From Cytophagaceae bacterium (GTDB lineage Bacteria > Bacteroidota > Bacteroidia > Cytophagales > Spirosomataceae), in NCBI GenBank assembly GCA_024642485.1, contig JAHEAY010000004.1:1-52850 (forward strand): a stretch of 52,850 nt of DNA, read 5' to 3'. The number at the start of each line of letters is the position of its first letter. Position 1 is the first letter of the stretch. The notes under the pieces are model-generated. The model was not told where the DNA came from. It was given only the letters and a program-made list of their open reading frames with translations, and did not search any database. The translations under genes and the position numbers were made by a program. This document shows, one piece after another, positions 1 to 52,850 of the stretch.

Positions 1-1113
1 AAACTTTAAGACAACGCCAGCACGCGATTGGCCGATGAATCGTAGATCATGTCGGAGCGAATCAATAAACACCTTCTCTTGATACAAGCCATTTTTGATG
101 TAAATCGTTTGATTATTCCCATTTTTATTGATCGCTTCCTGTATCGTACGAACATCCCCTGAGCCATCTTTGGCCACCGTAATCTGCTGCATGAATTGGT
201 CCATTAATTGGACGGTTTTGTCAAACCATTTGGTAAACAACAAGAAAGTATGCGGCGAACCTTCATGCGTATAGACGTCGGTCAAAATCCCATAATTCGT
301 CATTTTTTGTCGGAAATCATCCCTTCCCGCATGCATGCGTGCATTCCCAGAATTAATAAACAACACAGGTGGATCTTGCTTGGAAACATGATGTAATGCA
401 GATGCTTGGTTCCAAAGCGCAGGATTCTCCGTTTTGGTATAGCCAAAATAAGCGGTCGCCGCAGAAGTACGAACTCGATCATCTCCTTCTCCCGATTCAG
501 AATGTATATAGGCCAAAATTCCATCAAGATCGATTACCCCTTTGATTTTCTGTCCTTTTCCGAATAGGTTTTCTTCCTGAACGGCTCCTAATAAAGCTGC
601 CATTTGGCCTCCTGCGGAATAGCCTGCCACAAAGATTTGTTTTGAGTCGACATGAAGTTTAGCTGCATGAAGATGTAAATAACTAAGCGCCGACTGCGCA
701 TCTTGCATCGCAGCAGGATAGAGCGCTTCGGTCGACAAACGATATTCAGCCAAGAAAACGCGGTAGCCTCTGGCAGCTAAAGCTTGTGCTAAAGCAGTAT
801 GTTGGGAACGATGCCCCGTTCGCCAGCCACCTCCGTGGAAAAACAATAAAGTCTTACGCGATTTAGCATCTTGAGGACCATAAATATCCAAGGCCAATTT
901 CCGCGACCCGATTTGCTTGTAGACAATCGATTTAGCTTTCGGCATTGTCCCGGAGGTATATTCAGCTAAACGCAACGAAGGATCCGCTTGCAAAGCAGAT
1001 TTCCAAGCTGAATAATTGGCAAACGAGCTATCGGGAATATCCGTAAGTCCTTTGGTATTTTGGGCCAACAAACCCTGACAAATAAACAGTAGTATGATTC
1101 CTATCTTGCGCAT
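1..1113 (-). CDS. Exported alpha/beta-hydrolase (esterase) fused to a pectinesterase domain, 3' end cut by the window edge
   Basis: Starting at ATG 1113, 371 codons read without a stop to base 1, so the C-terminus is missing. MRKIGIILLFICQGLLAQ is a clear signal peptide. Residues about 25-300 are an alpha/beta-hydrolase of the HSL/carbohydrate-esterase type: oxyanion motif HGGGW (93-97), nucleophile GYSAGG (Ser166) and a late His in GSPHTF (His288). From about residue 311 a new domain begins with TVAKDGSGDVRTIQEAI and IYIKNGLYQEKV, the usual N-terminus of pectin methylesterases (CE8 beta-helix). The inferred role is periplasmic or secreted removal of ester groups from pectin, with the first domain possibly an acetylesterase. 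The PME catalytic Asp residues lie outside the window, so activity cannot be judged. It is divergent from the Gfo/Idh gene, with 68 bases between starts. Confidence 0.85.
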   Translation of the reverse strand, partial: MRKIGIILLFICQGLLAQNTKGLTDIPDSSFANYSAWKSALQADPSLRLAEYTSGTMPKAKSIVYKQIGSRKLALDIYGPQDAKSRKTLLFFHGGGWRTGHRSQHTALAQALAARGYRVFLAEYRLSTEALYPAAMQDAQSALSYLHLHAAKLHVDSKQIFVAGYSAGGQMAALLGAVQEENLFGKGQKIKGVIDLDGILAYIHSESGEGDDRVRTSAATAYFGYTKTENPALWNQASALHHVSKQDPPVLFINSGNARMHAGRDDFRQKMTNYGILTDVYTHEGSPHTFLLFTKWFDKTVQLMDQFMQQITVAKDGSGDVRTIQEAINKNGNNQTIYIKNGLYQEKVFIDSLRHDLRFIGQSRAGVVLKF

Positions 1114-1181
1114 ATTTTATAAAGACGAGAAATCGAATTTTATAATCATTCTTGTTAACTTGGACATTCAAACCTGAAATT

Positions 1182-2252
1182 ATGAAAACAGTTCGCGTAC
1201 TCGTTGTGGGTTGTGGAAACATGGGAGCTTCACATGCAACAGCTTATCACAATTCCCCTGAATTTGAAATTTGTGGCCTAGTGTCACCGGGCAAAAGCAA
1301 GGAAACCTTGAACAATAAAATAAGAGGAAAATATCCCCTATTCAATGAATATTCGGCTGCATTAGCGGAGACTAAACCTGATGCGGTTTGTATTTCCACG
1401 TATCCAGACACACACGAAGCTTATGCCATCGAAGCGATGGAAGCGGGTTGTCATGTGTTTATCGAAAAACCGATTGCCGATAGTTTAGCAGGTGCCATTC
1501 GCGTGGCGGAAGTGGCGAAGAAAACGGGCAAAAAACTGGTTGTCGGATATATTTTACGCCATCATCCATCATGGATTAAGTTCATTGAGGTTGCCAAAGA
1601 AATGGGGAAACCCTTGGTGATGCGCATGAATTTGAACCAACAATCGCATGGCTATATGTGGGATGTGCATCGTAATTTGATGAATAGTTTAAGTCCAATC
1701 GTAGATTGTGGCGTCCATTACATAGATGTCATGTGCCAAATGACTCGTTCGAAACCTCTTCGTGTTTCGGCGATTGGGGCGCGCATGACAGAAGATATTC
1801 CAGCTGGAAATTACAATTATGGGCAATTGCAAATTCATTTTGAAGATGGTTCCGTTGGCTGGTATGAAGCCGGTTGGGGCCCTATGATTTCCCAAACAGC
1901 TTATTTTGTCAAAGACGTTTTTGGCCCGAAAGGCTCCGTTTCCATCGTTGCCCAAAATGCCAGTGGAGAGGGTAAATCCGATTCCGTGGAATCACATACC
2001 AAAACCGAATCACTGCGTGTCCATCATGCCGACATCAATGCGGAGAATGAATTCACGCGGGCTGATGAATGGATCAATCTAACAGATGAACCCGATCATC
2101 AAGGTTTATGTGACCGAGAGCAGGCTTATTTCCTACACGCCATACAGGCGGATGTTGATTTGACGGATCACGTAGAGGATGCGGTGAATAGCTTAAGAAT
2201 CGCCTTTGCTTGTGATGAATCCGTGAGAACGGGGAAGATGGTAGTGCTTTAG
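1182..2252 (+). CDS. Gfo/Idh/MocA-family NAD(P)-dependent oxidoreductase
   Basis: 356-residue cytoplasmic dehydrogenase. A Rossmann motif VVGCGNMGASHA lies at the N-terminus, followed by the family EKP motif (Glu95-Lys96-Pro97) and the D-x-G-x-H-x2-D catalytic segment around His179. Family members oxidise or reduce sugars, inositols and other polyols; the substrate cannot be read from the sequence. I chose ATG 1182 because the upstream in-frame TTG at 1152 gives a non-conserved extension before MKTVRVLVVG. It has no signal peptide, unlike the many exported Bacteroidota relatives. The divergent pectinesterase fusion hints at a sugar or uronate substrate, but that is inference. The stop codon is followed after one base by a heptamer repeat. 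Confidence 0.9.
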   Translation: MKTVRVLVVGCGNMGASHATAYHNSPEFEICGLVSPGKSKETLNNKIRGKYPLFNEYSAALAETKPDAVCISTYPDTHEAYAIEAMEAGCHVFIEKPIADSLAGAIRVAEVAKKTGKKLVVGYILRHHPSWIKFIEVAKEMGKPLVMRMNLNQQSHGYMWDVHRNLMNSLSPIVDCGVHYIDVMCQMTRSKPLRVSAIGARMTEDIPAGNYNYGQLQIHFEDGSVGWYEAGWGPMISQTAYFVKDVFGPKGSVSIVAQNASGEGKSDSVESHTKTESLRVHHADINAENEFTRADEWINLTDEPDHQGLCDREQAYFLHAIQADVDLTDHVEDAVNSLRIAFACDESVRTGKMVVL

Positions 2253-2253
2253 C

Positions 2254-2382
2254 AGTCGTCAGTCACTAGTCGTCAGTCGCTAGTCTGTAAGAGGAGAGCC
2301 TATTTATAAAAACTCTCAGCCTCTGGACTATCAACTGACAACTCGTGACTAACAACTGACGACTAGTGACTGACGACTAGCG
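2254..2382. repeat. Inverted array of 7-base repeats between two convergent genes
   Basis: Left part 2254-2288 is five heptamers of the type AGTCGTC / AGTCACT / AGTCGCT. Right part 2327-2382 is eight heptamers all beginning ACT (ACTGACG, ACTAGTG, ACTAGCG and variants). Bases 2257-2277 are the exact reverse complement of 2355-2375 (21 of 21), so the transcript could fold into a long hairpin around an A+T-rich centre. The left array begins one base after the dehydrogenase stop. The right array runs into the peptidase gene, whose TAG stop (2384-2386) belongs to the next ACTA unit. Confidence 0.85.
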
Positions 2383-2383
2383 A

Positions 2384-4414
2384 CTATTTCAAATACGTCG
2401 CCAACCAATTCCCAACTTCCTGATAATGAAACTTCGAATTATCGGGATTTAAGATCCAGTGATTCTCACCTGGAAAGACGATCAATTTACTCGGAATCTG
2501 TAAACGCTGGTGAATGCTCCAGTTTTCCAAGGTATTGTTGATTGGTACCCGGAAATCATTTTCCCCAACCGTCAACAACATTGGTGTCTTAAAATTGGCC
2601 GCAAAGCGCATCGGATTCTGTTCTTTCCATGTTTTGGTTGGCACCCAAGGAGCACCCCCATTCATCAATTCTCTCCCCCAAATCACATCGGAAGTCCCCC
2701 ATTGCGATTCTGAATTCACTAAGCCCGCATGTGAAATCAAGCATTTGAAATGCGAAGTTGTCGCCTGCATCCAGTTGGCCAAATGTCCGCCATAAGACGC
2801 TCCACCTGCCGCTTGACGTGACGCATCAATAAACGAATACCGTTTCATCGCATCAGCTGCAGCCTCTAAAATTTCATTTCCTGGTCCTTTGAATGGATCT
2901 AATTGAATGTCTTGTGCGAATTTTTCTCCATAGCCCACGGAACCTGTATAGTCCGTCATGACGATCACATAACCTGGAGCACCCAACACATAGGGATTCC
3001 AACGGTAACCAAATACATCTTTGAATGAACTCGCGGGTCCTCCGTGCATCAAGACAAACAAAGGATATTTCTTGGAGGCATCAAAACCTGCAGGGCGCAA
3101 GATAACACTGCGAATCATTTTGCCGCGTGACGATTTGGTCCAAAAAACCTCTGGCTTTGGCTGATCCAATTTCGCCAACGAAGCATCGTTGGCCTTTGAA
3201 ATCGCAACTGATTTTCCTGCATTCCAAACATACACTTCTGCTGGCGCAGCGAGGTGTTGGTATGTGTAAGCTATTGCATTTCCTGCCACCGATAAACCGG
3301 TGACGGAACCAACTTCTCCACCCAATATGTCCGTATGCGTTCCATTTTCGATCGAAATTTGAATTGCGCGGTCAACTCCTTGATCTTCAATGCTCGCAAA
3401 AATAAAATTACCTGACACTTCCCAATCATTAATCGGTCGATCAAGACCCGTCGCTAATTCGGTGCGATTTTCCATGGAAGGCCAAGCGAAACGATACATA
3501 TGCTCTAGATAGTAGATTTTATTACCATTCAAATGCCCAGCAGCAATCAGATACTTACCGTCTTCAGAAAATTGAACTTGAGAATAATCTGTAGGATCTT
3601 GACTCAATCGTTTTTCGGGGCCACCAGAAATAGAAACTGCATATAGATGTGAGTTCACAGACTGGTAGGCGGTGGTATTATATTCGGTTGTTGCCGTAAA
3701 GATAATTTGCTTAGAATCTGGACTAATGGCAAAAGAACCTAATTGAAAACCTTTGGATTCCACTAAACCGATTTTGGAAAACACATTGACTGGATTCGGT
3801 TTTTCAACAGTTAAATCCATCACATAAATATGCGATTGTTTTTCATCCAACCAGCTGTCCCAATAGCGAATGGGGAAAGACGTATACACACGCGCTTTGG
3901 TTTTGATTTTCTTCTTTTCTTCAGCTAATTTCTTACTAATTGAATCCGTAAATGCAGTCGCAAAAACGCGCGAAGTGAAAGCAATCAAACGACCGTCAGA
4001 ACTTATTTTAGGTGTCGAAATTCCGGTAGACAAACTGGTCAATCGTTGGGCTTCACCACCTAAATCCAAATTCAAACGGTATAATTGTGCAACCTCATCT
4101 CCTTCTCGTTTCGCTGTAAAAAAGATTTGATGTAAAGTAGGGTGCCAAAAGTAATTGTCTTCGCCCCCTCTTGAGTTTGTGATTTTACGCGGTTCTGTGG
4201 ACCCATCAGTAGCAGCCAGCCACAAATCAGTCGTTTGTTCCTCGGTATTATAAGATGTTTCAGTTCTACTATAAATCACCCATTTCCCAGAAGGGCTAAT
4301 CGCGGGCGTACCTATTTTTTTCAGCATCCACATGTTTTCATGTGACATGGCAGGTTTCTGAGCGAGCGTTGCATGTCCCAAGATAAGCAACACAAAGAGT
4401 AACATTTTTTTCAT
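2384..4414 (-). CDS. S9-family prolyl oligopeptidase / acylaminoacyl-peptidase, exported
   Basis: 676 residues from ATG 4414; an ATG three codons upstream (4423) is possible. MKKMLLFVLLILGHATLAQ is a signal peptide, so the enzyme acts in the periplasm or at the surface. The first ~400 residues contain TolB/WD40-like beta-propeller repeats (ISPSGKWVIYSR, ISSDGRLIAFTS, ISPDSKQIIFTA). The C-terminal alpha/beta-hydrolase domain has the nucleophile GGASYGGHLANW (Ser540), Asp620 in GENDFRVP and His652 in GENHW, the full S9 triad. Family members trim oligopeptides from the N-terminus. It is divergent from the M13 peptidase with about 53 bases between starts, so the two probably share a regulatory region. 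The stop codon lies in a heptamer repeat. Confidence 0.95.
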   Translation of the reverse strand: MKKMLLFVLLILGHATLAQKPAMSHENMWMLKKIGTPAISPSGKWVIYSRTETSYNTEEQTTDLWLAATDGSTEPRKITNSRGGEDNYFWHPTLHQIFFTAKREGDEVAQLYRLNLDLGGEAQRLTSLSTGISTPKISSDGRLIAFTSRVFATAFTDSISKKLAEEKKKIKTKARVYTSFPIRYWDSWLDEKQSHIYVMDLTVEKPNPVNVFSKIGLVESKGFQLGSFAISPDSKQIIFTATTEYNTTAYQSVNSHLYAVSISGGPEKRLSQDPTDYSQVQFSEDGKYLIAAGHLNGNKIYYLEHMYRFAWPSMENRTELATGLDRPINDWEVSGNFIFASIEDQGVDRAIQISIENGTHTDILGGEVGSVTGLSVAGNAIAYTYQHLAAPAEVYVWNAGKSVAISKANDASLAKLDQPKPEVFWTKSSRGKMIRSVILRPAGFDASKKYPLFVLMHGGPASSFKDVFGYRWNPYVLGAPGYVIVMTDYTGSVGYGEKFAQDIQLDPFKGPGNEILEAAADAMKRYSFIDASRQAAGGASYGGHLANWMQATTSHFKCLISHAGLVNSESQWGTSDVIWGRELMNGGAPWVPTKTWKEQNPMRFAANFKTPMLLTVGENDFRVPINNTLENWSIHQRLQIPSKLIVFPGENHWILNPDNSKFHYQEVGNWLATYLK

Positions 4415-4467
4415 AGAAAACATTTTGCTTCGTAAATTAGTTATTTAAACTTCATCTTAAAATACAC

Positions 4468-6495
4468 ATGAGAAAAAAATACGCTTTGTTTGGTGTGTTA
4501 GCGATTGCCATGGCATCGTTCGACCTGAACGCACAAAGTCCCGCTAAATTTATTGATCGGGCAAATATGAATTTTCAGGTTAAACCTGGAGATGATTTTG
4601 CAACATATTCCAACGGTAACTGGGTTAAAAACAATCCCATTCCTGCTAAAGAAACGCGCTGGGGAAGTTTTAATCAGTTACGCGATTTCAATATCAATGC
4701 AGTTAAAACAATCTTAGAAAGTACACAAGGTTCAAAGGCAGCAGCAGGTTCCGTTGAAAAGCGCGTGGCGGATTTTTATGCTGCAGCCATGGATAGTTTG
4801 GCGATTGAAAAATTAAGTTACACGCCTATTCAAGCCGACTTAAACCGAATTCAATCTCTACAATTTAAGTCGCAAATCGTAACTGAAATTGCACACTTGC
4901 GTAAATCAGGAGCGGCGTCTCCCCTATTTAGTTTTTATGTAGGTCAAGATCGTAAACAAGTGGATAAGATGGTTCCACAATTAGGCCAAGGAGGAACTTC
5001 ACTGCCTGATCGTGACTATTATTTGAAATCAGATGCCCGTAGCCTTAAAATCCAAGAGGCTTTCAAAAACTATGTGAGCACTTTATTCCAACTGGTTGGC
5101 ACAAATGAAGCTCAAGCAAAGTTGAATGCTGAATCAATTTTCCAATTGGAAAAAAAATTAGCCGAAGCACAAATGTCACGAGTGGAAATGCGTGATCCAT
5201 ATAAGACTTATAACAAATTTGCGTTTGCAGATTTTAATCAAAAAACACCTGCATTTAATTGGGCGATGACCTTCCAAGATTTTGGCACTACGGCACCTGA
5301 TTCTATGTTGGTTTCCGCACCAAAATTTTTCGAATCGGCAAATAAACTTTTGATAGAAACTCCATTAGAAACGTGGAAGACCTACTTAACATGGAATGTC
5401 TTGAAGGGTTCTGCGGCTTATTTGAGCTCTCCTTTCGTGAAAGCTAACTTTGCTTTTAACCAAGTCATTAGCGGACAAAAGGTTCAAACACCTCGTTGGC
5501 AACGAATGTCATCCTTGACAGATGGTACCATTGGTGAATTATTAGGCCAATTATACGTGGCAAAATATTTCAAACCTGAAGCAAAAGCGCGCATGGTAGA
5601 ATTGGTAGCTAATTTGCGTAAGGCATTTGAAATCCGTATCAATCAATTGGATTGGATGAGTGCAGAGACGAAGCAAAAAGCGAAGGACAAATTACATGCA
5701 TTTACGCCAAAAATTGGCTATCCAGACAAATGGAAAAACTATGATGGTTTAGAGATTTCATCTAATGAATTCTACAAAAATATTCGAAACGCAGGTGCAT
5801 GGGGATTCCAAGACAATATCAGTCAGATTGGCAAGCCTGTAGACCGTAGCAAATGGGGCATGACGCCACCAACAGTGAATGCCTATTACAGCCCGGTAAT
5901 GAATGAGATTGTATTTCCAGCAGGTATTTTACAATTCCCATTCTTTGATGCCAAAGCGGATGATGCCATTAACTACGGTGGTATTGGCGCTGTAATTGGC
6001 CATGAAATGTCACATGGATTTGACGATTCAGGTAGTCAATATGACAAAGACGGAACTTTGCGCAACTGGTGGTCGAAGGAAGATTTAGCAAAATTTAAAG
6101 CTAAGACTGAGCTATTAGGCAAACAATTTGATGCCTATACTATTTTGGACACCTTGCATGTAAATGGCAAATTGACCATGGGTGAGAACATTGGCGATTT
6201 GGGTGGTTTGAATATGGCTTATGAGGCATTCAAAATGACGAAACAAGGAAAATCAAAAGCAAAATTGGATGGCTTTACGCCAGACCAACGCTTTTTCTTA
6301 GCTTGGGCGCAAGTTTGGAGAGGATCTACTTTGCCAGAAACCGCAGCACAATTAGTACAAACAGACCCACATTCGCCGAATGAATTCCGGACGATTGGTA
6401 CGCCAGTCAACATGGATGCTTGGTATAAGGCATTTGATGTAAAACCAGGTGACAAATTGTATAAGAAACCGGAAGATCGGATTAAGATTTGGTAA
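4468..6495 (+). CDS. M13-family zinc metallopeptidase (neprilysin/PepO type), exported
   Basis: 675 residues with an N-terminal signal peptide ending near LNAQ. The N-terminal M13 domain contains YSNGNWVKNNPIPAKETRWG. The C-terminal domain has the zinc motif HEMSH (512-516), the third ligand Glu573 in GENIGDLGG, the substrate-binding NAYYSPVMNEIVFPAG and the terminal Trp typical of M13 enzymes. All catalytic residues are present and the length fits the family. M13 enzymes cleave oligopeptides on the N-side of hydrophobic residues. Its position beside an exported S9 peptidase and just before a SusC/SusD block suggests a role in extracellular peptide use (inference). Confidence 0.96.
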   Translation: MRKKYALFGVLAIAMASFDLNAQSPAKFIDRANMNFQVKPGDDFATYSNGNWVKNNPIPAKETRWGSFNQLRDFNINAVKTILESTQGSKAAAGSVEKRVADFYAAAMDSLAIEKLSYTPIQADLNRIQSLQFKSQIVTEIAHLRKSGAASPLFSFYVGQDRKQVDKMVPQLGQGGTSLPDRDYYLKSDARSLKIQEAFKNYVSTLFQLVGTNEAQAKLNAESIFQLEKKLAEAQMSRVEMRDPYKTYNKFAFADFNQKTPAFNWAMTFQDFGTTAPDSMLVSAPKFFESANKLLIETPLETWKTYLTWNVLKGSAAYLSSPFVKANFAFNQVISGQKVQTPRWQRMSSLTDGTIGELLGQLYVAKYFKPEAKARMVELVANLRKAFEIRINQLDWMSAETKQKAKDKLHAFTPKIGYPDKWKNYDGLEISSNEFYKNIRNAGAWGFQDNISQIGKPVDRSKWGMTPPTVNAYYSPVMNEIVFPAGILQFPFFDAKADDAINYGGIGAVIGHEMSHGFDDSGSQYDKDGTLRNWWSKEDLAKFKAKTELLGKQFDAYTILDTLHVNGKLTMGENIGDLGGLNMAYEAFKMTKQGKSKAKLDGFTPDQRFFLAWAQVWRGSTLPETAAQLVQTDPHSPNEFRTIGTPVNMDAWYKAFDVKPGDKLYKKPEDRIKIW

Positions 6496-6558
6496 GTTAA
6501 GAGTTAAGAATTAAGAGTTAAGAGTTAAGAATTAAGAGTTTAGAGTTAAGAAGTGAGA
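6496..6558. repeat. Tandem heptamer array GTTAAGA after the M13 peptidase stop
   Basis: Eight consecutive 7-base units (GTTAAGA, with ATTAAGA and GTTTAGA variants) from 6496 to 6551 and a decayed ninth unit to 6558. It begins at the first base after the TAA stop. The 7-base phase is never broken. No open reading frame or known element explains it; it matches the other intergenic arrays in period but not in unit sequence. Confidence 0.9.
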
Positions 6559-6600
6559 AATTTGTGAGTGATTCGCAATACCAAGCTTATTCTAAAGGAG

Positions 6601-6628
6601 CCCAGTGAGAAATCGCTGGGTTTCTTTT
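6601..6628 (+). terminator. Intrinsic terminator downstream of the M13 peptidase
   Basis: Stem CCCAGTGA / TCGCTGGG (8 pairs, one G-T) with loop GAAA at 6601-6620, followed by TTTCTTTT. It lies about 105 bases after the M13 stop, beyond the heptamer array, and has a T-tract only in the plus direction. Confidence 0.8.
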
Positions 6629-6645
6629 GTGTCAATGCCCTATTA

Positions 6646-6706
6646 GAGATGCGATATTTCGCGTGTCTTTAATCTTCATGATAACCCTAGGTTTCAGCCT
6701 GGGGTT
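6646..6706. repeat. Decayed GTAGAGACGCG-type element plus CCTGGGG palindrome
   Basis: 6646-6669 resembles the inverted-repeat arm seen at 22901, 26165 and 31647 but with changes (GAGATGCGATATTTCGCG). 6683-6706 forms a palindrome AACCCTAGG / CCTGGGGTT and is closely similar to 26217-26240, including the preceding tcat..taacc. The same two element types therefore occur together in both places. Confidence 0.6.
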
Positions 6707-6742
6707 TCCTATCCTAAAACCTAGAGATTAATAAACAGAAAA

Positions 6743-6768
6743 AAGCCCAAGGATTTCTCCTTGGGCTT
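6743..6768 (-). terminator. Intrinsic terminator of the first SusC/SusD operon
   Basis: Stem AAGCCCAAGGA / TCCTTGGGCTT with a four-base loop. Read on the minus strand it is followed by a run of six T. It lies 43 bases downstream of the SusD stop at 6811, behind a second palindrome. Confidence 0.85.
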
Positions 6769-6774
6769 TATATA

Positions 6775-6800
6775 TATATACGCGAAGCATCGCGTATATA
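6775..6800. repeat. Perfect palindrome TATATACGCGA / TCGCGTATATA
   Basis: An 11-base perfect inverted repeat with loop AGCA lies between the SusD stop (6811) and the terminator. The CGCGA...TCGCG core resembles the core of the dispersed inverted-repeat element, but the flanks are an alternating TA run. In RNA it would be a second hairpin at the 3' end of the transcript. Confidence 0.7.
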
Positions 6801-6810
6801 CATCAATAAA

Positions 6811-8256
6811 TTATTTACCGATGCTCGGGTTCGTTTGAACCTCTACCAATGGAATACCATAGATATAACGAGGATCAGATGGTTGAATTGTTGCACCAGC
6901 ACCGAAAGAAACCATCGGATCGCCGCGACGCGTCACATCGTTTGCACGGAAACCTTCCGCTAAGAATTCGATACGACGTTCCGTTAAGATAGCTTTGATT
7001 ACGTCAGCTTTGGTATCCAATGCTGGGAATACATAAGATGCATCCGAGCGACCGTGTACCGCTTTCAATAAAGCAATCGCACGCGTCAAACTTCCTGCTT
7101 CTGCTTCAGCTTCTGCTAAGTTTAACAATACTTCAGCATAACGAATGTTAGGTACATAATCTACATAGGGAGATACGCCACTAAATTTCGTTGAAGATGG
7201 AAATTTCGCCACAGAAGTTGTCGCAACTGTCAACTTCGTCTTGCGATCATCTGTTGCAGCAAATTGAGGATTACTGTAAATACCGATAGAACCCGTATTT
7301 AAATAATATTCCACGTTACCTGCATTGAAATAGTAACCTAATTGATTTTGCGTTCCTGGAGCGTTTGTCGCGTCCATTGGGAAAGAGAAAATCGATTCTG
7401 TCGTTGAATACGGTGCTTTGAAAACAGCAGAAACATCTGATTGCAATGCATGAGCAACACGAGCAGACGATTTGAATGGAGCCGTAGCTGAAACGATTTT
7501 ATTCGATTCAGTAATGACACCTGCAAAATCACCCATCGCTAATTTAACACGTGTTTTTAATGCGATTGCCGCATTTTTGTGTGCACGAGTCGTATTAAGT
7601 AAAGCGGTACCGTATGAATCTGGCAACTCCGTTTCCGCGTCATTCAAATCTTGTAAGATTTGTGCATAAACTTGAGCTACTGTACTGCGAGGCATGTCAT
7701 TATCCGCTGAAGATACAGATCCCTTCAAGCGCAATGGCAATCCAGCAGAAGCACCTTTATCCATGATATAAGGTTTTGCAAAGTATTGAACTAAAGAGAA
7801 ATAAGTCAATGCGCGCAAAAACTTTGCTTCCCCACGGTAGTTCGCCGCTAATGTTGACGAGACTGCGTTCGGGTTTGCAGCTAAACCTTCTAAGAATAAA
7901 TTAGCACGGTTAATAGTCAAATATCCTTGAATCCAGAAACCTGCCAAATACGAATCTGACGGATCCTGATTTCCTTGATAAGTTGAATACCCTGTTACCG
8001 AGTTCGTTGTACGATTAACCCAATCTTCTCCACGGATATCGTTGTAGATTAAATAACGACCTCCAAACAAACTACCATTTTTGGCAGAACCATATAAACC
8101 ATTTACTTGGGAAAGGACACGAGCAGGGGTATTAAATACCGTTGCATCAGACAAATCCAATTCCGGAACTGCATTAAGGAACTCCTTATTGCAAGAGGAA
8201 ACCGTCATCGCAAGTGCGATGGACAAAATCCCTATTTTATTTGTGAATAATTTCAT
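6811..8256 (-). CDS. SusD/RagB-family outer-membrane lipoprotein (pair 1)
   Basis: 481 residues, a usual SusD length. The signal peptide ends in a lipobox (TVSSC, lipidated Cys near residue 22), so it is predicted to be a surface lipoprotein capping the SusC channel. The N-terminal helical region with SYLAGFWIQGYLTINRANLFLEGL and the later YRGEAKFLRALTYFSLVQYFAKPY are typical TPR-like SusD segments. The C-terminal ERRIEFLAEGFRANDVTRRGD is the characteristic SusD end motif. It follows the SusC gene by 18 bases in the same operon. The ligand cannot be read from sequence; flanking peptidases make peptides possible. Confidence 0.95.
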   Translation of the reverse strand: MKLFTNKIGILSIALAMTVSSCNKEFLNAVPELDLSDATVFNTPARVLSQVNGLYGSAKNGSLFGGRYLIYNDIRGEDWVNRTTNSVTGYSTYQGNQDPSDSYLAGFWIQGYLTINRANLFLEGLAANPNAVSSTLAANYRGEAKFLRALTYFSLVQYFAKPYIMDKGASAGLPLRLKGSVSSADNDMPRSTVAQVYAQILQDLNDAETELPDSYGTALLNTTRAHKNAAIALKTRVKLAMGDFAGVITESNKIVSATAPFKSSARVAHALQSDVSAVFKAPYSTTESIFSFPMDATNAPGTQNQLGYYFNAGNVEYYLNTGSIGIYSNPQFAATDDRKTKLTVATTSVAKFPSSTKFSGVSPYVDYVPNIRYAEVLLNLAEAEAEAGSLTRAIALLKAVHGRSDASYVFPALDTKADVIKAILTERRIEFLAEGFRANDVTRRGDPMVSFGAGATIQPSDPRYIYGIPLVEVQTNPSIGK

Positions 8257-8274
8257 TTTCTTTATCTGTTAAAA

Positions 8275-11200
8275 TTACAAACCAATGTTAATACCAAATG
8301 TGAAAGAACGTCCTTGAGGAATTGAGTTACGCTCAATACCAGATGCAAGGTTTGAATCACCATTTGAAGAAATTTCAGGGTCAACACCTGTATATGCAGT
8401 CAATAACCATAAGTTATTTGCTTGAGCATAAACGCGAATGTTACTAATTCCAATAGATGTTAAATTGGTTGGAATTTTATAGCCCAATGTTGCTGTTTGT
8501 AAACGCAAGAAATCGCCTTTTTGAAGATTGGCATCAATTAAGAATGATGAACCATTCGACACGTTATCGCCATAAACGGCTTTAGGAATTTCAGTCACTT
8601 GACCTGGTGTTTTCCAAGAATTCAAGACATCAACTGAGTTGTTCCAAACACGTTGGTCACGCAAACCTGCTTGTGAACCATTGTAGATGTAATTTCCACC
8701 AGAGAACGTAAAGTTCAAGCCTAAATCAAATCCTTTGTAACGTAACGTATTATTGAAACCTCCGTAGAATGTTGGCAACGTATTACCTAAGATTTGTTGT
8801 TGGTCCGAAGGAGACGTAGTCGCTTTTCCATCCAATGTAGTCCATGCTAATGCTCCACCTAAGTGTGAGTACTGAACCTTCGTACCATCTTTCTTGATGA
8901 AAATACGACGACCATTTTCTGGATTTACTCCACCTGTTTTAACGCCGTAAACTTGAGCAGCGGAATATCCAACTTTCGTAATTGACGTTACTTCTAAACC
9001 TGAAGTAGCTGTTAATATAGGTGTATTATCATCCACCAATGATGTTACCATATTTTCATTGGTAGCAAAGTTCAAGTTTGTTGTCCAAACAAATCCATTA
9101 TTGTTGATCGGAGTTGCTGTTACAGCTAATTCGTATCCTTTATTATACATGGAGCCTACGTTAGCTAGAATTGAGTTACCTGGAATACCTTTCGAAGGTG
9201 CTTGTGGTACGTTCAAAATCAAGTTGTTGATATCCTTGTAGTAGTAGTTCGCTTCCACTTGAATACGATCGTTTAAGAAACTAATGTCTAAACCTACGTT
9301 GGTTTGTGCCGAAGTTTCCCATTTCAAATCCTTGTTACCTGCTTGGTTAAATGCCAATGTAGGCGCCGCACCGTAAAGTCCTGAACCGAAAGTAGAATAA
9401 GAACCATAGGCATTCGGAACGTTTCCATTACCTACTTTACCATAACTAGCCTTTAAACGTAGGTTAGTAATTTTGTTACCCAAATTCAAGTCCTTGAAGA
9501 ATTTCTCTTCAGATACAGTCCATCCCAAAGATGCTCCACCGAAATCACCCCAACGGTTTTCTGAAGATAAGGCCGAGTTACCATCGCGACGGTAGTTGGC
9601 ACTCAAGAAATACTTACCCGCATAGTTATACGAGAAGCTTCCCAAATACGCTTCATAAGCTACTTGATAAATACCATTACCTGCAGCTAAGTTCGTACCA
9701 AAGTTACCTTGGAAGTCTGTGAAGAAGTAATCAGCCAATGTTTGGCGTTGCGCTCCCCAGTTTAATACACGTGTTTTTTGCACATCAGAACCTGCAATCA
9801 CAGAAAAATTATGCTTTTCTGCTAGAGTCAAGTTGTACTGCAAGGTATTAATCCAGTTCCAGTTATCCGAACGAGCGGTGTTGTTATAGGCATCACCACC
9901 TGCTGACCAACCGTCACCATTGTATGGGTTGAAGAAACGAATGTTCTCCGTGTTACGACGATCCCAAGAGTAGCTAGTCTTCGCAGTTAAGCCTTCCATT
10001 AAACGGAATTCAGCCCCTAAGTTGGCGATTAAACGTGTGTTTTCAGATGTAATTTTATCCAAATCACGAACAACAGCTGGGTTAGGGAATTGAGCCGGTA
10101 ATAAGTTATTCATTCGACCCAATGTATTGTTCTCTAAGTTATAAGAACCATCTGGCAAGTATGCTGGCAAGTTAGGAACTTGAGCAACAGCAATACGACC
10201 TAAACCGGATGTATTAAATGCACCACCCGAGTTTGAACCCGACATAGGAGCTTTGTTAAATGTGTTCGAATAGTTAAAATTAGCTGTTAATTTCAACCAT
10301 TTCGTTGCTTGATGATCCATATTGAAACGACCCGAACGACGTTGGAAGCTATTGCTACGCAAGAAACCATCTTGATCAGAATATCCTGCAGAGAAATAAT
10401 AGTTGGTCTTATCTGTTCCACCATTAATTGTCAAATTATGGTTTTGAGAAACGGCAGTTTGATAAACTTCTTTATACCAATCCGTATCAATCAAGGACCC
10501 ATCTGGATTGTAGTTAGGCAAAAATGATTTGTTTTCTGCATTACGTTGTGACGCACTAATTGCATTTGGATTCATGGCTAAAGCATTCGCAATCGCGCCA
10601 TTTTTGTGATCCATATATTGTTGTGCGTTCAAGACGTCCGGTAAACGAACTGCCTCAGAGATACCTGCCCAAGAATCAATCGAAACTTTTGCTTTACCTG
10701 TTTTACCACGTTTTGTCGTAATTAACAAAACCCCTGCACCTGCACGAGAACCGTAAATAGCTGCTGATGCCGCATCTTTCAATACGTCGATCGACTCAAT
10801 ATCCGAAGGGTTAATATCCGCCAATGGGTTATTCGTTGTCGAGTTAGCCGAAACGTTATCCGTAGAAATAGGAATACCATCAATTACGACCAAAGGAAAT
10901 GAGCTTAACGAAAGTGAGCTCAAACCACGCACACGAATCACTGGAGGGTTATTCAACAAACCATTGGGTTGCGTGATGTTAACACCTGCTGCTTGACCCG
11001 TTAAACCTTGCGAGAAAGATTGAACTGGACGCTCAGCAATTGTAGCAGCTTTTACAGTAGAAGCTGCACCTGTAAATTCTTGGCGCTTCTTAGTACCATA
11101 ACCTACAACAACGACTTCTGATAATTGTTGGTTATCCGCTTGTAATTGCACATCAATCACGCTACGTGAACCTACGGATACGGTTTGAGAATTAAAACCT

Positions 11201-11424
11201 ATAAAAGAGAACACAAGGCTGACACCATCTGCAACTACAATTTTATAGGTTCCATCAGCTGCTGTGCTAGTTCCTTTTGCGGAACCTTTCGCGCTGACAC
11301 TTACGCCTGGCATGCCACTTCCATCTTCCGAGGATGTGACTTTACCAGTAACTTGCCTTGTTTGGGCGAATAATGTGCTTACGACAGCCATCATTAATAC
11401 CCAGGAGAGTACTAGTTTTTTCAT
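8275..11424 (-). CDS. SusC/RagA-family TonB-linked outer-membrane transporter (pair 1)
   Basis: 1049 residues from ATG 11424 (an upstream in-frame ATG at 11451 would add MNSFIKLNN before the signal peptide and is less likely). Order: signal peptide to about residue 21 (STLFAQ), CarboxypepD_reg-like domain (GKVTSSEDGSGMPGVSV, FSFIGFNSQTV), TonB-box-like segment (LSEVVVVGYGTKKRQ), plug with VRGLSSL and IDVLKDAASAAIYGSRAGAGVLLITTKRG, then the 22-strand barrel ending in FTFGINIGL. It imports a ligand delivered by its SusD partner using TonB energy. It is the first gene of a two-gene operon. Confidence 0.96.
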   Translation of the reverse strand: MKKLVLSWVLMMAVVSTLFAQTRQVTGKVTSSEDGSGMPGVSVSAKGSAKGTSTAADGTYKIVVADGVSLVFSFIGFNSQTVSVGSRSVIDVQLQADNQQLSEVVVVGYGTKKRQEFTGAASTVKAATIAERPVQSFSQGLTGQAAGVNITQPNGLLNNPPVIRVRGLSSLSLSSFPLVVIDGIPISTDNVSANSTTNNPLADINPSDIESIDVLKDAASAAIYGSRAGAGVLLITTKRGKTGKAKVSIDSWAGISEAVRLPDVLNAQQYMDHKNGAIANALAMNPNAISASQRNAENKSFLPNYNPDGSLIDTDWYKEVYQTAVSQNHNLTINGGTDKTNYYFSAGYSDQDGFLRSNSFQRRSGRFNMDHQATKWLKLTANFNYSNTFNKAPMSGSNSGGAFNTSGLGRIAVAQVPNLPAYLPDGSYNLENNTLGRMNNLLPAQFPNPAVVRDLDKITSENTRLIANLGAEFRLMEGLTAKTSYSWDRRNTENIRFFNPYNGDGWSAGGDAYNNTARSDNWNWINTLQYNLTLAEKHNFSVIAGSDVQKTRVLNWGAQRQTLADYFFTDFQGNFGTNLAAGNGIYQVAYEAYLGSFSYNYAGKYFLSANYRRDGNSALSSENRWGDFGGASLGWTVSEEKFFKDLNLGNKITNLRLKASYGKVGNGNVPNAYGSYSTFGSGLYGAAPTLAFNQAGNKDLKWETSAQTNVGLDISFLNDRIQVEANYYYKDINNLILNVPQAPSKGIPGNSILANVGSMYNKGYELAVTATPINNNGFVWTTNLNFATNENMVTSLVDDNTPILTATSGLEVTSITKVGYSAAQVYGVKTGGVNPENGRRIFIKKDGTKVQYSHLGGALAWTTLDGKATTSPSDQQQILGNTLPTFYGGFNNTLRYKGFDLGLNFTFSGGNYIYNGSQAGLRDQRVWNNSVDVLNSWKTPGQVTEIPKAVYGDNVSNGSSFLIDANLQKGDFLRLQTATLGYKIPTNLTSIGISNIRVYAQANNLWLLTAYTGVDPEISSNGDSNLASGIERNSIPQGRSFTFGINIGL

Positions 11425-11448
11425 GTTGTTTAGTTTAATGAATGAATT

Positions 11449-11456
11449 CAAATATA
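11449..11456 (-). promoter_or_regulatory. Candidate -7 box TATATTTG for SusC/SusD pair 1
   Basis: Exact match to the Bacteroidota -7 consensus TAnnTTTG on the minus strand, 25 bases before ATG 11424. That gives a short leader and argues against the ATG at 11451, which overlaps the box. No clear -33 TTTG is visible at the right distance. Confidence 0.5.
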
Positions 11457-11524
11457 GGACTGAAACATGAAAAGCCCAGCTAATGTTTTAAAAAATTTGC
11501 ATTTTGACATGATTTGCCAAATAA

Positions 11525-11553
11525 AAAAGGGCGACCTAATGGATCGCCCTTTT
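11525..11553 (-). terminator. Intrinsic terminator of the second SusC/SusD operon
   Basis: Stem AAAAGGGCGA / TCGCCCTTTT (10 pairs, 9-base loop). On the minus strand the stem runs into a T-tract. It lies 20 bases after the SusD stop at 11573 and separates pair 2 from pair 1. Confidence 0.88.
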
Positions 11554-11572
11554 AAAATCAATGAAAAATTGA

Positions 11573-13009
11573 TTAGTTCTTATCCCAGAACAATTTTGTA
11601 GTGTACAAGTCACCACCTACTGCAGATGCAGCAGCTGTGTAATTTGCACCGTTCAATGTTTGCTCAAATGATGGATATGAGAAACGTGTAGGGAAGCTAG
11701 TCAACTTCGCGTTCACTGGAGCAGCAATTTTTGGTTGATCCAAACGACGGATTTCTACCCAACCTTCGTAAGGACGGTTGTATAATGCGATCCATTTTTG
11801 AGTACCAATTTTTTGCTTCCAATCTCCAGCAGCAGTAGAATAAGCTACATCAGGTTGAGCTAAGTAAGCAGCAGCATCAGCAGCCGTTCCACCCCAATAC
11901 AAGATCGATGCAGTAATTGCATTGTTGTAGTGAGTCTCAGCCGTACCAGCTACAGAGAATCCTCTTTCTTTTGCTTCCGCACGTAAGAATTCCGTTTCTA
12001 CATAATCCGCTAACACGTAAGGTGCAGCAGCATCGATAACTTTCGCGCCAGCACGAGAGAAATCAACGAATGTATTTACTTTTCCTACGATACCACCAGC
12101 ATAAGCACCTGAGTTATTCTTCGAGAAGAATGCAGATGTACGAGGGTCATTCCATCCTAATAATTTATCCATTAAGTCCTTCGCAGCGATGTAATCTTGA
12201 CGACCACCTGTTACGATATCAACATATAATGGGTTTTGGTTAGGAGATGCTGAAAGGAAAGTAAACAAACCATTGTCAGCAGCAGCAGAGATTGCACCTG
12301 CATCAGAAGATTCAGCAGCTGTTTTTGCAGTTGCTGCATCAACATCCGCTAATACCATACCTAATTTGAAACGCAATGTGTTTGCAAATTTAACCCACTT
12401 AGCAGCAGATCCTTTGTAAACTAAATCCTCACCAGCTGCAAATGAAGTAGCTGAAGGATTAATTGCAGTAATATCCTTGTTCAAACGAGCCATCAAATCA
12501 GCCGTAACTGTTTTTGCATCATCATACTTTGGAAACAAAATAGATGCATTAATTGACTCAGAATAAGGAATGTTACCATATGTATTAACCAAAATACTAT
12601 ATGTATAAACTTCCATGATATCCAAGATCGCCAATTTGTTTGCTTTCTCAGCAGGTGCTAAAGTAGCATCCGCGTTAATCAAACGAGCAGACTCACGTAA
12701 ATCCGCGATAACATCACGGTACATTGTTGTCCACCAACCATTTGGAATCGCACGTGTATTAAAATCATACTGTGCTTCATCTTGGTATACAGCCATCGCC
12801 CAATGCGAAACTGTAAAACGGAATACGTTTGTATTCACACTCGCAGATGCCAAAGTACCAGCAAGGGTCTTAACGGCATTCGAAAACAAGGTCGGTGCAG
12901 GAACTGCAGCAGGCCTTTTTGTCTCAATGTTCAATTGAGAGATGTCACTTGTACAAGCTGCAAATAAAACCAACAGCGGTACAAAAACGATTAATATTCT
13001 TTTCATCAT
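11573..13009 (-). CDS. SusD-like_2-type (RagB/SusD) outer-membrane lipoprotein (pair 2)
   Basis: 478 residues. Signal peptide with lipobox (VLFAAC) gives an outer-membrane lipoprotein. The layout is that of the SusD-like_2 family rather than canonical SusD: PAPTLFSNAVKTLAG near the N-terminus, DIMEVYTYSILVNTYGNIPYSE, a central SAAKWVKFANTLRFKLGM, and a C-terminal KWIALYNRPYEGWVEIRRLDQP and FPTRFSYPSFEQTLNGANYTAA. Such proteins pair with RagA-type SusC channels, as here, 18 bases downstream of SusC 2. Start: ATG 13009; the next codon is also ATG. Substrate unknown. Confidence 0.94.
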   Translation of the reverse strand: MMKRILIVFVPLLVLFAACTSDISQLNIETKRPAAVPAPTLFSNAVKTLAGTLASASVNTNVFRFTVSHWAMAVYQDEAQYDFNTRAIPNGWWTTMYRDVIADLRESARLINADATLAPAEKANKLAILDIMEVYTYSILVNTYGNIPYSESINASILFPKYDDAKTVTADLMARLNKDITAINPSATSFAAGEDLVYKGSAAKWVKFANTLRFKLGMVLADVDAATAKTAAESSDAGAISAAADNGLFTFLSASPNQNPLYVDIVTGGRQDYIAAKDLMDKLLGWNDPRTSAFFSKNNSGAYAGGIVGKVNTFVDFSRAGAKVIDAAAPYVLADYVETEFLRAEAKERGFSVAGTAETHYNNAITASILYWGGTAADAAAYLAQPDVAYSTAAGDWKQKIGTQKWIALYNRPYEGWVEIRRLDQPKIAAPVNAKLTSFPTRFSYPSFEQTLNGANYTAAASAVGGDLYTTKLFWDKN

Positions 13010-13027
13010 TATATAATTTTAGGATGA

Positions 13028-16000
13028 TTAAAATAACAACTTAACGTTAAATCCGATAGAACGAGTTGTTGGATAAGCACCAGATTGGTATCCTTGGATG
13101 TTACCTGAAGATAAGTTTTCTTCTGGATCTGCATAAGGAACAAATTTCTGGATGATCCAAAGGTTTCTACCGAATACCGATAAATCAACTCCTTTAACAC
13201 CACCTAATTTACGAACGATAGAGCTTGGCACCGAGTAAACGATGTTAGCCTCACGTAATTTGATGTAGCTCGCATCGTAAACGAATGCAGCAGCTGGGTT
13301 ATAAGCATAACCATAAGTACCGTATACGTTTTCTACACGGATATCGTTTGGAGTACCATCAGCTTTAACACCTGGCATGATCACACCACCACCATCAGCG
13401 ATTGAGTTACGAGAAGGGTTTCCTTTGTCGTTCAATCCAGCAGATTCAGCTAACACACCTGTTGCAGCTCCGTAGTATTGATCCAATGAGAATACATTAC
13501 CACCTTGCTTGATATCGATCAAGAAGTTGAACGTCAAGTTTTTGTAACGGAATGAGTTGTTCACACCACCAATCCAGTTTGGATTAACATTACCAATGTT
13601 ATTCGTTGTGGTTGTTGTGATATCATAACGTCCATTCGCCTTAACCAATTTTTGACCATCTTTCAAGTTCCAAGTTTTTCCTTGGATGATACCGTATGGT
13701 TGACCAACAGTTGCATTGAAACTCACACCACCTTGGAAAGTAGCGATTTGTAAGTTTTGGCTTCCGTTGTATAAGCTCAATACCAATGAATTGTTTTTCG
13801 TGAAGTTCACGTTAACATTCCAAGAGAAATCAGCCGTTTTGATTGGGTTAGCAAATAAACTTAACTCAACACCTTGGTTTTCAATGTTACCCGCATTTAC
13901 ATACGTAGAAGAGAAACCTGTTGCAGTTGAAACTGATGCTGGCATGATTTGATCTAATGTATTTGTTTGATAGTAAGTCAAATCAAATCCTAAACGGTTT
14001 TGCATAAACGCCATTTCTAAACCGATCTCACGTGATTGTGTTTGCTCTGGTTTCAAGAATGGGTTGTTTTGCGTACTTGGAGCAGAGAACAAAATTGTCG
14101 AACCAAACGGAGCTGGTTGATCATATACGTTTCTGATTGACCCCCAAGGAGCATCATTACCTACTGTCGCGTAGTTAACACGTAACTTTCCTGAAGTCAA
14201 CCAAGGTAAATCCTTGAAATGCTCAGAGAAATTCCAGCTCGCAGCACCTGAATAATACAAGTATGCGTTGTTAGCTACTGGCAAAGTAGACGACTTGTCT
14301 TGACGAACAGTTCCGTCTAAAGTCAAGAAGTTCTTGTAAGACAAAGTCAAACCACCGAATAAACCAAATACTTCACGTGGAGTATAAGACTCTGATGGAG
14401 CAGCAACAGTACCTTTTGAATTAGCTACGGAATATAAACCTGGAACGATCAAACCACCGTTTGTCGCAGCAGAGATTGAACGAGAATACGATTTACGTAA
14501 GTTCAAACCAGCTAAGGCTTTCACATTGATATCTTTCGTTACGTTTTTATCGAAATTAGCTAATAAATCATAGTTCGTTTCGTTAAACGTACGATCGAAA
14601 CGGCTATAACCAGCTACAGCTGTAGAACCAACTGCTGTACGCTCCTCTTGGAATTCATTATATGTATCAAGCGTTACACGACCCATCAAATTTAAATAAT
14701 CAGTAGCCTTGTAGTTCAACATTGCATTTCCGAAAATACGAGAACGTGTATCGTTCTGGTAGTTTTGGTAACGAATCCAATAGTAGTTATCCGTGTAGAT
14801 TGGTTTCAAACCAGCTGCAGTTGAAGGATCAGCCCAGTTCCAAGTAACGTTCTGATTATTACGGAAATATGCAGATTTTTGATCTTGGATATCAACGTTA
14901 GTTTGATACCACTGACGGAAGTTTTGATTCACGTTCAATCCACTGTAACCAGAACCATAACGACCTAAACCATCTACTGTAGAGAAGTTAGCTGTTGCTG
15001 ATGCTGTTAACTTGTTATTAATATTATACGAACCACCCAAGTTGATAATATTCTTAGAAACTAATGAGTTTGGCAAAGTACCACGCTCTTCGTTACGTGT
15101 AAATCCTAATTTGAAAGTACCTTTATCGTTAGCACCATCTAATTGAATCGCTGTGTTGTTAGAAATAGCCGTTTCATAGAATGTAACTGGCGTATTTGCA
15201 GCAGCAGCCCAAGGACTTGTTTTCATGTAGTTTGGACCTGCTGGATCAAATGAATCCCAAGTATAAACTGGACGATTATCAAATTTCGCACCATATGAAG
15301 CATCTTCAGATGTAGGAACAACGTAATCTTTTACGCCATCACCATTCGCATCAAAATAGAAGAAACCATCTTTTTGGTAAGGATCTGAATAACCTGCACC
15401 ATATTGGTTTTGGTATGTTGGGAATGTAGTCTTATCAATCGTACCTACTGTTAAACCAGCGTTGATTGACAATCCTAATCCTTTTTTCGCTTTCTTCGTT
15501 TGGATCATGATCACACCATTTGATGCACGAGAACCGTAAAGAGCAGTTGCCGCAGCACCTTTCAATACTGTCATTGACTCGATATCATCTGGGTTAATAT
15601 CAGAAGCAGCATTACCATAATCGTAACCACCACGACCAGTTACCTGGTTAGATGAGTTCTTGTTCGAGTTATCGATAGGCACACCATCCACTACGAATAA
15701 GGCTTGATTATTACCTGTCAATGATTTGTTACCACGAATAACTACGTTGGTTGAACCACCCACAGCATTACCTTGTGTAATTTGTAAACCTGCTACTTTA
15801 CCAGAAAGTGCTTGGAATGCATTACCAGAACGCACACGAGTTAATTCATCTCCTTTTACTTGCTGAGCAGCATAAGGTAACGAGTTTTTCGTACGAGTCA
15901 AACCTAAGGCTGTTACCACAACTTCATTTAACTCAGACGCATCTGAAGCTAAAACTACGTTGATCGCCGACTGGCTTGCTACGGAAATTGTTTGTTGTTT

Positions 16001-16231
16001 GTATCCAACAAAAGAGTATACCAAAACGGCTCCATCTCCTACAGAGATTTTGTATGAACCATCGGCACCTGTTGTTGTACCACGAGAGGTACCTTTTAGG
16101 CTGACACTAACTCCGGGTAGAGCAGAACCATCCTCTGAAGAAGTAACCTTACCAGTTACTTGCCTTGTTTGAGCTAATAATGAACTGAAAACAGTCATTG
16201 TTAAAACCCAAATGAGTAAGAGTTTTTTCAT
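13028..16231 (-). CDS. SusC/RagA-family TonB-linked outer-membrane transporter (pair 2)
   Basis: 1067 residues from ATG 16231. The longer in-frame reading to 16333 adds 34 residues before a perfectly good signal peptide (MKKLLLIWVLTMTVFSSLLA) and is rejected. A CarboxypepD_reg-like domain (GKVTSSEDGSALPGVSVSLKG) is followed by the TonB-box-like ELNEVVVTALGLTRTKN, a plug with VIRGNKSLTGN and MTVLKGAAATALYGSRASNGVIMI, then the barrel ending in SIGFNVKLLF. The ALGLTR signature marks the subgroup that pairs with SusD-like_2 proteins, which fits its neighbour. The first ~45 residues are nearly the same as in SusC 1, and the 16-base leader before the ATG is also conserved between the two. Confidence 0.95.
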   Translation of the reverse strand: MKKLLLIWVLTMTVFSSLLAQTRQVTGKVTSSEDGSALPGVSVSLKGTSRGTTTGADGSYKISVGDGAVLVYSFVGYKQQTISVASQSAINVVLASDASELNEVVVTALGLTRTKNSLPYAAQQVKGDELTRVRSGNAFQALSGKVAGLQITQGNAVGGSTNVVIRGNKSLTGNNQALFVVDGVPIDNSNKNSSNQVTGRGGYDYGNAASDINPDDIESMTVLKGAAATALYGSRASNGVIMIQTKKAKKGLGLSINAGLTVGTIDKTTFPTYQNQYGAGYSDPYQKDGFFYFDANGDGVKDYVVPTSEDASYGAKFDNRPVYTWDSFDPAGPNYMKTSPWAAAANTPVTFYETAISNNTAIQLDGANDKGTFKLGFTRNEERGTLPNSLVSKNIINLGGSYNINNKLTASATANFSTVDGLGRYGSGYSGLNVNQNFRQWYQTNVDIQDQKSAYFRNNQNVTWNWADPSTAAGLKPIYTDNYYWIRYQNYQNDTRSRIFGNAMLNYKATDYLNLMGRVTLDTYNEFQEERTAVGSTAVAGYSRFDRTFNETNYDLLANFDKNVTKDINVKALAGLNLRKSYSRSISAATNGGLIVPGLYSVANSKGTVAAPSESYTPREVFGLFGGLTLSYKNFLTLDGTVRQDKSSTLPVANNAYLYYSGAASWNFSEHFKDLPWLTSGKLRVNYATVGNDAPWGSIRNVYDQPAPFGSTILFSAPSTQNNPFLKPEQTQSREIGLEMAFMQNRLGFDLTYYQTNTLDQIMPASVSTATGFSSTYVNAGNIENQGVELSLFANPIKTADFSWNVNVNFTKNNSLVLSLYNGSQNLQIATFQGGVSFNATVGQPYGIIQGKTWNLKDGQKLVKANGRYDITTTTTNNIGNVNPNWIGGVNNSFRYKNLTFNFLIDIKQGGNVFSLDQYYGAATGVLAESAGLNDKGNPSRNSIADGGGVIMPGVKADGTPNDIRVENVYGTYGYAYNPAAAFVYDASYIKLREANIVYSVPSSIVRKLGGVKGVDLSVFGRNLWIIQKFVPYADPEENLSSGNIQGYQSGAYPTTRSIGFNVKLLF

Positions 16232-16318
16232 GTTGATTAGTTTAATTAATGAAAAAATAAAACATTTAGTTTGGCAAATTAGGAATTTTCCGATAAAGAC
16301 CAAAGAAAATATTAAAAA

Positions 16319-16349
16319 AATAGGGGTTCCCAACTTGGAAACCCCTATT
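16319..16349 (-). terminator. Intrinsic terminator of the third SusC/SusD operon
   Basis: Stem AATAGGGGTT / AACCCCTATT, 10 pairs, followed on the minus strand by seven T. It lies 20 bases after the SusD stop at 16370 and about 90 bases before the SusC 2 start, so pair 2 needs its own promoter. Confidence 0.88.
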
Positions 16350-16369
16350 AAATGGAATAAATCCGAATC

Positions 16370-18001
16370 TTATTTTGGATTCTTTAAAGGAGCACTACCC
16401 GCTCCCGCTGGATTATTTGCCAATTCATTATCTGGTACATCCCAGTAATCTAAGTAGCTATACTTGATTGTTGCATTTTTCGAGATAGAAGAACCATCTT
16501 TCGAAATAACAACAGCTCCTGTACGACCATTTTCCAATACACCCCAACGGCGTGCATCGTAGAATGATAATCCACGGAAAGCTAACGCCACACGACGCTC
16601 TTTACGCAATTCTTCTTTTACCGTTGCAGCGTCTGTCGACGTGATTGCCGCGATACCAGCTCCTTGATAAGCACGAACGGCGTTGATGCTTGCAGCTGCA
16701 CCAGCTACATCACCTGTCCACAATTTAGCTTCTGCTTTCATCAATTCGTTTTCTTCGTAGCTACCAGCTAAATAAAGTACACCTGCTCCTGCTGTACGGT
16801 TAGAATAAACCATTACACCTGCTAAACCAGCTCCTTTATCTACGATCGCCCAACGCGTATTAAATGCATTACCACGGTCAGCATTTCCAATCCAAATTGG
16901 ATATTGCTTGAAGTTGTTCGCCAAACGTTGGTCACCTGCATTAAAATCTTGAATCAAACGTTCCGAGATTTTGTATGTGTTACCAGATGCGTTTGAACCT
17001 ACCGCACGAGCTGCCACGTTGTAGTTGGATGGTGAGAAGATATCACCATTCGCATTCGTTGTTCCAGCAAATACTGGATCTGAAGCACCAACACCTGCGT
17101 TCGCCAAAGTCAAGATTTGACCCCATTGCGCAGCTGTCATTGTAGCCGTCGTATTATTCACCAAAATGTTACGCGCTTTTAATGTGTTAATGTTTTTAAC
17201 CCATTGTGCACCTGAAGGAACAGCACCTTTGTCATTTTGGAAGAAATCTGGAATCAAAGATGTTAATACAGCTTGGAAATCTGCGTTCGAACCTGAAGTC
17301 GTTGCAGCAGCTGCAGCTTTATCAAAATTCGCATTCGCTTCTTCAATGATTTTCTCCTTTGCAACATAGTTATTGTTTGTTACTGAAGCAGAATTCACGA
17401 TCAAACCTGCATAATAGATAGAACCGATATGCGAATATGCGATACCTTTCCAGAAATAAGCCCATGCTTTGATTGCATTTTTCTTCGCTGCAGCATCGCC
17501 AGTGAAAGTAGTTTTATCAACTGCCTCCAAGATCGTATTACATGCATTGTTCAATTGATACATCATTGCCCACTCATGGAAACCTGGGTTACCACCTTGT
17601 TGCGAATTTGTATTTACAGCACGTAACAATAATTTTTGCTGCGCAGGGTTGTTTGGATTTGGAACTTGTGCTCCATTGTCCAAGATAACCATGTCAGGTG
17701 CCGACAAGTTATTCATGTAGGTATTTGCCGCCTCCGCTGAAACGATATCACCCATTAATTCATGAATACCCACAACACCGTTGTAGAATGCTCCTACAAC
17801 TCCATCATAGTATTTATTACCTGCAGAAGTAAATCCGTTTTTGTAAACAGATCCTTGCGCTAACGCTACGATTCCAGCTTCAGAAGCAGCCGTTGCTGGA
17901 GTTGGTTGGTTTGGATTTTGAATATCCAATTGATCTTTACACGACATCACCGTTCCACCTAAAAGCAGAAAGGAAAGCGCGGTTATTTTTATATTTTTCA
18001 T
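16370..18001 (-). CDS. SusD/RagB-family outer-membrane lipoprotein (pair 3)
   Basis: 543 residues from ATG 18001; the in-frame TTG nine bases upstream is less likely. Signal peptide with lipobox GTVMSC. It has the SusD fold signatures: MMYQLNNACNTILEAV, AWAYFWKGIAYSHIGSIYYAG, then ELMKAEAKLWTGDVAGAAASINAVRAYQG and the C-terminal ELRKERRVALAFRGLSFYDARRWG. It is longer than pair 1 SusD and carries an Asn/Gly-rich middle. The gene follows SusC 3 by 39 bases, and the terminator at 16319-16349 closes the operon. Ligand unknown. Confidence 0.94.
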   Translation of the reverse strand: MKNIKITALSFLLLGGTVMSCKDQLDIQNPNQPTPATAASEAGIVALAQGSVYKNGFTSAGNKYYDGVVGAFYNGVVGIHELMGDIVSAEAANTYMNNLSAPDMVILDNGAQVPNPNNPAQQKLLLRAVNTNSQQGGNPGFHEWAMMYQLNNACNTILEAVDKTTFTGDAAAKKNAIKAWAYFWKGIAYSHIGSIYYAGLIVNSASVTNNNYVAKEKIIEEANANFDKAAAAATTSGSNADFQAVLTSLIPDFFQNDKGAVPSGAQWVKNINTLKARNILVNNTTATMTAAQWGQILTLANAGVGASDPVFAGTTNANGDIFSPSNYNVAARAVGSNASGNTYKISERLIQDFNAGDQRLANNFKQYPIWIGNADRGNAFNTRWAIVDKGAGLAGVMVYSNRTAGAGVLYLAGSYEENELMKAEAKLWTGDVAGAAASINAVRAYQGAGIAAITSTDAATVKEELRKERRVALAFRGLSFYDARRWGVLENGRTGAVVISKDGSSISKNATIKYSYLDYWDVPDNELANNPAGAGSAPLKNPK

Positions 18002-18040
18002 GTTCTTCAAATTTAAATAATACCTTTTTCTATTCTGAAA

Positions 18041-21000
18041 TTAGAAACCAATGTTCAACTGTACTTGGTATGAACGTAAGTTTGGCATTGTGTTGTGATC
18101 CACACCACGGTCCCAAGCTGAGTTATTACCCCCAGAAGAAATTTCAGGATCCATACCTGTGTAGTTTGTCAACGTATACAAGTTACGTCCAGAAGCTACT
18201 AATTGTAACTTGCGGAATCCTTTCATACCTAAGGCTTTCACTAAATCTACACCGATCGAGATGTTACGTAAACGTGCAAAAGAAGCATCTTCATAGAAGT
18301 AGTTCTTCGTACCGTTACGAGAAACCTCAGCATAAACACCACGGTAGAAAGCTGACCAAGCACCCGTCTCTCCATTGATAGTTAACGGATTTTGGTAGTC
18401 TGAGTGAATACCATCACGGTACATCCATTCTTTCGTTTGGTTATACAAGTGAGCTCCTTGAACTAAATCAACTTGCAAGTTGAATGTTACAATTCCTTTG
18501 TATGACAACTCATTGATAAACGATGCGTTGAATGCAGGGTTTGGATCACCAAAGCTATATTGTTTAGATGAGAAGTAAGGTGCTTTCGTAGATTTCTTAA
18601 CTACCCAGCCATTGCTAGCTACCTCATATAAAGAACGGTTACCTTCTGCAATTGCATAAGTACCATCTGGCAATTTAGCATCTAAGCTATGAACGCCCAT
18701 GAAACCATACAATTGACCAATTTTCTCACCTGCACGTAATACGTATCCAGATGAACCAGCTGCAGAAGTAACAACAACCTCAGCATTACCACGCACTGCT
18801 GTAATCTCAGATGTTTGCTTTCCGAAGTTCGTTGTAAAGTTCCAAGTCCAATCTGCATCTTTGTAGATTTGTGCATTTAAGCTCGCTTGGATACCATTTG
18901 AAGCTAAAGAGAACGCGTTATCTTTAACTGTACCAATACCTGTTGAAGGTGCTGCATCTACGTTAAAGATCGCATTATCTGTTGAACGCTTCCAGTAAGA
19001 TCCAGAGAAATTCAATGAATTCAACCAAGGTGATGATTTACCTAAGTTCAAACCGATATCCGTACCAATTTCTAATTCTTTCGAAATCTCCACATTCAAA
19101 TTAGGATTTGATTGTGTCAAAGGGAAATAGAATGCGTTACCTGAACCAATAACACCTGTGTTCAACGTGATGTAACGGTCAAATGCGTTAGGCTGAATAC
19201 CTGCCTCACCATATGCTGCACGAATTTTGAAATCTTCTAAAGTAGAAGAAATTTTAGAGTTCTTGAAGAATCCTAATTCAGAAATACGTAAGTAAGCATC
19301 TCCACGAGGGAATGTTTGTGGCGTAGATGCCGCACCAAACGCAGATGAATAATCCGTACGGAAACCACCTGAAATACCTCCCAATGTTCCATAATCGAAA
19401 CGTTGTGTCGCTAAATAACCATAAGTAATGAAAGGCTCACGGTAATCACGTGCTACATAAGTTGCAGCTGCTTGCGATGTATTAAATGGTGTGTAGTTTG
19501 GTAAACCAATACCATAAGATACATACTCCTTGTTTTCACGGTTACGGTAGTCAAATGCTACTTGCGTAGTCGTGCGCAAAGGAATGTTCAAACCAAAATC
19601 TTTCTCCAAGTCTGTCTTGATGTAAGCAGATGCTAAGAAGTTTTGGAATGATTTCGTGTACTCATACTTATTCAACTCACCAGTAGCATCATTACCATTG
19701 TAATTGTAGATCCAGTATTGTTGATCCATGATGTTCTTGTTACCTGTTTGATTCAAGTAAGTATAAACACGATTTTCTGTTTGATAATTGATACCGTATT
19801 TCGCATCCAATGTCAAGAACTTGTTTACTTCATAGTTCAAGTTCAAGCTTTGGTTAATATCAATACGCTTTGAATCTGTCGTAGAATAAGTATTAACCGC
19901 ATTTGGGTTATAACCATTCACACCTACTGCATCTCCAAAATACGCTGGATAATTTCCATCAGCATCTTTGAAATCATAGTTTGCAAATGGACGTGAGTTA
20001 AATACTGAATAAATGATTGAACGACCCGTTCCATCATTGATCGTATTCTTCGTATACACTAATTGAGTAATTGAACGCAATTTCAAACCTTTCGCTAACT
20101 CAAAACCTAAGTTGGCCGTCAAGTTCGAACGATTCAAACCACCCACATTTTTGAATGGACCCGCGTTGTCAGCATTTGACAAAGTCAAGCTGTAATCACT
20201 TTTATCTGCACCACCTGAAATCGCAAGTGAATTCGTGTAGTTTGTCGTTGGAACAAAGAACATTCCAAAGTGATCATAATATTTCAAGTTTTTGTCGTAA
20301 GGCTTGTTGATCAAAACCGTAGGATCTGTACTTGCAAAAATTACGTTCTCAGAATAAGAACCATACGTAGGATCCAATGTCAAAGGATTTCCTGAACCAC
20401 CAATAACCTCGTTATTCGCATTCGTTTTGAAACCGTGCATGGTTGCTTTGTGCAAACCTCCTACGTTTAATGGAGTAGAATTAATCACAGATGAGTTAAT
20501 ATCAATGTTAACTTTACCTGCTTTACCTTTTTTCGAGAACAATTGGATAACCCCGTTCGCTCCTTGTGCACCGTAAATCGTTGCAGCCGCAGCTCCTTGG
20601 ATAACCTCCACACGCTCAACGATATTTAAGTCGATAGAACCTAAATCTGTCGCTCCTAATTCAACCCCATCCAATAAAATCATTGGGCTTGTACCACGGT
20701 TGATTGTGTTGATACCACGTAAAACGATATTTACCGGCTGGCCTGGCATACCGTTCACAGCAGAAATCTGCGCTCCGGCAATTTTACCTACCAAAGCCTG
20801 ATCAATCGAAGCCGATGGAACAGAAGGTAAATTTTTCGCTGTAATCGCTTGTACATCAATCGCCGTCGAACGCTTGTCGATCGCCGTACCTGTACCCGTT
20901 ACAACTACTTCAGATAATTGGCGTGCATCAGTCGTCAACTTCACGTTGATTACAGATTGGCTTCCTACCTGAACACTTTGAGCATTTAATCCTACAAAAG

Positions 21001-21220
21001 AGAATACTAATGTAGCACCATTAGGAACTGCAACGGTATATTCACCGTCCACATTTGTTTGAGTTCCTTTTCCAGTTCCTTTGATGGAAACTGTTACACC
21101 GGGTAAACCTGAGCCGTCCTCAGCTGAGGTCACCTTTCCTGTTACCTTTCTATCCTGCGCTACTAAACTAGTAAGCGAGAAGAAAGCCAACAAAAAAGTC
21201 ATGAGTAAATTTTTTTTCAT
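18041..21220 (-). CDS. SusC/RagA-family TonB-linked outer-membrane transporter (pair 3)
   Basis: 1059 residues from ATG 21220. Signal peptide to about residue 21 (TSLVAQ), CarboxypepD_reg-like domain (GKVTSAEDGSGLPGVTVSIKG, FSFVGLNAQSVQV), TonB-box-like LSEVVVTGTGTAIDKR, plug with VLRGINTINRGTSPMILLDG and VEVIQGAAAATIYGAQGANGVI, barrel ending in RSYQVQLNIGF. The leader is unlike those of SusC 1 and 2. The 244-base gap up to the permease gene holds A+T-rich DNA with no ORF and presumably the promoter; no exact TAnnTTTG box was found in it. Confidence 0.95.
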   Translation of the reverse strand: MKKNLLMTFLLAFFSLTSLVAQDRKVTGKVTSAEDGSGLPGVTVSIKGTGKGTQTNVDGEYTVAVPNGATLVFSFVGLNAQSVQVGSQSVINVKLTTDARQLSEVVVTGTGTAIDKRSTAIDVQAITAKNLPSVPSASIDQALVGKIAGAQISAVNGMPGQPVNIVLRGINTINRGTSPMILLDGVELGATDLGSIDLNIVERVEVIQGAAAATIYGAQGANGVIQLFSKKGKAGKVNIDINSSVINSTPLNVGGLHKATMHGFKTNANNEVIGGSGNPLTLDPTYGSYSENVIFASTDPTVLINKPYDKNLKYYDHFGMFFVPTTNYTNSLAISGGADKSDYSLTLSNADNAGPFKNVGGLNRSNLTANLGFELAKGLKLRSITQLVYTKNTINDGTGRSIIYSVFNSRPFANYDFKDADGNYPAYFGDAVGVNGYNPNAVNTYSTTDSKRIDINQSLNLNYEVNKFLTLDAKYGINYQTENRVYTYLNQTGNKNIMDQQYWIYNYNGNDATGELNKYEYTKSFQNFLASAYIKTDLEKDFGLNIPLRTTTQVAFDYRNRENKEYVSYGIGLPNYTPFNTSQAAATYVARDYREPFITYGYLATQRFDYGTLGGISGGFRTDYSSAFGAASTPQTFPRGDAYLRISELGFFKNSKISSTLEDFKIRAAYGEAGIQPNAFDRYITLNTGVIGSGNAFYFPLTQSNPNLNVEISKELEIGTDIGLNLGKSSPWLNSLNFSGSYWKRSTDNAIFNVDAAPSTGIGTVKDNAFSLASNGIQASLNAQIYKDADWTWNFTTNFGKQTSEITAVRGNAEVVVTSAAGSSGYVLRAGEKIGQLYGFMGVHSLDAKLPDGTYAIAEGNRSLYEVASNGWVVKKSTKAPYFSSKQYSFGDPNPAFNASFINELSYKGIVTFNLQVDLVQGAHLYNQTKEWMYRDGIHSDYQNPLTINGETGAWSAFYRGVYAEVSRNGTKNYFYEDASFARLRNISIGVDLVKALGMKGFRKLQLVASGRNLYTLTNYTGMDPEISSGGNNSAWDRGVDHNTMPNLRSYQVQLNIGF

Positions 21221-21464
21221 GTACTTATTAGTTAGGGTTGAAAAATTTGTTGATAAATAATCAATCTGCTTGAAAATTAGAGAAATATTAATAAACTGTC
21301 AAATTTTAACCAAATTATTAACGGTAAAATTGACCAATCTCAGAATATTAAAAGGAAAATCGCTCAAAATACACCCTATTTGAGCTATCCTGCAAAAAAT
21401 AGTTTCACTATTCACAGGTATCAAAAAGAATGCATTTGGGAATAAATTAAACTATTCCAAGAAA

Positions 21465-22778
21465 TCAGAGAATTTGATTTAAAATAAGAACTCCGAATAG
21501 TCCCGTAATAGATACAATCGTCTCCATCAATGACCAGGAGCGTATGGTTTCTTTGACAGATAAATTAAAATACTCTTTAAACATCCAAAAGCCTGTGTCA
21601 TTCACATGCGAAAACATTAAACTTCCCGCACCTATACTCAATACCATCAAGTTGGGGTTCACCCCACCCGCACTCACAATAGGTAAGATCATTCCAGCTG
21701 CCGTTAAACCTGCTATGGTTGCAGAACCAATGCAAACGCGAATGATGGCTGCCATCAACCAACCAAGCACTAATGGTGGAATAGGTAAATTACCTAAATG
21801 ACCCGCAATTTCTTTACTCACACCCGAGGCTAATAAAACCTCCTTAAATGTCCCAGCTCCAGCAATAATCAATAAAATCATCGCAACATCTTTCACGGCA
21901 TCCCCATAAATAGACATAACTGATTCCATCGATTTCCCTAGTCGGAGCCCTAAAGTATACGTCGCAAAACAAATCGCAATCAACATCACCATCGCTGGAT
22001 CCGCAATTAAATGTAAAATAGGAGACGCAGGTGAATCCTTTCCTAATTGTATATCCAAGGCTGTTGTACATACTAATAGGAATACGGGTAACAAAGCAGT
22101 TAAAAAACTAGAAGTCATGCTTGGCAACTCGTCGGCAGGAATTTCTTGCGTCACAAATGATTTTGAGGCCTTTGGCTGAATATGACCCAAAGTTTTCGCA
22201 AAAAGCGGTCCTGCCAAAATTATCGCTGGGATAGATACCAAAATACCATAAGTCAAAGTCAAGCCCATATTCGCATTAAATTGAGCCACTAATGCCGCAG
22301 GTGATGGATGCGGGGGCAAATACCCATGGGCTACTGATAATGATGCCATCATAGGAACGCCCGCCATCAAGGGATTTAATTTATATCGCTGAACAAGCGC
22401 AAAGATTAAAGGAATCATCAAAACAAATCCCACATTATAAAACAAGGGAATACCGATTACGAAGCCGGTGACCATGAGGCCCCAACTGATATGCTTCTCG
22501 CCGAATAGGCGAATCAAGGACGAAGAAATTTGTTGGGCCGCCCCACTCGACGCAACTAATTTTCCTAACATTGCTCCCAACACGATAATGGTCACCAAGG
22601 AACCTAAGGTATCTCCTAAACCTTTTTGAATCGATTTAGCCAAATCAGGCAAGGGTAAACCCAGCAGAATCCCGCTGAAAATACTGACCAATAAAAATGC
22701 TAAGAATGAATTTACCTTTAAATAGGTAATTAGAAGGACTAAGAGTCCTATGGACAGTATTACAATTGCAATCGACAT
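21465..22778 (-). CDS. GntP-family permease (gluconate or related sugar acid : H+ symporter)
   Basis: 437 residues, all hydrophobic, with about 12-14 membrane segments. Family signatures are visible: the N-terminal FLAFLLVSIFSGILLGLPL, GDTLGSLVTIIVLGAMLGKL, IPLFYNVGFVLMIPLIFAL and VAHGYLPPHPSPAAL, which corresponds to the conserved HG(F/Y)LPPHP of gluconate permeases. The start is ATG 22778; the TTG at 22802 is a poor alternative. GntP members carry gluconate, fructuronate, glycerate or related acids across the inner membrane; this one cannot be assigned further. It is read in the same direction as the SusC 3 gene, with a 244-base gap, and may or may not belong to its regulon. Confidence 0.9.
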   Translation of the reverse strand: MSIAIVILSIGLLVLLITYLKVNSFLAFLLVSIFSGILLGLPLPDLAKSIQKGLGDTLGSLVTIIVLGAMLGKLVASSGAAQQISSSLIRLFGEKHISWGLMVTGFVIGIPLFYNVGFVLMIPLIFALVQRYKLNPLMAGVPMMASLSVAHGYLPPHPSPAALVAQFNANMGLTLTYGILVSIPAIILAGPLFAKTLGHIQPKASKSFVTQEIPADELPSMTSSFLTALLPVFLLVCTTALDIQLGKDSPASPILHLIADPAMVMLIAICFATYTLGLRLGKSMESVMSIYGDAVKDVAMILLIIAGAGTFKEVLLASGVSKEIAGHLGNLPIPPLVLGWLMAAIIRVCIGSATIAGLTAAGMILPIVSAGGVNPNLMVLSIGAGSLMFSHVNDTGFWMFKEYFNLSVKETIRSWSLMETIVSITGLFGVLILNQIL

Positions 22779-22833
22779 CTTATTAAATAGGTTTTGCACC
22801 AAAGTACAAATAAATCCTAGATAACAAAAGGTG

Positions 22834-22875
22834 TTGGACGTGGGACTTTAGACATTGGACCTTTGACGTTAGACG
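22834..22875. repeat. Tandem heptamer array TTGGACG/TTAGACG
   Basis: Six in-phase 7-base units: TTGGACG, TGGGACT, TTAGACA, TTGGACC, TTTGACG, TTAGACG. The array lies in the 232-base gap between the permease start and the nucleotidyltransferase stop, next to the inverted-repeat element at 22901. The unit is the same as in the array at 26125. Confidence 0.85.
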
Positions 22876-22900
22876 ACATTTCATTACGAGTTAATAAAAC

Positions 22901-22995
22901 GTAGAGACGCGATACCTCGCGTCTTTTATTTATTATTTACGAGTTATCGTATTATATACAAATCAAAAAAAAGACGCGAGGTATCGCGTCTCTAC
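22901..22995. repeat. Inverted-repeat element, copy 1 (27-base perfect arms)
   Basis: Arm 22901-22927 (GTAGAGACGCGATACCTCGC, then GTCTTTT) is the exact reverse complement of 22969-22995, with 41 A+T-rich bases between. Each arm is itself palindromic (AGACGCGA-TACC-TCGCGTCT). No ORF lies inside, so it is a non-coding REP- or MITE-like unit. Confidence 0.88.
22961..22994 (-). terminator. Intrinsic terminator of the kinase-nucleotidyltransferase operon, made by the repeat arm
   Basis: Read on the minus strand, the arm next to the nucleotidyltransferase folds as AGACGCGA / TCGCGTCT with a 4-base loop and runs directly into eight T. It begins about 16 bases after the stop at 23011. Confidence 0.75.
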
Positions 22996-23010
22996 AATAA
23001 AATTAGCATG

Positions 23011-23880
23011 CTAGAAATCCCCGTAGGTCTCTTCCAAATATTGCTGCATCACCATGATATCCTCTTTCGAAGTCAAATCAGGCACATTTTCCGACAAAGG
23101 AATCGCGTAAAATCCACGCCCCTCACCTTCTCCAAACATGACAACCGAAGTAGGCAACTCCTTCTCATTACGAACAAGATGAAACGGTGTCTTTGCCAAA
23201 TAAGGCAAGAAGGTCGATGCCTCAAATACAAAAACATTCATGCTTACTCCTAAACGACCAATCTTAGCCATCAATTCCGCCGCCTGCTCTGCCGTAGGCT
23301 TTTCAATGATCTCCAATAAATAACCCTCTTCATCCGTACGAATCAAAGCAAATGCTGAAATACGCTCCGCTGGATACAATAAACTATCTCGGTGATACGA
23401 AATTAATGCATTGGGTTCAGGAGAATTCCAAAGCGTTTTCAGCGCATTCACGCTGTATAAATTATCCGAGTTACAAACAATAACACGCCCTTTTTGCCAG
23501 TCGGCATGTTGCATCAAAGCTTGATAAACCGCATCAGCTGTACCCGCTGGTTTCTCACGATCCGCAGCGATTTGTTGGCGTGCGAATACGATCTTCATAC
23601 CCCAACAAGCGTCTTTGGCCATTAATTCCTCACAATATTCCTGCGAAACGGCATCTGTAGGATGCAATAATAGCATCACTTCCTCAATCCCCGCCAAATG
23701 CGCATTATATAATTGATAATCAATTAAGGTTTTTCCATTTTTCCCTACCTGAATCATCCCCTTTGTCACCGAATTCGCTTGTGCTACCAAAGAAGGATCT
23801 AAATCACTTGCTCCTTCAGCCATCGCTTTCTTCATCCGCGATGCCATTCCGCCCGCCAAAATCAATAATCTCTTTTTCAT
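23011..23880 (-). CDS. Sugar-1-phosphate nucleotidyltransferase-like protein
   Basis: 289 residues, NTP-transferase (GT-A) fold. The N-terminal nucleotide loop reads LILAGGMASRMKK, followed by an unusual stretch of about 20 residues before the lysine of TKGMIQVGKNGKTLIDYQL. KPAGTADAVYQAL matches the sugar-nucleotide-binding GTADAV type motif and VIVCNSDNLYS the metal-site region. It would transfer NMP to a sugar 1-phosphate. The gene starts 3 bases after the GHMP kinase stop, so the two are one operon: kinase makes the sugar 1-phosphate, this enzyme activates it. Sugar and nucleotide are not determinable here. No C-terminal left-handed beta-helix is present. Confidence 0.85.
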   Translation of the reverse strand: MKKRLLILAGGMASRMKKAMAEGASDLDPSLVAQANSVTKGMIQVGKNGKTLIDYQLYNAHLAGIEEVMLLLHPTDAVSQEYCEELMAKDACWGMKIVFARQQIAADREKPAGTADAVYQALMQHADWQKGRVIVCNSDNLYSVNALKTLWNSPEPNALISYHRDSLLYPAERISAFALIRTDEEGYLLEIIEKPTAEQAAELMAKIGRLGVSMNVFVFEASTFLPYLAKTPFHLVRNEKELPTSVVMFGEGEGRGFYAIPLSENVPDLTSKEDIMVMQQYLEETYGDF

Positions 23881-23883
23881 ATC

Positions 23884-24960
23884 TTAATAAAATAAACTTG
23901 CTTTTTCTACTTGAGTACCCACATCCACTCGGATGACATAGGCTTTCCCTCCTTCTTTTTCAATAGCTTCGACGACTGCCTCTGGATTTGAAGGCGCATA
24001 AGCAAACATACAACCTCCTCCCCCTGAACCATTGATTTTAGCCCCTAATGCACCTGCCGCCAAAGAAGCCGAAATCATCCGGTCAATTTTAGGCGTCGAG
24101 ATTTGCTTATGTTCACGTAGGTTTTCTTGATGTTCATTTAATAGTTTCCCTAATCGAACATCATCCCAAACTTCGTCTCCTTCAAACATTTTCTTTGCTG
24201 CCAGGAGTATATCCCGATCAGATATATTGGCAGTTAACAATACCCATTCATCTTCGCTTAATTGACTACGATATTGCTCACAAAAAGCCACATTTGTTAT
24301 TGCCAAATCAAACGAAGGATCAATTGCTTTAATCTTTTGAATTCCTCCCAAGGTTCCAAATTTAACACGAGATAAAATCCCCAGGGTATCTTTAGGTTCA
24401 CCTGAATCTCCCAAGACAAATGTTCCCAAAGCTTGTTGGTAAGTCGTAATCGAAATTTCGGGTTGGCTCGCTAAATAAATCACATTCCCCACTGCCGTTG
24501 AATATTGATCCATCATACCACCTGGCTCTGTAAATTCCAAAACCTCCGCTTCATAAGTAATCTCACCTACCTCTTTCTGCGAATAACCTAATTGGTACAT
24601 TTCATTCAACAATTCTACCCAAGAAACGAGTAATGCTGATGAACTCGAAGTACCTGAATTTATGGGAATATTTCCGCGTACTTCAATTTCTAAACCCTTA
24701 TCAAACACATGACCTTTTCGGGCCAATACATTTAAGACACTTTTGAAATAATCACGCTCTTTGGTATATACAAGCGGAAAATCCAGGCTAAATGTTTCTG
24801 ATTTTTGAATATCAGGCAATTCAAAATGAACCATCCGATCTGGTCGGAATGCACCCTTCAATTGAATACGTTTTGATATCGCAGCCGCAATGACAGGCAA
24901 ACCCAAATAATCTTGATGTTCACCAAACAAGCAAATCCGACCCGGGGTAGATACAATCAT
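23884..24960 (-). CDS. GHMP-family sugar kinase, galactokinase-like
   Basis: 358 residues. Motif 1 GRICLFGEHQDYLG (7-20) matches the galactokinase signature, motif 2 GNIPINSGTSSSSAL (96-110) is the ATP phosphate loop, GGMMDQYS (147-154) places a catalytic-base Asp at 151 as in galactokinases, and motif 3 KINGSGGGGC (308-317) closes the active site. This points to an anomeric sugar kinase (sugar to sugar 1-phosphate) rather than mevalonate-type. Galactose, galacturonate, arabinose or fucose are all possible. It is first in the operon with the nucleotidyltransferase and divergent from the HGSNAT-type gene, with exact -7 boxes for both directions in the 77-base gap. Confidence 0.88.
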   Translation of the reverse strand: MIVSTPGRICLFGEHQDYLGLPVIAAAISKRIQLKGAFRPDRMVHFELPDIQKSETFSLDFPLVYTKERDYFKSVLNVLARKGHVFDKGLEIEVRGNIPINSGTSSSSALLVSWVELLNEMYQLGYSQKEVGEITYEAEVLEFTEPGGMMDQYSTAVGNVIYLASQPEISITTYQQALGTFVLGDSGEPKDTLGILSRVKFGTLGGIQKIKAIDPSFDLAITNVAFCEQYRSQLSEDEWVLLTANISDRDILLAAKKMFEGDEVWDDVRLGKLLNEHQENLREHKQISTPKIDRMISASLAAGALGAKINGSGGGGCMFAYAPSNPEAVVEAIEKEGGKAYVIRVDVGTQVEKASLFY

Positions 24961-24977
24961 ATTTTTTTGTTCGTAAA

Positions 24978-24985
24978 CAAAAGTA
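24978..24985 (-). promoter_or_regulatory. Candidate -7 box TACTTTTG for the GHMP kinase operon
   Basis: Exact TAnnTTTG match on the minus strand, 18 bases before ATG 24960. It predicts a leader of about 10 bases. Confidence 0.5.
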
Positions 24986-25010
24986 CAAAATTGAATTTAA
25001 AAAAATAGTT

Positions 25011-25018
25011 TACCTTTG
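25011..25018 (+). promoter_or_regulatory. Candidate promoter (TTG ... TACCTTTG) for the HGSNAT-type gene
   Basis: Exact TAnnTTTG box 20 bases before ATG 25038, with a TTG at 24991-24993 (17 bases upstream) as a possible -33 element. The best-formed promoter in the window. Confidence 0.55.
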
Positions 25019-25037
25019 AACGTCATAAGCTGAACCC

Positions 25038-26123
25038 ATGATTAAAAAACGCTTCCCCGCTGTTGATTATTTCCGAGGTTTCATTCTCGTACTACTCGCT
25101 GCAGAAAGCGCTGGGGTGTACAGTAAGCTCGAAGATCTTTTCCCTCACTCTTTTGTGATACAGCAATTTTTTCATGCTTCCTGGAAAGGATTGCATTTCT
25201 TGGATTTATTCCAACCCGGCTTTATGATGATTGCGGGTTCTGCCTTGTATTTTTCTACTTACAAACGCATGGATGAAGGGGCATCATATGCAGAATTATG
25301 GCCCAAAGTGCTGAAACGGTCATTCTTGTTGCTTTTCTTCGGGATTGTTTTGATTTGTGTTCACCGTGGTGAAATGGTTTTTGAGCTGTGGAATGTGTTG
25401 TGCCAACTCGCCTTCACGACGATTATCACTTTTGCATTATTGCGATTTTCCATCCCATTACAACTTGCGGCATCCTTATTTTTATTGTTATTATCACATT
25501 CATTATACGTCTTTACCGACATCCCAGGTTACGATCAGGCATATACGCCTGATAAAAATTTTGGCTCCTATATCGACATGATTTTAATGGGTAAATTGAG
25601 CCAAGGGCATTGGATAGCCATGAATGCTATTCCGACAGCAGCACATACGATCTGGGGAGCGTTAATCGGCCGGCTGATTCATCGTACGTCGCCACCCAAA
25701 ACAGTATTAAGAACATTAATTGGCCTAGGTTTATTAGGCATATTAGTAGGTTATGGTCTCGATTTAGCTGGTTTACCTATTATTAAACGCACGGCAACAC
25801 TTTCCTTTACGGTGGCTTCCGCAGGTTGGGTTACACTCATGATGGCTTTATTTTATGCCAATTGGATCAACGAAAAACCACGTTTCCAATTACCAAACTA
25901 TTTGAATTCGATGGGAAATAACTCGATATTCATTTACCTCTTTTTTGAAACCTTAGTTCCGCAATGGCTGACGAAAACGACCTATGTATTTGTGGGATTT
26001 ATTTCGCAAATCAGCCATATCCCGTCGGATTGGGCTCAGGTTATTAATGCGTTTGTAGCATTAGCCATTGTAATCAAATTGGCAAGCTTTCTGGATAGCA
26101 AGAAGATTTATTGGAAATTGTAG
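25038..26123 (+). CDS. HGSNAT/DUF5009-type multi-span membrane acyltransferase
   Basis: 361 residues with about 9-10 membrane segments. The N-terminal RFPAVDYFRGFILVLLAAES and FQPGFMMIAGSALYFS match bacterial relatives of heparan-alpha-glucosaminide N-acetyltransferase (DUF5009/YeiB-like), where a cytosolic acyl-CoA is used to acylate a substrate across the membrane. C-terminal NSMGNNSIFIYLFFETLVP is also conserved in this group. Substrate unknown; in other Bacteroidota such genes accompany amino-sugar or glycan loci. It is divergent from the sugar kinase operon. The stop codon is followed after one base by a heptamer array. Confidence 0.85.
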   Translation: MIKKRFPAVDYFRGFILVLLAAESAGVYSKLEDLFPHSFVIQQFFHASWKGLHFLDLFQPGFMMIAGSALYFSTYKRMDEGASYAELWPKVLKRSFLLLFFGIVLICVHRGEMVFELWNVLCQLAFTTIITFALLRFSIPLQLAASLFLLLLSHSLYVFTDIPGYDQAYTPDKNFGSYIDMILMGKLSQGHWIAMNAIPTAAHTIWGALIGRLIHRTSPPKTVLRTLIGLGLLGILVGYGLDLAGLPIIKRTATLSFTVASAGWVTLMMALFYANWINEKPRFQLPNYLNSMGNNSIFIYLFFETLVPQWLTKTTYVFVGFISQISHIPSDWAQVINAFVALAIVIKLASFLDSKKIYWKL

Positions 26124-26124
26124 A

Positions 26125-26159
26125 TTGGACGTTGGACTTTAGACGTTGGACGATGGAGA
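26125..26159. repeat. Tandem heptamer array TTGGACG after the HGSNAT-type gene
   Basis: In-phase units TTGGACG, TTGGACT, TTAGACG, TTGGACG and a decayed ATGGAGA, starting two bases after the TAG stop. Same unit as at 22834-22875, and again followed within 10-30 bases by the inverted-repeat element. Confidence 0.85.
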
Positions 26160-26164
26160 ATAAT

Positions 26165-26271
26165 GTAGAGACGCGATTCCTAGCGTCTTCCCTCACACTA
26201 ATGTGATAAAAATCATAACCTCAGGTTTTAACCTGGGGAAATAAAAAAGACGCGAAGTATCGCGTCTCTAC
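26165..26271. repeat. Inverted-repeat element, copy 2, with internal CCTGGGG palindrome
   Basis: Left arm 26165-26189 (GTAGAGACGCGATTCCTAGC...) and right arm 26243-26271 are inverted copies with a few differences in the left arm. The 53-base centre contains the palindrome CCTCAGGTT / AACCTGGGG (26217-26240), related to that at 6683-6706. The outer TAG of the right arm is the stop codon of the haemoglobin gene (26268-26270). Read on the minus strand, the right arm forms hairpin AGACGCGA / TCGCGTCT followed by seven T, an intrinsic terminator for the haemoglobin transcript. Confidence 0.85.
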
Positions 26272-26645
26272 TGATTTATCAACTTAAATTTATACGCCCA
26301 CGTCTGCGCGATGTTCCACGCTTTGGTTTTGGCCTCCTCGGTTTTAGGCCCTGCAAAATGTGCATCTAAAGTAGCGGAAAACAATTCGAACCAACGGTCA
26401 AAATGTGCCATTGTTAAAGGTTCTTTTTGGTTTACTTCCATGTGAGGACGCATCGGTGCACCTTTGTAATTTGTCCCATCGAGCAACAGCATTTCCCAAA
26501 AATCATACATTTTAGGCAAATGATGCGACCAATCTACTTGCATCAAATCAAGGAAAATATGCCCCACCAGATCATCCGATTTCATGCCGCCGTAAAAAGC
26601 ATCCACAAAAACCTTGATGTCATCCCGAGAGGCTATATCATGCAT
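26268..26645 (-). CDS. Group III truncated haemoglobin
   Basis: 125 residues, the short 2-on-2 globin length. Phe17-Tyr18 correspond to the B9-B10 FY pair of group III, and His81 in LTMAHFDRWF is the proximal haem ligand. The conserved HLPKMYDFWEMLL and Y-x-G-x-P region fit this group. Group III globins bind O2, NO or peroxide-like ligands; physiological roles are mostly unsettled. The ATG shares one base with the TAA stop of the haloperoxidase gene (TAATG), so translation is probably coupled. The stop codon is supplied by the repeat element. The terminator in that element closes the operon. Confidence 0.92.
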   Translation of the reverse strand: MHDIASRDDIKVFVDAFYGGMKSDDLVGHIFLDLMQVDWSHHLPKMYDFWEMLLLDGTNYKGAPMRPHMEVNQKEPLTMAHFDRWFELFSATLDAHFAGPKTEEAKTKAWNIAQTWAYKFKLINQ

Positions 26646-27964
26646 TATTTGCGTGTTTTAACTTTGGCTAATAAATATTGTCCCACTTTTGAGCCTTGTT
26701 TCGCACCTTCATCTAATGCAGGACGGAAGTGAATTCCCCCATATAAGCGACTGATAGATGCCTCATCTGCAGCCTGAATAAATGATGTGAATTTACGTGG
26801 TGGCAAACCATATGGAACCTCCGTTGAATCATTAAATGCAACATTATCACCATACACTTTAGTCAATACTTCTGCTGCCGCACGCGAAATCGTACTATGA
26901 CCAGAGGTATATTCAGGGAATGGAGGCGTCTGTAAAACCGGAATCCAAGATTTATCAATCGAAGCATTAATAATCGTTTCTGGACGGATACGAATCGAAC
27001 GATATTTTTCATCCCAGCAAGAAATAAAGCCATCGAAAATAGCAATCGACGTTAAAGCTAAAGCTTCTGCAGTTTCAGCATACCCTTTCTTATATTGACG
27101 AGAAATTTGCGCAACAATGCCCAACCAGTGACCCCCCGGCGACATTTTTTTCGTCGCAAACATGGCATGTCCTGTAATATTCATTTTAAATGGATTACAA
27201 TCCCAGAAATTCGCAATATCACGTTGTTCATTTGTCAAATTCTTCACAGTCAAATAGGAATCCATTACTTCCTTGTAATATGGACTCCCTTTCGTTAAAT
27301 CAAACTTCGAAGGCACTGGAGCACGAAATTGGCTGGCTGTGTCCAACATCGCAGGGCGAACTTTGTTCCAATAGGGCTCCACTGCATCCATATACGCTGG
27401 AGGAGTTGGTGTCCATGTTCCTGGCAAATTTGTTACCGTAAAACGGAAACCACGCGTTTGCTTATAATGATCTTTCGCGGCCCATCTCATCACCGAAGCT
27501 GCAATGGAATCCCCCAAAGCAACGGAACGTTCATACACATCATCCGGCATACCTGTCTTGCGAAAATCTTCCTCGATCTGCTTATCAAACTCAACGTATA
27601 ATTCTTGTGCGAAAGTCAATTTCTTGCCTACCGATAAAAATGCACGCGTAGATGCTAAAGGGAAACAATATTCTAAGCCAGGCTCTGGTTTCGCTACTGA
27701 TTCGAATCCATTTAATTGACCAACCAATGATTTAAATTTAGGATCCCCCAAAATCGCAGCCTCATACCCTGCCACACTTGAGTACATATAAATACGAGAT
27801 GAAACCGGAGGTGCAAAAATATCATGAATGATACTTTCGGTTAACATGTTCTCCGCACGCTCTAAAAAACGTGGATTGGCAGCTTCTTTTTGATAGTCTG
27901 GGTTAGTTTTTTTACACGATGCAGCTACAAAAACAAGTGCCAGAAGGACGAATAATTTCTTCAT
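26645..27964 (-). CDS. Vanadium-dependent haloperoxidase / PAP2-superfamily lipoprotein
   Basis: 439 residues from ATG 27964; a longer reading to 27985 only adds residues before the signal peptide. MKKLFVLLALVFVAASC is a lipoprotein signal with lipidated Cys17, so the enzyme is membrane-anchored outside the cytoplasm. The C-terminal half carries the vanadate/phosphate-binding motifs: FPEYTSGHSTISRAAAEVL (P...SGH) and SRLYGGIHFRPALDEG (R...GG-H-x2-R). Family members oxidise halides with H2O2 or act as acid phosphatases; sequence alone does not separate these. First gene of a two-gene operon with the haemoglobin. Confidence 0.88.
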   Translation of the reverse strand: MKKLFVLLALVFVAASCKKTNPDYQKEAANPRFLERAENMLTESIIHDIFAPPVSSRIYMYSSVAGYEAAILGDPKFKSLVGQLNGFESVAKPEPGLEYCFPLASTRAFLSVGKKLTFAQELYVEFDKQIEEDFRKTGMPDDVYERSVALGDSIAASVMRWAAKDHYKQTRGFRFTVTNLPGTWTPTPPAYMDAVEPYWNKVRPAMLDTASQFRAPVPSKFDLTKGSPYYKEVMDSYLTVKNLTNEQRDIANFWDCNPFKMNITGHAMFATKKMSPGGHWLGIVAQISRQYKKGYAETAEALALTSIAIFDGFISCWDEKYRSIRIRPETIINASIDKSWIPVLQTPPFPEYTSGHSTISRAAAEVLTKVYGDNVAFNDSTEVPYGLPPRKFTSFIQAADEASISRLYGGIHFRPALDEGAKQGSKVGQYLLAKVKTRK

Positions 27965-27982
27965 AAGGGTCAATTTACGGGA

Positions 27983-27990
27983 CAAATATA
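27983..27990 (-). promoter_or_regulatory. Candidate -7 box TATATTTG for the haloperoxidase-haemoglobin operon
   Basis: Exact TAnnTTTG match on the minus strand, 19 bases before ATG 27964. It overlaps the possible upstream start at 27985 and so supports the ATG at 27964. Confidence 0.5.
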
Positions 27991-28026
27991 CGTGAATTAT
28001 CCCAAAAAATCCCTGATGAAAATCAG

Positions 28027-29220
28027 TTAAATAAGGCTTTGAACGGCTGCCTTTTGACCGGATACTAAAGCTCCATGCAAAGACGGCATTTCACAATAAT
28101 CGCCTGCTAATATAATTCCCTTCGCTTGAGCGGCATGTTTAAGTGCTTCAAATGAGCCCATCTTAACTAGTGATCGCGGAATTTCATAAGCTCGTAAAAA
28201 GGTATATCCTGTTACATCTTCATATTCAGCTAACAAGTTGAGTACCTCATCTTCATTCAATAATACATCCAAGCTTGTTACCTGCATTAACTCCTTCCCT
28301 TCGGGTGCGTAAGTGGGCGCAATTTGCGATAAGAAGCAATAATGCAGCAATTTTGAGTCACCCGGAATAAGATGCAATAGTTTATCTTTTTCCTTTCGCA
28401 ATGGTACTGAAAAATAGAACGTTTTAGCACCTAAATGCACAGAATCAGGCAAGTCGACATGCAATAATCTTGAAGCTGCATGTGGATCAATTGCCAAAAT
28501 CAATCGTTCAAATTCGATTTTTTCTCCGCTTTTTAATTCCACAAAATCATCGCCTAAGTGTACTACCTCGGTACCTAAACGAACAGAACCCCTTGGCAAA
28601 GAAGCCAACAGTTGGCTCACTAATTCTCCCATTCCTTTCGCAGGTAATGCAGCTTGCCCTTCCAAAAACTGTCGCATGTAAAAGAAAAACAAAGAGGCTG
28701 GCTGCTGTAAATGTTGATCTAGTAAAATACCTCGAAAAAAAGGTCGAATAAACTTGGATTGAAACGTATCAGAAAAACCCCAACGATCTAACATAGCTGC
28801 GGTGGTTTCACCTGAATCTACATGTTCGTTTGCCGACCATTGCAATTTGAACCACATGCGAATCAGTAGAAATACATCCTTGAACGAAATGAGATGCGGA
28901 ACCAAATCCAACAGTTTCAAACCCGACCGCAAAGGATTCAAAAATGAAACCCATTGACCTCCATACCACAATTTTGAACCGGAATCGAATACATGAAGAT
29001 TCAAGGCTGGCAAGTCAAATGATCGCTGAACACTCGGATAATTTGTCTGTAGCACTTGAAACCCGTGATCCAAAATATATCCATCCACATAATCTGAACG
29101 GACACGCCCTCCAGCATGATCAACTTTTTCCAACAATACAAATGGCACCTTCATTTGATGCAAATGGGAGGCGGCCTGCAATCCAGCAATTCCAGCCCCA
29201 ATAATAACAATTGGCTTCAT
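28027..29220 (-). CDS. FAD-dependent amine-oxidase-like oxidoreductase
   Basis: 397 residues from ATG 29220. N-terminal FAD-binding motif VIIGAGIAGLQAASHL with the adjoining VLLEKVDHAGGRVRSD (GG-R-x-R motif of the amine oxidase/phytoene desaturase superfamily). The C-terminal ILAGDYCEMPSLHGALVSG is the second FAD contact. PFFRGILLDQ and LPAKGMGELVSQLL are typical of the uncharacterised bacterial FAD proteins related to protoporphyrinogen oxidase and carotenoid desaturases. No signal peptide or membrane span is obvious. Substrate not predictable. It is divergent from the hydrolase-CBS-nadK operon, with an 87-base gap between starts. Confidence 0.85.
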   Translation of the reverse strand: MKPIVIIGAGIAGLQAASHLHQMKVPFVLLEKVDHAGGRVRSDYVDGYILDHGFQVLQTNYPSVQRSFDLPALNLHVFDSGSKLWYGGQWVSFLNPLRSGLKLLDLVPHLISFKDVFLLIRMWFKLQWSANEHVDSGETTAAMLDRWGFSDTFQSKFIRPFFRGILLDQHLQQPASLFFFYMRQFLEGQAALPAKGMGELVSQLLASLPRGSVRLGTEVVHLGDDFVELKSGEKIEFERLILAIDPHAASRLLHVDLPDSVHLGAKTFYFSVPLRKEKDKLLHLIPGDSKLLHYCFLSQIAPTYAPEGKELMQVTSLDVLLNEDEVLNLLAEYEDVTGYTFLRAYEIPRSLVKMGSFEALKHAAQAKGIILAGDYCEMPSLHGALVSGQKAAVQSLI

Positions 29221-29307
29221 ATCTTGTTTAATATCTAACAAACTAAAAAAAGGATGAAAAGTTTGAATCCTTTTTTATTACTTTGCAAATTAAATAGTCC
29301 CTACGGA

Positions 29308-30069
29308 ATGAATTATACGATTAAGGAGGAGAACAATTACCAATACATTGACGAAGGACAAGGAGAAATCCTACTTCTCTTGCATGGTTTGTTTGGTGCG
29401 TTGAGTAATTGGCAGGGGGTTATCAATCACTTTTCAAAAAAATACCGCGTCATCATTCCCTTAATGCCTATTCACGACATGCCCATCAAAGAGGCAGGAT
29501 GTGAAGGCTTAACAACCTTCATTGAAGGCTTTGTAGAATTCAAAAAAGTTGACCAATTCAGCGTTATTGGAAACTCATTAGGTGGACATGTCGCTTTAAT
29601 TTATACCCTTAAACACCCTGAAAAGATTCAGCGACTTATCTTGACTGGGTCATCGGGATTGTTTGAAAACTCCATGGGTGGATCCTATCCGAAACGTGGC
29701 AATTACGAATACATCAAAGAACGCGTTGAATACACGTTTTATGACCCCAAAACGGCAAGTAAGGAATTGGTTGACGAGGTATTTGAAATTACCAATAGTA
29801 TTCCAAAAGTGATGCGCATCATAGCGATTGCAAAATCAGCTCAACGGAACAATATGGCGAAAGATATTGTTCGCATTGACAAGCCGACTTTGTTGATTTG
29901 GGGATTAAATGACACCATTACGCCACCGCACGTAGGCCATGAATTCAATGCCCTGATTCCAGGATCTGAATTGCAATTCATTGACCGCTGTTGCCATGCT
30001 CCCATGATGGAAAGACCAGAAGAATTCAACGAGATTTTACAGCATTGGCTCGATAAAAACCCCTTATAG
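29308..30069 (+). CDS. Alpha/beta-fold hydrolase
   Basis: 253 residues from ATG 29308, chosen because the upstream extension (from 29254) runs through the promoter region. Oxyanion segment LLLLHGLFGALSNW, nucleophile elbow VIGNSLGGHVAL (Ser in G-N-S-L-G), acid in WGLNDTITPP and His in CCHAPMMERPEEF give a complete Ser-Asp-His triad. It is a cytoplasmic esterase/lipase or C-C hydrolase of unknown substrate. The CBS gene starts one base after its stop and nadK three bases after that, so the three form one operon, an arrangement found widely in Bacteroidota. Confidence 0.92.
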   Translation: MNYTIKEENNYQYIDEGQGEILLLLHGLFGALSNWQGVINHFSKKYRVIIPLMPIHDMPIKEAGCEGLTTFIEGFVEFKKVDQFSVIGNSLGGHVALIYTLKHPEKIQRLILTGSSGLFENSMGGSYPKRGNYEYIKERVEYTFYDPKTASKELVDEVFEITNSIPKVMRIIAIAKSAQRNNMAKDIVRIDKPTLLIWGLNDTITPPHVGHEFNALIPGSELQFIDRCCHAPMMERPEEFNEILQHWLDKNPL

Positions 30070-30070
30070 G

Positions 30071-30739
30071 ATGTTGGCCCTCACCTACCTTTCCTACGAC
30101 TACCCGACACTTTCCTTACAGGACTCCATCCAAAAGGGATTAAAAATCTTGCATCAATCCAAGCAAGAAAGTCTAGCCGTACTGGATGGAAAAAAATTAA
30201 TCGGAAATGTTAGTGAAAGGATGTTGGCACAAGCTCTTCATCCCGATGGCAAAATCGACCAATTACGTGAAAACCTATCCCATTATAACCTAGAGTCTGA
30301 AGAAGATTTATTCGCAAGTCTGCCATGGTTTGAGGCAAGTGGATATTCAATCTTGCCGGTAACCGATGAGGAAGGAAAATTTCAGGGATATTTAGAGGCC
30401 AAAATGGTGGCAAGCGTCCTCATGAATAATGGCTTTAATGCTACTAATGGTGGTATTATTTACATCCCTTTTCATAGCCAACGGGATTCATTCAGCTTGA
30501 TTGTCCGCCTCATTGAGGAAAACAATGGCCTGATTACACGCTCGCTCATGATTCAAAATCCGAAGGATCCTATGGGTTTACCTGAATTGATTTTACAGAT
30601 TCAAACGGAACAATTTTCTGCGATCGTACAAAGTTTGGAACGCCACAACATTCACATCGAAAAAGCCTTCCATTTTGGCAAAAATGAAAAGGTGGATACG
30701 GGCCGCTTTGACTTGCTTTTAAAATACTTAAACCCATAA
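30071..30739 (+). CDS. CBS-domain protein, nadK-linked
   Basis: 222 residues. Two CBS-type repeats fill the first ~125 residues (SLQDSIQKGLKILHQSKQESLAVLDGKKLIGNVSERMLA, then SILPVTDEEGKFQGYLEAKMVASVL). The remainder resembles an ACT-like regulatory domain (FSLIVRLIEENNGLITRSLMIQNP). CBS pairs usually bind adenosyl nucleotides such as ATP, AMP or NAD(H). Being sandwiched between a hydrolase and NAD kinase, 3 bases before nadK, it may sense the nucleotide pool and act on nadK or downstream steps; that is inference. Soluble, no signal peptide. Confidence 0.88.
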   Translation: MLALTYLSYDYPTLSLQDSIQKGLKILHQSKQESLAVLDGKKLIGNVSERMLAQALHPDGKIDQLRENLSHYNLESEEDLFASLPWFEASGYSILPVTDEEGKFQGYLEAKMVASVLMNNGFNATNGGIIYIPFHSQRDSFSLIVRLIEENNGLITRSLMIQNPKDPMGLPELILQIQTEQFSAIVQSLERHNIHIEKAFHFGKNEKVDTGRFDLLLKYLNP

Positions 30740-30742
30740 TTT

Positions 30743-31627
30743 GTGCCTTTACGCATCGCCATACATGGAAAATCTTTTTCGGCCGAAAATCGTCCGCTGA
30801 TGGAAAATCTATGGGATATCTTATGTAAAAAAGACTGCCAAATTGTGTTATCCGCATTTTTTAAGAATCATCTAGCAGAACATAATTTTCAAGTTGGCGA
30901 CATTGAATCCTACGCAGAACTTAGCGGCACACCCGCAGATGTTCAAATGGCTTGGAGTATCGGTGGCGATGGGACCTTATTGGAAACGCTTACACACATT
31001 GGCAACAAAGAATTGCCCATTTTGGGGATTAATACAGGCCGACTGGGCTTTTTGGCGACCTTATCACCACAAGATGTAAGTGCAGCTGTGGACCAATTAA
31101 TTGCCGGAAATTATCGGATTGAAGATCGGACACTCGTTTCGGTTCATTCCGAAATCGACTTGTTTGATGGCAAGCAATTCGGTTTAAATGAAGTGGGAAT
31201 CATGAAGACAGATACGTCTTCGATGATTGTCATCAAAGCTTTCGTGGATGGAAATTATTTGAATACGTACTGGGCAGATGGACTAATTGTTTCAACGGCT
31301 ACTGGTTCAACGGGCTATTCGTTGTCGGTAGGCGGCCCTTTAGTCATGCCAAGTTCAGATATTTTGATCATTGCACCCATGAGTCCTCACAACTTAAATG
31401 TGCGACCTTTAGTGGTTTCGAGTGATGCCAAATTGAAATTTGAAATCAGCAGTCGGAGCCAAAATTTCCTTATCTCCATCGATTCTCGCTCCCGCGTCAT
31501 CGATAGCAAATTTAGCATTGAGGTTCAAAAAGCCCCTTTTACAGCCAAAATCGTTAAGATTCCTGGCGATGATTTCTTGCAAACCTTGAGGAATAAATTG
31601 AATTGGGGATTGGATGTGCGTAATTAA
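30743..31627 (+). CDS. nadK: NAD kinase
   Basis: 294 residues; phosphorylates NAD to NADP in the cytosol. Diagnostic motif GGDGT at 74-78 (SIGGDGTLLETL), followed by NTGRLGFLAT, the GLNEVGI segment, and the Gly-rich STATGSTGYSLSVGGPLVMP. The length is normal. The start codon is GTG at 30743; no in-frame ATG lies near, and the protein begins PLRIAIHGKSF, as expected for the family. Third gene of the hydrolase-CBS-nadK operon. A repeat-borne terminator follows at 31651. Confidence 0.97.
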   Translation: MPLRIAIHGKSFSAENRPLMENLWDILCKKDCQIVLSAFFKNHLAEHNFQVGDIESYAELSGTPADVQMAWSIGGDGTLLETLTHIGNKELPILGINTGRLGFLATLSPQDVSAAVDQLIAGNYRIEDRTLVSVHSEIDLFDGKQFGLNEVGIMKTDTSSMIVIKAFVDGNYLNTYWADGLIVSTATGSTGYSLSVGGPLVMPSSDILIIAPMSPHNLNVRPLVVSSDAKLKFEISSRSQNFLISIDSRSRVIDSKFSIEVQKAPFTAKIVKIPGDDFLQTLRNKLNWGLDVRN

Positions 31628-31646
31628 TTCCTGCGGAAAATAAAAT

Positions 31647-31705
31647 GTAGAGACGCGATACTTCGCGTCTTTTTTGTTTTAGACGCGATGGTATCGCGTC
31701 TCTAC
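31647..31705. repeat. Inverted-repeat element, copy 3, between nadK and mutS
   Basis: Left arm 31647-31670 (GTAGAGACGCGATACTTCGC...) and right arm 31681-31705 are inverted copies separated by only about 10 bases, a compact version of the elements at 22901 and 26165. The outer TAG of the right arm is the mutS stop codon (31702-31704). Confidence 0.88.
31651..31675 (+). terminator. Intrinsic terminator of the nadK operon formed by a repeat arm
   Basis: Stem AGACGCGA / TCGCGTCT with loop TACT, then five further T. It lies 23 bases after the nadK stop. Confidence 0.75.
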
Positions 31706-34332
31706 AACAATCGCTTCAACTCATTCAATTTCAACAGCGCCTCAATCGGTGAAAGCGTATTAACATCTAACGACCCCAATTGCTCTTCGATTTTCTTCAA
31801 GCCCTCCGGAATCTCTGCACCAAATAAATTCAATTGATAGTTGTTTTTCGGCATTTCTTTCAACTTCTCGACATTGTCTTCCAATACATGATCTTTCTCC
31901 AAATTCTGTAAAATTTCATGCGCCCTCAAAACTAAAGATGTAGGCATACCGGCCATTTGGGCCACATGAATACCAAAACTATGTGCAGAACCGCCTGGAA
32001 CCAATTTACGCAAGAAGATAATCTTGTTTCCCACCTCTTTCACAGAAACGTGGAAATTCTTGATGCGCGGAAAATCTTCCGTTAATTCATTCAACTCGTG
32101 GTAGTGGGTTGCAAATAAGGTTTTCGCCCGACTCTTCGGATGATTATGCAGATGCTCCGCAATTGCCCAAGCCATGGAAACACCGTCATAGGTTGACGTT
32201 CCCCGACCGATTTCATCCAATAAAACCAAGGATTTATTCGACAAATTATTCAAAATCGCAGCCGTTTCGGTCATTTCCACCATAAAGGTCGACTCGCCTT
32301 TGGATAAATTATCCGACGCGCCTACACGGGTAAATACTTTATCCACAAGTCCGATTGAAGCAGCAGAAGCGGGAACAAAAGAACCCATTTGAGCCATCAG
32401 AACAATCAAAGCCGTTTGACGCAACAATGCCGACTTACCAGCCATATTGGGCCCCGTAATCATGACGATTTGTTGGGTTTCATTATCCAAATACACATCA
32501 TTCGGAACATATAGCTCCCCTAAAGGCAATTGCTGTTCAATAACGGGATGGCGACCCGCTTCAATTTGAATCGAATCCCCCGTATGCAAATCCGGTTGGA
32601 CATATTGATTTCGTTTCGCTACCTGGGCAAAGCTAGTCAACACATCCAAGGTTGCGATTCCGAGCGCATCCAATTGAATCAGTTCCAAATATTCCAAAGC
32701 CTCTCGCACCAATTCTTGAAAAATCCCGAATTCAATTGTCGATATTTTATCCTCCGCACTTAAAATTTTCTCTTCATAACCCTTCAATTCCTCCGTGATG
32801 TAGCGTTCCGCATTCACAAGGGTCTGCTTGCGAATCCATTCGGGCGGTACGCGATCCTTATGTGCATTCGTAACCTCTAAATAATAGCCAAAAACCTTAT
32901 TATAAGCGACTTTTAAGGAAGTAATTCCCGTTCTTTCAATCTCTCGTTTCTGCATGGCAGCCAGGTAATCCTTGCCGTTTGTTGACAAAAGATGAAGCTC
33001 ATCCAACTCCGGCAAATAACCCGTTTTGATGATACCACCTTGATGAACGAGCATCGGTGCATCGTCGCGCAAAGCTGATTCGATTTTCTGCACTAAATGC
33101 AAACATGGGTTCAATTGATCTGCCCATTTCTGTAAAATTGGCGCAGGATGTGTAGCTAGTAATTCCTTAATCGCCGGAACTTGTTGGAGCGCGCGCTTCA
33201 GCTGCACCAATTCCCGTGGATTGATCCGCCCAGCCGCTACTTTGGAAATCAAACGTTCCAAATCGCCAATGGGCTTCAAGAGCGAAATGAGCAAATCCAT
33301 CGTCTCATCTACCTCCAATAAACCCGCAACACCCGCTTGACGTTCTTGAATCGCTGCTAACTCTTTCAGAGGCAAAACCATCCATTTACGTAACAAACGC
33401 GCACCCATGGGCGTCATCGTTTGGTCCATCAAATCAATCAAAGGCACCCCACCCTCTTGTACTGAGTAGACTAATTCCAGGTTTCGAATCGTAAAACGAT
33501 CCAACCAAACGAATTTATCCTCCTCAATCCGCTGAATCGTGGCAATATGCCCCACCTGCTTATGTTCCGTTTCGGCTAAATAATGTAAAATAACCCCTGC
33601 TGCAATGATTCCAAGCGGCATCGTTTCAATCCCGAAGCCCTTCAAGTTTTTGGTCTTGAAATGCTCCGTCAAAAGCGGATACGTAAATTCATGTGAAAAA
33701 ATCCACTCTTCCATGGAGAAAGAATGATATTGATCTCCGAAATTTTCTTGGTAGACAGCTCTGTATTTTTTGGGGAACAAAATTTCAGATGGCATGAAAC
33801 TTTGAATCAGTTTTTGCACATAGGCCAAAGGCCCCTGCGAACACATGAATTCACCGGTGGATATATCCAAAAATGCCACCCCAAATTGTGCATCTTTTTC
33901 TTGATAGCTAATCGATGCTACATAGTTATTACGCTTATTATCAAGCACTTGATCATTAAACGAAACGCCGGGTGTTACTAATTCCGTTACGCCACGTTTC
34001 ACAATTCCTTTCGCTTCTGCTGGATTTTCTAATTGATCACAAATCGCTACGCGCTGGCCGGCACGAACCAATTTGGGTAAATAAGTATCCAAGGAATGAT
34101 GCGGAAATCCCGCCAAATGATCATCAGCATTCCCGTTATTGCGGCGCGTTAGGGTAATTCCTAAAATCTTAGAAGCTTTCACCGCGTCTTCCCCAAACGT
34201 CTCATAAAAGTCACCTACCCGGAATAGCAGAATAGCACCCGGATACTTGGCTTTGATCTGATTAAATTGTCTGGAAAGTGGGGTCTCCCCTTTTTTCAAG
34301 GGCTCTTGCCCATCGGGTGTTTTTTTGGCCAA
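31702..34332 (-). CDS. mutS: DNA mismatch repair ATPase MutS
   Basis: 876 residues, full MutS1 architecture. Mismatch-binding domain I has the Phe-x-Glu wedge region (LLFRVGDFYETF). The C-terminal ATPase has Walker A ITGPNMAGKS (625-634), then DEIGRGTSTYDG (Walker B) and TLFATHYHELNEL. It recognises mismatches and recruits MutL. There is no ATG near the N-terminus. I chose TTG 34332 (protein MAKKTPDGQEP...) because a second in-frame TTG at 34356 overlaps an exact -7 box and would lie upstream of the predicted transcription start. The stop TAG is supplied by the inverted-repeat element. Confidence 0.97.
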   Translation of the reverse strand: MAKKTPDGQEPLKKGETPLSRQFNQIKAKYPGAILLFRVGDFYETFGEDAVKASKILGITLTRRNNGNADDHLAGFPHHSLDTYLPKLVRAGQRVAICDQLENPAEAKGIVKRGVTELVTPGVSFNDQVLDNKRNNYVASISYQEKDAQFGVAFLDISTGEFMCSQGPLAYVQKLIQSFMPSEILFPKKYRAVYQENFGDQYHSFSMEEWIFSHEFTYPLLTEHFKTKNLKGFGIETMPLGIIAAGVILHYLAETEHKQVGHIATIQRIEEDKFVWLDRFTIRNLELVYSVQEGGVPLIDLMDQTMTPMGARLLRKWMVLPLKELAAIQERQAGVAGLLEVDETMDLLISLLKPIGDLERLISKVAAGRINPRELVQLKRALQQVPAIKELLATHPAPILQKWADQLNPCLHLVQKIESALRDDAPMLVHQGGIIKTGYLPELDELHLLSTNGKDYLAAMQKREIERTGITSLKVAYNKVFGYYLEVTNAHKDRVPPEWIRKQTLVNAERYITEELKGYEEKILSAEDKISTIEFGIFQELVREALEYLELIQLDALGIATLDVLTSFAQVAKRNQYVQPDLHTGDSIQIEAGRHPVIEQQLPLGELYVPNDVYLDNETQQIVMITGPNMAGKSALLRQTALIVLMAQMGSFVPASAASIGLVDKVFTRVGASDNLSKGESTFMVEMTETAAILNNLSNKSLVLLDEIGRGTSTYDGVSMAWAIAEHLHNHPKSRAKTLFATHYHELNELTEDFPRIKNFHVSVKEVGNKIIFLRKLVPGGSAHSFGIHVAQMAGMPTSLVLRAHEILQNLEKDHVLEDNVEKLKEMPKNNYQLNLFGAEIPEGLKKIEEQLGSLDVNTLSPIEALLKLNELKRLL

Positions 34333-34353
34333 AATTTTTATCGCTAATGAAGA

Positions 34354-34361
34354 CAAAAATA
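34354..34361 (-). promoter_or_regulatory. Candidate -7 box TATTTTTG for mutS
   Basis: Exact TAnnTTTG match on the minus strand, 22 bases upstream of the chosen TTG start at 34332. A weaker box TACATTTA at 34374-34381 could serve the divergent GMC gene. Confidence 0.45.
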
Positions 34362-34408
34362 AGTCAAAATTTATACATTTACCATTCTTTAAACCGATAC
34401 CTCAAACT

Positions 34409-36166
34409 ATGATTAATTCGTCTATTTACATTCAATCCCAACAAGAAGTTTTCGATGTGGTGATTGTGGGTTCTGGAGCAGGGGGCGGTATGGCAGCACA
34501 TACATTAACGAAGGCCGGTGCCAAAGTTTGTGTGTTAGAAGCAGGCCAACCCTTCGATCCAGCGGACCCGAAAGATATGACCCAACTTAAATGGCCTTAC
34601 GAGTCATTAAGACGTGGGGCGAGTAGTTCCCTTCGAAATTTTGGTGATTTTGATGCTGCCTATGGCGGCTGGGACATCGACGGTGAACCCTACACAAGAA
34701 AAGATGGTACAAAATTCGACTGGTTCCGTTCTCGGATGGTCGGTGGACGTACGAACCACTGGGGACGTATTTCCTTACGTTTTGGACCAGATGATTTTAA
34801 ACGAAAAAGTATTGACGGATTAGGTGACGACTGGCCAATCGGCTATGACGATGTCAAACCTTATTACGACAAAGTTGATAAAATGATTGGTGTTTTTGGC
34901 ACCAATGAAGGCTTGCGAAACAATCCAGATGGATTTTTCTTACCTCCCCCAAAACCCCGTTTACATGAGTTGATGATCAAAAAGGCGAACAAAGCCTTAG
35001 GTATCCCAACTTATCCTTCGCGGATGTCGATGTTGACCAAACCGATCAACAACGAACGTGGGCAATGTTTTTATTGCGGACAGTGTAATCGAGGATGTTC
35101 AGCTTATGCCGATTTCTCATCATCGTCTGTGTTAATTAAACCTGCTGCAGCGACTGGTAATCTAACAATGTTACCATTTGCGATGGCGCGTGAAGTATTG
35201 ACAGATCCAGCTACTGGTTTGGCAACGGGTGTGTCGTATATTCACACGGGTACGATGCAGGAATATACCGTTAAAGGAAAGATTGTTGTATTGGCTGCCA
35301 GCGCTGGAGAAACAGCACGTTTACTCTTGAATTCTAAAAGCTCCCGCTTCCCGAATGGCTTAGCCAATTCGAGCGGTGTGGTAGGAAAATACTTAAATGA
35401 CTCCACGGGTGCGTCGCGTTCAGCGATTATCCCTTCCTTGTTCAACCGTAAGCGGTACAATGAAGATGGTGTGGGTGGTATGCACATTTACACCCCATGG
35501 TGGTTGGATAACGCAAAATTAGATTTCCCACGCGGATACCACATCGAATACGGTGGAGGTATGGGTATGCCAAACTACGGTTTCGGTTGGGGAATAGAAG
35601 GATTGAATGGTCGGGAGAACTTCACGCGCGATGGCTTGAAAAAAGCAGCAGGTGGTTATGGAGCGACCTTGAAAGAAGATTACCGTCGGTTCTATGGATC
35701 GTATGTGAGCTTCGCGGGTCGTGGTGAGCCCGTTGTTCGCGAGGACAACTACTGTGAAATCGACCCGAATGTGGTAGACAAATATGGCATTCCGGTATTA
35801 CGCTTCAATTACAAGTGGAGCGATTACGAGGTGAAGCAGGCGAAGCACATGCAGGAGACTTTTGAGGAAATCATTCATGCGATGGGTGGTGAGCCGATGG
35901 GTAAGAAGCCAGGCGCGGATAGCAATTATGGTTTGGCAGATCCAGGACGTATTATTCACGAAGTAGGAACAGCACGTATGGGTGACAACAAGAATACTTC
36001 GGTGTTAAATTCGAATTGCCAAGCACATGATGTGAAGAATTTATTCGTAGCAGATGCTGCACCATTTGTGTCACAAGGCGATAAAAATGCCACGTGGACG
36101 ATTTTGGCATTATCACTTCGGACATCTGAGTACATTATTGATCAACGTAAAAAAGGCAACCTATAA
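34409..36166 (+). CDS. GMC-family FAD oxidoreductase with ferredoxin-like Cys cluster (sugar dehydrogenase large subunit)
   Basis: 585 residues from ATG 34409; the longer reading from 34325 overlaps the mutS promoter. N-terminal FAD motif DVVIVGSGAGGGMAAHTL, then VLEAGQPFDP and a C-terminal GMC domain with RIIHEVGTARMGDN and the FAD/catalytic end NLFVADAAPFVSQGDKNATW. Cys220, 223, 226 and 230 (CFYCGQCNRGC) have the C-x2-C-x2-C-x3-C spacing of a [4Fe-4S] ferredoxin site. Related sugar dehydrogenases (FAD-glucose and glucoside-3-dehydrogenases) use an Fe-S cluster to pass electrons on. No signal peptide is present; export would need its Tat-type partner gene, which overlaps by one base. Confidence 0.9.
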   Translation: MINSSIYIQSQQEVFDVVIVGSGAGGGMAAHTLTKAGAKVCVLEAGQPFDPADPKDMTQLKWPYESLRRGASSSLRNFGDFDAAYGGWDIDGEPYTRKDGTKFDWFRSRMVGGRTNHWGRISLRFGPDDFKRKSIDGLGDDWPIGYDDVKPYYDKVDKMIGVFGTNEGLRNNPDGFFLPPPKPRLHELMIKKANKALGIPTYPSRMSMLTKPINNERGQCFYCGQCNRGCSAYADFSSSSVLIKPAAATGNLTMLPFAMAREVLTDPATGLATGVSYIHTGTMQEYTVKGKIVVLAASAGETARLLLNSKSSRFPNGLANSSGVVGKYLNDSTGASRSAIIPSLFNRKRYNEDGVGGMHIYTPWWLDNAKLDFPRGYHIEYGGGMGMPNYGFGWGIEGLNGRENFTRDGLKKAAGGYGATLKEDYRRFYGSYVSFAGRGEPVVREDNYCEIDPNVVDKYGIPVLRFNYKWSDYEVKQAKHMQETFEEIIHAMGGEPMGKKPGADSNYGLADPGRIIHEVGTARMGDNKNTSVLNSNCQAHDVKNLFVADAAPFVSQGDKNATWTILALSLRTSEYIIDQRKKGNL

Positions 36167-36789
36167 TGAAAAGAAGAGACTATTTAAAAAATATGGGCTT
36201 GAGTTCGTTGGGCTTAGCCGTTTTCAATCCGGATGAAAAGGCGATTGAGAATTTAGAATCCGCGAAAGTTCCTGTCAAAAGACCAAATGGTCGGACGCAA
36301 GAAGAGGCTGAAATGGAAGCCCGATTACAAGCGGAGGTATTTTTGAACAAACACGAACTGGATACAATCACGATTTTGTCGGACATCATCATTCCGGCCG
36401 ATGGAAAATCGGGAAGCGCCTCTCAATCGGGCGTAACTGCATTTATTGAATTTATCGTGAAAGATAAACCGGAATTCAAGACACCGATGCGCGGAGGATT
36501 ACGTTGGTTGGATTCGGAGTCCAACAAGCGTTTTGGCAAAAAATTCATTGAAATCACAGCAGCTCAACGCATTAATATTGTGGATGACATTGCCTATCCA
36601 GGAACTGCGCCTAAGCATTTATCGCAAGGGGTAAGTTTTTTCACCTTGATGCGTAATTTAACGGCAACGGGATTTTTCTCATCCAAGATGGGAATTGCAG
36701 ATTTAGAGTATAAAGGCAATACACCAAATCAATGGAACGGCGTTCCAGATGACGTATTGAAGCAGTATGGATTAAGTTATGACGCATAA
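36166..36789 (+). CDS. Gluconate 2-dehydrogenase subunit 3-family protein with Tat-type leader
   Basis: 207 residues. The N-terminus MKRRDYLKNMGLSSLGLAVF carries a twin-arginine-like leader (RRDYLK followed by a weakly hydrophobic stretch). The body contains FLNKHELDTITILSDIIIPADG and TAFIEFIVKDKPEF, the hallmark of the small subunit of FAD sugar dehydrogenases. Its ATG shares a base with the GMC stop (TAATG), so the two are translationally coupled and probably form one complex, the small subunit carrying the cofactor-loaded large subunit across the membrane. No cytochrome c gene follows, so the electron acceptor is open. The pgeF gene overlaps its last 11 bases. Confidence 0.88.
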   Translation: MKRRDYLKNMGLSSLGLAVFNPDEKAIENLESAKVPVKRPNGRTQEEAEMEARLQAEVFLNKHELDTITILSDIIIPADGKSGSASQSGVTAFIEFIVKDKPEFKTPMRGGLRWLDSESNKRFGKKFIEITAAQRINIVDDIAYPGTAPKHLSQGVSFFTLMRNLTATGFFSSKMGIADLEYKGNTPNQWNGVPDDVLKQYGLSYDA

Positions 36790-37516
36790 TCGAGTCATTC
36801 GACCCGACATATTTTCAAACATTCCTCAGCTCGTGGCGGGTATTTCAACTCGCCACGGCGGAGTGAGTACGCAAGCCTATCAATCCTTAAATTTAGGGGT
36901 GCATACCGACGATGATCCATCGGCAATTTCATCAAACCTCAAACTTTTTTGCGCCGATTTAGGCATTTCGGCGGACTCCTTAGCGCGTTCCTATCAGGTG
37001 CATGGGTCTGAAATCTGGACGTCGGTTTCGTCGGGTTACGAAAGTGGTTATGATGCGATTATAGCCCTAGAAACAGGTGTTTTTGCGGGCGTGGGCATTG
37101 CAGATTGTTGTCCTATATTGTTAGCTGATCCAGTCCGTCAAACCACTGCGGCCATTCATGCCGGTTGGAAAGGCACCGTCGCTCAAATCGTTCACAAAAC
37201 AGCTTCTACCATGATTGCCGGCGGGTCAAATCCCGCAAACATCTTAGCTTATATAGGCTCGTGCATCAGCCTCGAACATTTTGAAGTTGGCGATGAAGTA
37301 GCGGAGAAATTTGAATTCAAAGAAAAGCGTGGTGCGCGCTGGCACGTGGACTTGAAAGCCACCAATGCAGCACAATTACGAGTATTAGGTATATCGCAGA
37401 TTGAAATTTCGGATTATTGCACGGTGGCGAATAATGACCTATTCTTCTCACATCGAAAAGAGCAAGGGATAACGGGAAGGATGCTAGCAGTGATTGGGTT
37501 TCAGCGAAAGGGGTAA
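36779..37516 (+). CDS. pgeF: Peptidoglycan editing factor PgeF / YfiH (Cu-oxidase_4, laccase-domain) protein
   Basis: 245 residues, normal for the family. STRHGGVSTQAYQSLNLGVHTDDD at the N-terminus, VHGSEIW, then GVGIADCCPILLADP and AAIHAGWKGTVAQIV carry the conserved His-Cys-His metal site. The late IGSCISLEHFEVGDEV is also typical. The family has been described as polyphenol oxidase/purine nucleoside phosphorylase, and in Escherichia coli as an enzyme removing L-Ser-containing mistakes from peptidoglycan precursors. Its start overlaps the previous gene by 11 bases, so it is co-transcribed with the dehydrogenase, although a functional link is not known. The stop codon touches a perfect GC-rich hairpin. 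Confidence 0.93.
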   Translation: MTHNRVIRPDIFSNIPQLVAGISTRHGGVSTQAYQSLNLGVHTDDDPSAISSNLKLFCADLGISADSLARSYQVHGSEIWTSVSSGYESGYDAIIALETGVFAGVGIADCCPILLADPVRQTTAAIHAGWKGTVAQIVHKTASTMIAGGSNPANILAYIGSCISLEHFEVGDEVAEKFEFKEKRGARWHVDLKATNAAQLRVLGISQIEISDYCTVANNDLFFSHRKEQGITGRMLAVIGFQRKG

Positions 37517-37548
37517 ACGCTGCCGGGGTCTGCGACCCCGGCAGCGTT
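37516..37548. repeat. Perfect 15-base GC-rich hairpin after pgeF
   Basis: Arm 37516-37530 (AACGCTGCCGGGGTC) pairs perfectly with 37534-37548 around a TGC loop. It begins on the last base of the pgeF TAA stop. The G+C content is far above its surroundings and there is no T-tract on either side, so it is not a standard terminator. The remaining ~130 bases to 37678 are A+T-rich and hold nothing recognisable. Confidence 0.8.
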
Positions 37549-37678
37549 ACCGCTCAAAGCTACTAAAAGGCGAACGGAAACAGCTCCTAAAAACTGATAA
37601 AATCCCGCTTAAATCTAGATAAAACGCCAATTCTAGCAAATAACATATCAAGAAACTGATAAACTGACTAACCCCTAC

Positions 37679-38392
37679 TTACCGACGCAGGTCTTGCATA
37701 AATTGCTGTGGAGAAACCACTTGTTTTGGCTGTATTTTATACGCCTCTTTCCAGTCTTTACGCTTCAAATCGCCATTCTTAATCGACTTAATGAAACTCA
37801 TCCAAGCAAACGGATTCGTTAAACTCAGCAATGGACTCGATACAAAGGATTTATTCGCCTGACCCGAAATCAACATATCCGAAAAATTTCGAAAATTCGA
37901 ATTGGCACCCAAACCCGCCTGCAAGGCAAACACATTTAACTTCGACTGTTCTAAATTCCGAGCAAGCACCTCTCGCTGCTTTTCATCCCGCAAACGTAAA
38001 TTCAAAAATGCCTTCTTAAACTCTTCCTCGCTCGCATGTGGAAACACTTTGACCTCCGTCAACATTCGCGCATCCTCATTCATCTCAATAATCGCCTGAT
38101 GCACCTGACCCGTTGTCCGCGGAATAATGTAATACTGCGGTTTGTAACCCACATAAGTCACCACCACGCTATCTCCAGGAAACACATATAAATCCACCGC
38201 TCCAAAATTATCACTCAATGCTCCCCGACCAGCCTGTGGAATATAAACATAAGCCAATGGTAGGTATTCCGAATTCGTCGCCGAGACGATGCGCGCATTG
38301 AATAAAACCGTCTTGTCTTGCCCCTGTGCGAATAACGATGCACTTGCAATCAAGCACAATAAAATCACAACAAGGAGGCGTTTTTGAAACAT
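37679..38392 (-). CDS. Exported CarboxypepD_reg-like (TonB-plug-associated) domain protein, unknown function
   Basis: 237 residues from ATG 38392 (a longer TTG reading to 38407 precedes the signal peptide). Signal peptide MFQKRLLVVILLCLIASASL...FAQ. Residues ~30-120 match the carboxypeptidase-regulatory-like fold seen before SusC plugs (FNARIVSATNSEYLPLAYVYI, DNFGAVDLYVFPGDSVVVTYVGYKP), but no barrel follows. The C-terminal half (KAFLNLRLRDEKQREVLARNLEQSK) is helical and charged. Proteins of this layout are common and uncharacterised in Bacteroidota. It lies 55 bases downstream of cdsA on the same strand and may be co-transcribed. Confidence 0.85.
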   Translation of the reverse strand: MFQKRLLVVILLCLIASASLFAQGQDKTVLFNARIVSATNSEYLPLAYVYIPQAGRGALSDNFGAVDLYVFPGDSVVVTYVGYKPQYYIIPRTTGQVHQAIIEMNEDARMLTEVKVFPHASEEEFKKAFLNLRLRDEKQREVLARNLEQSKLNVFALQAGLGANSNFRNFSDMLISGQANKSFVSSPLLSLTNPFAWMSFIKSIKNGDLKRKDWKEAYKIQPKQVVSPQQFMQDLRR

Positions 38393-38447
38393 GACGCAAG
38401 TAAACAAAAATTTGAATGGTTATTTCTTAATATTCGTTAACGACGAA

Positions 38448-39281
38448 CTAGGGAAATAATTTTACAAAAGGGATAATAAAGGGTATCGACAACAATAATC
38501 CATCAAAGCGATCCAAAAATCCACCATGCCCAGGTATCGTATCCGCCGAATCTTTGATGTTAATACTTCGCTTAAACAATGATTCCACCAAATCCCCATA
38601 GGTACCTGCCACCACAATGATAATACCTATCGCGTACCATTGAAAAGCTGAATAATTCGTATAATACCGGGATATTATCGTCGCAACAAGCATTGCTGTC
38701 ACCAAACCTCCAATACTCCCTTCCCAAGATTTCTTTGGAGAAACACGCTCAAACAACTTGGTCTTCCCAAATTTCGTACCCGCAAAATAGGCTCCCGAAT
38801 CACTCGCCCACAATAAAAACAAACAACCCAAAACGATATTCGGGTCATATGTGTCATTTTTGATGTAAGCTAACACAGTCAATAATGTAAAGGGCAATGC
38901 CACATAAATGATACCTAAAAAGGTATAAGCAATGTTTTTAAACGGCTTTTCGTCCTTGGATTTATATAATTTGATAAAAAATATCAACGTCAATAAGGGT
39001 GACAGGATGTAATAATTTTGATAGGCCAAATCTCCCTTTTCAATAAAAAAAGTTAACACATGCATCACAGCACCACAAAATGTTCCATAAAAAGTTAATG
39101 GTAAATTATCGCTGATACTCCCTACTAGTTTGTAAAACTCCAATTGTGCTAATGCTCCGATTACTAAAAAAAGCACCAAAAAGGTATAATCACTATACAA
39201 AACACAAAACAACAAAAACGGAACGGCAATAATCGCGGCTATAACGCGCTGTTGCAAATTTGATAAACTTCGTAATCCCAT
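38448..39281 (-). CDS. cdsA: Phosphatidate cytidylyltransferase (CDP-diacylglycerol synthase)
   Basis: 277 residues, seven to eight membrane segments. It makes CDP-diacylglycerol from phosphatidate and CTP for phospholipid synthesis. The family signature is complete near the C-terminus: SLFKRSINIKDSADTIPG then HGGFLDRFDGLL, with the Asp residues that bind Mg2+. WASDSGAYFAGTKFGKTKL and SPKKSWEGSIGG are also conserved. It sits downstream of the DUF2007 gene (3-base gap) and the CPBP protease gene (0-base gap), a compact operon of membrane-related genes. Confidence 0.96.
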   Translation of the reverse strand: MGLRSLSNLQQRVIAAIIAVPFLLFCVLYSDYTFLVLFLVIGALAQLEFYKLVGSISDNLPLTFYGTFCGAVMHVLTFFIEKGDLAYQNYYILSPLLTLIFFIKLYKSKDEKPFKNIAYTFLGIIYVALPFTLLTVLAYIKNDTYDPNIVLGCLFLLWASDSGAYFAGTKFGKTKLFERVSPKKSWEGSIGGLVTAMLVATIISRYYTNYSAFQWYAIGIIIVVAGTYGDLVESLFKRSINIKDSADTIPGHGGFLDRFDGLLLSIPFIIPFVKLFP

Positions 39282-39284
39282 AAA

Positions 39285-39479
39285 CTAACCTTTTATTATG
39301 TTTAGCGCCTCTTCCTCATCATCTTGGTGCACATATAGTTCCCAATTTCCCAAGTCGTAAGCACTTAATTTCTTATTCATCACCACCGCTCGAATCTCAG
39401 CACGCTCCCACAATAATGCCTTCAGCATTTCCAAATCTATGCCCGTCCGCGATTGTCCAATTAATTTCCAGCCTTCCAT
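39285..39479 (-). CDS. DUF2007-family small protein
   Basis: 64 residues. The sequence WKLIGQSRTGIDLEMLKALL, then VVMNKKLSAYDLGNWELYVHQ and a terminal acidic stretch (DDEEEALNIIK) matches the DUF2007 'putative signal-transducing' family of small soluble alpha/beta proteins. Function is unknown. Its ATG directly abuts the stop of the CPBP protease gene and its stop lies 3 bases before cdsA, so it is clearly part of that operon. Confidence 0.9.
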   Translation of the reverse strand: MEGWKLIGQSRTGIDLEMLKALLWERAEIRAVVMNKKLSAYDLGNWELYVHQDDEEEALNIIKG

Positions 39480-40430
39480 TTAAGATTCTGTCCGATAGGT
39501 ATGCAATCTACGAATATAAAAGCCAACTAAAACCACAGACAAAACTGCAGACCACCAAGGTATCTCTTTAACCATGTCCATCGGATCAATAGCTATGTTT
39601 TTTTGTTGATATAAGTAATGCATCAACAAAGTCCACCCATTGTTAAAAAAGTGTGCCGCGATAGGAACCCAGATACTGCGGAACCAAACGTATAAATAAC
39701 CAAAAAATGCTCCTAAAAACATTCTTGGGAAAAATCCATAAAATTGGAAATGAATAAAACTAAATATCGCTGCAGCAAGCCAAATCGCGACATGTTTATT
39801 CCCAATGTAGCGCTCAAACATGCTTTGCAATACCCCTCTAAAGAAAATCTCTTCTCCCAATGCTGCCATCCCCGCTATCACCATAACGGCCAATGCAAAA
39901 TCCATTTCTGAATGAAAATTCAATAAAAATTTAGTCAATTCCTCCATGCTTTTCTCCGAGGATTGCATCGCTTTTTCCAAAGCCTCATAACCTGCTGGCA
40001 GTTGAATATGCTCATTCCATTCGATCAAATATTCCATGGCTGGCATCGAAACCAATACCGTCAAAATAGCCCAAGAAAACACTTGAAAACCAGGTGCCTC
40101 CGCACGATTCAAATCAAAAATCGAACGCTTTTCAATGAACCTTAAATAAGCCCAAGCACCTAGAACAAAGGTGAATAGTGCCGAAAACCACTGCAATGCC
40201 ATCATCGCATGAAAGGCCCCTTCGTATTTTTGGGGATGCGCAATAAAATCCAAGATTTGGGTTTGAAAGGCCTCAATATTTTGTGTCGGGAATTCCATCA
40301 ATGCTACGACGGCCAACAAACCAAAAAACTGACCTAAAAAGCTTCCAACCAAGAAAAATCCCAAGAGACTTAGGAGATTTGAACTTAGTCCCAACCAACG
40401 AGTTGGCCCCTGATAATAGTTTTCTTCCAT
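39480..40430 (-). CDS. CPBP-family intramembrane metalloprotease
   Basis: 316 residues from ATG 40430; the TTG reading to 40451 runs through the promoter region. About eight membrane segments. Abi/CPBP motifs are present: EEIFFRG (motif 1, EE-x3-R), FSFIHFQF (motif 2, F-x3-H) and AHFFNNG (motif 3, H-x3-N). Members are CAAX-protease relatives, with roles in prenyl-protein processing or bacteriocin immunity; here the substrate is unknown. First gene of the operon with DUF2007 and cdsA, and divergent from dusB across a palindromic GTAAATTTAC that could provide -7-like boxes both ways. Confidence 0.9.
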   Translation of the reverse strand: MEENYYQGPTRWLGLSSNLLSLLGFFLVGSFLGQFFGLLAVVALMEFPTQNIEAFQTQILDFIAHPQKYEGAFHAMMALQWFSALFTFVLGAWAYLRFIEKRSIFDLNRAEAPGFQVFSWAILTVLVSMPAMEYLIEWNEHIQLPAGYEALEKAMQSSEKSMEELTKFLLNFHSEMDFALAVMVIAGMAALGEEIFFRGVLQSMFERYIGNKHVAIWLAAAIFSFIHFQFYGFFPRMFLGAFFGYLYVWFRSIWVPIAAHFFNNGWTLLMHYLYQQKNIAIDPMDMVKEIPWWSAVLSVVLVGFYIRRLHTYRTES

Positions 40431-40463
40431 AATGCTCGTAAATTTACGCAATTTTTAATCAGA

Positions 40464-41447
40464 ATGGTAAAAATAGGAAACATCGAATTAGGGGACTTCC
40501 CTTTGTTATTAGCACCCATGGAGGACGTGTCTGATCCACCCTTTCGTGCGGTTTGCAAAGCGAATGGTGCCGACTTGATGTATACCGAATTTATCTCTTC
40601 TGAAGGTTTAATTCGTGATGCGGCTAAAAGCGTACAAAAACTCGATATTTTCGAATACGAACGACCGATTGGCATCCAGCTTTTCGGCAGCTCCATCGAA
40701 ACAATGGCTTCTTGTACCGAAATCGCAACAAAAGCCTGCCCCGATTTAATTGACATCAATTACGGTTGCCCAGTCAAACAGGTGGCTTGTCGGGGAGCCG
40801 GTGCCGCATTATTGCAAGACATCCCCAAGATGGTGGCCATGACGGAAGCTGTTGTCAAAGCAACGCATTTACCAGTTACCGTAAAAACCCGATTAGGTTG
40901 GGATGATTCCACGAAAAATATTGAAGATGTCGCAGAACGCCTTCAGGACATTGGTATTCAAGGTTTGACCATTCACGGTCGGACACGTGTGCAGATGTAT
41001 AAGGGCGAGGCCGACTGGCGTTTAATCTCCAAAGTCAAAGAAAACCCGCGTATTAAAATTCCAATTTTTGGTAATGGCGACATTGATTCACCTCAAAAGG
41101 CATTGGAATACCGCGATAAATACGGTGTTGATGGAATTATGATTGGTCGGGCATCCATCGGATATCCTTGGATTTTCAACGAGATCAAACATTATTTGGC
41201 AACTGGAAATATTTTAGCACCTCCTACGATTGCAGAGCGAATTGCCGTATGTGAATCTCACCTAGACTTTTCAATCCGTTGGAAAGGGAACCACGGTGGT
41301 ATCGTTGAAATGCGTCGCCATTATTCCAATTACTTCCGCGGCATGGATCATTTCAAACCCTACCGCATGAAGCTCGTAACGAGCTTTTCACTCGAAGAAA
41401 TCAAAGAAACCTTAAACGAAATTGCCATCCATTATGCAGGAGAATAA
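40464..41447 (+). CDS. dusB: tRNA-dihydrouridine synthase B
   Basis: 327 residues, FMN-dependent TIM barrel reducing a uridine in the tRNA D-loop. FMN-binding LLLAPMEDVSDPPFR at the start, YTEFISSEGL, GIQLFGSS, DINYGCPVKQVACRGAGAAL with the catalytic Cys, TVKTRLGWDD, LTIHGRTRVQMYKGEADW and FGNGDIDSPQKAL are all present. C-terminal helical domain RRHYSNYFRGMDHFK. It overlaps the following EamA gene by 14 bases, so the two are co-transcribed. Confidence 0.97.
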   Translation: MVKIGNIELGDFPLLLAPMEDVSDPPFRAVCKANGADLMYTEFISSEGLIRDAAKSVQKLDIFEYERPIGIQLFGSSIETMASCTEIATKACPDLIDINYGCPVKQVACRGAGAALLQDIPKMVAMTEAVVKATHLPVTVKTRLGWDDSTKNIEDVAERLQDIGIQGLTIHGRTRVQMYKGEADWRLISKVKENPRIKIPIFGNGDIDSPQKALEYRDKYGVDGIMIGRASIGYPWIFNEIKHYLATGNILAPPTIAERIAVCESHLDFSIRWKGNHGGIVEMRRHYSNYFRGMDHFKPYRMKLVTSFSLEEIKETLNEIAIHYAGE

Positions 41448-42315
41448 AAAACCCAGTATCATCATTTTCCTTGCCATCTTAGGACTCGCACTCATTTGGG
41501 GAAGCTCTTTCATCTTAGTCAAAAAAAGCCTTGTGCATTATTCCGCACTCCAAGTCGGTGCTTTACGCATTTGCTCAGCAAGCTTATTCTTTATACCCAT
41601 TTTCCTCAAACGCTTCAAATACATGGAGCGTAAGCACAGTCTCCCCTTTCTTTCTGCTGGTCTTACTGGAAATTTAATCCCGGCAATTTTATTCGCCATT
41701 GCAGGCCAACATCTTTCGAGTGCATTATCAGGTATGCTGAATGCTTTCACTCCGCTCTTTACACTCGGAATCGGAATTTTATTTTTTGCTCAGCCATTCA
41801 TATGGAAGCAAATGACGGGTATCCTCGTTGGGCTCTTAGGATGCCTAGGACTACTTTTCGCTGGACAGGGTTTCAACATCGACTTCAATGTCCACGCATT
41901 ATGGGTCGTTTTAGCTACCTTTTTATATGGCATTAACATGCACATCGTCAAAACGAAACTGAGTGATTTACATCCCTTAACTTCCACAGCAGGCATCTTC
42001 ATGATGATTGGCCCCTTGGCACTCGGTCTTTTGTATTCTACAGGCTTTTTCGAAATTCCCTTGGACAATGAACATCTTTGGTCATTCATCTCGGCGATGG
42101 CATTAGGGCTTTTTGGCTCAGCAATCGGAATGCTGGCATTCAACCAAATCATCAAGTGGACAAGTGCGATTGTGGCGAGTTCTGTGACTTACATGATTCC
42201 AATCGTTGCTTTAGGTTGGGGATTTGTGGATGGCGAAGCAATCTACTTTTCTCAAGTCCTCTTCATGTTTGTTTTATTAGCCGGTATTTATTTGGTCAAT
42301 AAATCAAAAGCTTGA
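41434..42315 (+). CDS. EamA-family (DMT) drug/metabolite exporter
   Basis: 293 residues from ATG 41434; TTG 41422 is an alternative. Ten membrane segments in two EamA repeats: the first with ALIWGSSFILVKKSL and LSSALSGMLNAFTPLFT, the second with ATFLYGINMHIVKT and WTSAIVASSVTYMIPIVALGWG. Members export amino acids, nucleotides or other metabolites; no substrate can be assigned. The start lies inside dusB. After its stop a 77-base gap contains TACCTTCA before the DUF2851 gene, one to two mismatches from a -7 box. Confidence 0.92.
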   Translation: MQENKKPSIIIFLAILGLALIWGSSFILVKKSLVHYSALQVGALRICSASLFFIPIFLKRFKYMERKHSLPFLSAGLTGNLIPAILFAIAGQHLSSALSGMLNAFTPLFTLGIGILFFAQPFIWKQMTGILVGLLGCLGLLFAGQGFNIDFNVHALWVVLATFLYGINMHIVKTKLSDLHPLTSTAGIFMMIGPLALGLLYSTGFFEIPLDNEHLWSFISAMALGLFGSAIGMLAFNQIIKWTSAIVASSVTYMIPIVALGWGFVDGEAIYFSQVLFMFVLLAGIYLVNKSKA

Positions 42316-42392
42316 TAATTCGTAGCACTTCGTCGTTTTACCAAATTACTTATAGCTGAGCTTCTTACCTTCATTCATCGAACCGAAACAAA

Positions 42393-43661
42393 ATGAATGA
42401 ACTTAACATGGCCGTTATTTGGAAGAATCGACGCTTCCAACAAAATCCCCAACTCACAACGGGGGAATCTATTCAAATCATTTCTCCGGGAATTGAGAAC
42501 AGCCATGCCGGCGCGGATTTTCAGCATGCACGAATTCGAATCGACGGGATTGAATGGGTTGGTGCGGTAGAATTACATGTCAAGGCATCCGACTGGCTTT
42601 TGCACCGACACGATGCAGACAAAAGCTACGAAAATGTCATTTTGCATGTCGTTTGGGAAGACAATCAGACCATCCAATATGAAGCTGGGAAGCCAATTCC
42701 CACACTTTGTCTTTCAAAATGGGTGCAAAAAGATCAAGTCGAGAGCAGCCCCTCAAGTCAACATCCTTTGGCATGTCATGCAATTTTCGAATCGGTTTCA
42801 TGGAATATCAAATCGGATATGATTAACCAAATGATTCAAGCGCGCATGCTTGGTAAATACAATGACATGCGTAAAATTTTGATTGAAAATAAAGGCGATT
42901 GGGAGGAAGCCTTTTACATTTCACTAGCCAAAAGTTTTGGATTCTCGCTGAATGCGGAACCCATGCTTAGACTGGCAAGAAGTTTGCCTTTGAAACTCAT
43001 CTTGCTCTACCGCGATCGACATGTTGGGATTGAAGCAGCGCTGTTTGGAATTGCCGGATTATTAGAAGAACCCATTCAAGATGAATACCAATTCGAACTC
43101 AGGCGCGAATACATTCATCTGAAGAAAAAACATGCTTGGTCCGAAAGCCACTTGCAAAAATCGGATTGGAAAATGCTGCGGCTCCGACCGGCCAATTTCC
43201 CGCAGATTCGTTTGGCGCAATTCGCAGAAATCATTCGGGCCAACTGCGCCCTTATATCCCTGTTGCTCGAAATGCAGGAATTGAAAACGATCCAACAACT
43301 TTTTGAGATTCCATTAGAAGGATATTGGGGCAACCATGTCCAATTTGGCAAAAAAAGTGCGCCGCATCATACGCGTTTGGGAGCTAGCGCCTTTCAATCC
43401 ATTTGTATTAATACGCTCATTCCCATGTTGATTTGTTACAGCCGAGAACGAAATCAGCCACAATACGAGCAAAAGGCTTGGCGCTGGTTGGCAGAACTAC
43501 ATGGCGAAAACAATCAAATAACTCGCTATTTCAGTTCAATCGGACTTCCCATCAAAACCGCGCGCGAATCACAAGCCTGCATTCACTGGTATCGAAATTT
43601 TTGTGAAAAGAAAAAATGCTTGCAATGCGCCGTGGGACAGGCGATTCTTACTCCGATTTAA
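42393..43661 (+). CDS. DUF2851-family protein of unknown function
   Basis: 422 residues, soluble. The family hallmark block is clear in the first 100 residues: IISPGIENSHAGADFQHARI, GAVELHVKASDWLLHRH, YENVILHVVWEDN. The C-terminus ends with two conserved cysteines (FCEKKKCLQCAVGQ). Length fits. DUF2851 is widespread in Bacteroidota with no known function. The V-E-L-H-V-K segment after an Asp-Phe recalls a PD-(D/E)XK nuclease core, a weak inference. The last 14 bases overlap the convergent GH43 gene, so the two ends cannot carry a normal terminator between them. Confidence 0.88.
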   Translation: MNELNMAVIWKNRRFQQNPQLTTGESIQIISPGIENSHAGADFQHARIRIDGIEWVGAVELHVKASDWLLHRHDADKSYENVILHVVWEDNQTIQYEAGKPIPTLCLSKWVQKDQVESSPSSQHPLACHAIFESVSWNIKSDMINQMIQARMLGKYNDMRKILIENKGDWEEAFYISLAKSFGFSLNAEPMLRLARSLPLKLILLYRDRHVGIEAALFGIAGLLEEPIQDEYQFELRREYIHLKKKHAWSESHLQKSDWKMLRLRPANFPQIRLAQFAEIIRANCALISLLLEMQELKTIQQLFEIPLEGYWGNHVQFGKKSAPHHTRLGASAFQSICINTLIPMLICYSRERNQPQYEQKAWRWLAELHGENNQITRYFSSIGLPIKTARESQACIHWYRNFCEKKKCLQCAVGQAILTPI

Positions 43662-45390
43662 TCACTGGACCGCGAACACCTATGCCATTTTCATTGAAAA
43701 CCTCGATTTGAAAATAATAGGTTCGGGCTTTATCCATGGATTTGAAATAATATTCATTCGCCCCAAATACCTGCACAGAAGTATATAATTTATCCGGCGA
43801 AATACCCGAATAAACCACATAACCCGTCGCATTGCTTATATGCCCCCATTTCAACCAAGCACTTCGTTTGTCATGATCCCCTCGCAAAACAATTAAATCC
43901 TTCACAACGCTAGGTTTTTTCCCATGCCCAAAACCAAAAACGCGCAAACCGCTAATTGCAAATTTACCCGCAGCCATGTGTTTATTCGTCAACCGAATAA
44001 ACCGAGCTTCGATGGGTTTGGCCAATTCCACATAGTCGTGCGGAACATCCTTTTTGTTGGTGGATTTATCTACAGCCACAGACCAGCGTTTTCCATCCAA
44101 ACTAGACTCAATGACATATTGATGATAGATACCCGAAATCTTACCTAGAAACGATGAATCAACATCCTGATCGGCATAATTTACCTGAATCGCACGAACG
44201 GTCGAAACCTCTCCTAAATCGGATTCGATAAACTCGCCTGCTTTGGCAGATTTCGCCGACCAATATGTCTTCATTTGTTCATCCACCGCGTAATTAGCAC
44301 CATAACCTGGAAGACTCGATGACACACGGACAGGTTTATTGTAATTCAACAGCATCCATCCAGTAAATAAATCGCGTGGGTTTTCCACTCGGGCCATAGG
44401 CATCCGATGCGGATAATCCCCATAAGCCGTGTTCGTGTACAAAATACCATCGGCATCAAAAGCCGTAGGCCATAAACCCAAGCGACGTTCAAAACTATTT
44501 TTCACAGCAATGGTAATCGTGGACACATGCCACCAATTCCCGTATTGACCTTCAAAAGTTGCCCCATGGCCTGCACCACGCGTAAATCCGCCCGGCTTAA
44601 ATGAAAAAGGATTGTGAGCCTGATAAGTAAAGGGCCCAAAAGGCTTATCAGAGGTATAAACCCCATCCCCATAAGAAGAAAATTCCGTCCCAGGAGCTCC
44701 ATATTGCAAATAATATTTCCCCTTGTATTTATTCATCCAAGCCCCTTCCATGAATGGCTTGAGGAAGGTATTATCTTGGTATTCACCGAAGCGCTCCCAG
44801 CCATGAATATCATCATGCAAACGAATTAATTCATGCCGCTCGCCGATTGGTTGTAAGGTTTTACGATCGATTTCCTGGCCGTACATCGGATAGGTATTGC
44901 TCGATCCGTGGTATAAATAAACTCGTTTATCATCATCCTCAAAAAAGGCAGGATCCCAAGCCCCAGCCGTAAAGGCATGAACCGCTTCTTTCCAGTTATC
45001 CGTTTGGGGATGCTGGCTATACCACAAGGTAAAGTTTTTTTCATAGGTAGAACCGATGACCAACAGACTATCCCCTAACGTCAAAGTAGCAGGCGCACAA
45101 AGTTCGTCATACACTTTGTGATAGGGCTGTAAAAACTTACGTGGGACGAACTTCCAATCGACCATATCGGAACTCACCCAATAGCCCCATTGATTGGTCG
45201 AAAACAGATAATATTGATTTTTGAAAAACGAGATCACGGGATCCGCTGTTGCCCGGTGCCTTCCTTGTTCAGAAAAATTAGGAATGGGGGTAAAACCATA
45301 ATCCAAATTCATGGGATTGCAATAGGTTTTTTGGCCCAAAGACATAAATGAAATTCCACAAAGGAATATCACGACGAAAACATTTTTCAT
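43648..45390 (-). CDS. Exported GH43-family glycoside hydrolase with discoidin and fibronectin III-like domains
   Basis: 580 residues. Signal peptide (FMSLGQ cleavage region near residue 20). Residues ~25-335 are a five-bladed propeller of glycoside hydrolase family 43: base Asp50 (RATADPVISF), modulator Asp146 (AGAWDPAFF) and acid Glu215 (MEGAWMN) are all in place. Residues ~345-485 form an F5/8 type C (discoidin, CBM32-like) domain (YAVDEQMKTYWSAKSAKAGE, SSLDGKRWSVA). Residues ~490-578 are fibronectin III-like. Family 43 acts on arabinans, xylans or galactans. It is secreted and probably surface-bound. No SusCD pair adjoins it. Confidence 0.92.
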   Translation of the reverse strand: MKNVFVVIFLCGISFMSLGQKTYCNPMNLDYGFTPIPNFSEQGRHRATADPVISFFKNQYYLFSTNQWGYWVSSDMVDWKFVPRKFLQPYHKVYDELCAPATLTLGDSLLVIGSTYEKNFTLWYSQHPQTDNWKEAVHAFTAGAWDPAFFEDDDKRVYLYHGSSNTYPMYGQEIDRKTLQPIGERHELIRLHDDIHGWERFGEYQDNTFLKPFMEGAWMNKYKGKYYLQYGAPGTEFSSYGDGVYTSDKPFGPFTYQAHNPFSFKPGGFTRGAGHGATFEGQYGNWWHVSTITIAVKNSFERRLGLWPTAFDADGILYTNTAYGDYPHRMPMARVENPRDLFTGWMLLNYNKPVRVSSSLPGYGANYAVDEQMKTYWSAKSAKAGEFIESDLGEVSTVRAIQVNYADQDVDSSFLGKISGIYHQYVIESSLDGKRWSVAVDKSTNKKDVPHDYVELAKPIEARFIRLTNKHMAAGKFAISGLRVFGFGHGKKPSVVKDLIVLRGDHDKRSAWLKWGHISNATGYVVYSGISPDKLYTSVQVFGANEYYFKSMDKARTYYFQIEVFNENGIGVRGPVIKSE

Positions 45391-45403
45391 AGTTAATTAG
45401 TAT

Positions 45404-45411
45404 TAATTTTG
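45404..45411 (+). promoter_or_regulatory. Candidate -7 box TAATTTTG for the CrtW-like gene
   Basis: Exact TAnnTTTG match. It overlaps the potential TTG start at 45409, which argues that translation starts further on, at GTG 45430. Confidence 0.5.
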
Positions 45412-45429
45412 ACCATCAGTCAAAAACAG

Positions 45430-46128
45430 GTGAACAAAGTAAACAATTTTACGGGATTATTTTGGGCTTTTGCCCTCCTGACGCTTTGGTCGGCACATTT
45501 GACCTATATGCTCTTGCATCCTATGGACTTTCAATCGCCTTGGACCTACTTGCATATTTTAATTCAAACACATTTATACACAGGCTTATTTATTACCTCT
45601 CATGATGCAATTCATGGGGTAGTTTCCCCCGATTATCCGAAATTGAATCATGCGATTGGCTGGGTTTGCGCGACACTTTTTGCCTTTAATAATTATGCTG
45701 TGTTGCGCAAGAAGCATCATTGGCACCACGATTATGTTAATACTTCCCTGGACCCCGATGTCCATCAGGGTAACTTTTTCATTTGGTGGTTTAAGTTTAT
45801 GTGGCAATACGTCACCTGGCAACAAATTTTAGCTATGGCGATTGCATACAATGTGTTGAAAATTTGGATACCTATGGAAAACCTAATTGTCTATTGGGAA
45901 GTGCCAGCGATTTTAAGTACACTCCAATTATTCTTTTTCGGCACCTATTTACCACACCGTGGTGAACATGCACCTGAAAACAAAACGCAATCAAGAAGTC
46001 AAAAGCGCAATCACATCTGGGCCTTTATTTCCTGTTACTTTTTTGGTTATCATTATGAACACCATGCACATCCCTATTTAGCTTGGTGGAAATTGCCTGA
46101 AGCCAAAGATTATAAGCCCTCAAGGTAA
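45430..46128 (+). CDS. crtW: CrtW-type beta-carotene ketolase (fatty-acid-desaturase superfamily)
   Basis: 232 residues from GTG 45430 (TTG 45409 is an alternative seven codons earlier; there is no ATG in this region). Three His boxes: HDAIH (58-62), HHWHHD (96-101) and HYEHHAHP (208-215), which bind the di-iron centre. [20 protein letters not shown] and [11 protein letters not shown] follow the pattern of bacterial carotenoid 4-ketolases (CrtW) more closely than that of fatty-acid desaturases, and the short length fits. About four to six membrane segments. It would add keto groups to carotenoids (echinenone, canthaxanthin). No other carotenoid gene is adjacent. A beta-carotene hydroxylase or desaturase is the alternative. 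Confidence 0.72.
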
Positions 46129-46149
46129 ACAAGAAGCCAATTTATTTTC

Positions 46150-46157
46150 TAAATTTG
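46150..46157 (+). promoter_or_regulatory. Candidate -7 box TAAATTTG for pyrH-frr
   Basis: Exact TAnnTTTG match 24 bases before the pyrH ATG at 46181, in the 52-base gap after the CrtW-like gene. Confidence 0.55.
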
Positions 46158-46180
46158 CACCGCATAAATCTCAACAACAC

Positions 46181-46891
46181 ATGAAAGAAACCAAATACAA
46201 ACGTATCCTTTTAAAACTTTCAGGTGAGGCATTGTCGACCAAAGACGAGGTAATTGACCCTGTCATTTTAGGCCAATATGCCGCCGAAATCAAAAAAGTA
46301 CATGATTTAGGTGTTGAGGTTGCCATAGTAATCGGCGGAGGAAATATTTTCCGGGGTGCTAGTGCTGCGAAAGCTGGCATTGACCGCGTTCAAGGTGATT
46401 ACATGGGAATGCTTGCCACAGTTATCAATGGCATGGCGGTTCAAGCAGCATTAGAAAAACAAGGATTGTACACACGGATGATGACGGCTTTAAAAGTGGA
46501 AGCAGTTTGCGAACCTTTTATTCGTCGGAGAGCAATTCGCCACCTTGAAAAAGGACGCATTGTCATCTTTGGTGCAGGAACGGGTAACCCCTATTTCACA
46601 ACAGACTCAACAGCCTCTTTGCGTGCGATTGAAGTAGAAGCAGATGTCGTTTTAAAAGGTACACGTGTAGATGGCGTTTATACGGCAGATCCGGAAAAAG
46701 ACCCAACGGCAACACGCTTTACCCAATTGAGCTTTTCAGATGCTATTCAAAAAGGCTTGAAAATTATGGATACCACGGCATTTACCTTATGCCAAGAAAA
46801 TAAATTACCCATTATCGTTTTTGATATGAACAAAGAAGGCAATTTAGCCGACCTAGTTTCGGGAGAAGATGTAGGAACATTAATTAGCTAA
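46181..46891 (+). CDS. pyrH: UMP kinase
   Basis: 236 residues, amino-acid-kinase fold. It phosphorylates UMP to UDP in pyrimidine nucleotide synthesis. [12 protein letters not shown] at the N-terminus, [11 protein letters not shown], the UMP-binding [49 protein letters not shown] (read in parts) and [12 protein letters not shown] are the standard motifs. Hexameric and GTP-regulated in other bacteria. frr follows 6 bases downstream, the usual bacterial pairing. Confidence 0.97.
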
Positions 46892-46897
46892 TACCCA

Positions 46898-47458
46898 ATG
46901 GAAGAAATTGAATTTTATATTGATGCGACCCAAGAAACCATGGAGGGCGCCATTAAACACTTAAATATTGAGCTTTCTAAAATACGTGCAGGCAAAGCAA
47001 GCACGTCCATGTTGGATGGTTTAATGATTGATTATTATGGAATGGCTACACCGATTTCGGGAGCAGCTTCCATCACCACACCTGATGCGCGGACGATTGC
47101 CATCAAACCATTCGAAAAAGGAATTTTCGGAGAGATTGAAAAAGCGATTCGTAATTCAAACTTGGGATTAAATCCTATGAATGACGGGGAAACGATTCGT
47201 TTGGCAATTCCACCGTTGACAGAGGAGCGTCGCCGTGATTTGGTTAAACGTGTGAAGCAAGAAATTGAAGTAGCGAAAATCAATATTCGCAATGCCCGTC
47301 AAGACGGAAACAATAGCATCAAAAAATTAAAAGGTGAAGGAGTTTCGGAAGATGCAATTAAAACCGCCGAAGATAAAATCCAAAAAATCACAGATGGATT
47401 TGTAGCCAAAATCGATCAGATATTTGTCGAAAAAGAAAAAGATATCATGGTGGTTTAA
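46898..47458 (+). CDS. frr: Ribosome recycling factor
   Basis: 186 residues, the normal RRF length. It splits post-termination ribosomes together with EF-G. Conserved LSKIRAGKASTSML, DYYGMATPI, ITTPDARTIAIKPFEK, SNLGLNPMNDGETIRLAIPP and LTEERRRDLVKRVKQ are all present, and the C-terminal helix carries the IRNARQDGNN motif. It is the second gene of the pyrH-frr operon; the terminator at 47470 follows. Confidence 0.98.
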   Translation: MEEIEFYIDATQETMEGAIKHLNIELSKIRAGKASTSMLDGLMIDYYGMATPISGAASITTPDARTIAIKPFEKGIFGEIEKAIRNSNLGLNPMNDGETIRLAIPPLTEERRRDLVKRVKQEIEVAKINIRNARQDGNNSIKKLKGEGVSEDAIKTAEDKIQKITDGFVAKIDQIFVEKEKDIMVV

Positions 47459-47469
47459 TCACCCTTTAC

Positions 47470-47500
47470 AAAAGCCTGGTGGAAACATCAGGCTTTTTTT
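47470..47500. terminator. Bidirectional intrinsic terminator between frr and the patatin gene
   Basis: Stem AAAAGCCTGGTG / CATCAGGCTTTT (12 pairs, one G-T) with loop GAAA and a T-tract. It serves frr. The right arm contains the patatin stop codon (47488-47490), so the final patatin codons are part of the hairpin. Confidence 0.88.
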
Positions 47501-48417
47501 GTCTGGCCAACCTCATAGCCAATCTCCAACATCCGTCGAATGTCCAGCTTCGTGAAATGCTGAATATCAATCGATATGGGCTGCTCGGGCCGAATCGACT
47601 CAATCTTAACGCGCTGATAGCCTTGATAAGGACCTTCCATAACCACGGAACCATCAGCTGGCAAGGAATCATTGATCAAAATGGTTTCACGAAGATCTGC
47701 ATTAAGAATCTCATTGACTGCAATGTCCATCACACGATCAACTAAGGCAAGTAAATCGCCTGAATCAAAAAATCCTCCCTCGATGGCTTCTGGATGACAA
47801 CTGACACAGACAATGTTTTGCCCGCCATCATCCAATGCCCGACGAATCGGCGTAACGTCACGTAACCCTCCATCCAAATAGCTTCGACGATCCTCGCCAT
47901 TGATCTTTACGACCGGCATCAAAATAGGAACCGCAGATGATGCCATTAAATATTCCATAAATTCGGGCGTACTTGGGTCAACATAATGAATACGCCCCTC
48001 CATGATATTCACTGCTCCAATTTTTAGACCAACTGGACTCGCGTGAAGATTACGATCAGAAATCACCTCATACATAAGTTCACGCAATGGTTGCGTAGAA
48101 ACCAAGCCTTTGAATTTTTTTGTTAAAGCAGTCCAACCTAATTCGAAAATTGATAAGGGCTTCGATAGGCAGTCGGGACGCGTGATGCGCGTTTCCCAAA
48201 AATCCCATAAATCATCCGCGGCTTGTTTGAACGAAATGGCCTGCCCTGCTAATTGCTGTTGGCCTAAGGCATTGACTAAAAATGCAGCATTTAAACTACC
48301 AGCAGAAATCCCATAAATAACATCCGGCTGAAAACCATTTTCGGCCAATGCTTTGATGACACCCGCCTGAAATGCTCCTTTGACGGAACCTCCAGCTAAG
48401 ACCAACATGTTACTCAT
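47488..48417 (-). CDS. Patatin-like phospholipase
   Basis: 309 residues. The Ser-Asp dyad motifs are intact: oxyanion GGSVKGAF, nucleophile elbow GISAGSLNAA (G-x-S-x-G) and catalytic DGGLRDVTP (DG-G). Patatins hydrolyse acyl chains from phospholipids or glycolipids. No signal peptide, so it is cytoplasmic or membrane-associated. Start ATG 48417; a second in-frame ATG at 48408 would also work. The gene converges on frr and its stop lies in the shared terminator. The 100-base gap to the divergent polyprenyl synthetase holds both promoters. Confidence 0.93.
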   Translation of the reverse strand: MSNMLVLAGGSVKGAFQAGVIKALAENGFQPDVIYGISAGSLNAAFLVNALGQQQLAGQAISFKQAADDLWDFWETRITRPDCLSKPLSIFELGWTALTKKFKGLVSTQPLRELMYEVISDRNLHASPVGLKIGAVNIMEGRIHYVDPSTPEFMEYLMASSAVPILMPVVKINGEDRRSYLDGGLRDVTPIRRALDDGGQNIVCVSCHPEAIEGGFFDSGDLLALVDRVMDIAVNEILNADLRETILINDSLPADGSVVMEGPYQGYQRVKIESIRPEQPISIDIQHFTKLDIRRMLEIGYEVGQTKKA

Positions 48418-48517
48418 AAATTTCGCATTATTTAATTCTCAGGACTAATTTATCCCAAAATGTGATTAAATTTACACAATTTCCAAACGTGCCAAACAAG
48501 CACTCAAACTAATTTCT

Positions 48518-49492
48518 ATGTCCATTTCGCTTTCATCCATTCAGGCGCCCATCGAGGAACCCATGAAGGCATTTGAAGGGAAATTCAGGCAGTTCATGAA
48601 GACGAAAGTCATGCTGCTGGACACAATCATGAATTACATTGTCCAACGCAAAGGGAAGCAAATGCGTCCCATGTTCGTTTTTCTAACAGCAGGATGCGTG
48701 GGTAAAATTACCGAAAAAACATATCGAGGCGCAGCGCTCATCGAATTGCTTCACACGGCAACCTTGGTCCATGATGACGTCGTGGATGAATCGGATTACC
48801 GTCGGGGATTTTTCTCTATCAATGCCGTTTGGAAAAACAAAATTGCCGTACTCGTAGGTGACTATCTATTATCCAAAGGACTTTTACTTTCTGTAGACCA
48901 CAAGGATTTTGATTTATTAACGTCAGTTTCCACAGCCGTTCGTGAAATGGCCGAAGGGGAATTACTTCAAATTGAAAAAGCACGCAAATTAGATATCACC
49001 GAAGATGTCTATTTTGATATTATCCGTAAGAAAACAGCCACGCTTATCGCCGCATGCTGCGCAGTGGGCGTTCAATCGACCGATGCCGATGAAAAATATG
49101 TTGACATGGCGCATCAATTCGGAGAAAAGGTGGGTATTGCTTTTCAGATCAAAGATGACTTGTTTGATTATGGCGATGCCGAGATTGGGAAACCGCTAGG
49201 GATTGATATCAAAGAAAAGAAAATGACTTTGCCTTTGATTTATGCACTTCAAAACACGACACGTTCACTTCGGAAACAGATGATTAAAACCATCAAGAAC
49301 GATTCTGAGAATCCAGTTAAAGTGAAGGAGGTCATCGACTTTGTTAAATCAACCGGGGGAATTGCTTATGCAACACAGCGCATGCATGAATTTGCACAAG
49401 AAGCCCGTGAGATACTCCAACAGTTCCCGGATTCGGCTTACCGCACATCGCTTGGAAATCTACTCAATTACACAATTGAACGTAATAAATAA
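48518..49492 (+). CDS. Polyprenyl diphosphate synthase (trans-isoprenyl, IspB/octaprenyl type)
   Basis: 324 residues. First Asp-rich motif LVHDDVVDESDYRRG (DD-x2-D) and second FQIKDDLFDYGD bind the Mg-diphosphate; GKQMRPMFVFLTA carries the substrate-binding Arg. It elongates farnesyl or geranyl diphosphate with IPP. Chain length is not certain, but the length and context fit the side chain of menaquinone. A TAAATTTA box (48467-48474) about 44 bases upstream is one base off the consensus. Terminator at 49493 follows the stop at once. Confidence 0.95.
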   Translation: MSISLSSIQAPIEEPMKAFEGKFRQFMKTKVMLLDTIMNYIVQRKGKQMRPMFVFLTAGCVGKITEKTYRGAALIELLHTATLVHDDVVDESDYRRGFFSINAVWKNKIAVLVGDYLLSKGLLLSVDHKDFDLLTSVSTAVREMAEGELLQIEKARKLDITEDVYFDIIRKKTATLIAACCAVGVQSTDADEKYVDMAHQFGEKVGIAFQIKDDLFDYGDAEIGKPLGIDIKEKKMTLPLIYALQNTTRSLRKQMIKTIKNDSENPVKVKEVIDFVKSTGGIAYATQRMHEFAQEAREILQQFPDSAYRTSLGNLLNYTIERNK

Positions 49493-49522
49493 AAAAAGGA
49501 AGCCTTTACAGCTTCCTTTTTT
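49493..49522. terminator. Bidirectional intrinsic terminator between convergent genes
   Basis: Stem AAAAAGGAAGC / GCTTCCTTTTT with loop CTTTACA, directly after the polyprenyl synthase stop and 23 bases after the barrel-protein stop at 49545. Both strands carry T-tracts. Confidence 0.9.
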
Positions 49523-49544
49523 GTTTGAACTAGAAATCCACAGT

Positions 49545-52148
49545 TTATCTTGGGCCACCGAAGCCTCCGCCTCCGCCACCCATGCGCATGCCCGGCATAC
49601 CCATCGGTTGTTGTGGAGCCGCAGGAGCAGCATCGCTTTCTCCTTTAGTATCATCATTATTCACCGACTTCTTCTTTTTAGCAGGACCAAATGTCATTTT
49701 TCCGAAACGATAAGACAAATTGATCTTAAAGTTCATATTACGCATGGTATTTTCAGAGATCTGTGAAATCGTAGGTGTTTTAGTTTCAGATCGAACGACA
49801 AATCCATTAGGTGTCAAGAAGTTTTCAGCACCAAATCCAATGCTACCCAATTTGTTTTTGAAATCCTTCTTCAAACTCAAACTGTACATACCAAATCCAC
49901 CTTGAGAACCTTGCAGTTGCACTTGATTCACTCGATAGAATGAGAACACTTGAGCGCCCCAACCGTTACCTATGTTGTAATTCCCAAATACACGGAAATT
50001 CGATTGCATTCCTTGATTTTTAGCCGCTAACAAAGGATCTGGAACATTATTTGAAAGAACCATGTAGGCCACATCACCTCCACCACCTAACATCAATTTA
50101 TTCGACACATTCACATTTAAATTGATGTTGAACCCATAAGCATCTTCGTTACCAATATTTTGAGACGTAGTACGAACAGTATCCCCACGAACTTCCCGAA
50201 TTCGGTTAATCGCTCCAGTTGTATTTCGAACAAACAATGCCGTTGAAATATAGGTTTGCTTCACAAACTTGCTGTAAGAAATTTCGTAATTATTGGTATA
50301 CTCCGGTGCCAAATTGGGATTACCCGTAGAAATATTTAACGGGTTAGTCGCATTAACATTGGGATTTAGGTTTTCGATTCCGGGACGTTGGATACGTCGG
50401 TTATAACTGAATCTCCAAGTACCTGACTTAAATGTCTTAGACATATTGAAACTCGGCACTAACACACCATAAGGAGGAATCACCGTATTTTGACCTTCTT
50501 TTTTCAAGAAACTTGCCGAGATATCTGTATGCTCATAACGCGCACCGGCCTTGATACTCCACTTGTTTTTTGTCGTTAAGGTGTAAGAACCATAGGTTCC
50601 CCAAATATTTTGATTGTAATCAAACACATTACTCGGCAAGGTTGCTAAGTTCACCTGTGAATAAATTCCATCAGCTCCTGCTGTGAATGACTTATAATCG
50701 GACGTTACATTCCGCGTAATCGCTTTCGCACCAAACTCAATCATCGACATTTTATTGATCGGTGTCTGATAATCCATCTGAATTGTAGCCTCCTCATTAT
50801 ATGAATTATTCGCATTCTTAATCGAACTCATAATTTGACTCATCGTCGAATTTGGATTCATAATCAAATTATAAAAATCATTCGTCCGATTATTACGGCT
50901 ATACATGGATAAAATTGAAAATTCTTTCTGCGGCTTTTCAAACGTTTTTGTATAATCCACATTTATATCTACGTTGGCCGACTCATCCAATGAGTTCGTA
51001 TTTCGTAAGCTTGATAATGCCCCATTCCGAATCTGTTTCAATCCATCTTGCCAGTTATTTCCGTTACGCAAACCAAAGCGAACATTTGAGGTAATTGAAT
51101 TGTATTTGTTGATATCCCAATCAAAACCCAACTGATAATTCCCAAAAATACCATCACGACGCGTGTCTGCCGTTTGAACGTTTGTCGTAGAAACGCCAGA
51201 ACCACTCGTAGTTATCTGAGTACTCTCAAATTTTCCCAAAACATTATATTCTGATCGGCCGAAACCACCTAAAGATATTCCAAAATTCTTTCTACGAAAA
51301 TTCCCATTCAATGCCAAATTTGATCCACGAACACCAGCACTTGTATCAAAATTCAAGGTCAAACCTTGTAAGGTATTTTTCTTCGTAACAATGTTGATAA
51401 TCCCCGCTGAACCTTCTGCATCATATTTCGCTGATGGCGATGTAATCACTTCAACGGTCTTAATCATATCCGCAGGAATTTGCTTCAAAGCATCCGCAAT
51501 ACTCGATGCCATAATCGTCGAAGGCTTGTTGTTGATCAACACCTTCACATTAGAAGATCCACGCAACGATGGGTTACCATCTAAATCCACGGATAACATC
51601 GGTACTTTTTTCAAAACATCCGTTGCATCCCCACCTTTATTAGTTGCATCTTTTTCTGCATTATAAACCGTACGGTCCACGCGCTCTTCAATCATGGCAC
51701 GTTGGCCTTCTACTGTTACTTCTGCCAACATCTTCGTACTCGATGGCAATTTGATAACCCCTAAATCATGGTCATCATTCTTTGCATTGATGGAAACAAA
51801 CAAAGTCTTGCTTTCATAACCGATGAATGAAATCACCAATTTATAATCACCTTGAGCAACTTTATTTAAAACGAATTTACCTACTTGATCAGCAGATGCA
51901 CCGTCGACAGGGCGGTTCGTTGCCTTGTTAATTAACGCAATGGAAGCAAACTCAACGGGCTTTGTATCCGTAGAGTCCAAGATATATCCGATAATTTTGG
52001 CAGAACCTTTAGGAGCAGCTTGTGCTGTTCCTGGAATGACTGCTTCTTTCTTAGGCGCCGCACCGAAACCACCCATTCCACCCGGAATCTGTGACACAGC
52101 TGAAAACGATAGGCTCATCAGTGCGAATAGCGTAATAATTTGTTTCAT
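49545..52148 (-). CDS. TonB-linked outer-membrane beta-barrel protein (OMP_b-brl_3 type)
   Basis: 867 residues. Signal peptide (MKQIITLFALMSLSFSAVSQ), then a Gly-rich linker (IPGGMGGFGAAPKKE), a CarboxypepD_reg-like domain (GYILDSTDTKPVEFASIAL, KLVISFIGYESKT), a plug with LKKVPMLSVDLDGNPSLRGSSN and VEVITSPSAKYDAEGSAGI, and a barrel of the outer_membrane_beta-barrel_protein_3 type. The tail after the last strand is charged then Met/Gly-rich (MRMGGGGGGFGGPR), past the usual terminal aromatic residue. There is no SusD partner. Such proteins are putative metal or peptide receptors; substrate unknown. It is divergent from the GNAT gene. Confidence 0.93.
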   Translation of the reverse strand: MKQIITLFALMSLSFSAVSQIPGGMGGFGAAPKKEAVIPGTAQAAPKGSAKIIGYILDSTDTKPVEFASIALINKATNRPVDGASADQVGKFVLNKVAQGDYKLVISFIGYESKTLFVSINAKNDDHDLGVIKLPSSTKMLAEVTVEGQRAMIEERVDRTVYNAEKDATNKGGDATDVLKKVPMLSVDLDGNPSLRGSSNVKVLINNKPSTIMASSIADALKQIPADMIKTVEVITSPSAKYDAEGSAGIINIVTKKNTLQGLTLNFDTSAGVRGSNLALNGNFRRKNFGISLGGFGRSEYNVLGKFESTQITTSGSGVSTTNVQTADTRRDGIFGNYQLGFDWDINKYNSITSNVRFGLRNGNNWQDGLKQIRNGALSSLRNTNSLDESANVDINVDYTKTFEKPQKEFSILSMYSRNNRTNDFYNLIMNPNSTMSQIMSSIKNANNSYNEEATIQMDYQTPINKMSMIEFGAKAITRNVTSDYKSFTAGADGIYSQVNLATLPSNVFDYNQNIWGTYGSYTLTTKNKWSIKAGARYEHTDISASFLKKEGQNTVIPPYGVLVPSFNMSKTFKSGTWRFSYNRRIQRPGIENLNPNVNATNPLNISTGNPNLAPEYTNNYEISYSKFVKQTYISTALFVRNTTGAINRIREVRGDTVRTTSQNIGNEDAYGFNINLNVNVSNKLMLGGGGDVAYMVLSNNVPDPLLAAKNQGMQSNFRVFGNYNIGNGWGAQVFSFYRVNQVQLQGSQGGFGMYSLSLKKDFKNKLGSIGFGAENFLTPNGFVVRSETKTPTISQISENTMRNMNFKINLSYRFGKMTFGPAKKKKSVNNDDTKGESDAAPAAPQQPMGMPGMRMGGGGGGFGGPR

Positions 52149-52226
52149 TGTTTGTTGTTTAAAATCGTATTTAACGAGTGCAAAATTGCTTTATAAATAG
52201 TAAAGGTCTTTTATTTTGCGACCAAA

Positions 52227-52796
52227 ATGGATAATTTGTTGCCCAATATGAATATTCGAGTTCAAACACCTCGCTTAACTTTAATCCCACTTTCAAATCA
52301 GCAGCTGCAGGTTTGGAAGGAATTGGGGCGCAAAGATCTAGAAAAATTGCTAGAACTTGAGCACAATCCCTGGGAAATGGGGGCGTTTTATGAACAAGAA
52401 ATGCTTCAAGCATTGAGCGACTTTTGGATTCCACAAACTTCGAAATTCCCATTGGACTATTATTGGTACACAAATTGGGAAATAATCCTAAACTCCGCGT
52501 CCTGCTCTGTAGGGGGAATTGGCTTAGCTGGATTGCCCGATAATGAAGGTACAACTGAGATTGGGTATGCCATTGATCAAAAATTCGAAGGAAAGGGCAT
52601 TGCTACCGAAGCCGTTGAAGCATTATCGAAATGGGTGTTTGAAGATAAGGATATGCAAATTTTGAGAGCAGAAACTCCGATTGAAAACATCGCATCCCAA
52701 CGCGTTTTAATGAAAAACAATTTCCAAAAAACGGGCGAAAAAACACTGGAGCTCGAAATCCCCATGGAAGTTTTCACTTGGGAACGCCATCGATAA
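52227..52796 (+). CDS. GNAT-family N-acetyltransferase
   Basis: 189 residues. RVQTPRLTLIPLS at the N-terminus and the acetyl-CoA-binding core IGYAIDQKFEGKGIATEAVEAL (motif A, R/Q-x2-G-x-G/A as FEGKGIA) followed by AETPIENIASQRVLMKNNFQKTGE are typical of the RimJ/RimL-like subgroup. Substrate (ribosomal protein, antibiotic or small amine) unknown. ATG 52248 (MNIRVQTPRL) is a good alternative start, since a near-consensus TTATTTTG box at 52211 would place the transcript start near 52225. Bases 52797-52850 contain nothing recognisable. Confidence 0.9.
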   Translation: MDNLLPNMNIRVQTPRLTLIPLSNQQLQVWKELGRKDLEKLLELEHNPWEMGAFYEQEMLQALSDFWIPQTSKFPLDYYWYTNWEIILNSASCSVGGIGLAGLPDNEGTTEIGYAIDQKFEGKGIATEAVEALSKWVFEDKDMQILRAETPIENIASQRVLMKNNFQKTGEKTLELEIPMEVFTWERHR

Positions 52797-52850
52797 ATTT
52801 CATTTATCTCGTAAAAATGGTAATTTTACCAAATTGCCAATATCCTAAGG

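Follow-up and report, generated by a model that had tools for sequence, protein, structure and literature searches.

Short tandemly repeated repetitive (STRR) heptamers occur in filamentous cyanobacteria, and the arrays described here resemble them in having heptamer units. The closest described counterparts are the heptamer repeats of Xanthomonas (GGGAATC) and Nostoc PCC 7120 (GGGGA(C/T)T), which form quadruplexes (Rehm et al. 2015, PMC4692102). As described in PMC4692102, these repeats are intergenic and degenerate at fixed positions (GGGANTN). Most lie no more than 50 bp from a stop, on the coding strand and in some cases overlapping the stop, or up to 50 bp ahead of a start, on the non-coding strand. 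In either orientation they lie nearest their 5' neighbouring ORF; inverted pairs number 70 and 75 in two Xanthomonas genomes and are few in Nostoc (PMC4692102). MacGregor 2015 (PMC4679880) reports arrays of the heptamer TAACTGA, some with other heptamers, in five Bacteroidetes, so the original prediction that nothing like the present arrays had been described in Bacteroidota is not supported. In most genomes no class is more abundant than heptanucleotides (Mrazek 2007, as cited in PMC4679880). GTAG REPs, a further point of comparison, have ends that often provide a TAG stop (PMC3733652).

We analyzed a window of 52,850 nucleotides from a Cytophagaceae bacterium and compared it with related genomes of the freshwater genus Aquirufa. 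The arrays and their surroundings are as follows:
1152 to 2252, plus strand: gene for a GFO/IDH/MocA oxidoreductase (ORF call, Pfam PF01408), whose stop precedes array 1a
2254 to 2285, plus strand: array 1a, period 14 (AGTCGTC/AGTCACT), inward sense, beginning 1 nt past the stop that ends at 2252
2326 to 2386, minus strand: array 1b, period 21 (GACTAGC/GACTGAC), inverted relative to 1a and including the stop of the minus-strand gene (2384-2386)
2384 to 4423, minus strand: gene for a prolyl oligopeptidase of family S9 (ORF call, PF00326), convergent with the oxidoreductase gene at 1152 to 2252
4468 to 6495, plus strand: gene for an M13 peptidase (ORF call, PF05649/PF01431), the anchor for the comparison of orthologous sites
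6495 to 6559, plus strand: array 2, period 7 (AGTTAAG), inward sense, beginning on the final base of the stop (6495)
6600 to 6629, plus strand: probable intrinsic terminator (by eye) behind array 2, with a similar one in the relative G046
22834 to 22874, plus strand: array 3, period 7/21 and degenerate (TTGGACG/TTAGACA), near the start of a GntP permease gene on the minus strand
22901 to 22995: inverted pair of dispersed GTAGAGACGCGAT palindromes, adjoining array 3 and repeated elsewhere in the sample of the same genome
25038 to 26123, plus strand: gene without a Pfam match (ORF call), whose stop precedes array 4
26125 to 26157, plus strand: array 4, period 7 (TTGGACG), inward sense, directly behind the stop that ends at 26123
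26165 to 26271: inverted pair of GTAGAGACGCGAT-type palindromes behind array 4, the right-hand one including the stop of a minus-strand gene that ends at 26268

All four arrays originally predicted were found at their positions, and three of them touch stop codons as claimed (arrays 1, 2 and 4); the array at 22834 lies near a minus-strand start instead. The reading of 2254-2382 as a single array stood only in part: an array is present there, but it resolves into two inverted arrays (2254-2285 and 2326-2386). These are separated by a 40-nt middle without an array, and a 24-bp stem is predicted in which 2254-2277 pairs with 2355-2378. At lag 7, arrays 1a and 1b score 6 and 7, the level of shuffled DNA; array 1a stands out at lag 14 (score 15.5) and array 1b at lag 21 (22.5). 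Arrays 2 and 4 are clean lag-7 arrays with scores of 35.5 and 16.0, each reached in 0 of 1000 shuffles of all intergenic DNA of the window. Array 3 is weaker at lag 7, with a score of 11.0 that 0.8% of shuffles reach; the unit TTGGACG/TTAGACG is common to the arrays at 22834 and 26125. Rfam gave no match in positions 1-30000 of the window.

We surveyed 1.69 Mb from four Aquirufa genomes, using genes called by a home-made ORF scorer rather than a standard gene finder. Eight contigs of the window's own genome, about two-thirds of its sample, had been picked for AGTTAAG arrays or as the window, and the relatives' contigs were drawn from those with a CAAAG match. Four own-genome stretches reading N were left out of the array census, in which 96 of 107 intergenic tandem arrays have a period of 7 or a multiple of it. 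After a single Markov shuffle per sample, none of the four contained an array of score 14 at periods 2 to 30. The predicted lag-7 excess is thus present in intergenic DNA, and the 7-base step extends over many unit families. Arrays with most of their length in a called ORF were tallied separately and number eight with period 7 or 14 across the four samples; some of these are plainly ORF ends or spurious ORFs.

The arrays are not randomly placed with respect to genes, and the suspected association with gene 3' ends is borne out. Of 94 arrays, 54 overlap an ORF boundary or come within 6 nt of one, against an expectation of 14% and a maximum of 27% in 2000 draws. Arrays occupy 35 of 114 convergent gaps, 23 of 314 co-directional gaps and 5 of 185 divergent gaps; most stand at stops, and start-side arrays read antisense to the gene. 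When each family is assigned one sense, inward arrays outnumber outward ones by 110 to 13 overall (2 unassigned) and by 87 to 2 within 30 nt of a boundary, in what is a test of non-random orientation within a family because the sense labels were assigned post hoc. A test based on G-minus-C skew, which mislabels units balanced in G and C, has the same sign (80 to 12, with 2 ties). The main regularity, absent from the original prediction, is inward reading with a fixed sense, often in inverted pairs. Beyond Aquirufa, 12 of 18 intergenic arrays in 66 other Bacteroidota loci have a period of 7 or a multiple, with no overall lag-7 excess across these loci; in 11 period-7-type gap arrays the G-rich strand reads inward in 7, the opposite strand does so in 3, and neither in 1. 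A heavy load of arrays seems to be a feature of some groups.

Comparison of orthologous gaps, with unit families judged by eye, showed that an array can keep its place and change its unit. Of 9 gaps with an array in G002 or G006, 7 have one in both genomes. The units differ in 5 of these 7, where the left-hand flanking proteins are 87-98% identical. Such change is not constant: G008 and G044 share 9 of 14 array gaps, and about 7 of the 9 retain the unit. G027 has fewer sites in common with these two (3 of 8 and 2 of 7); the comparisons among G008, G044 and G027 are not independent. Both arms were switched together at sites 212, 241 and 244 of G002, at site 138 of G008, and in G029 at a site compared across six genomes; unit number is unchanged at two switched sites. 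Copy number also varies, with 14 versus 18 perfect units at one site and 5 versus about 13 at site 71 of G008. At one site with a heptad stem in G008 and G044, G027 carries an ordinary terminator made of a hairpin and a T-run (by eye), and at site 75 of G008 the array-bearing species retains other hairpins too (by eye). In 10 of 20 same-genus loci, the same gene is followed by no array. Related species can hold a repeat at the same place with a different seven-letter word, so layout seems to count for more than sequence.

Several unrelated unit families coexist within one genome, and units are specific to sets of genomes: TAAGAGT occurs in 5, AATGTAG in 6 and AGAGTAG in 10 of 38 genomes, and the sets are disjoint. 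Several families vary in only two or three columns (for example GACnTTn, AATnnTn and AGAnTAn), in an analysis that included arrays with a best period of 14 or 21 and so favored those lags. There is little or no gradient between neighbors, in that adjacent units are no more similar than order-shuffled units in 9 of 10 families, although most arrays are short and the test has low power. In 9 of 10 families, units resemble the other units of their own array more closely than those of other regions, with a margin of 0.07 to 0.82 out of 7 positions. Blocks shared between arrays exceed unit-order shuffles modestly.

Pairing of the two arms is frequent. In regions with arrays on both sides, the arms match (local score of at least 12) in 24 of 38, and in 13 of the 14 non-matching regions both arms still have the common inward sense (by eye). 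Within-region matches exceed between-region matches in G002 and G008, and slightly in G006; the window's own genome shows no such advantage (11.2 versus 11.0), so that stem formation is not universal. Folding is not significantly stronger in convergent gaps with arrays (median z -3.8, n=27) than without (-3.0, n=30; P 0.13), nor is the gain in co-directional gaps significant (P 0.07). Ordinary terminators are not depleted at array-bearing stops, whether convergent (16 of 53 versus 54 of 234) or co-directional (3 of 17 versus 49 of 333). We therefore rejected the idea that arrays replace terminators in general.

As a tentative account, to which we give somewhat less than an even chance, we propose concerted evolution of paired 3'-end stems in which layout is kept rather than letters, the mechanism being what we infer from these patterns. 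The arrays would be the arms of a class of intergenic elements, located mainly behind stops and most often between convergent genes. Each arm is an array with a 7-nt period that reads from the ORF boundary into the gap, and some gaps contain two facing arms that can form a long stem. The arrays would evolve in concert: misalignment by 7 nt during replication would add or remove whole units, while template switching or gene conversion would pass the unit sequence from arm to arm and spread it among the arrays of one genome. What is conserved would be the inward, stop-abutting and often stem-forming layout, not the letters, and this layout would probably act as a two-way transcript end or as a 3'-protecting stem. 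The 7-nt step itself would most likely reflect the replication machinery; PMC4679880 attributes this idea to Mrazek 2007. Block sharing is what conversion would be expected to produce, and its modest excess counts against concerted exchange. Concerted evolution also leaves unaccounted for the fixed inward sense in gaps whose arms belong to different families.

In a rather unlikely alternative, the arrays would serve as binding sites in tandem. Their reader, either a protein or an RNA-protein complex, would recognize a degenerate heptad in the RNA or DNA of the inward strand, and spacing, conserved columns and sense would be kept by selection. The restriction of variation to two or three columns in several families, the missing neighbor gradient in 9 of 10, the common sense of both arms in 13 of 14 non-matching two-sided regions and the unit number kept at two switched sites all suit such a reader. 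Yet several unrelated families coexist in one genome and can switch from one related species to another, which would call for more than one reader and for specificities that shift; the analysis identified no protein candidate, and half of the same-genus loci (10 of 20) do without an array behind the same gene. The greater likeness of units within arrays in 9 of 10 families also runs against binding sites and speaks for some local copying. Under plain replication slippage, every array would have started from its own local seed and lengthened independently of the others, slips of 7 nt being preferred. The perfect 14- and 18-unit arrays at one site and the changes in copy number between conserved flanks indicate that whole-unit change acts, and a 7-nt polymerase contact has been proposed (Mrazek 2007, as cited in PMC4679880); the within-array similarity in 9 of 10 families fits as well. 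Independent growth alone, however, produces neither units shared genome-wide, nor a common inward sense, nor low neighbor similarity. Slippage by itself is already strained by these results, and we regard it as quite unlikely.

An unlikely source is a mobile miniature inverted-repeat element (MITE or REP/BIME type) in which heptad arrays happen to form the arms. Such elements would explain the common inverted arms and the repeated sequence found in 34 of 80 array-bearing versus 38 of 530 array-free gaps of the four samples (gap length uncontrolled, some matches being tRNA). This contrast is absent in G044 (4 of 15 versus 9 of 31), however, more than half of array-bearing gaps have no repeated core, and the arms abut stop codons rather than lying inside old spacer. 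Nor was a RAYT found in the window's genome: Y1_Tnp (PF01797) had 0 matches in this genome, which is 89% complete. A dedicated enzyme, copying degenerate heptads off a template and working inward from the ends of ORFs, would yield degenerate units with few variable columns, no neighbor gradient in 9 of 10 families, and units of a single step length specific to genome sets. We consider it highly improbable, because no reverse transcriptase domain was found in 33 of 38 genomes, several array-rich, 99%-complete ones such as G031 and G044 among them, and our searches (RAYT in the window's genome, reverse transcriptase) offered no other candidate. With such domains in only 5 of 38 same-genus genomes, a reverse-transcriptase or telomerase-like writer was rejected. 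The expected common behavior across unit families holds, while the dedicated common generator that was to explain it found no support in the RAYT and reverse transcriptase searches. Three functional readings were also set aside. Rho utilization sites had been suggested by a pyrimidine-rich arm with YC every 7 nt in many families, and were dropped because the descriptor in PMC9160355 spaces YC dimers 9-13 nt apart, which 7 does not fit. Translation stops in all frames, appealing for TAG and TAA units, were rejected as a general cause because CAAAGAG/CAAAGTT arrays contain no stop. G-quadruplexes were rejected in Aquirufa, where only 6 of 94 arrays contain GGG and 2 have at least four GGG runs.

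Several described repeats share parts of this layout. The TAACTGA repeats of Beggiatoaceae, Cyanobacteria and five Bacteroidetes are likewise intergenic heptamer arrays, mixed with other heptamers in some genomes, but PMC4679880 describes a single unit that in its main genome lies mostly just upstream of starts in forward sense, with one indirect repeat against 169 direct sets; TAACTGA tandem doublets number 0 on both strands of the four Aquirufa samples. GTAG- and CGTC-tagged REPs also occupy intergenic DNA, for the most part behind coding regions and in convergent or co-directional gaps, and are frequently paired in opposite orientation, but are described as 20-40 bp palindromes without period-7 arrays (PMC3733652). 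They are hypothesized there to be miniature transposons linked to RAYT, and no RAYT was found in the window's own genome, which is 89% complete. The BrickBuilt MITE of Porphyromonas gingivalis is another intergenic minisatellite of Bacteroidota with inverted repeats; it differs in its 23-nt unit, in inverted ends that lie in the flanking leader and tail, and in its distance of 49-591 nt from coding sequences (PMC4596501).

Heptamers are the commonest long-unit repeats in many bacteria, with no accepted reason (Mrazek 2007, as cited in PMC4679880). The Aquirufa species group, which includes some named isolates, offers a natural experiment, with orthologous unit switches that sometimes involve both arms, on what sets the 7-nt step, the polarity and the rewriting. 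A broader claim, and one we think distinctly unlikely, would be that layout rather than sequence makes the heptamer arrays of Gammaproteobacteria, Cyanobacteria and Bacteroidota a single phenomenon, marked by a 7-nt step, a sense that points inward from ORF ends, and inverted pairing. Gene ends would then be written or rewritten with degenerate heptads by some cellular process, each genome having its own vocabulary. The Xanthomonas and Nostoc heptamers, as PMC4692102 describes them, come closest to the Aquirufa arrays: both have an intergenic 7-nt unit, a fixed inward sense beside the 5' ORF with some stops overlapped, and inverted pairs within one intergenic region. If they are the same phenomenon, quadruplexes are unlikely as its general cause, since the layout is the same and Aquirufa units mostly lack a G-tract (GGG in 6 of 94 arrays). 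Relative to that account, the preference for convergent gaps is stronger in Aquirufa (16% of the Xanthomonas repeats lie between convergent ORFs), each sampled Aquirufa genome holds several unit families, and related Aquirufa species can hold different units at the same site.

The draft genome that contains the window, as its contig C213, comprises 2.54 Mb in 238 contigs. By its M13 peptidase, its closest named relative is Aquirufa antheringensis (83% identity), with 85% identity to one MAG. We sampled 494 kb of this genome (here the window genome) and 400 kb each from A. antheringensis (G002), a pond MAG (G006) and A. nivalisilvae (G008). Direct reading and Tandem Repeats Finder located all four 7-base arrays at the places where the original prediction had put them. 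The repeats at 2254-2382 are real, but what had been taken for a single array is in fact two arrays in opposite orientations, lying between convergent genes:

1152-2252, oxidoreductase gene, convergent with the S9 peptidase gene
2254-2382, pair of heptad arrays in opposite orientations
2384-4423, minus strand, S9 peptidase gene
6496-6558, heptad array
22834-22875, heptad array
26125-26159, heptad array

The stop codon of the S9 peptidase gene falls inside the array. An uninterrupted 24-bp stem is predicted between 2254-2277 and 2355-2378, and the whole convergent gap has a folding energy of -57.9 kcal/mol (z -4.2). The two halves of this pair score just 6 and 7 at lag 7; their scores at lags 14 and 21 are 15.5 and 22.5. 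The arrays at 6495, 26125 and 22834 reach lag-7 scores of 35.5, 16.0 and 11.0. In 1000 shuffles of all intergenic DNA in the window, the best lag-7 score has its 95% point at 9.0 and never exceeds 12.5. Paired GTAGAGACGCGAT...ATCGCGTCTCTAC palindromes lie at 22901-22995, 26165-26271 and 31647-31705 and recur in other intergenic regions of the same genome's sample. They are GTAG-tagged, as known REPs (dispersed palindromes) are, although no RAYT, the REP-associated transposase, was found in the window genome.

The original prediction would have been refuted by the absence of a genome-wide excess at lag 7, and these four samples do not show that absence: in each, lag 7 exceeds lags 5, 6, 8 and 9. 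Lag-match fractions in intergenic DNA of the window genome peak locally at 7, 14, 21 and 28, and coding DNA of the same sample has no peak at 7 or 14. Across the four samples, 96 of 107 intergenic arrays have a period of 7 or a multiple of it (window genome 29/29, G002 18/19, G006 25/29, G008 24/30); in one Markov shuffle of each sample, no array with a period between 2 and 30 reached a score of 14.

The arrays have a defined placement and polarity, are frequently paired, and change their units in place. Over half (54/94, 57%) overlap an ORF boundary or lie at most 6 nt from one, compared with 14% when arrays are placed at random within those gaps, and a maximum of 27% across 2000 draws. They occupy 35 of 114 convergent gaps, 23 of 314 co-directional gaps and 5 of 185 divergent gaps. 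Read inward, from the ORF boundary into the gap, each unit family keeps a constant sense: of the arrays in ten families, 110 follow the common sense and 13 run the other way, and 2 could not be assigned. Within 30 nt of a boundary the ratio is 87 to 2, and 11 of the 13 opposite-sense arrays are 49 nt or more away from whichever boundary is nearer. On the inward strand, arrays richer in G than in C outnumber those with the reverse bias by 61 to 10 on the stop side and 19 to 2 on the start side, with one tie each. The inward rule is valid at starts and stops alike and so concerns intergenic ends as such.

Comparison of orthologous gaps shows how units change at a fixed site. Among 64 such gaps of at least 20 nt in both G002 and G006 (mean ortholog identity 89.8%), 55 are array-free, 7 carry arrays in both genomes and 2 in one only. 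The unit family is kept at two shared gaps (154 and 230 in G002 numbering) and differs at five (150, 212, 228, 241 and 244); at gap 150, which spans 40 nt between conserved flanks, the two arrays are equal in length and register and consist of different units. Both arms have switched family at G002 gaps 212, 241 and 244, at G008 gap 138, and in the same-genus genome G029 at a site compared in six genomes; one arm alone has switched at G008 gap 100. G008 and another same-genus genome, G044 (91.6% identity), share 9 of 14 array gaps, with 4 in G008 only and 1 in G044 only, and by eye the broad family is kept in about 7 of the 9. Sharing with a third, G027, is lower: 3/8 array gaps with G008 and 2/7 with G044, at mean identities of 89.0% and 88.7%. 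Copy number also varies, with 5 versus about 13 units at the site of G008 gap 71. At another site (locus L188, 2188-2288; G008 contig C11, 62188-62288), A. nivalisilvae has 14 perfect AATGTAG units and G044 has 18, a difference possibly of use in strain typing; G029 carries a different unit family there.

We also read the DNA 3' of the M13 peptidase stop at 20 loci, the window's own included. Six have a detected array at the stop, another four have what look by eye like two or three heptad units, and the other ten lack any; this single site hosts five unit families. Two public MAG records, L067 and L075, are titled Spirosoma fluviale, and their M13 genes are 82% and 70% identical to the window's Aquirufa-like one; other Spirosoma records reach 55-58%. 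On these identities, the two titles look wrong.

Unit families are unevenly distributed among genomes. CAAAGNN has 143 matches in G002, 114, 64 and 44 in three others (G004, G005, G003), 9 in G006 and 0-2 in the remaining six genomes searched; AAAGNNT has 62 in G006 (equal to G024), 9 in G002 (equal to G031) and 0-8 in four others. Across 38 same-genus genomes, 18-nt patterns of TAAGAGT, AATGTAG and AGAGTAG occur in 5, 6 and 10 genomes, in disjoint groups, described here as sets of genomes rather than clades; reversed-pattern controls for these searches gave zero matches. AGTCGCT-type arrays are less restricted, occurring in the window genome, G002 and G006.

Arrays stand at both ends of 38 regions (window genome 11, G002 7, G006 11, G008 9), and their arms match with a score of at least 12 in 24 of these. 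Arms match better within their own region than with other regions in G002 (14.6 vs 6.2) and G008 (16.4 vs 8.5), weakly so in G006 (15.0 vs 12.4), and no better in the window genome (11.2 vs 11.0). Where arms do not match (score at most 8), both sides still have the common sense in 13 of 14 regions, by eye. Some gaps are filled entirely by a stop-to-stop hairpin (for example G008 240185). In stability, array-bearing gaps are not significantly above array-free gaps. Ordinary terminators show neither enrichment nor depletion with arrays. At a similar position, G006 gap 167 and G002 gap 240 have heptad arms in one and a plain, non-periodic inverted repeat in the other, suggesting that the stem itself is retained.

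We tentatively favor concerted evolution of paired 3'-end stems as the mechanism, a reading we hold to be possible rather than probable. Copy number would be governed by slippage of whole units. Units would spread among the arrays of one genome, and from arm to arm, through template switching or conversion. Blocks of 18 nt common to separate arrays exceed unit-order shuffles in G006 (61 vs 32 pairs) and G002 (18 vs 10), hardly do so in the window genome (53 vs 46), and do not in G008. Blocks of 28 nt exceed every shuffle in the window genome (5, maximum 4) and G008 (3, maximum 2), and do not in G002 or G006. Dispersed cores are found in 34 of 80 array-bearing gaps versus 38 of 530 array-free gaps of the four samples; G044 shows no such contrast (4/15 and 9/31). 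In 9 of 10 families, units of one array resemble each other more than they resemble units of different regions, the margin being 0.07 to 0.82 of 7 positions; arrays therefore retain some individual identity. A templated writer of units seems highly improbable; searches of 38 genomes left 33 with no reverse transcriptase found.

A rival reading that we consider unlikely, selection for a binding site that is degenerate and repeated, accounts for the pattern of variable columns and the weakness of the gradient roughly as well as concerted evolution does. Variable positions are limited to two or three columns in several families (GACnTTn, AATnnTn, AGAnTAn). Among arrays 42 nt or longer, internal similarity at lags 7, 14 and 21 is 0.77, 0.78 and 0.78 in the window genome; lags 14 and 21 are as similar as lag 7 in G002 and G008, and similarity falls with lag in G006 (0.80, 0.77, 0.72). 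At the 5% level, the resemblance of neighboring units does not significantly exceed that of order-shuffled ones in 9 of 10 families, the exception being AAAGAAT in G006, and this is not the trace that recent local duplication leaves. Binding-site selection would, however, require several readers that change.

Heptad arrays also occur outside Aquirufa. L086 (1403-1472) and L144 (1454-1502), from two other Bacteroidota MAGs, have arrays at stop codons with a G-rich inward strand; locus L106 has the opposite inward-strand sign. A TTTAGGG array, its unit that of plant telomeres, lies on a Sphingobacteriaceae MAG contig (L096, 8946-8987) and may be real or contamination. The 21-nt repeat of L033 (401-477) differs in nature from the heptads, lying entirely within an ORF and translating to a glycine-rich stretch.

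Our literature search, which covered few subscription papers, found no description of one unit replacing another, species by species, at sites that are conserved. The single paper it returned on repeats and genome in Aquirufa is, to judge by the title, an irrigation-water microbiome study. MacGregor 2015 (PMC4679880) describes heptamer repeats of the unit TAACTGA in five Bacteroidetes and refers to Mrazek 2007 on two points, the rank of heptanucleotides as the most abundant class and a 7-nt polymerase contact. The closest precedent for the Aquirufa arrays is Rehm et al. 2015 (PMC4692102). In that paper, the GGGAATC repeats of Xanthomonas and related Nostoc repeats lie nearest the 5' neighboring ORF in any orientation, with some overlapping stop codons; two Xanthomonas genomes have 70 and 75 inverted pairs and Nostoc few, and 83% of examined repeats are at the same place in a second Xanthomonas. 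The Aquirufa arrays share this layout but do not show the quadruplex feature of those repeats.
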